A stretch of 35,634 nt of DNA. It comes from Bacteroidetes bacterium MedPE-SWsnd-G1 (GTDB lineage: Bacteria > Bacteroidota > Bacteroidia > Flavobacteriales > Flavobacteriaceae). Location: NCBI GenBank assembly GCA_001874265.1, contig MPDD01000028.1, positions 1 through 35,634 on the forward strand. Reading direction: 5' to 3'. This document shows, piece by piece, positions 1-35,634 of this stretch (position 1 is the first letter of the stretch; each line of letters begins with the position of its first letter). The notes beneath the pieces are model-generated. The model searched no databases, was not told the DNA's origin, and saw nothing but the letters and a program-made list of their open reading frames with translations. The translations under genes were made by a program, and so were the position numbers.

Positions 1-197
1 AGTTTAAAATTTTAAAAACAGGTAATATTGAAATAGTTGGTGTACGTGCTCCACATCCTGATCTTGAAAAAGAAACAAGAAGAGATATTGGATTATTGCC
101 AGAAATTAAACCTGGAAAATTTGATGGTAAAGAAGTGAATGTAATGTATATGTTACCAATTACGTTTAACATCACTGGCGACAGTGAAAGTAAATAA
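1..197 (+). CDS. TonB-family C-terminal domain protein, 3' fragment
   Basis: The reading frame is open from base 3 to a TAA at 195-197 and gives the last 64 residues of a protein cut by the window edge. The pattern matches the TonB C-terminal domain of Bacteroidota: a V-G-V-R-A-P-H-P stretch, an acidic/basic helix (DLEKETRRDIG), LPEIKPGKFDGKEV, then the closing strand MYMLPITFNI. This domain docks onto the TonB box of outer-membrane receptors to pass on proton-motive energy. The N-terminal anchor and proline-rich linker are outside the window. A clear intrinsic terminator follows 55 bases after the stop. It could instead be a TonB-C domain protein with another role, since Bacteroidota have many. 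Confidence 0.75.
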   Translation, partial: FKILKTGNIEIVGVRAPHPDLEKETRRDIGLLPEIKPGKFDGKEVNVMYMLPITFNITGDSESK

Positions 198-251
198 AAT
201 GAATTCTGTGAAAAAGAAATTTCAGTATGCTATTAAAGCTTTTTTAGTGTT

Positions 252-279
252 AAAAACCGAGGTGAAATCTTCGGTTTTT
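252..279 (+). terminator. Intrinsic terminator of the tonB-like gene
   Basis: The 9-bp stem aaaaaccga / tcggttttt encloses a 10-base loop, with the A-run on one side and the T-run on the other. It starts 55 bases after the tonB-like stop and points in the same direction. Confidence 0.85.
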
Positions 280-404
280 ACTGTTTTAGATTGATTGTTT
301 TTACAGCAAGAGTTACCGATAGTCTAATAGAAATTGGAAAAATAACTAATTTTTAGAACGGGAAATAGAAGTGAAATAATTGGTTAATATATAAAGGGCT
401 ATTA

Positions 405-437
405 TTGAGGTTATTAAAATTTAAAAGACTATGTTTG
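405..437 (+). promoter_or_regulatory. Predicted Bacteroidota promoter of the histidine kinase gene
   Basis: A TATGTTTG at 430-437 matches the TAnnTTTG -7 box. A TTG at 405-407 is a possible -33 element, 22 bases upstream, which is within the range seen in Flavobacteriaceae. Transcription would start near 444 and give a leader of about 54 bases. The rest of 280-497 is AT-rich with no convincing ORF or RNA structure. Confidence 0.5.
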
Positions 438-497
438 TATTTAGCGCTTAATTAAATATCTAAGTTAAGTGTTAAATTAATCATAGAAAAAATTTAC

Positions 498-2312
498 ATG
501 TATCGTAGTCCCTATAGACTGTTAATAGTAGTCTTTATTACTATTAATGGATTATTTAATCATTCTTTATATTCACAAAAACAATTAGATTCTTTATTTG
601 CTGAAACGGCATTCCAATTAAATTTAAGCAAGGAATGTAAAGCTCAAAATGCTTTGAATCAAATTCAAGAGTTATATCCAGAACTTTCTGAAAAAGACGC
701 TTTGCGTTTTATCTATTATCAGGCGGCCATTAATATTAACAATGGAATAGATGATTTGGCGCTGGAAGGATTGTTAACGGGATTTACAAAATTAAAGAAT
801 TTAGAAACATCAAAATACCATCATTTATACGCCGAAGAAATCGGACGGATTTATGGAAGAGCTAATGACTTTAAGCTTGCGATAGATTTTTTTAAACAAG
901 GTTTAAGTTTTGCAACCGAACAAAATGATTCGCTTGCAATTAGTAGTGCCTATTTAAATATTGGAAGCATTTATCAAATGAAGCAAGAAATGGGTATTGC
1001 TGAAGTAAATTATGAAAAAATGCTACGCTTTTTTCCTACTGAAGGAGGAGATACTGAAACATTGGCAACGGTATATAGCAATTTAATAGGAATAGCCTTA
1101 GGTAAGGGAGAATTTGATTTGGCGCAGGATTATGGAATAAAATCGGTCGAAATTCATACCCAAAATAAAGATACCCTAAAGTTGGCAGGGGTACTTTCTA
1201 ATTCGGGATCTATTAGTATGTACTTAAAAGAATTAGATAAATCTAACGATTATTATTTTAAGGCGTACGAATTGTTGAAAGACCGAACAGATACAAAATC
1301 TAGAGAAATAACAGCCTTAACCTTAGATAATATTTCTCAGGTGTATTATTTAAAAGAAAGTTATAAGAACGGATATGATTACTTGTTCGAAGGCACCTCA
1401 ATAGAGCGTGAGTTAAGTAAGGAAAAACTAGCGAACAAAATATCTGAAATTGGTGCGAAATACGCTTTAGAGGAAAAAGAAAAGCAAACGGAAATAGAGC
1501 GCTCAAAAAAAGAAAGCCGTGAATTACTTTTATACATTTTAGGAATTGCCTTGGCAGGAACTTTAGTTTCAATATTTCTTTTTATAAGAGCAACAAAATT
1601 AAAAAGAGCTAAGACTAAACTTGAATTTGAAAGAGAAAAGATTGAACAAGCACACGAAATAGAGAAAATGCAAAATGATGTGCAAATGAAAATACTAAAT
1701 GCAACCTTAGATGGAAGGGAAGCCGAGCGAAAACATATTTCTGAAATATTACATGACACTGTAAGTTCTTTGCTATCGTCTGCTAATTTGCACGTAGTTG
1801 CTGTAAAAATGCAGTTAAAAGAACAGTCACCACCTGAGGTGGAAAAGATTCAGGCTATTATTTCAGAGACTTCTGATAAGGTTAGAGATCTATCTCATAA
1901 ATTAATGTCTTCCGTTCTATTAAAGTTTGGATTACGTACCGCAATTGAGGATTTATGTGAGAAATATTCAAATTCAAGGTTAACATTTAAGTTTGAAGCA
2001 AAAGATATAGGAAGATATGATGAGCATTTTGAAGTGAAAACGCATCATATTATTGAAGAGTTGGCAAATAACATTATGAAGCATAGTAATGCTTATAATG
2101 CATCTATTAGAATGAGGGTTGTAAAGAATAAATTAAATATCGAAATTTTTGATGATGGAGATGGATTCAATTTACAAGAAGTGACTAAAAAGGATGGACT
2201 TGGTCTAACACAAGTGAAGGCTAGAGTCAAGGTTATGAATGGGAAAATTGAAATTAAACCATTTGAGAATACCGGGACTCAAATCTATATAGATCTTCCT
2301 ATTCCAAATTAA
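498..2312 (+). CDS. TPR-containing membrane sensor histidine kinase (HisKA_3/NarL-partner type)
   Basis: 604 residues. A signal-peptide-like N-terminus (about 1-26, ending LYSQ) precedes a periplasmic region of helical TPR repeats (about 50-300), a membrane span at about 342-363 (LLLYILGIALAGTLVSIFLF), a coiled coil (366-400), and a kinase core. The phospho-acceptor helix holds ERKHISEILHD with His419. The ATPase has an N box (NNIMKHS, 524-530), DDGDGF (552-557) and GLGL (567-570). Kinases of this form phosphorylate LuxR/NarL-type regulators, but no regulator gene is adjacent. The lipoprotein gene follows after 31 bases, probably in the same transcript. Arm A has Ser236 (base C1204) where arm B has Leu; Leu is the usual residue in the N-L-G position of a TPR, so arm A looks wrong here. 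The signal is unknown. Confidence 0.88.
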   Translation: MYRSPYRLLIVVFITINGLFNHSLYSQKQLDSLFAETAFQLNLSKECKAQNALNQIQELYPELSEKDALRFIYYQAAININNGIDDLALEGLLTGFTKLKNLETSKYHHLYAEEIGRIYGRANDFKLAIDFFKQGLSFATEQNDSLAISSAYLNIGSIYQMKQEMGIAEVNYEKMLRFFPTEGGDTETLATVYSNLIGIALGKGEFDLAQDYGIKSVEIHTQNKDTLKLAGVLSNSGSISMYLKELDKSNDYYFKAYELLKDRTDTKSREITALTLDNISQVYYLKESYKNGYDYLFEGTSIERELSKEKLANKISEIGAKYALEEKEKQTEIERSKKESRELLLYILGIALAGTLVSIFLFIRATKLKRAKTKLEFEREKIEQAHEIEKMQNDVQMKILNATLDGREAERKHISEILHDTVSSLLSSANLHVVAVKMQLKEQSPPEVEKIQAIISETSDKVRDLSHKLMSSVLLKFGLRTAIEDLCEKYSNSRLTFKFEAKDIGRYDEHFEVKTHHIIEELANNIMKHSNAYNASIRMRVVKNKLNIEIFDDGDGFNLQEVTKKDGLGLTQVKARVKVMNGKIEIKPFENTGTQIYIDLPIPN

Positions 2313-2343
2313 AATTGTATTTTCACGTTATTATTTATTCCAA

Positions 2344-2814
2344 ATGATACAACGCTTTACTTGTTTATTTTTTTGTGGATTGTTATTAATGTCATGCGAT
2401 TTTTTTCAAAAGAAAAAACTTGCTGAAGAAGAAATGATTGATACCATAATAGATTATAAATCGGTAGATACGTTTCCATTATTTCCTGATTGTGACAGTA
2501 TTCCTTCACATGAAAAACAACGTGTATGTTCTCAAATAAAATTATCGGAGCATATATTTGCGTCGCTCTCTGAAAGTAATATTATAACTGCCAGAAAGGT
2601 TGCTGATACGGTTAGAGTAAAGCTACTTGTTTCAAGTTCGGGAAAAGTTTCACTTACCAATGTAGAAATGTCAGATAATTTATTAAAGCAAATACCTACA
2701 ATAGATAGTTTGCTTAAAAATAGTATTGCAACTATGCCGGTTTTAAAACCAGCATTGAAAAGAGGGATTCCTGTTGCGACAGAATTTAGCCTTCCAATAG
2801 TTATTGTGAATTAA
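2344..2814 (+). CDS. Small lipoprotein with a TonB-C-like C-terminal half
   Basis: 156 residues. The N-terminus is a lipoprotein signal: positive start, hydrophobic stretch, then lipobox L-M-S-C with Cys18 as the lipidation site. A charged linker follows. From about residue 90 the pattern is [20 protein letters not shown], a helix ending [16 protein letters not shown], then [11 protein letters not shown], which resembles the strand-helix-strand layout and closing x-LPI-x of the TonB C-terminal domain. The protein is probably anchored in the envelope and exposed to the periplasm. It has no membrane helix or proline-rich linker, so it is not a conventional energy transducer. Its stop overlaps the stop of the opposing obg gene by four bases (TTAA, 2811-2814). 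Function is unknown; a link to the kinase upstream is inference from spacing only. Confidence 0.7.
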
Positions 2815-3803
2815 TCATTTAACATTTGCCACAACTTGTCTTTTAGCTCCACCAAGCCCATTTGAGCCACAGAAGAAATAAACATATGTGGAATTTCTTT
2901 CGGAACTTCTTTTTCAAGTTCTGTTTTCAATTCCTCATCTAACATATCAGATTTAGAAATAACTAACAGTCGTTCTTTATCTAAAAGTTCTGGATTGTGC
3001 TGTTTTAATTCATTTAACAATACCGCATACTCTTTTGCTATATCATCGCTATCAGCAGGTATTAAAAAGAGCAATGTAGAGTTACGTTCTATATGTCTTA
3101 AAAATCGATGTCCTAAGCCCTTTCCTTCATGTGCTCCTTCAATAATACCTGGAATATCAGCCATTACAAATGTTTTGTAATCGCGATATTTTACAATACC
3201 AAGGTTTGGTTTTAATGTTGTAAAGGCATAATCAGCAATTTTTGGTTTTGCAGCCGTTAAAACAGAAAGTAAGGTAGATTTACCAGCATTCGGAAAGCCA
3301 ACTAAACCAACATCAGCCAATATTTTTAATTCGATTTGAAACCATCCATCTTTACCATCAATTCCAGGTTGTGCATAACGAGGAGTTTGATTTGTAGAAG
3401 ACTTAAAATGCCAGTTACCGCGACCACCTTTACCACCTTCTTGTAAAATAATTTCTTCACCATCAGCAGTGATTTCATGAATTATTTCTTCAGTTTCTGG
3501 GTCTCGTACAATAGTGCCAAGCGGTACATCTATATAAACATCCTTACCGTCTTTACCAGTACTTCTGCCGGAAGAGCCGTCACCACCATGCTCGGCCTTA
3601 AAGTGTTTTTTAAACTTCATATGAAACAAAGTCCAAAGATTTTTGTCTGCACGTAAAATAACATGGCCTCCACGTCCTCCATCACCACCATCGGGTCCAC
3701 CTTTGGCAATATACTTTTCGCGATGTAAATGCACAGAGCCTTTACCTCCTTTTCCAGAAGCAGCGTGAATTTTTATATAGTCGACAAAATTTCCTTCAGT
3801 CAT
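2811..3803 (-). CDS. obg: GTPase Obg (CgtA), ribosome assembly
   Basis: 330 residues. The glycine-rich Obg fold is at 1-160, with repeated GG motifs such as [14 protein letters not shown]. The G domain has G1 GFPNAGKST (169-177), the TT switch at 195-196, G3 DIPG (216-219), G4 SKSD (283-286, a variant of NKxD) and G5 SSV (310-312). There is no C-terminal OCT domain, a common short form. Obg is an essential GTPase of large-subunit assembly that also responds to ppGpp. It lies 66 bases downstream of hpt-adk on the same strand and probably shares its transcript. The ATG start directly precedes the conserved N-terminus. It converges on the lipoprotein gene with a 4-base overlap, which leaves no room for a terminator between them. 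Confidence 0.97.
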
Positions 3804-3869
3804 GATTTCAAGTTTTATTGTTCAATTCTGAATGGTAAAATCAGGTAAACAATTTAATTGATTGCTCTT

Positions 3870-4982
3870 TTAAAGCGTGTCTATGATAGCACTTAATCTA
3901 TCTGTAATTTCTTCAATACCACCAACACCGTTTGCACCAAAGTATTTGTTTTGCTTTGCGTAATAGTCTTTTAAAACGGCCGTTTTTGTATTGTACTCAT
4001 TAAATCGATTGCGGATTTTCTCTTCATCTTGATCATCCGATCTTCCACTCGTTTTTCCACGTTCTAATAAACGCTCAACTAATAAATCTTCAGAAACTTC
4101 TAAAGCAATCATTCCATTAATGGTTTCTCCTTTTTCGGATAAGAATGCATCCAAGGCTTCTGCTTGTGAAGATGTTCTTGGGAATCCATCAAAAATAAAT
4201 CCTTTGGCGTCAGCATTTTTTTCTACTTCTGCCTTTAACATATTAATTGTTACTTCATCAGGAACCAAATTTCCATCATCCATATAAGACTTTGCCAAAA
4301 GACCTAATTCTGTTTGGTTTTTGATGTTAAACCTAAATACATCTCCAGTTGAAATGTGTACAAGGTTGTATTTTTCTTTTAATAAATCTGCTTGTGTTCC
4401 TTTACCGGCACCAGGAGGGCCAAATAATACAATATTAGTCATGTTGGGTGTTGTTATTTTATAAATGCTGTCTATGTTTCTTCCTAAATTATCATAATCC
4501 AATCCATATCCTACAATGAATTCATCGGGAATAGATAGACCAATAAAATCTATTGGTAATTCTTTTTTAAATACATCTGGTTTAAAGAAAAGTGTGGCAA
4601 TTTTTAATTTACCAACATTTTTATCCTTAAAAATTTCATAGATTTTTTGAAGCGTGTTTCCGGTATCAATAATGTCTTCTAAGATTACTACAGTTCTACC
4701 TGTTAAATCTTCATTTATACCTACCAATTCGTTTACTTCTCCTGTTGATTGCATGCCTTCATAAGATGCCATTTTTACAAAAGAAACCTCACATGCACGA
4801 GGATATTCTCTAATAAAATCTGCAACGAACATAAATGACCCATTTAGAATTCCAATAAAAATTGGCACTTCATCTTTACAGTCGTTGGCTATTTCATTAA
4901 CTAAATTGCTTATAACTTTTTGAACCATTTCTTTAGAAATATATGGTTCAAAGTATTTGTCATGCAGTTTAATAGTGCTCAT
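3870..4982 (-). CDS. Fused hypoxanthine phosphoribosyltransferase - adenylate kinase
   Basis: 370 residues with two enzymes in one chain. Residues 1-177 are a type I phosphoribosyltransferase with the PRPP loop VVILEDIIDTGNTL (98-111), which converts hypoxanthine or guanine to the nucleotide. Residues 181-370 are adenylate kinase: P-loop GPPGAGKGTQ (188-197), NMP-binding STGDVFR, DGFPRT (265-270) and a short LID (RGKTSGRSDD). Met181 sits exactly where a free adenylate kinase would begin, so the fusion looks like read-through joining of adjacent genes. I chose the ATG at 4982 because a longer frame to 5015 starts with TTG, and the predicted -7 box (5004-5011) and the secDF terminator lie inside that extension. 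It is co-directional with obg. Both activities serve purine nucleotide balance. Confidence 0.93.
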   Translation of the reverse strand: MSTIKLHDKYFEPYISKEMVQKVISNLVNEIANDCKDEVPIFIGILNGSFMFVADFIREYPRACEVSFVKMASYEGMQSTGEVNELVGINEDLTGRTVVILEDIIDTGNTLQKIYEIFKDKNVGKLKIATLFFKPDVFKKELPIDFIGLSIPDEFIVGYGLDYDNLGRNIDSIYKITTPNMTNIVLFGPPGAGKGTQADLLKEKYNLVHISTGDVFRFNIKNQTELGLLAKSYMDDGNLVPDEVTINMLKAEVEKNADAKGFIFDGFPRTSSQAEALDAFLSEKGETINGMIALEVSEDLLVERLLERGKTSGRSDDQDEEKIRNRFNEYNTKTAVLKDYYAKQNKYFGANGVGGIEEITDRLSAIIDTL

Positions 4983-5003
4983 GTCTTTTCGAATAGGAAA
5001 ATG

Positions 5004-5011
5004 CAAAAATA
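5004..5011 (-). promoter_or_regulatory. Predicted -7 box for hpt-adk/obg
   Basis: Read leftward this is TATTTTTG, a match to TAnnTTTG, 21 bases before the chosen ATG. No clear TTG lies 17-23 bases upstream because that space is taken by the secDF terminator stem. It supports the shorter hpt-adk start. Confidence 0.5.
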
Positions 5012-5013
5012 AC

Positions 5014-5041
5014 AAAAAACCGCCTCATAGTGAGACGGTTT
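5014..5041 (-). terminator. secDF: Intrinsic terminator of secDF
   Basis: Read leftward, a 10-bp stem (aaaccgtctc / gaggcggttt, one T-G wobble) with a five-base loop and a T-run lies about 20 bases past the secDF stop. The T-run ends three bases before the predicted -7 box of hpt-adk. Confidence 0.85.
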
Positions 5042-5062
5042 CTTAGCTTATTTGAGTTGGGT

Positions 5063-8029
5063 TTATTTTTTACCCTTGTCTAATTTTTTTGACGTGTCAT
5101 ACATAATTGGAGATGCAATAAATAATGATGAGTATGTACCCACAATTACACCAACAATTAAAGCAAACATAAATCCTCTAATAGAATCTCCACCGAAAAG
5201 GAATATTGCAGATAACACTACTAATGTTGTAATAGAAGTATTAATTGTTCTACCTAATGTATTGCTCAATGCGCTGTTTACAATTCTATTGAATTTCCAA
5301 GAACTATGCTGATTTGTATACTCTCTAATACGGTCAAATATTACCACGGTATCATTCAATGAATACCCAACAACTGTTAAAATTGCTGCAATAAATGATT
5401 GTCCAATTTCCATATCAAATGGCATCACTTTGTATAATAAAGAGAAAATAGATAATACGATTAATACATCGTGGAATACTGCGGTAACAGCACCTAAACT
5501 ATATTGCCATTTTCTAAATCGTATTAAGATGTATAAGAATACAACCAATAACGATCCAACGATAGCCCAAGTTGCAGCAGTTTTAATATCATCTGCAATT
5601 GTAGGCTCAACTTTTATCTGACTTTCTATACCAGCAGCACGAGGACCTTCATAATCAACTTTAAATTGATCTAATGTCATTCCGTCTGGTAAATAAGTTT
5701 GTAATCCTGTAAATAGTAAATCTCTTACTTCATCATCAACAGTGTTTCCATCTTCGTCAATTCTGAACTTCGTTGTAATTTTTAACTGACTTGCAGCACC
5801 GTATGTTTTCACCTCTGGAGCATCTTCAAAAACATCTTTCAATGTTCCTGCAACTTCAGAAGCATTCATTGCGTTTTTAAATTTAACAACGCAAGAACGT
5901 CCTCCAACAAAATCAACTCCGTAGTTTAAGCTGTTAGTAAACAAAGAACCAATACCTCCTAAGATAATCAATCCAGAAATAGCGTATGCAATTTTTCTTT
6001 TCTTTAAGAAATCTACATTGATATTTTGGAACCAACTCTTAGTGATGTTGGTGTTAAAAGTTAAACTGCTGTTTTTATTCGTAGACCAGTTTAAGATAAT
6101 ACGCGTAATAAATACTGCTGTAAAGAATGAAGTTACAATACCTAACATTAAGGTGTAAGCAAATCCTTTAATTGGTCCAGTACCAAATACAAATAAGATA
6201 ACACCTGTTAAGAATGTAGTAACGTTGGCATCTAAAATTGCAGATAAGGCTCCTTTAAAACTGAATCCACCAGCAATGGCTTCTTTCAATCCTTTGCCCC
6301 CTGATAATTCTTCTTTAATACGTTCAAAGATAATTACGTTCGCATCTACAGACATACCAATTGTTAAGATAATACCTGCAATACCTGGTAATGTTAATAC
6401 TGCGCCAAATGACGCTAACCAACCAAATAAGAATAGGATGTTAACTGCCAAGGCAATGTTTGCATATAAACCTGCTTTACCATAATAGAATACCATCCAA
6501 ATTAAAACCAAGATTAAGGCCAATCCGAAAGATCTAAAACTGCTATCAATTGCTTTTTGTCCTAAAGATGGTCCAACAACCGCTTTTTGAACAATATGAG
6601 CTGCAGCTGGAAGTTTACCTGCTTTTAATACGTTTGCTAAATCTTCTGCTTCAGTAATGGTCATGTTTCCACCAGAAATAGAAGTGCTACCCGCTAAGAT
6701 AGGATCTCCTACTCTAGGTGCAGAGTGTACTTCGTTATCTAAAACTACAGCAACAAATCCTCCGTTTGCATTTTCCGTAGTTAATTTAGCCCATAATTTT
6801 GTTCCAACAGAATTCATTTTCATGCTAACTTCTGGGTTGTTACCAAATTGGTCAAAACCTTGTCTAGCATCGTCAATTACATCTCCCTCAATTGGAGCAA
6901 TATCTTCACGGTTAGATTTAATAGCATATAAACCTAAGATTTCTCCATTTGGCTTTGCGTCCCATAAGAACTTAGCATAACGCTGCTCTGATGGTAATAA
7001 TGCTCTAATATCTTTGTTTGCTAAGAATGCATTTACTTTTGCTGTATCCGCAACAGCCGCTTGTCCAATTAAAGAACTTGCTTGCTGTGGGTTCTGAGCA
7101 ACATTTGGATATAAGTAAGCAAATAATCTGTTTTGTCTTGTTGGAGTCGTAATTGAATCAGAAACTTCTCCTAATAAGTCGTCTAAGTTTTCTTCAGTTG
7201 AAGCAGTGTCTGCAACTTCTTCGGTTGCAAATAACTCCGCTGTTTTAGCATCAGCGGCATATAAGAAACTTTGAATATCTACATTTTTATATGCTTCCCA
7301 AAACTCTAATTCAGCTGTACTTTGTAATAATTTTTCAACACGATCAACATCTTTTGCTCCTGGTAATTCAATTAAAATTCTTCCTGAAGTTCCAATTCGT
7401 TGAATGTTTGGTTGTGTTACACCAAATTTGTCAATTCTGTTTCTTAATACTTGAAACGCAGTAGAGATAGAAGCGTTAATTTCTTCTTCAATAATTGGCT
7501 TTACTTCGTCGTTTGTATTTCTAAATGTAATTTTATCACATAAAGATTTGTTGCCAAAAATGCTAGGGTCACTAAGGTTAACAGTTCCATTACTTACCGT
7601 TTCAAACTCTTCAAAAAAGATATCTAAGAAACGTTGGTTACTACTTTTTTGTTTTGCACTTGCAGTTTCTAAGGCTTCTCTAAACGCTGGGTTTTTAGAA
7701 TCGTTAGACAATCCTACCAAGATATCCTTAACAGATACTTGCAAAATAGCGTTGATACCTCCTTTTAAATCCAACCCTAAATTCATAGACTTGTCTTTAA
7801 TATCGTTGTAAGAATAATTGAAAAGAGGAACAATGGTATCGTTTGCTACAGAATCTAAATAGATTCTCTCAAACCTTGCTATTTGTGTAGCATCACCCGC
7901 TGCTTTTTCAATCGCAAATTCTTTTGCATCATCCGTAACATTTTTTGCGAACCAAGTAAATGATAATTGGTACAAACTCAATAATCCAAAGAGGATTGCA
8001 AATAACTTTATAAGTCCTTTGTTTTGCAT
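5063..8029 (-). CDS. secDF: Single-chain protein translocase subunit SecDF (arm A variant)
   Basis: 988 residues in which SecD and SecF are fused, the usual form in Bacteroidota. It uses the proton gradient to pull secreted proteins out of the SecYEG channel. SecD part: first membrane span (8-25), GLDLKGG motif (85-91), large periplasmic domain, then a five-helix bundle from about 500 with SVDANVIIFERIKEEL. SecF part: span from about 676, a GVDFVGGRS motif, a periplasmic domain, and a helix bundle with SLNDTVVIFDRIREY (about 886-900). Arm A differs from arm B at Leu17/Val, Ala115/Val, Cys164/Ser, Cys713/Tyr and Lys718/Glu, plus silent changes at 7553 and 7673. Arm B SecDF has no cysteine at all, so both arm A cysteines, in periplasmic regions, are suspect. 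Confidence 0.96.
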   Translation of the reverse strand: MQNKGLIKLFAILFGLLSLYQLSFTWFAKNVTDDAKEFAIEKAAGDATQIARFERIYLDSVANDTIVPLFNYSYNDIKDKSMNLGLDLKGGINAILQVSVKDILVGLSNDSKNPAFREALETASAKQKSSNQRFLDIFFEEFETVSNGTVNLSDPSIFGNKSLCDKITFRNTNDEVKPIIEEEINASISTAFQVLRNRIDKFGVTQPNIQRIGTSGRILIELPGAKDVDRVEKLLQSTAELEFWEAYKNVDIQSFLYAADAKTAELFATEEVADTASTEENLDDLLGEVSDSITTPTRQNRLFAYLYPNVAQNPQQASSLIGQAAVADTAKVNAFLANKDIRALLPSEQRYAKFLWDAKPNGEILGLYAIKSNREDIAPIEGDVIDDARQGFDQFGNNPEVSMKMNSVGTKLWAKLTTENANGGFVAVVLDNEVHSAPRVGDPILAGSTSISGGNMTITEAEDLANVLKAGKLPAAAHIVQKAVVGPSLGQKAIDSSFRSFGLALILVLIWMVFYYGKAGLYANIALAVNILFLFGWLASFGAVLTLPGIAGIILTIGMSVDANVIIFERIKEELSGGKGLKEAIAGGFSFKGALSAILDANVTTFLTGVILFVFGTGPIKGFAYTLMLGIVTSFFTAVFITRIILNWSTNKNSSLTFNTNITKSWFQNINVDFLKKRKIAYAISGLIILGGIGSLFTNSLNYGVDFVGGRSCVVKFKNAMNASEVAGTLKDVFEDAPEVKTYGAASQLKITTKFRIDEDGNTVDDEVRDLLFTGLQTYLPDGMTLDQFKVDYEGPRAAGIESQIKVEPTIADDIKTAATWAIVGSLLVVFLYILIRFRKWQYSLGAVTAVFHDVLIVLSIFSLLYKVMPFDMEIGQSFIAAILTVVGYSLNDTVVIFDRIREYTNQHSSWKFNRIVNSALSNTLGRTINTSITTLVVLSAIFLFGGDSIRGFMFALIVGVIVGTYSSLFIASPIMYDTSKKLDKGKK

Positions 8030-8067
8030 TCTAAACTAATTTTAATCTAATATTTTTTATAAACGTG

Positions 8068-8075
8068 CAAATATA
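8068..8075 (-). promoter_or_regulatory. secDF: Predicted -7 box for secDF
   Basis: Read leftward this is TATATTTG, an exact TAnnTTTG match, 38 bases before the secDF ATG. No exact TTG is placed for a -33 element; a TTTCG lies in roughly that position. Confidence 0.5.
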
Positions 8076-8214
8076 AAATTTTCAGCACGAAATGCTAGTA
8101 TTTTTTAAGATTAATTCAAGGGCTTGATTGTTAGCGAATTCACTATATACATGGGATTGTTGATTGTTCCGTAAAAAACTGATTATTATCAGGAATGCAC
8201 AATTTAGGAAATAG

Positions 8215-8222
8215 TATATTTA
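8215..8222 (+). promoter_or_regulatory. fhs: Possible -7 box for fhs
   Basis: TATATTTA is one base off TAnnTTTG and lies 20 bases before the chosen fhs ATG at 8243. It falls inside the possible 16-residue N-terminal extension, which favours the shorter start. Bases 8030-8242 form the divergent control region of secDF and fhs; nothing else is visible there. Confidence 0.35.
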
Positions 8223-8242
8223 CGTACTTAAAAATTTATGCC

Positions 8243-9919
8243 ATGAGTTACAAAACAGACATTGAAATAGCACAAGAAGCAACCTTAATTCATATTAAAA
8301 ATATTGCTAAAAAAATCAATATTGATGAGGATGATATGGAGATGTATGGAAAGTATAAAGCGAAATTACCGCTAGACTTAATTGATGAATCGAAAATAAA
8401 AAACAGCAATTTAGTGTTAGTTACGGCATTAACTCCAACACCGGCTGGTGAAGGAAAAACTACGGTGTCGATAGGTCTTACAGAAGGATTGAATAAAATT
8501 GGAAAACAAACAACCGCTGTTTTAAGAGAACCTTCTTTGGGGCCCGTATTTGGAATTAAAGGTGGTGCTGCTGGTGGAGGTTATTCTCAAGTAGTTCCGA
8601 TGGAAGACATCAATTTGCATTTTACAGGAGATTTTAATGCGGTTGAGAAGGCAAATAATTTACTATCGGCATTGATAGATAATAATTTACAGAGTAAAGT
8701 TGGTAATTTAAATATTGATCCGAGAACAATTCTATGGAAGCGAGTTATCGATATGAATGACCGCGCTCTAAGAGATATTACGATAGGGCTAGGAGGTACT
8801 GCTAACGGAATTCCTAGACAAGACGGATTCAATATCACACCTGCATCTGAAGTGATGGCCATTTTATGTATGGCTACAGATTTTGAAGATTTGAAACAGC
8901 GCTTGGGCGATATTTTTATCGGATTTACATTTGATAAGAAGCCAATTTTCGCTCGTGATTTAAATGCAGAAAATGCGATGGCTATTTTATTGAAAGATGC
9001 TATTAAACCAAATTTAGTACAGACTTTAGAAGAGAATCCGGCAATTATTCATGGAGGTCCTTTTGCGAATATTGCGCAAGGAACCAATACTATTATTGCT
9101 ACAAAAATGGGGCTTTCCTTGAGCGATTATGTGGTGACCGAGGCTGGTTTTGGTGCAGATTTAGGAGCAGAGAAGTTTTTAGATATAAAATGTGCGGCGG
9201 CAGATTTGAATCCTAAATGTGTGGTGTTAGTAGCGACTATTAGAGCGCTAAGACATCATGGTGGAGCGAAGAAGGACGAATACAACACACCTAGTTTAGA
9301 GCGGGTAACAGAAGGGTTTAAAAACCTAGAAAAGCATATTGAAAATATTAGAAAGTTTAATATTGAACCAGTAGTTGCAATTAATTCGTTCATTTCTGAT
9401 TCTGATGAGGAAGTGCAATTTATAAAAGATGCGTGTGCTAATTTAGGAGTGCAGGCAGTTCTTTCAGAAGGATGGGCTAAAGGAGGTGAGGGAACTCAAG
9501 ATTTGGCAAGAGCAGTTGTAGATGTTGTAGAAAACAAAGCAACTCAGTTTAAGCCAATTTACGATTGGAAATCGCCTATGAAAGAAAAGATAGAAACCAT
9601 TGCGAAAGAAATTTATGGAGCTGATGGCGTGGTATTCGATAAGAAAGCAGTGTTAAATTTAAAAAGAATAGACCGATTAGGATTTAATGATTTTGCGGTG
9701 TGTATGGCAAAAACCCAGAAGTCGTTTTCGGATGTTGAATCTAGAATTGGAAGGCCAACCGGATTTAAAGTGACGGTAAGAGAAATTGAAATTGCTGCAG
9801 GCGCTCGTTTTGTAATTCCAATCCTTGGAAAAATGATGCGGATGCCAGGTTTACCAGGTGTGCCAGCATCAACAAATATGACAATAGATAATAAAGGTGT
9901 TATTTCTGGATTGTCTTAG
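8243..9919 (+). CDS. fhs: Formate-tetrahydrofolate ligase
   Basis: 558 residues, a normal length for the family. It makes 10-formyl-THF from formate, THF and ATP, feeding purine synthesis and one-carbon exchange. The ATP loop TPAGEGKTT is at 66-74. The signature region [20 protein letters not shown] follows at about 95-114, and the ending has the typical [15 protein letters not shown]. The frame continues upstream to an ATG at 8195. I chose the Met at 8243 because the family normally begins just before this DIEIAQ helix and a likely -7 box lies in the extension. Arm A has Ala92 and arm B Val92; Ala before the LREPSLGP motif is the usual residue, so arm A looks right here. Silent arm differences are at 8293 and 8545. 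It is transcribed alone and converges on the alkB-like gene. Confidence 0.96.
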
Positions 9920-9944
9920 ATAATTTTTTTCACAAAAAATAAAT

Positions 9945-10011
9945 GTCATTTTGAGCGAAGTCGAAAAATCTCAATTAGTTATTAGGGATTCTTCATTTTA
10001 TTCAGAATGAC
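9945..10011. repeat. REP-like imperfect palindrome between convergent genes
   Basis: The outer arms gtcattttga and ttcagaatgac pair with one mismatch. Inside, gaaaaatctc and gggattcttc pair imperfectly, so the element can fold into a long hairpin. A T-run follows on each side (10012-10018 on +, and T-rich on the other strand), so it could end both fhs and the alkB-like gene. The half-site gagcgaagtcgaaaaatctc resembles a dispersed intergenic repeat I recall from many Flavobacteriaceae genomes; its copy number cannot be judged from this window. Confidence 0.6.
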
Positions 10012-10023
10012 TTTTTTTAGTAC

Positions 10024-11049
10024 CTAACTTGGAATTCTATTATTCATTATTTTAAACCATAACGGCGGAATTAATGCTAGTAGCATCATACCTGGATAGC
10101 CAGTTATCATTTGTGGAGAATCTGGATGAGAATCTAAAATTTGATACGGTTTATTGGCCCTATGATGATGGTCAGAATGGCGCGATAATTCAAATAATAA
10201 TAAACGACCTACCACATGGTCAGAATTCCACGAGTGCATTGGATTTACGACTTCGAATCTTCCGCTTTTCTTTTGTTTTCTCCATAATCCATAGTGTTCA
10301 ATATAATTCACTGTTTCTAGCAAAAGAATCCCAAAAATGGCCGCAACTAAAAAGTATAAAAGCACGTTCATGCCAAATAAAAGATAAATGGCAATGCACA
10401 TACTAATTTGAAAAATGGTATACCAAAGCATTCTATTGTCTAAAGATAAAAATGACACCTTTTTAATTTTTAATAGTTTTGTTTGTAACTGCCAGGCCTT
10501 CACATAACTTCCGAATTGAGAGCGAATCCAAAATGAATAAAGCCATTCATTTTTTCTAGCCGTAGCCGGGTCTTTTCTAGTAGCCACGTCAAAATGATGT
10601 CCGTAATTATGATATATTAAAAAGTGAGTTTCCAAGGAGGTTAAGAGTAGTAATTCACCAATAAATTGTTCAAATCTATGATCTCTATGCCCTAATTCAT
10701 GTCCCACATTAATTCCAAAAACACCACACATTACGCCCATTGAGGTTATCCTTCCAATAATTTCAACTGGGCTATATTCTTGATTCCAGGTAGTTAAAAA
10801 GAAATAAAGGGCGATTAGTTGTATTGGTAAAATAGTATATAGAACTACGGAGTAGAACCATGATTTTTCCGCCATCTCTCGAGATACTTTGTCTAAGTTG
10901 TTATGGTCTGGCTTTAAAAATAATTCCAAGGTAGGAACAACTATAAAAGCAATAATTACAGGAAGAAAAGTTTGCCAGTCATTGCTAAAGAATGACCACA
11001 TAGCCGAAATTGGGACTATAAAAATAATGAGGTATTTAAGTTTTGCCAT
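10024..11049 (-). CDS. AlkB-type integral-membrane di-iron hydroxylase (alkane 1-monooxygenase family)
   Basis: 341 residues with several membrane spans. The histidine motifs of the AlkB branch appear in order: HELGH (117-121), HNYGHH (147-152), NYIEHYGL (248-255) and RHSDHHH (290-296), followed by the KPYQ segment. NYxEHYGL and RHSDHH separate AlkB-like enzymes from fatty-acid desaturases, which lack this combination. The family oxidises terminal methyl groups using a di-iron centre and electrons from rubredoxin. No rubredoxin or rubredoxin reductase gene is nearby, so the true substrate (alkane, fatty acyl or other) is open. I start at the ATG at 11049; a longer frame begins with TTG seven codons earlier. 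It follows mdh after that gene's terminator, and converges on fhs. Confidence 0.85.
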   Translation of the reverse strand: MAKLKYLIIFIVPISAMWSFFSNDWQTFLPVIIAFIVVPTLELFLKPDHNNLDKVSREMAEKSWFYSVVLYTILPIQLIALYFFLTTWNQEYSPVEIIGRITSMGVMCGVFGINVGHELGHRDHRFEQFIGELLLLTSLETHFLIYHNYGHHFDVATRKDPATARKNEWLYSFWIRSQFGSYVKAWQLQTKLLKIKKVSFLSLDNRMLWYTIFQISMCIAIYLLFGMNVLLYFLVAAIFGILLLETVNYIEHYGLWRKQKKSGRFEVVNPMHSWNSDHVVGRLLLFELSRHSDHHHRANKPYQILDSHPDSPQMITGYPGMMLLALIPPLWFKIMNNRIPS

Positions 11050-11083
11050 TTCGTATAATTGAAATAGCAATATACATAAAAAG

Positions 11084-11112
11084 AAAAATCCCCAATTGAT
11101 GAATTGAGGATT
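11084..11112 (-). terminator. mdh: Intrinsic terminator of mdh
   Basis: Read leftward, an 11-bp stem (aatcctcaatt / aattggggatt, one wobble) with a CATC loop and a T-run lies 22 bases past the mdh stop. It separates mdh from the alkB-like gene. Confidence 0.8.
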
Positions 11113-11134
11113 CTCTACATATATTAAGGAAGGA

Positions 11135-12058
11135 TTAGTTTAATAAACCATTTGTTTTTTTAACTCCTTCAGCGCTTTCAGTTAATTTCGCTTTTTCAGC
11201 GGCGTCCAATTCTATTTCCACGATTTTTTCAATACCGTTTTTACCTAATACAACAGGTACACCGATACATAAATCATTTAATCCGTATTCACCTTCTAAT
11301 AATGCAGAACATGGGAAAATTTTCTTAGAGTCTAATGCAATTGCCTTAACCAATTCAGAAACTGCAGCTCCTGGCGCGTACCAAGCACTTGTTCCTAAAA
11401 GACCAGTTAATGTTGCTCCACCTACTTTCGTGTCTGCAGCAACTTGCTCTAATCTTTCTTCTGATAAAAATTCAGAAACTCTTACACTGTTTCTAGTTGC
11501 CATTCTTGTTAATGGAACCATTCCTTTATCTGAATGACCACCGATTACCATTCCGTCTACATCAGAAATAGGAGCACCTAATGCTTCTGCTAAACGGTAT
11601 TTAAAACGAGCGCTATCTAAAGCACCACCCATACCAATGATTCTATTCTTTGGTAAGCCAGTTGCTTTGTGCGTTAAATAAGTCATTGTATCCATAGGAT
11701 TTGATACAACAATTATGATAATCTCTGGAGACTGTGCAATTAAACTTTCAGAAACCATTTTTACAATTCCAGCATTGATTCCGATTAATTCTTCACGTGT
11801 CATTCCTGGTTTACGAGGAATGCCACTTGTGATAACTGCTACATCACTTCCTGCAGTTTTAGAATAATCACCTGTTGTTCCAACAATATTAGTATCAAAA
11901 CCATTTAAAGAGGCTGTTTGCATTAAGTCCATTGCTTTTCCTTCAGCAAATCCTTCTTTAATATCAAGAATTACAACTTCCGAAGCAAAATCTTTCATTG
12001 CGATATACTCTGCACAACTCGCTCCTACGGCACCTGCACCAACAACTGTTACTTTCAT
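11135..12058 (-). CDS. mdh: Malate dehydrogenase, NAD-dependent, LDH-like type
   Basis: 307 residues. It interconverts malate and oxaloacetate in the TCA cycle. The nucleotide fold begins with GAGAVG (7-12), and Asp32 at the end of the second strand predicts NAD preference. The substrate loop PRKPGMTR provides Arg82 and Arg88; an arginine at position 82 marks malate rather than lactate specificity. The catalytic pair is Asp148 (DSARF) and His175 (GGHSDKGMVPL). The ATG start is directly at the first beta strand. It has its own predicted promoter and terminator, so it is probably transcribed alone, downstream of gyrB and its terminator. Confidence 0.97.
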   Translation of the reverse strand: MKVTVVGAGAVGASCAEYIAMKDFASEVVILDIKEGFAEGKAMDLMQTASLNGFDTNIVGTTGDYSKTAGSDVAVITSGIPRKPGMTREELIGINAGIVKMVSESLIAQSPEIIIIVVSNPMDTMTYLTHKATGLPKNRIIGMGGALDSARFKYRLAEALGAPISDVDGMVIGGHSDKGMVPLTRMATRNSVRVSEFLSEERLEQVAADTKVGGATLTGLLGTSAWYAPGAAVSELVKAIALDSKKIFPCSALLEGEYGLNDLCIGVPVVLGKNGIEKIVEIELDAAEKAKLTESAEGVKKTNGLLN

Positions 12059-12094
12059 TTATATATTTTTTTAGATTGATAAAATTTTGAGTCG

Positions 12095-12102
12095 CAAATT
12101 TA
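12095..12102 (-). promoter_or_regulatory. mdh: Predicted -7 box for mdh
   Basis: Read leftward this is TAAATTTG, an exact TAnnTTTG match, 36 bases before the mdh ATG. No exact -33 TTG was found at the right distance. Confidence 0.5.
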
Positions 12103-12161
12103 GTGATTTTAAGACGATTAAAAGAATAGATTTTATAATAAAAAGGTAAATTACAGTCAAT

Positions 12162-12189
12162 AAAAAAGCCTCGTAAAAACGAGGCTTTT
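12162..12189 (-). terminator. gyrB: Intrinsic terminator of gyrB
   Basis: A perfect 11-bp stem (aaaagcctcgt / acgaggctttt) has a four-T loop and a T-run, 20 bases past the gyrB stop. Confidence 0.92.
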
Positions 12190-12209
12190 AAATTTATATT
12201 TTAGCGATT

Positions 12210-14153
<1,944 letters not shown>

Positions 14154-14187
14154 TTAATTATGTTTTCTGTTCTAAAAAAAATCCTAT

Positions 14188-14195
14188 CAAATATA
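14188..14195 (-). promoter_or_regulatory. gyrB: Predicted -7 box for gyrB
   Basis: Read leftward this is TATATTTG, 37 bases before the gyrB ATG. Bases 14151-14519 (369 bases) are the gyrB/guaA divergent control region. They are AT-rich and hold both -7 boxes, and I see no other gene there that I would support. Confidence 0.5.
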
Positions 14196-14508
14196 AGGCT
14201 TTAAGCGTGTTATTTTTCTTAAATACATGTTAGATATTCATAGTTATTAACATTTTCTATAAATGCAAAAACGTCTTAGAATGGCTAAAAACAGTCTTAA
14301 AATTGAAATTAGCGTTTATTTATATGTAACTTGAACTGGAAGAAACACAAATGCATTAGAAGAGTTTTATAGCCTTATTTAAATTGATAAATAGATGGTG
14401 AAAAAGTCAAATTGCGATTCGATTTGCGTTAGTTGAAAGCGAATTCTATACCGAAAAAATAGTTGTAAAAATTATGGGATGCGGTATAGGTGTTTCTGAT
14501 TTTAGTTT

Positions 14509-14516
14509 TATTTTTG
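14509..14516 (+). promoter_or_regulatory. guaA: Predicted -7 box of guaA, implying a leaderless mRNA
   Basis: TATTTTTG matches TAnnTTTG and ends only three bases before the guaA ATG at 14520. Transcription normally starts about 4-7 bases past this box, so the mRNA would begin at or next to the start codon. It also lies inside the longer GTG-started frame (from 14490), which argues against that extension. Confidence 0.5.
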
Positions 14517-14519
14517 CGC

Positions 14520-16052
14520 ATGCAACACAAAGTACTTATTTTAGATTTCGGTTCGCAGTTCACGCAATTAATTGCACGTAGAGTTCGAGAGCTCAACATA
14601 TACAGCGAAATACACCCTTACAATAGCAAAAAGTTTAACGTTTCTGATTACAAGGCAGTAATTCTGTCGGGTAGTCCACACTCAGTTAGAGGAGAAGAAG
14701 CACCAAATCCAGATTTGTCAGAAATAAAAGGAAAGATTCCTTTGTTAGGCGTTTGCTATGGAGCGCAATATTTGGCTCATAATTATGGAGGTGAGGTAGG
14801 AGCGTCTAATACGCGTGAGTATGGAAGAGCTCATTTAACGCACTTAGACACTTCTGAAACGTTATTCGCTGGAATCAATGAAGGAAGCCAAGTTTGGATG
14901 AGCCATTCAGATACAATTTTGTCTTTACCTTCTAATTATAAAATGATTGCAAGCACAGAAGATGTAACCAATGCGGCTTATAAAATTGAAGGAGAAGATA
15001 CTTTTGCAATTCAATTTCATCCAGAGGTATATCATTCTACTGATGGAGCACAATTATTGGAAAACTTTTTAGTTAAGATTGCAGGTTTAAATCAAGAATG
15101 GACACCAGATTCATTTGTTGAAACTACCGTTGCTGCTTTAAAAGAAAAAGTGGGTAATGATAAAGTTGTTTTAGGTTTGTCTGGTGGAGTAGATTCTACA
15201 GTTGCTGCGGTACTTTTAAACAAGGCTATAGGTGAAAATTTATATTGCATATTTGTAAATAATGGATTGTTGCGTAAAGACGAATTTGAAAGTGTATTGA
15301 AGCAGTACGAAGGTATGGGCTTAAATGTAAAAGGCGTAGATGCTGCTGATCGATTCTTAAAAGAGTTGGCTGGCGAAAGTGATCCAGAAGGAAAACGTAA
15401 AATAATTGGTCGTGTATTTATTGAAGTATTTGATGATGAATCACATTTATTAGAAGATGTGAAGTTTTTAGCACAAGGAACTATTTATCCTGATGTGATA
15501 GAATCAGTATCTGCAACTGGAGGACCAAGTGCAACAATTAAAAGTCATCATAATGTTGGCGGTTTGCCAGATTTCATGAAATTGAAAGTGGTAGAACCTT
15601 TACGTATGATTTTTAAAGATGAGGTTCGTAGAGTTGGAAAATCTCTGGGTATTGATGCTGAGTTGTTAGGGCGTCATCCTTTTCCAGGTCCAGGGTTAGG
15701 TATTAGAATCTTAGGAGATATTACTGCGGAGAAAGTAAGAATGTTGCAAGAAGTAGATGCTATTTTTATCAATGGATTGAAAAAATGGGGCTTGTATAAT
15801 GATGTATGGCAGGCTGGCGCAATGTTATTACCAGTAAACTCTGTTGGAGTGATGGGTGATGAGCGAACTTATGAGAAATGCGTTGCATTGAGAGCCGTTG
15901 AATCTGTAGATGGAATGACAGCCGATTGGGTAGATTTACCATATAAATTTTTACAAGAGACCTCAAACAAAATAATAAATAACGTAAAAGGCGTTAATAG
16001 GGTAGTATATGATATTAGTTCAAAACCGCCTGCTACGATCGAGTGGGAATAG
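14520..16052 (+). CDS. guaA: GMP synthase (glutamine-hydrolysing)
   Basis: 510 residues, standard for GuaA. It converts XMP to GMP using ATP and ammonia released from glutamine. The N-terminal class I amidotransferase has the triad Cys79 (GVCYGAQ), His167 and Glu169 (FHPEV). The synthetase domain has the P-loop SGGVDS (221-226), and the C-terminal dimerisation domain ends [18 protein letters not shown] start at the ATG at 14520: the family begins just before [10 protein letters not shown], and the frame upstream relies on a GTG and contains the predicted promoter. The LysM gene follows 30 bases later, probably in the same transcript. Both arms are identical at the DNA level in the parts I compared. 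Confidence 0.98.
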
Positions 16053-16082
16053 TTTTTGATGCTGTCTAATTAAATTAAGGAT

Positions 16083-17786
16083 ATGAAGAAATTTGGTGTT
16101 TTAGTTTTCATGGTATTATTTGTTGTGTTCAATTCGTTCAGTCAACAAAAGAAATACATCTCTTATACAGTTAAGGCAGGAGAGACTATGAAAAGTATTG
16201 CTAAGGATAATAATATGAACCAAAAGGATTTATTGCGTTTAAATCCGGATGTAGCTAAAAAACCAAAAGCAAATACGGTTATCATTATTCCAAATAGAGC
16301 ATTTGTAGAAGGAGTAGCGGATTCAGAGGGCTTGCATACTGTTCAGCGCAAGGAGACTTTATTTAGCATAGCTCAAAAATATGGAGTGACTGTAGAAGCG
16401 ATTAAAAAAGTAAATAATTTAACTGGAGATTATTTAAGTACCGGAAGAATTATTCGAATTCCAGATGCTTCGGGAGTAGAAGAAATGGTAGTTGAAGAGG
16501 AGATAGATCCGAATGCAATTATGCACTTAGTAGTAAAAGACGATACCGTTTATAATATTACTAAGAAATATAGTATTACTGAAGAGGAGTTGTATGGAAT
16601 GAATCCGGCATTAGAGGAAGGGTTGAAATTGGGGATGAATTTAAAAGTAGGGGAGAAAGAAGATGAGCGCGAATTAGAAGAATTGAATTTATTTGTTGAT
16701 GAAGTAACGAACAAGCCTTTAAATGTTTTGTTGATGTTGCCTTACAAGTTGAAGTCTTTTGATTTTGAAGATGAAGAATTTGAATGGGACAATAGACTGT
16801 TAAATATTGTAACAGATTTCCATTCTGGTACTTTGATAGCGGTGGATTCATTGCGTGCTCAAGGAATGAATGTTTCTTTAGATGTTGTTGATACCGAAAA
16901 CAGCGCAGGTAAAGTTTCTACAATCGCAAATTCCTATGATTTTGATGAGGTAGATGCTATTGTTGGTCCGTTATTTATGAATAAGGCTAAGCAAGTTTCA
17001 AAAACCTTAAATGATGTGCCGGTTATTGCACCAATCTATTCTAAATCTCAAGCAAGTGTATCTGATAATAATTTGATAAAAGTTGCACCTAATAAAGAGT
17101 TGTTAGAAGCAAAAATAGAGGAACATTTAGTTGATACCTATACGAATGAGAAAGTTATAATTGTTGGTGATAATTCAAGTGCTACGGCTATTAGAATTAA
17201 TAGACTAAAGGAACTTTTGAGTACACATGATTCAATTGGAGAAATAACCGTTATTAAACCGATTGGTGGATATATTGCAAAAGATCGTTTTATTGAAGTA
17301 ATAGATACCATTCAGAAAAAGAACTGGGTTATTCTTTTAAGCGAAGACAATATTGTTACAAATGATGCTGTAAACAATTTGGGAACTTTACCATTAGAAA
17401 ATAGAGAAATTCAAATGTTTGCTCCACAAAAAGGAAACAATTATAAAGACGTGATGAACGAGCATTTGGCTCGATTGAATTTCACGTACGCATCAACAGA
17501 ATTTAACAATGTAACCAGTAGTGCATATGCTAACTTTCAAGGAATGTACAGAAAGAAATATCATGTACGACCATCTGATTATGCTAAAAGAGGTTTTGAT
17601 GTAATGTATGATACTTTGTTGCGTTTGTCTATTGGAGAGGATTTTAATGAGGGAGCAACACTTGGTGTTTCAGAACGTGTATTGACCAAGTTTGATTATA
17701 AAAAGCGCTTGTTCGGTAGTACAGAAAATAAAGGAATATACTTATTGCAATACCAAAGTGATTTGAGTTTAATAGAATTGAATTAA
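16083..17786 (+). CDS. Secreted protein with three LysM domains and a type I periplasmic-binding fold (arm A variant)
   Basis: 567 residues. A signal peptide (1-20, ending NSFS) is followed by three LysM repeats (about 26-71, 84-128 and 147-190), the first two recognisable by YTVKAGETMKSIA and HTVQRKETLFSIA with closing IIIPN and IIRIP strands. An acidic linker follows. Residues from about 212 to 560 look like a type I periplasmic-binding protein (DAIVGPLFMNKAKQVSK, DVPVIAPIYS, EKVIIVGDNSS). LysM binds peptidoglycan glycans. The PBP fold has no ABC permease nearby, so a structural or cell-wall-enzyme-regulating role, as for LpoA, is conceivable but unproven. It lies just downstream of guaA. 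Arm differences: Asn46/Lys, Gly131/Glu, Glu179/Asp and Leu375/Val (arm A/arm B), plus a silent change at 17426. Confidence 0.8.
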   Translation: MKKFGVLVFMVLFVVFNSFSQQKKYISYTVKAGETMKSIAKDNNMNQKDLLRLNPDVAKKPKANTVIIIPNRAFVEGVADSEGLHTVQRKETLFSIAQKYGVTVEAIKKVNNLTGDYLSTGRIIRIPDASGVEEMVVEEEIDPNAIMHLVVKDDTVYNITKKYSITEEELYGMNPALEEGLKLGMNLKVGEKEDERELEELNLFVDEVTNKPLNVLLMLPYKLKSFDFEDEEFEWDNRLLNIVTDFHSGTLIAVDSLRAQGMNVSLDVVDTENSAGKVSTIANSYDFDEVDAIVGPLFMNKAKQVSKTLNDVPVIAPIYSKSQASVSDNNLIKVAPNKELLEAKIEEHLVDTYTNEKVIIVGDNSSATAIRINRLKELLSTHDSIGEITVIKPIGGYIAKDRFIEVIDTIQKKNWVILLSEDNIVTNDAVNNLGTLPLENREIQMFAPQKGNNYKDVMNEHLARLNFTYASTEFNNVTSSAYANFQGMYRKKYHVRPSDYAKRGFDVMYDTLLRLSIGEDFNEGATLGVSERVLTKFDYKKRLFGSTENKGIYLLQYQSDLSLIELN

Positions 17787-17803
17787 CTCTGATTTAGAAA
17801 AAT

Positions 17804-17831
17804 AAAAAAGCAGCCATATGGCTGCTTTTTT
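17804..17831. terminator. Terminator-like hairpin at the palindrome axis
   Basis: An A-run, the stem gcagcc, loop atat, stem ggctgc and a T-run lie 17 bases past the LysM gene stop, which is just where that gene's terminator would be. The exact axis of the window falls in the middle of the loop (17817/17818). Any fold-back axis is self-complementary. However, the GC stem flanked by A and T runs suggests that a real terminator hairpin was there and that the fold-back happened on it. All 62 bases between the two stop codons are palindromic. Confidence 0.75.
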
Positions 17832-17848
17832 ATTTTTCTAAATCAGAG

Positions 17849-19552
17849 TTAATTCAATTCTATTAAACTCAAATCACTTTGGTATTGCAATAAGTATATT
17901 CCTTTATTTTCTGTACTACCGAACAAGCGCTTTTTATAATCAAACTTGGTCAATACACGTTCTGAAACACCAAGTGTTGCTCCCTCATTAAAATCCTCTC
18001 CAATAGACAAACGCAACAAAGTATCATACATTACATCAAAACCTCTTTTAGCATAATCAGATGGTCGTACATGATATTTCTTTCTGTACATTCCTTGAAA
18101 GTTAGCATATGCACTACTGGTTACATTGTTAAATTCTGTTGATGCGTACGTGAAATTCAATCGAGCCAAATGCTCGTTCATCACGTCTTTATAATTGTTT
18201 CCTTTTTGCGGAGCAAACATTTGAATTTCTCTATTTTCTAATGGTAAAGTTCCCAAATTGTTTACAGCATCATTTGTAACAATATTGTCTTCGCTTAAAA
18301 GAATAACCCAGTTCTTTTTCTGAATGGTATCTATTACTTCAATAAAACGATCTTTTGCAATATATCCACCAATCGGTTTAATAACGGTTATTTCTCCAAT
18401 TGAATCATGTGTACTCAAAAGTTCCTTTACTCTATTAATTCTAATAGCCGTAGCACTTGAATTATCACCAACAATTATAACTTTCTCATTCGTATAGGTA
18501 TCAACTAAATGTTCCTCTATTTTTGCTTCTAACAACTCTTTATTAGGTGCAACTTTTATCAAATTATTATCAGATACACTTGCTTGAGATTTAGAATAGA
18601 TTGGTGCAATAACCGGCACATCATTTAAGGTTTTTGAAACTTGCTTAGCCTTATTCATAAATAACGGACCAACAATAGCATCTACCTCATCAAAATCATA
18701 GGAATTTGCGATTGTAGAAACTTTACCTGCGCTGTTTTCGGTATCAACAACATCTAAAGAAACATTCATTCCTTGAGCACGCAATGAATCCACCGCTATC
18801 AAAGTACCAGAATGGAAATCTGTTACAATATTTAACAGTCTATTGTCCCATTCAAATTCTTCATCTTCAAAATCAAAAGACTTCAACTTGTAAGGCAACA
18901 TCAACAAAACATTTAAAGGCTTGTTCGTTACTTCATCAACAAATAAATTCAATTCTTCTAATTCGCGCTCATCTTCTTTCTCCCCTACTTTTAAATTCAT
19001 CCCCAATTTCAACCCGTCCTCTAATGCCGGATTCATTCCATACAACTCCTCTTCAGTAATACTATATTTCTTAGTAATATTATAAACGGTATCGTCTTTT
19101 ACTACTAAGTGCATAATTGCATTCGGATCTATCTCCTCTTCAACTACCATTTCTTCTACTTCCGAAGCATCTGGAATTCGAATAATTCTTCCGGTACTTA
19201 AATAATCTCCAGTTAAATTATTTACTTTTTTAATCGCTTCTACAGTCACTCCATATTTTTGAGCTATGCTAAATAAAGTCTCCTTGCGCTGAACAGTATG
19301 CAAGCCCTCTGAATCCGCTACTCCTTCTACAAATGCTCTATTTGGAATAATGATAACCGTATTTGCTTTTGGTTTTTTAGCTACATCCGGATTTAAACGC
19401 AATAAATCCTTTTGCTTCATATTATTATCCTTAGCAATACTTTTCATAGTCTCTCCTGCCTTAACTGTATAAGAGATGTATTTCTTTTGTTGACTGAACG
19501 AATTGAACACAACAAATAATACCATGAAAACTAAAACACCAAATTTCTTCAT
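17849..19552 (-). CDS. Mirror copy: LysM/periplasmic-binding-fold protein (arm B variant)
   Basis: The 567-residue mirror of the gene at 16083-17786. Here the sequence has Lys46, Glu131, Asp179 and Val375, and CCG instead of CCA at mirror base 18209. Two of the changes fall in or beside LysM repeats (46 in the first, 179 in the third) and one in the acidic linker (131). The last is a conservative swap in the binding-protein fold. None disturbs the frame. I cannot tell from sequence alone which arm is right for this gene, though Glu131 fits the acidic linker well. Its orientation puts it head-on with its own copy across a 62-base palindrome. Confidence 0.8.
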   Translation of the reverse strand: MKKFGVLVFMVLFVVFNSFSQQKKYISYTVKAGETMKSIAKDNNMKQKDLLRLNPDVAKKPKANTVIIIPNRAFVEGVADSEGLHTVQRKETLFSIAQKYGVTVEAIKKVNNLTGDYLSTGRIIRIPDASEVEEMVVEEEIDPNAIMHLVVKDDTVYNITKKYSITEEELYGMNPALEDGLKLGMNLKVGEKEDERELEELNLFVDEVTNKPLNVLLMLPYKLKSFDFEDEEFEWDNRLLNIVTDFHSGTLIAVDSLRAQGMNVSLDVVDTENSAGKVSTIANSYDFDEVDAIVGPLFMNKAKQVSKTLNDVPVIAPIYSKSQASVSDNNLIKVAPNKELLEAKIEEHLVDTYTNEKVIIVGDNSSATAIRINRVKELLSTHDSIGEITVIKPIGGYIAKDRFIEVIDTIQKKNWVILLSEDNIVTNDAVNNLGTLPLENREIQMFAPQKGNNYKDVMNEHLARLNFTYASTEFNNVTSSAYANFQGMYRKKYHVRPSDYAKRGFDVMYDTLLRLSIGEDFNEGATLGVSERVLTKFDYKKRLFGSTENKGIYLLQYQSDLSLIELN

Positions 19553-19582
19553 ATCCTTAATTTAATTAGACAGCATCAAAAA

Positions 19583-21115
19583 CTATTCCCACTCGATCGT
19601 AGCAGGCGGTTTTGAACTAATATCATATACTACCCTATTAACGCCTTTTACGTTATTTATTATTTTGTTTGAGGTCTCTTGTAAAAATTTATATGGTAAA
19701 TCTACCCAATCGGCTGTCATTCCATCTACAGATTCAACGGCTCTCAATGCAACGCATTTCTCATAAGTTCGCTCATCACCCATCACTCCAACAGAGTTTA
19801 CTGGTAATAACATTGCGCCAGCCTGCCATACATCATTATACAAGCCCCATTTTTTCAATCCATTGATAAAAATAGCATCTACTTCTTGCAACATTCTTAC
19901 TTTCTCCGCAGTAATATCTCCTAAGATTCTAATACCTAACCCTGGACCTGGAAAAGGATGACGCCCTAACAACTCAGCATCAATACCCAGAGATTTTCCA
20001 ACTCTACGAACCTCATCTTTAAAAATCATACGTAAAGGTTCTACCACTTTCAATTTCATGAAATCTGGCAAACCGCCAACATTATGATGACTTTTAATTG
20101 TTGCACTTGGTCCTCCAGTTGCAGATACTGATTCTATCACATCAGGATAAATAGTTCCTTGTGCTAAAAACTTCACATCTTCTAATAAATGTGATTCATC
20201 ATCAAATACTTCAATAAATACACGACCAATTATTTTACGTTTTCCTTCTGGATCACTTTCGCCAGCCAACTCTTTTAAGAATCGATCAGCAGCATCTACG
20301 CCTTTTACATTTAAGCCCATACCTTCGTACTGCTTCAATACACTTTCAAATTCGTCTTTACGCAACAATCCATTATTTACAAATATGCAATATAAATTTT
20401 CACCTATAGCCTTGTTTAAAAGTACCGCAGCAACTGTAGAATCTACTCCACCAGACAAACCTAAAACAACTTTATCATTACCCACTTTTTCTTTTAAAGC
20501 AGCAACGGTAGTTTCAACAAATGAATCTGGTGTCCATTCTTGATTTAAACCTGCAATCTTAACTAAAAAGTTTTCCAATAATTGTGCTCCATCAGTAGAA
20601 TGATATACCTCTGGATGAAATTGAATTGCAAAAGTATCTTCTCCTTCAATTTTATAAGCCGCATTGGTTACATCTTCTGTGCTTGCAATCATTTTATAAT
20701 TAGAAGGTAAAGACAAAATTGTATCTGAATGGCTCATCCAAACTTGGCTTCCTTCATTGATTCCAGCGAATAACGTTTCAGAAGTGTCTAAGTGCGTTAA
20801 ATGAGCTCTTCCATACTCACGCGTATTAGACGCTCCTACCTCACCTCCATAATTATGAGCCAAATATTGCGCTCCATAGCAAACGCCTAACAAAGGAATC
20901 TTTCCTTTTATTTCTGACAAATCTGGATTTGGTGCTTCTTCTCCTCTAACTGAGTGTGGACTACCCGACAGAATTACTGCCTTGTAATCAGAAACGTTAA
21001 ACTTTTTGCTATTGTAAGGGTGTATTTCGCTGTATATGTTGAGCTCTCGAACTCTACGTGCAATTAATTGCGTGAACTGCGAACCGAAATCTAAAATAAG
21101 TACTTTGTGTTGCAT
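19583..21115 (-). CDS. guaA: Mirror copy: GMP synthase
   Basis: The mirror of 14520-16052. The 510-residue protein is identical, with Cys79, His167, Glu169 and SGGVDS present. I compared nearly the whole gene with arm A base by base and found no difference, not even a silent one. That is not expected of an old duplicate and supports a single genomic gene represented twice. Confidence 0.98.
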
Positions 21116-21118
21116 GCG

Positions 21119-21126
21119 CAAAAATA
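21119..21126 (-). promoter_or_regulatory. guaA: Mirror copy: guaA -7 box
   Basis: Read leftward this is TATTTTTG, ending three bases before the guaA ATG as in arm A. Bases 21116-21484 are the mirrored gyrB/guaA control region, and the parts I compared are identical. Confidence 0.5.
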
Positions 21127-21439
21127 AAACTAAAATCAGAAACACCTATACCGCATCCCATAATTTTTACAACTATTTTTTCGGTATAGAATTCGCTTTC
21201 AACTAACGCAAATCGAATCGCAATTTGACTTTTTCACCATCTATTTATCAATTTAAATAAGGCTATAAAACTCTTCTAATGCATTTGTGTTTCTTCCAGT
21301 TCAAGTTACATATAAATAAACGCTAATTTCAATTTTAAGACTGTTTTTAGCCATTCTAAGACGTTTTTGCATTTATAGAAAATGTTAATAACTATGAATA
21401 TCTAACATGTATTTAAGAAAAATAACACGCTTAAAGCCT

Positions 21440-21447
21440 TATATTTG
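21440..21447 (+). promoter_or_regulatory. gyrB: Mirror copy: gyrB -7 box
   Basis: TATATTTG, 37 bases before the gyrB ATG at 21485. Confidence 0.5.
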
Positions 21448-21481
21448 ATAGGATTTTTTTTAGAACAGAAAACATAATTAA

Positions 21482-23425
<1,944 letters not shown>

Positions 23426-23445
23426 AATCGCTAAAATATAAATTT

Positions 23446-23473
23446 AAAAGCCTCGTTTTTACGAGGCTTTTTT
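23446..23473 (+). terminator. gyrB: Mirror copy: gyrB terminator
   Basis: An 11-bp perfect stem, four-T loop and T-run, 20 bases past the gyrB stop. Confidence 0.92.
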
Positions 23474-23532
23474 ATTGACTGTAATTTACCTTTTTATTAT
23501 AAAATCTATTCTTTTAATCGTCTTAAAATCAC

Positions 23533-23540
23533 TAAATTTG
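23533..23540 (+). promoter_or_regulatory. mdh: Mirror copy: mdh -7 box
   Basis: TAAATTTG, 36 bases before the mdh ATG at 23577. Confidence 0.5.
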
Positions 23541-23576
23541 CGACTCAAAATTTTATCAATCTAAAAAAATATATAA

Positions 23577-24500
23577 ATGAAAGTAACAGTTGTTGGTGCA
23601 GGTGCCGTAGGAGCGAGTTGTGCAGAGTATATCGCAATGAAAGATTTTGCTTCGGAAGTTGTAATTCTTGATATTAAAGAAGGATTTGCTGAAGGAAAAG
23701 CAATGGACTTAATGCAAACAGCCTCTTTAAATGGTTTTGATACTAATATTGTTGGAACAACAGGTGATTATTCTAAAACTGCAGGAAGTGATGTAGCAGT
23801 TATCACAAGTGGCATTCCTCGTAAACCAGGAATGACACGTGAAGAATTAATCGGAATCAATGCTGGAATTGTAAAAATGGTTTCTGAAAGTTTAATTGCA
23901 CAGTCTCCAGAGATTATCATAATTGTTGTATCAAATCCTATGGATACAATGACTTATTTAACGCACAAAGCAACTGGCTTACCAAAGAATAGAATCATTG
24001 GTATGGGTGGTGCTTTAGATAGCGCTCGTTTTAAATACCGTTTAGCAGAAGCATTAGGTGCTCCTATTTCTGATGTAGACGGAATGGTAATCGGTGGTCA
24101 TTCAGATAAAGGAATGGTTCCATTAACAAGAATGGCAACTAGAAACAGTGTAAGAGTTTCTGAATTTTTATCAGAAGAAAGATTAGAGCAAGTTGCTGCA
24201 GACACGAAAGTAGGTGGAGCAACATTAACTGGTCTTTTAGGAACAAGTGCTTGGTACGCGCCAGGAGCTGCAGTTTCTGAATTGGTTAAGGCAATTGCAT
24301 TAGACTCTAAGAAAATTTTCCCATGTTCTGCATTATTAGAAGGTGAATACGGATTAAATGATTTATGTATCGGTGTACCTGTTGTATTAGGTAAAAACGG
24401 TATTGAAAAAATCGTGGAAATAGAATTGGACGCCGCTGAAAAAGCGAAATTAACTGAAAGCGCTGAAGGAGTTAAAAAAACAAATGGTTTATTAAACTAA
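23577..24500 (+). CDS. mdh: Mirror copy: malate dehydrogenase
   Basis: The mirror of 11135-12058. The 307-residue protein is identical and the DNA showed no difference over the full gene when I compared the arms. Arg82, Arg88, Asp148 and His175 are all present. Confidence 0.97.
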   Translation: MKVTVVGAGAVGASCAEYIAMKDFASEVVILDIKEGFAEGKAMDLMQTASLNGFDTNIVGTTGDYSKTAGSDVAVITSGIPRKPGMTREELIGINAGIVKMVSESLIAQSPEIIIIVVSNPMDTMTYLTHKATGLPKNRIIGMGGALDSARFKYRLAEALGAPISDVDGMVIGGHSDKGMVPLTRMATRNSVRVSEFLSEERLEQVAADTKVGGATLTGLLGTSAWYAPGAAVSELVKAIALDSKKIFPCSALLEGEYGLNDLCIGVPVVLGKNGIEKIVEIELDAAEKAKLTESAEGVKKTNGLLN

Positions 24501-24522
24501 TCCTTCCTTAATATATGTAGAG

Positions 24523-24551
24523 AATCCTCAATTCATCAATTGGGGATTTTT
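24523..24551 (+). terminator. mdh: Mirror copy: mdh terminator
   Basis: An 11-bp stem with one wobble, a CATC loop and a T-run, 22 bases past the mdh stop. Confidence 0.8.
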
Positions 24552-24585
24552 CTTTTTATGTATATTGCTATTTCAATTATACGAA

Positions 24586-25611
24586 ATGGCAAAACTTAAA
24601 TACCTCATTATTTTTATAGTCCCAATTTCGGCTATGTGGTCATTCTTTAGCAATGACTGGCAAACTTTTCTTCCTGTAATTATTGCTTTTATAGTTGTTC
24701 CTACCTTGGAATTATTTTTAAAGCCAGACCATAACAACTTAGACAAAGTATCTCGAGAGATGGCGGAAAAATCATGGTTCTACTCCGTAGTTCTATATAC
24801 TATTTTACCAATACAACTAATCGCCCTTTATTTCTTTTTAACTACCTGGAATCAAGAATATAGCCCAGTTGAAATTATTGGAAGGATAACCTCAATGGGC
24901 GTAATGTGTGGTGTTTTTGGAATTAATGTGGGACATGAATTAGGGCATAGAGATCATAGATTTGAACAATTTATTGGTGAATTACTACTCTTAACCTCCT
25001 TGGAAACTCACTTTTTAATATATCATAATTACGGACATCATTTTGACGTGGCTACTAGAAAAGACCCGGCTACGGCTAGAAAAAATGAATGGCTTTATTC
25101 ATTTTGGATTCGCTCTCAATTCGGAAGTTATGTTAAGGCCTGGCAGTTACAAACAAAACTATTAAAAATTAAAAAGGTGTCATTTTTATCTTTAGACAAT
25201 AGAATGCTTTGGTATACCATTTTTCAAATTAGTATGTGCATTGCCATTTATCTTTTATTTGGCATGAACGTGCTTTTATACTTTTTAGTTGCGGCCATTT
25301 TTGGGATTCTTTTGCTAGAAACAGTGAATTATATTGAACACTATGGATTATGGAGAAAACAAAAGAAAAGCGGAAGATTCGAAGTCGTAAATCCAATGCA
25401 CTCGTGGAATTCTGACCATGTGGTAGGTCGTTTATTATTATTTGAATTATCGCGCCATTCTGACCATCATCATAGGGCCAATAAACCGTATCAAATTTTA
25501 GATTCTCATCCAGATTCTCCACAAATGATAACTGGCTATCCAGGTATGATGCTACTAGCATTAATTCCGCCGTTATGGTTTAAAATAATGAATAATAGAA
25601 TTCCAAGTTAG
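24586..25611 (+). CDS. Mirror copy: AlkB-type di-iron membrane hydroxylase
   Basis: The mirror of 10024-11049, with an identical 341-residue protein. The start is again the ATG, not the TTG seven codons upstream at 24565, which sits just past the mdh terminator. All four histidine motif groups are present. No DNA difference was found in the first two thirds, which I compared directly. Confidence 0.85.
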   Translation: MAKLKYLIIFIVPISAMWSFFSNDWQTFLPVIIAFIVVPTLELFLKPDHNNLDKVSREMAEKSWFYSVVLYTILPIQLIALYFFLTTWNQEYSPVEIIGRITSMGVMCGVFGINVGHELGHRDHRFEQFIGELLLLTSLETHFLIYHNYGHHFDVATRKDPATARKNEWLYSFWIRSQFGSYVKAWQLQTKLLKIKKVSFLSLDNRMLWYTIFQISMCIAIYLLFGMNVLLYFLVAAIFGILLLETVNYIEHYGLWRKQKKSGRFEVVNPMHSWNSDHVVGRLLLFELSRHSDHHHRANKPYQILDSHPDSPQMITGYPGMMLLALIPPLWFKIMNNRIPS

Positions 25612-25623
25612 GTACTAAAAAAA

Positions 25624-25690
25624 GTCATTCTGAATAAAATGAAGAATCCCTAATAACTAATTGAGATTTTTCGACTTCGCTCAAAATGAC
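25624..25690. repeat. Mirror copy: REP-like imperfect palindrome
   Basis: The mirror of 9945-10011, between the convergent alkB-like and fhs genes. The outer gtcatt/aatgac arms and the internal imperfect pairing are the same. Confidence 0.6.
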
Positions 25691-25715
25691 ATTTATTTTT
25701 TGTGAAAAAAATTAT

Positions 25716-27392
25716 CTAAGACAATCCAGAAATAACACCTTTATTATCTATTGTCATATTTGTTGATGCTGGCACACCTGGTAAACCTGGCATCCGCATC
25801 ATTTTTCCAAGGATTGGAATTACAAAACGAGCGCCTGCAGCAATTTCAATTTCTCTTACCGTCACTTTAAATCCGGTTGGCCTTCCAATTCTAGATTCAA
25901 CATCCGAAAACGACTTCTGGGTTTTTGCCATACACACCGCAAAATCATTAAATCCTAATCGGTCTATTCTTTTTAAATTTAACACTGCTTTCTTATCGAA
26001 TACCACGCCATCAGCTCCATAAATTTCTTTCGCAATGGTTTCTATCTTTTCTTTCATAGGCGATTTCCAATCGTAAATTGGCTTAAACTGAGTTGCTTTG
26101 TTTTCTACAACATCTACAACTGCTCTTGCCAAATCTTGAGTTCCCTCACCTCCTTTAGCCCATCCTTCTGAAAGAACTGCCTGCACTCCTAAATTAGCAC
26201 ACGCATCTTTTATAAATTGCACTTCCTCATCAGAATCAGAAATGAACGAATTAATTGCAACTACTGGTTCAATATTAAACTTTCTAATATTTTCAATATG
26301 CTTTTCTAGGTTTTTAAACCCTTCTGTTACCCGCTCTAAACTAGGTGTGTTGTATTCGTCCTTCTTCGCTCCACCATGATGTCTTAGCGCTCTAATAGTC
26401 GCTACTAACACCACACATTTAGGATTCAAATCTGCCGCCGCACATTTTATATCTAAAAACTTCTCTGCTCCTAAATCTGCACCAAAACCAGCCTCGGTCA
26501 CCACATAATCGCTCAAGGAAAGCCCCATTTTTGTAGCAATAATAGTATTGGTTCCTTGCGCAATATTCGCAAAAGGACCTCCATGAATAATTGCCGGATT
26601 CTCTTCTAAAGTCTGTACTAAATTTGGTTTAATAGCATCTTTCAATAAAATAGCCATCGCATTTTCTGCATTTAAATCACGAGCGAAAATTGGCTTCTTA
26701 TCAAATGTAAATCCGATAAAAATATCGCCCAAGCGCTGTTTCAAATCTTCAAAATCTGTAGCCATACATAAAATGGCCATCACTTCAGATGCAGGTGTGA
26801 TATTGAATCCGTCTTGTCTAGGAATTCCGTTAGCAGTACCTCCTAGCCCTATCGTAATATCTCTTAGAGCGCGGTCATTCATATCGATAACTCGCTTCCA
26901 TAGAATTGTTCTCGGATCAATATTTAAATTACCAACTTTACTCTGTAAATTATTATCTATCAATGCCGATAGTAAATTATTTGCCTTCTCAACCGCATTA
27001 AAATCTCCTGTAAAATGCAAATTGATGTCTTCCATCGGAACTACTTGAGAATAACCTCCACCAGCAGCACCACCTTTAATTCCAAATACTGGCCCCAAAG
27101 AAGGTTCTCTTAAAACAACGGTTGTTTGTTTTCCAATTTTATTCAATCCTTCTGTAAGACCTATCGACACCGTAGTTTTTCCTTCACCAGCCGGTGTTGG
27201 AGTTAATGCCGTAACTAACACTAAATTGCTGTTTTTTATTTTCGATTCATCAATTAAGTCTAGCGGTAATTTCGCTTTATACTTTCCATACATCTCCATA
27301 TCATCCTCATCAATATTGATTTTTTTAGCAATATTTTTAATGTGAATTAAGGTTGCTTCTTGTGCTATTTCAATGTCTGTTTTGTAACTCAT
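25716..27392 (-). CDS. fhs: Mirror copy: formate-tetrahydrofolate ligase (Val92 variant)
   Basis: The mirror of 8243-9919, 558 residues. It has Val92 (GTT, mirror base 27118) where arm A has Ala, just before the conserved LREPSLGP motif; Val is the less usual residue. Silent differences lie at 27342 (His CAC) and 27090 (Pro CCA). The rest of the gene matched in the lines I compared. This is the one gene in which arm B, rather than arm A, looks altered. Confidence 0.95.
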
Positions 27393-27412
27393 GGCATAAA
27401 TTTTTAAGTACG

Positions 27413-27420
27413 TAAATATA
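27413..27420 (-). promoter_or_regulatory. fhs: Mirror copy: possible fhs -7 box
   Basis: Read leftward this is TATATTTA, one base off consensus, 20 bases before the chosen ATG. Confidence 0.35.
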
Positions 27421-27559
27421 CTATTTCCTAAATTGTGCATTCCTGATAATAATCAGTTTTTTACGGAACAATCAACAATCCCATGTATATAGTGAATTCG
27501 CTAACAATCAAGCCCTTGAATTAATCTTAAAAAATACTAGCATTTCGTGCTGAAAATTT

Positions 27560-27567
27560 TATATTTG
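27560..27567 (+). promoter_or_regulatory. secDF: Mirror copy: secDF -7 box
   Basis: TATATTTG, 38 bases before the secDF ATG at 27606. Confidence 0.5.
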
Positions 27568-27605
27568 CACGTTTATAAAAAATATTAGATTAAAATTAGT
27601 TTAGA

Positions 27606-30572
27606 ATGCAAAACAAAGGACTTATAAAGTTATTTGCAATCCTCTTTGGATTAGTGAGTTTGTACCAATTATCATTTACTTGGTTCGCAAAAAATGTTAC
27701 GGATGATGCAAAAGAATTTGCGATTGAAAAAGCAGCGGGTGATGCTACACAAATAGCAAGGTTTGAGAGAATCTATTTAGATTCTGTAGCAAACGATACC
27801 ATTGTTCCTCTTTTCAATTATTCTTACAACGATATTAAAGACAAGTCTATGAATTTAGGGTTGGATTTAAAAGGAGGTATCAACGCTATTTTGCAAGTAT
27901 CTGTTAAGGATATCTTGGTAGGATTGTCTAACGATTCTAAAAACCCAGTGTTTAGAGAAGCTTTAGAAACTGCAAGTGCAAAACAAAAAAGTAGTAACCA
28001 ACGTTTCTTAGATATCTTTTTTGAAGAGTTTGAAACGGTAAGTAATGGAACTGTTAACCTTAGTGACCCTAGCATTTTTGGTAACAAATCTTTAAGTGAT
28101 AAAATTACATTTAGAAATACAAACGACGAAGTAAAGCCAATTATTGAAGAAGAAATTAACGCTTCTATCTCTACTGCGTTTCAAGTATTAAGAAACAGAA
28201 TTGACAAATTTGGTGTAACACAACCAAACATTCAACGAATTGGAACTTCAGGAAGAATTTTAATTGAATTACCAGGAGCAAAAGATGTTGATCGTGTTGA
28301 AAAATTATTACAAAGTACAGCTGAATTAGAGTTTTGGGAAGCATATAAAAATGTAGATATTCAAAGTTTCTTATATGCCGCTGATGCTAAAACAGCGGAG
28401 TTATTTGCAACCGAAGAAGTTGCAGACACTGCTTCAACTGAAGAAAACTTAGACGACTTATTAGGAGAAGTTTCTGATTCAATTACGACTCCAACAAGAC
28501 AAAACAGATTATTTGCTTACTTATATCCAAATGTTGCTCAGAACCCACAGCAAGCAAGTTCTTTAATTGGACAAGCGGCTGTTGCGGATACAGCAAAAGT
28601 AAATGCATTCTTAGCAAACAAAGATATTAGAGCATTATTACCATCAGAGCAGCGTTATGCTAAGTTCTTATGGGACGCAAAGCCAAATGGAGAAATCTTA
28701 GGTTTATATGCTATTAAATCTAACCGTGAAGATATTGCTCCAATTGAGGGAGATGTAATTGACGATGCTAGACAAGGTTTTGACCAATTTGGTAACAACC
28801 CAGAAGTTAGCATGAAAATGAATTCTGTTGGAACAAAATTATGGGCTAAATTAACTACGGAAAATGCAAACGGAGGATTTGTTGCTGTAGTTTTAGATAA
28901 CGAAGTACACTCTGCACCTAGAGTAGGAGATCCTATCTTAGCGGGTAGCACTTCTATTTCTGGTGGAAACATGACCATTACTGAAGCAGAAGATTTAGCA
29001 AACGTATTAAAAGCAGGTAAACTTCCAGCTGCAGCTCATATTGTTCAAAAAGCGGTTGTTGGACCATCTTTAGGACAAAAAGCAATTGATAGCAGTTTTA
29101 GATCTTTCGGATTGGCCTTAATCTTGGTTTTAATTTGGATGGTATTCTATTATGGTAAAGCAGGTTTATATGCAAACATTGCCTTGGCAGTTAACATCCT
29201 ATTCTTATTTGGTTGGTTAGCGTCATTTGGCGCAGTATTAACATTACCAGGTATTGCAGGTATTATCTTAACAATTGGTATGTCTGTAGATGCGAACGTA
29301 ATTATCTTTGAACGTATTAAAGAAGAATTATCAGGGGGCAAAGGATTGAAAGAAGCCATTGCTGGTGGATTCAGTTTTAAAGGAGCCTTATCTGCAATTT
29401 TAGATGCCAACGTTACTACATTCTTAACAGGTGTTATCTTATTTGTATTTGGTACTGGACCAATTAAAGGATTTGCTTACACCTTAATGTTAGGTATTGT
29501 AACTTCATTCTTTACAGCAGTATTTATTACGCGTATTATCTTAAACTGGTCTACGAATAAAAACAGCAGTTTAACTTTTAACACCAACATCACTAAGAGT
29601 TGGTTCCAAAATATCAATGTAGATTTCTTAAAGAAAAGAAAAATTGCATACGCTATTTCTGGATTGATTATCTTAGGAGGTATTGGTTCTTTGTTTACTA
29701 ACAGCTTAAACTACGGAGTTGATTTTGTTGGAGGACGTTCTTACGTTGTTAAATTTGAAAACGCAATGAATGCTTCTGAAGTTGCAGGAACATTGAAAGA
29801 TGTTTTTGAAGATGCTCCAGAGGTGAAAACATACGGTGCTGCAAGTCAGTTAAAAATTACAACGAAGTTCAGAATTGACGAAGATGGAAACACTGTTGAT
29901 GATGAAGTAAGAGATTTACTATTTACAGGATTACAAACTTATTTACCAGACGGAATGACATTAGATCAATTTAAAGTTGATTATGAAGGTCCTCGTGCTG
30001 CTGGTATAGAAAGTCAGATAAAAGTTGAGCCTACAATTGCAGATGATATTAAAACTGCTGCAACTTGGGCTATCGTTGGATCGTTATTGGTTGTATTCTT
30101 ATACATCTTAATACGATTTAGAAAATGGCAATATAGTTTAGGTGCTGTTACCGCAGTATTCCACGATGTATTAATCGTATTATCTATTTTCTCTTTATTA
30201 TACAAAGTGATGCCATTTGATATGGAAATTGGACAATCATTTATTGCAGCAATTTTAACAGTTGTTGGGTATTCATTGAATGATACCGTGGTAATATTTG
30301 ACCGTATTAGAGAGTATACAAATCAGCATAGTTCTTGGAAATTCAATAGAATTGTAAACAGCGCATTGAGCAATACATTAGGTAGAACAATTAATACTTC
30401 TATTACAACATTAGTAGTGTTATCTGCAATATTCCTTTTCGGTGGAGATTCTATTAGAGGATTTATGTTTGCTTTAATTGTTGGTGTAATTGTGGGTACA
30501 TACTCATCATTATTTATTGCATCTCCAATTATGTATGACACGTCAAAAAAATTAGACAAGGGTAAAAAATAA
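27606..30572 (+). CDS. secDF: Mirror copy: SecDF, better-quality version
   Basis: The mirror of 5063-8029, 988 residues. This arm has Val17, Val115, Ser164, Tyr713 and Glu718. It contains no cysteine, as is common for proteins with large periplasmic domains. The SecF stretch after GVDFVGGRS reads YVVKFEN, which fits an amphipathic strand better than arm A's CVVKFKN. I take this as the reference sequence for the gene. GLDLKGG, SVDANVIIFERIKEEL and SLNDTVVIFDRIREY are intact. Confidence 0.96.
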   Translation: MQNKGLIKLFAILFGLVSLYQLSFTWFAKNVTDDAKEFAIEKAAGDATQIARFERIYLDSVANDTIVPLFNYSYNDIKDKSMNLGLDLKGGINAILQVSVKDILVGLSNDSKNPVFREALETASAKQKSSNQRFLDIFFEEFETVSNGTVNLSDPSIFGNKSLSDKITFRNTNDEVKPIIEEEINASISTAFQVLRNRIDKFGVTQPNIQRIGTSGRILIELPGAKDVDRVEKLLQSTAELEFWEAYKNVDIQSFLYAADAKTAELFATEEVADTASTEENLDDLLGEVSDSITTPTRQNRLFAYLYPNVAQNPQQASSLIGQAAVADTAKVNAFLANKDIRALLPSEQRYAKFLWDAKPNGEILGLYAIKSNREDIAPIEGDVIDDARQGFDQFGNNPEVSMKMNSVGTKLWAKLTTENANGGFVAVVLDNEVHSAPRVGDPILAGSTSISGGNMTITEAEDLANVLKAGKLPAAAHIVQKAVVGPSLGQKAIDSSFRSFGLALILVLIWMVFYYGKAGLYANIALAVNILFLFGWLASFGAVLTLPGIAGIILTIGMSVDANVIIFERIKEELSGGKGLKEAIAGGFSFKGALSAILDANVTTFLTGVILFVFGTGPIKGFAYTLMLGIVTSFFTAVFITRIILNWSTNKNSSLTFNTNITKSWFQNINVDFLKKRKIAYAISGLIILGGIGSLFTNSLNYGVDFVGGRSYVVKFENAMNASEVAGTLKDVFEDAPEVKTYGAASQLKITTKFRIDEDGNTVDDEVRDLLFTGLQTYLPDGMTLDQFKVDYEGPRAAGIESQIKVEPTIADDIKTAATWAIVGSLLVVFLYILIRFRKWQYSLGAVTAVFHDVLIVLSIFSLLYKVMPFDMEIGQSFIAAILTVVGYSLNDTVVIFDRIREYTNQHSSWKFNRIVNSALSNTLGRTINTSITTLVVLSAIFLFGGDSIRGFMFALIVGVIVGTYSSLFIASPIMYDTSKKLDKGKK

Positions 30573-30593
30573 ACCCAACTCAAATAAGCTAAG

Positions 30594-30621
30594 AAACCGT
30601 CTCACTATGAGGCGGTTTTTT
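30594..30621 (+). terminator. secDF: Mirror copy: secDF terminator
   Basis: A 10-bp stem with one wobble, a five-base loop and a T-run directly before the hpt-adk -7 box. Confidence 0.85.
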
Positions 30622-30623
30622 GT

Positions 30624-30631
30624 TATTTTTG
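30624..30631 (+). promoter_or_regulatory. Mirror copy: hpt-adk -7 box
   Basis: TATTTTTG, 21 bases before the hpt-adk ATG at 30653 and two bases after the secDF terminator's T-run. Confidence 0.5.
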
Positions 30632-30652
30632 CATTTTCCTATTCGAAAAGAC

Positions 30653-31765
30653 ATGAGCACTATTAAACTGCATGACAAATACTTTGAACCATATATTTCT
30701 AAAGAAATGGTTCAAAAAGTTATAAGCAATTTAGTTAATGAAATAGCCAACGACTGTAAAGATGAAGTGCCAATTTTTATTGGAATTCTAAATGGGTCAT
30801 TTATGTTCGTTGCAGATTTTATTAGAGAATATCCTCGTGCATGTGAGGTTTCTTTTGTAAAAATGGCATCTTATGAAGGCATGCAATCAACAGGAGAAGT
30901 AAACGAATTGGTAGGTATAAATGAAGATTTAACAGGTAGAACTGTAGTAATCTTAGAAGACATTATTGATACCGGAAACACGCTTCAAAAAATCTATGAA
31001 ATTTTTAAGGATAAAAATGTTGGTAAATTAAAAATTGCCACACTTTTCTTTAAACCAGATGTATTTAAAAAAGAATTACCAATAGATTTTATTGGTCTAT
31101 CTATTCCCGATGAATTCATTGTAGGATATGGATTGGATTATGATAATTTAGGAAGAAACATAGACAGCATTTATAAAATAACAACACCCAACATGACTAA
31201 TATTGTATTATTTGGCCCTCCTGGTGCCGGTAAAGGAACACAAGCAGATTTATTAAAAGAAAAATACAACCTTGTACACATTTCAACTGGAGATGTATTT
31301 AGGTTTAACATCAAAAACCAAACAGAATTAGGTCTTTTGGCAAAGTCTTATATGGATGATGGAAATTTGGTTCCTGATGAAGTAACAATTAATATGTTAA
31401 AGGCAGAAGTAGAAAAAAATGCTGACGCCAAAGGATTTATTTTTGATGGATTCCCAAGAACATCTTCTCAAGCAGAAGCCTTGGATGCATTCTTATCCGA
31501 AAAAGGAGAAACCATTAATGGAATGATTGCTTTAGAAGTTTCTGAAGATTTATTAGTTGAGCGTTTATTAGAACGTGGAAAAACGAGTGGAAGATCGGAT
31601 GATCAAGATGAAGAGAAAATCCGCAATCGATTTAATGAGTACAATACAAAAACGGCCGTTTTAAAAGACTATTACGCAAAGCAAAACAAATACTTTGGTG
31701 CAAACGGTGTTGGTGGTATTGAAGAAATTACAGATAGATTAAGTGCTATCATAGACACGCTTTAA
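30653..31765 (+). CDS. Mirror copy: fused Hpt-adenylate kinase
   Basis: The mirror of 3870-4982, with an identical 370-residue protein. The PRPP loop (98-111), P-loop (188-197) and internal Met181 are as in arm A. The longer frame from 30620 starts with TTG inside the terminator T-run and is not credible as the true start. Confidence 0.93.
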   Translation: MSTIKLHDKYFEPYISKEMVQKVISNLVNEIANDCKDEVPIFIGILNGSFMFVADFIREYPRACEVSFVKMASYEGMQSTGEVNELVGINEDLTGRTVVILEDIIDTGNTLQKIYEIFKDKNVGKLKIATLFFKPDVFKKELPIDFIGLSIPDEFIVGYGLDYDNLGRNIDSIYKITTPNMTNIVLFGPPGAGKGTQADLLKEKYNLVHISTGDVFRFNIKNQTELGLLAKSYMDDGNLVPDEVTINMLKAEVEKNADAKGFIFDGFPRTSSQAEALDAFLSEKGETINGMIALEVSEDLLVERLLERGKTSGRSDDQDEEKIRNRFNEYNTKTAVLKDYYAKQNKYFGANGVGGIEEITDRLSAIIDTL

Positions 31766-31831
31766 AAGAGCAATCAATTAAATTGTTTACCTGATTTTAC
31801 CATTCAGAATTGAACAATAAAACTTGAAATC

Positions 31832-32824
31832 ATGACTGAAGGAAATTTTGTCGACTATATAAAAATTCACGCTGCTTCTGGAAAAGGAGGTAAAGGCTCT
31901 GTGCATTTACATCGCGAAAAGTATATTGCCAAAGGTGGACCCGATGGTGGTGATGGAGGACGTGGAGGCCATGTTATTTTACGTGCAGACAAAAATCTTT
32001 GGACTTTGTTTCATATGAAGTTTAAAAAACACTTTAAGGCCGAGCATGGTGGTGACGGCTCTTCCGGCAGAAGTACTGGTAAAGACGGTAAGGATGTTTA
32101 TATAGATGTACCGCTTGGCACTATTGTACGAGACCCAGAAACTGAAGAAATAATTCATGAAATCACTGCTGATGGTGAAGAAATTATTTTACAAGAAGGT
32201 GGTAAAGGTGGTCGCGGTAACTGGCATTTTAAGTCTTCTACAAATCAAACTCCTCGTTATGCACAACCTGGAATTGATGGTAAAGATGGATGGTTTCAAA
32301 TCGAATTAAAAATATTGGCTGATGTTGGTTTAGTTGGCTTTCCGAATGCTGGTAAATCTACCTTACTTTCTGTTTTAACGGCTGCAAAACCAAAAATTGC
32401 TGATTATGCCTTTACAACATTAAAACCAAACCTTGGTATTGTAAAATATCGCGATTACAAAACATTTGTAATGGCTGATATTCCAGGTATTATTGAAGGA
32501 GCACATGAAGGAAAGGGCTTAGGACATCGATTTTTAAGACATATAGAACGTAACTCTACATTGCTCTTTTTAATTCCTGCTGATAGCGATGATATAGCAA
32601 AAGAGTATGCGGTATTGTTAAATGAATTAAAACAGCACAATCCAGAACTTTTAGATAAAGAACGACTGTTAGTTATTTCTAAATCTGATATGTTAGATGA
32701 GGAATTGAAAACAGAACTTGAAAAAGAAGTTCCGAAAGAAATTCCACATATGTTTATTTCTTCTGTGGCTCAAATGGGCTTGGTGGAGCTAAAAGACAAG
32801 TTGTGGCAAATGTTAAATGATTAA
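31832..32824 (+). CDS. obg: Mirror copy: GTPase Obg
   Basis: The mirror of 2811-3803, with an identical 330-residue protein carrying the glycine-rich Obg fold and all five G motifs. Its stop again overlaps the lipoprotein stop by four bases. Confidence 0.97.
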
Positions 32825-33291
32825 TTCACAATAACTATTGGAAGGCTAAATTCTGTCGCAACAGGAATCCCTCTTTTCAATGCTGGTTTTAAAACCGGCA
32901 TAGTTGCAATACTATTTTTAAGCAAACTATCTATTGTAGGTATTTGCTTTAATAAATTATCTGACATTTCTACATTGGTAAGTGAAACTTTTCCCGAACT
33001 TGAAACAAGTAGCTTTACTCTAACCGTATCAGCAACCTTTCTGGCAGTTATAATATTACTTTCAGAGAGCGACGCAAATATATGCTCCGATAATTTTATT
33101 TGAGAACATACACGTTGTTTTTCATGTGAAGGAATACTGTCACAATCAGGAAATAATGGAAACGTATCTACCGATTTATAATCTATTATGGTATCAATCA
33201 TTTCTTCTTCAGCAAGTTTTTTCTTTTGAAAAAAATCGCATGACATCAATAACAATCCACAAAAAAATAAACAAGTAAAGCGTTGTATCAT
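32821..33291 (-). CDS. Mirror copy: lipoprotein with TonB-C-like domain
   Basis: The mirror of 2344-2814, with an identical 156-residue protein that includes the lipobox Cys18 and the closing SLPIVI strand. Confidence 0.7.
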
Positions 33292-33322
33292 TTGGAATAA
33301 ATAATAAGGTGAAAATACAATT

Positions 33323-35137
33323 TTAATTTGGAATAGGAAGATCTATATAGATTTGAGTCCCGGTATTCTCAAATGGTTTAATTTCAATTTTCCCATTCAT
33401 AACCTTGACTCTAGCCTTCACTTGTGTTAGACCAAGTCCATCCTTTTTAGTCACTTCTTGTAAATTGAATCCATCTCCATCATCAAAAATTTCGATATTT
33501 AATTTATTCTTTACAACCCTCATTCTAATAGATGCATTATAAGCATTACTATGCTTCATAATGTTATTTGCCAACTCTTCAATAATATGATGCGTTTTCA
33601 CTTCAAAATGCTCATCATATCTTCCTATATCTTTTGCTTCAAACTTAAATGTTAACCTTGAATTTGAATATTTCTCACATAAATCCTCAATTGCGGTACG
33701 TAATCCAAACTTTAATAGAACGGAAGACATTAATTTATGAGATAGATCTCTAACCTTATCAGAAGTCTCTGAAATAATAGCCTGAATCTTTTCCACCTCA
33801 GGTGGTGACTGTTCTTTTAACTGCATTTTTACAGCAACTACGTGCAAATTAGCAGACGATAGCAAAGAACTTACAGTGTCATGTAATATTTCAGAAATAT
33901 GTTTTCGCTCGGCTTCCCTTCCATCTAAGGTTGCATTTAGTATTTTCATTTGCACATCATTTTGCATTTTCTCTATTTCGTGTGCTTGTTCAATCTTTTC
34001 TCTTTCAAATTCAAGTTTAGTCTTAGCTCTTTTTAATTTTGTTGCTCTTATAAAAAGAAATATTGAAACTAAAGTTCCTGCCAAGGCAATTCCTAAAATG
34101 TATAAAAGTAATTCACGGCTTTCTTTTTTTGAGCGCTCTATTTCCGTTTGCTTTTCTTTTTCCTCTAAAGCGTATTTCGCACCAATTTCAGATATTTTGT
34201 TCGCTAGTTTTTCCTTACTTAACTCACGCTCTATTGAGGTGCCTTCGAACAAGTAATCATATCCGTTCTTATAACTTTCTTTTAAATAATACACCTGAGA
34301 AATATTATCTAAGGTTAAGGCTGTTATTTCTCTAGATTTTGTATCTGTTCGGTCTTTCAACAATTCGTACGCCTTAAAATAATAATCGTTAGATTTATCT
34401 AATTCTTTTAAGTACATACTAATAGATCCCAAATTAGAAAGTACCCCTGCCAACTTTAGGGTATCTTTATTTTGGGTATGAATTTCGACCGATTTTATTC
34501 CATAATCCTGCGCCAAATCAAATTCTCCCTTACCTAAGGCTATTCCTATTAAATTGCTATATACCGTTGCCAATGTTTCAGTATCTCCTCCTTCAGTAGG
34601 AAAAAAGCGTAGCATTTTTTCATAATTTACTTCAGCAATACCCATTTCTTGCTTCATTTGATAAATGCTTCCAATATTTAAATAGGCACTACTAATTGCA
34701 AGCGAATCATTTTGTTCGGTTGCAAAACTTAAACCTTGTTTAAAAAAATCTATCGCAAGCTTAAAGTCATTAGCTCTTCCATAAATCCGTCCGATTTCTT
34801 CGGCGTATAAATGATGGTATTTTGATGTTTCTAAATTCTTTAATTTTGTAAATCCCGTTAACAATCCTTCCAGCGCCAAATCATCTATTCCATTGTTAAT
34901 ATTAATGGCCGCCTGATAATAGATAAAACGCAAAGCGTCTTTTTCAGAAAGTTCTGGATATAACTCTTGAATTTGATTCAAAGCATTTTGAGCTTTACAT
35001 TCCTTGCTTAAATTTAATTGGAATGCCGTTTCAGCAAATAAAGAATCTAATTGTTTTTGTGAATATAAAGAATGATTAAATAATCCATTAATAGTAATAA
35101 AGACTACTATTAACAGTCTATAGGGACTACGATACAT
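33323..35137 (-). CDS. Mirror copy: TPR histidine kinase (Leu236 variant)
   Basis: The mirror of 498-2312, 604 residues. The only protein difference is Leu236 (TTG) in place of Ser (TCG), at mirror base 34431. It restores the N-L-G core of a TPR helix, so this arm probably gives the true sequence. His419 and the ATPase boxes are unchanged. Confidence 0.88.
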   Translation of the reverse strand: MYRSPYRLLIVVFITINGLFNHSLYSQKQLDSLFAETAFQLNLSKECKAQNALNQIQELYPELSEKDALRFIYYQAAININNGIDDLALEGLLTGFTKLKNLETSKYHHLYAEEIGRIYGRANDFKLAIDFFKQGLSFATEQNDSLAISSAYLNIGSIYQMKQEMGIAEVNYEKMLRFFPTEGGDTETLATVYSNLIGIALGKGEFDLAQDYGIKSVEIHTQNKDTLKLAGVLSNLGSISMYLKELDKSNDYYFKAYELLKDRTDTKSREITALTLDNISQVYYLKESYKNGYDYLFEGTSIERELSKEKLANKISEIGAKYALEEKEKQTEIERSKKESRELLLYILGIALAGTLVSIFLFIRATKLKRAKTKLEFEREKIEQAHEIEKMQNDVQMKILNATLDGREAERKHISEILHDTVSSLLSSANLHVVAVKMQLKEQSPPEVEKIQAIISETSDKVRDLSHKLMSSVLLKFGLRTAIEDLCEKYSNSRLTFKFEAKDIGRYDEHFEVKTHHIIEELANNIMKHSNAYNASIRMRVVKNKLNIEIFDDGDGFNLQEVTKKDGLGLTQVKARVKVMNGKIEIKPFENTGTQIYIDLPIPN

Positions 35138-35197
35138 GTAAATTTTTTCTATGATTAATTTAACACTTAACTTAGATATTTAATTAAGCGCTAAATA

Positions 35198-35230
35198 CAA
35201 ACATAGTCTTTTAAATTTTAATAACCTCAA
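35198..35230 (-). promoter_or_regulatory. Mirror copy: histidine kinase promoter
   Basis: The same TTG - 22 bases - TATGTTTG arrangement as in arm A, read leftward. Confidence 0.5.
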
Positions 35231-35355
35231 TAATAGCCCTTTATATATTAACCAATTATTTCACTTCTATTTCCCGTTCTAAAAATTAGTTATTTTTCCA
35301 ATTTCTATTAGACTATCGGTAACTCTTGCTGTAAAAACAATCAATCTAAAACAGT

Positions 35356-35383
35356 AAAAACCGAAGATTTCACCTCGGTTTTT
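35356..35383 (-). terminator. Mirror copy: terminator of the tonB-like gene
   Basis: A 9-bp stem with a 10-base loop and an A-run/T-run pair, identical to arm A. Confidence 0.85.
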
Positions 35384-35437
35384 AACACTAAAAAAGCTTT
35401 AATAGCATACTGAAATTTCTTTTTCACAGAATTCATT

Positions 35438-35634
35438 TTATTTACTTTCACTGTCGCCAGTGATGTTAAACGTAATTGGTAACATATACATTACATTCAC
35501 TTCTTTACCATCAAATTTTCCAGGTTTAATTTCTGGCAATAATCCAATATCTCTTCTTGTTTCTTTTTCAAGATCAGGATGTGGAGCACGTACACCAACT
35601 ATTTCAATATTACCTGTTTTTAAAATTTTAAACT
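35438..35634 (-). CDS. Mirror copy: TonB-family C-terminal fragment
   Basis: The mirror of 1-197. The gene is cut at exactly the same base as at the other end of the window, so it also gives 64 residues ending ITGDSESK. Identical truncation at both ends is what a single contig read forward and then back would produce. Confidence 0.75.
   Translation of the reverse strand, partial: FKILKTGNIEIVGVRAPHPDLEKETRRDIGLLPEIKPGKFDGKEVNVMYMLPITFNITGDSESK

Follow-up and report, generated by a model that had tools for sequence, protein, structure and literature searches.

It is very probable that the window, by which we mean the whole 35,634-base stretch of DNA that was analysed, is a fold-back misjoin made at a natural terminator hairpin, and that its arm is single in the cell instead of being one half of a real giant palindrome. 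The window is a complete contig (G000:C21, 1-35634; here C21) of an assembly of 60 contigs, a 2.70-Mb draft genome that is 85% complete with 0.7% contamination. It equals its own reverse complement except at 42 positions, which make up 21 mirror pairs; its axis of symmetry falls between 17817 and 17818, there is neither a spacer nor an indel, and the self-complementarity runs to both ends. The initial annotation had described a perfect, spacer-free palindrome in which base p pairs with base 35635-p. The end-to-end, spacer-free symmetry stands, but the word perfect has to be given up, since 21 pairs are mismatched: 1204, 2327, 2388, 3060, 4167, 5878, 5892, 7540, 7553, 7673, 7686, 7981, 8293, 8517, 8545, 10501, 16220, 16474, 16619, 17205 and 17426, each with its mirror position.

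What a fold-back misassembly consists of, an arm followed by its reverse complement with symmetry to both ends, is thus what we find, at an arm identity of 99.88% and not 100%; a plain in-silico echo of one graph path, in contrast, requires letter-identical arms, while these differ at 21 of 17,817 positions. Chance is no issue for an inverted match of 17.8 kb, and the question is whether it exists in the cell. The parts of the contig are as follows.

1..17817, + strand: arm A, one of the two copies of a block of ordinary chromosome; it has the allele disfavoured by relatives at 17 of 18 informative coding sites
17799..17836, no strand: axis, a predicted 38-nt palindromic intrinsic terminator and the probable misjoin site, centred 31 bp past the LysM stop
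17818..35634, - strand: arm B, the mirror of arm A, 21 substitutions and 0 indels apart

The genes of the arm, with their mirror copies, are these.

1..197, + strand (mirror 35438-35634, - strand): C-terminal part of a gene that is cut off where the contig stops, leaving the final 64 residues readable; presumably TonB-like
498..2312, + strand (mirror 33323-35137, - strand): TPR / HisKA_3 sensor histidine kinase
2344..2814, + strand (mirror 32821-33291, - strand): predicted protein of 156 aa, without Pfam match
2811..3803, - strand (mirror 31832-32824, + strand): obg GTPase
3870..5015, - strand (mirror 30620-31765, + strand): phosphoribosyltransferase and adenylate kinase (hpt/adk) in a single 381-aa frame
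5063..8029, - strand (mirror 27606-30572, + strand): secDF, which holds 7 of the 21 differences
8195..9919, + strand (mirror 25716-27440, - strand): formate-tetrahydrofolate ligase (fhs)
10024..11070, - strand (mirror 24565-25611, + strand): FA_desaturase-family membrane protein
11135..12058, - strand (mirror 23577-24500, + strand): malate/lactate dehydrogenase (mdh)
12210..14150, - strand (mirror 21485-23425, + strand): gyrB
14490..16052, + strand (mirror 19583-21145, - strand): guaA
16083..17786, + strand (mirror 17849-19552, - strand): LysM protein, 567 aa

The housekeeping genes that had been read in the arms beforehand (gyrB, guaA, obg and secDF) are indeed all present with open frames, and the genes are open on both arms; a search of the window for tRNAs returned none.

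The evidence that carries our reading lies at the axis itself. The last 18 bases of another contig of the same assembly, C26, are identical to window positions 17799-17816 and thus end one base short of the axis. A search of the whole genome finds this 18-mer at exactly three places: C21:17799-17816 (+), C21:17819-17836 (-) and C26:30968-30985, the latter being the contig terminus; as a control, the reversed 18-mer pattern occurs at none. Under a first-order Markov model the chance expectation for the 18-mer is ~0.003 genome-wide, and ~1e-6 in the last 20 positions of the 118 ends. If C26 is continued from its end into the window at base 17817, the result is exactly a perfect palindrome of 38 nt, so that the axis lies at a naturally self-complementary site. 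The axis hairpin folds with -21.9 kcal/mol (z = -9.1), and a strong hairpin together with a T-run shortly past a stop codon is what characterises an intrinsic terminator; a pattern scan did not list the axis hairpin. Bidirectional intrinsic terminators are found between convergent genes, and the axis is like them in its GC-rich stem, in the flanking A-run and T-run and in its position just past a stop codon; judged by its sequence, it would seem not to differ from them in any respect. Two relatives of the same genus carry perfect-stem hairpins of 40 nt (G002) and 44 nt (G006), centred 35 and 38 bases past the LysM stop, while in the other 5 of the 7 relatives compared a simple search gave nothing similar with a perfect stem at that place. 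A mismatched hairpin is visible after LysM in G010. C26 and the arm thus arrive at one and the same hairpin, each from its own side, and there the assembly very probably folded the arm onto itself where it should have gone on into C26.

The genes on either side of the LysM gene were compared in 7 of the 13 genus relatives with a LysM match. LysM, guaA, gyrB and mdh are present in all seven; obg, the phosphoribosyltransferase-adenylate kinase frame and secDF in six; the 156-aa small protein and the cut gene in five; the formate ligase and the desaturase-family gene in four; and the histidine kinase in one. The arm genes that are detected keep the order and orientation that they have in the window, and they do so as one single block: the arm is an ordinary piece of chromosome.

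A comparison of what follows the guaA-LysM pair in related Flavobacteriaceae had been proposed as a check: in 7 of 7 relatives LysM is followed by a convergent gene of ~185 aa and then by ccsBA, with the variation that one 300-aa frame (G006) or two small frames (G009) precede the 185-aa gene, a small frame precedes ccsBA in G012, and ccsBA is split over two frames in G009. Among the best 80 of 171 matching loci, a homologue of the 185-aa protein is found downstream of LysM in 46, within the flank examined, which amounts to at least 1.2 kb downstream of LysM in 74 of these 80. Several of the same best 80 loci have 4 kb downstream and lack the homologue, and the LysM-185-aa neighbourhood is not universal in the family. 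In the closest 12 of these 80 (L108-L119), the 185-aa gene is present in 11, and the twelfth locus has 578 bases left.

In the genome from which the window derives, the 185-aa gene is located at C26:24444-24998, after ccsBA. It is followed on C26 by genes for an M28 peptidase, a photolyase, a short-chain dehydrogenase and an FG-GAP-repeat protein, and the contig stops at 30985, 11 bases past the last stop codon. In 12 of the 13 other genomes of the genus the M28 protein has no more than partial matches, with E-values no better than 3e-26, and in the thirteenth it has none. Because its matches are partial or absent in the relatives, the four C26 genes would seem to have been inserted between LysM and the 185-aa gene. 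The true continuation of the arm is therefore present elsewhere in the assembly, as the C26 terminus and the synteny both indicate. The initial annotation had preferred a fold-back at a self-complementary site over a true inverted duplication, and this preference is strengthened by a contig that stops in the same hairpin and bears the genes expected there.

On the outer side of the block, the G007 DNA that lies beyond it can be aligned with contig C1 at its right end, as far as base 196,878 of 196,890, and by G007 coordinates the gap between the C1 end and the window end is 588 bases (~0.6 kb). The same search gave a 354-base match at 72% inside C23, over the cut gene; this is regarded as a paralogue, and the window's own end also matches near that place in C23. 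C25 gave a further match, of 44 bases. No second contig end for the outer flank was found among the 60 contigs, so that the C1 end is the one outer neighbour found, though a second might lie in an unbinned contig; likewise, no contig overlaps the outer ends of the window, and the outer ends of the two arms coincide to the base. From these data, the true order would run from C26 through the 38-nt terminator into a single arm, as in 17818-35634, and across the gap of ~0.6 kb into C1 reversed; arm B, joined to C26 at its left end, would thus have the correct orientation. Apart from the four inserted genes, this layout is that of the relatives.

We suggest that the LysM gene is convergent with the FG-GAP-repeat gene and that both share one bidirectional intrinsic terminator, the 38-nt perfect palindrome that is obtained when the C26 end is joined to the axis. 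Few reads would cross this hairpin; the normal continuation would be lost there, and the strand would be continued on its own complement, giving the arm followed by the reverse-complemented arm. Snap-back of library molecules may have produced the join, or else an assembler that closed a tip on its own complement.

The contig ends of the assembly were also surveyed. In a mirror test on 1,500 bases at both ends of all 60 contigs, which a fold-back inside a longer contig would escape, C21 alone has mirrored ends; with 1 of 60 contigs affected, a general mirroring habit of the assembly is not supported. There are no end-to-end overlaps of at least 12 bases among the contig ends. Exact sharing of 55 bases with another contig is seen at 2 of 120 ends (C29 with C10 and C60 with C2, among the contig stretches compared), and these overlaps, at just two ends, suggest an assembler of the de Bruijn type working with k = 55, for instance SPAdes, for which 55 is the default. 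A palindrome of 38 nt is longer than 21 or 33 and shorter than 55, so it would mislead such an assembler only at a smaller k or in a gap-closing step, and otherwise the fold-back would come from snap-back molecules in the library. Hairpins occur in the last 60 bases of 3 of the 118 other contig ends and in 12 of 2,242 interior stretches; they are thus somewhat commoner near ends than inside, with small numbers, and the assembly does not, as a rule, break at hairpins.

The differences between the two arms are less easily accommodated. One of the 21, site 2327, is intergenic, and the comparison of alleles with relatives covers the 20 coding sites. Among these, 11 differences are non-synonymous and 9 synonymous, where 78.6% non-synonymous would be expected without selection (p = 0.015); the sole difference in the hpt/adk frame is synonymous. 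Relatives favour arm B at 17 of the 20 sites and arm A at a single one, the remaining 2 being uninformative, where 'favour' means that more relatives share the base of that arm, with 1 to 13 relatives per site and several margins of 1 to 3. Counted by eye, a margin of 3 or more is reached by 11 sites in favour of B and by none in favour of A. Arm A is the odd one at residues that are invariant among the relatives, namely secDF Tyr713 (6 relatives), fhs Val108 (4) and LysM Lys46 (13). The differences are also unevenly spread: four times, two adjacent sites lie within 30 bases of each other (p = 0.004), and one stretch of 5,719 bases has no difference at all (p = 0.006), both by tests chosen post hoc. 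Long-read indel errors were considered as a source of the differences and find no support, as there is no indel and the frames are open. Most likely, arm B is the majority sequence, and arm A took up minor variants or errors. The one-sided alleles, the close pairs and the empty stretch are, none of them, predicted by a simple fold-back; short reads could not have phased such arms, and the pairing of alleles with arms would therefore be weak evidence for two real copies.

Within the fold-back reading, it is possible, though we hold to it only tentatively, that a strand or fragment snapped back at the hairpin in the tube and was copied on itself, and that the assembler reported such library molecules. 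The axis lies exactly at a strong hairpin, as this would predict. The error rate of phi29 is far below 1e-3, and phi29 copying errors would not yield 21 changes in 17.8 kb; the restriction of mirrored ends to 1 of 60 contigs also argues against it. There are precedents: in amplified human DNA, inverted chimeras were the dominant type of single-end chimera, with an average of 91%, according to one study (PMC6515389). The present case is like these multiple displacement amplification products in being an inverted join within one locus, but here the join is spacer-free and centred on a strong natural hairpin. Palindromic contigs have also been met in single-cell genomes, where a 2025 report calls them very likely assembly artefacts (PMC12755884); as in C21, the second half mirrors the first and ordinary genes are doubled, while the mirroring there is exact and here 21 of 17,817 positions differ and a likely partner contig can be named. 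A third kind of published error, in which the same sequence is likewise written more than once per contig, concerns an identical repeat, and the main text of the paper on it has no words beginning with 'palindrom' or 'hairpin'. Concatenation artefacts, not palindromic contigs, are treated in PMC7162821.

Compared with a fold-back of either origin, a real, spacer-free, head-to-head inverted duplication of 17.8 kb is very improbable. It would be carried by part of the population, would have been born at the terminator palindrome in a lineage without recognisable SbcCD, and would have one arm decaying. The disfavoured bases of arm A at 17 of 18 informative sites are what a relaxed second copy might show, and inverted chromosome duplications centred on palindromes are reported from work on E. 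coli (PMC3315005). The result for SbcD also speaks for such a duplication. SbcCD-type nucleases, said beforehand to cut such hairpins, had been put forward as a reason why so long a palindrome could not be stable, and this reason fails here: a model of SbcD finds nothing in this genome and nothing above the cut-off in any of the 14 genomes of the genus, 8 of which have weak partial matches, while in control genomes the same model has matches in 13 of 14 and is above the cut-off in 8. The SbcC model finds two weak fragments only in this genome; it has matches in 14 of 14 control genomes and is above the cut-off in 1. Absence of SbcD by a single model, in genomes that are partly incomplete, is not proof, and SbcCD is not usable as a reason here. 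What speaks against a real duplication is that C26, with the native continuation, stops in this very half-hairpin, that only one outer neighbour was found, that the outer ends coincide to the base, and that the genes are open on both arms. Moreover, if the reads were short, as the 55-base overlaps suggest, arms identical over 5.7 kb would have been indistinguishable.

Less probable still, to the point of being negligible, is that the axis marks a covalently closed hairpin end of a linear chromosome. Read-through of such an end onto the other strand does give a palindrome with its axis at the end. Against this, C26 reaches the hairpin from the other side with the genes that neighbour LysM in relatives, so that sequence does lie beyond the axis, and in G006, a single contig of 3.4 Mb, the LysM locus and its continuation are well inside the contig.

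If the contig is a misjoin, the draft genome would be corrected by cutting C21 at the axis and placing one arm between C26 and C1. The copy numbers of gyrB, guaA, obg and secDF derived from this bin are very probably doubled by error. A cheap test for similar cases would be to check whether the half-hairpin at the axis also forms the terminus of another contig. A real palindrome would be of interest for the question of how very long palindromes are tolerated in bacteria, but the evidence is against this.

Some minor coincidences among the contig ends were seen along the way: the starts of C46 and C44 have a 12-mer in common, an A-rich 12-mer from the end of C12 occurs at the axis, C43 and C52 show a short end coincidence, and the end of C16 contains a self-repeat of 55 bases at 98%.

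In the window's own draft genome (G000), the spot between the 185-aa gene and the LysM protein gene is occupied by four further genes, which lie on C26, the contig with the genes expected beyond the window axis:

L091:1111-6975 (G000:C26:25110-30974), genes for an M28 peptidase, a photolyase, a short-chain dehydrogenase and an FG-GAP protein

While this set is present at the spot in G000, it was found there in none of the seven relatives from which both sides of the LysM gene were fetched. Different inserts were observed at the same position in two genomes of the genus, namely one 300-aa frame in G006 and two small frames in G009. A locus of the Lutibacter type, with LysM, the 185-aa gene and ccsBA, was also seen in a record that bears the title Methylophaga sp. 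(L125, NVVK01000020.1); this record is probably mislabelled or a mixed bin.

In a family model search for SbcD, none of the 14 genus genomes (G000-G013) gave a match that exceeded the family cut-off, and SbcC was represented in G000 by weak fragments only; SbcCD may be absent from the genus.

Other contig ends of G000 were also inspected. Palindromic hairpins of 28-30 nt are located at the right ends of C38 (L288) and C29 (L279), and the terminal 55 bases of the latter end recur as an exact copy inside C10. The starts of C43 (L227) and C52 (L244) are 94% reverse-complementary over the first 35 bases.

Within the window, phosphoribosyltransferase and adenylate kinase form a single 381-aa reading frame resembling a fused gene (3870-5015, minus strand), matched by tblastn over almost its full length in six of the seven relatives.
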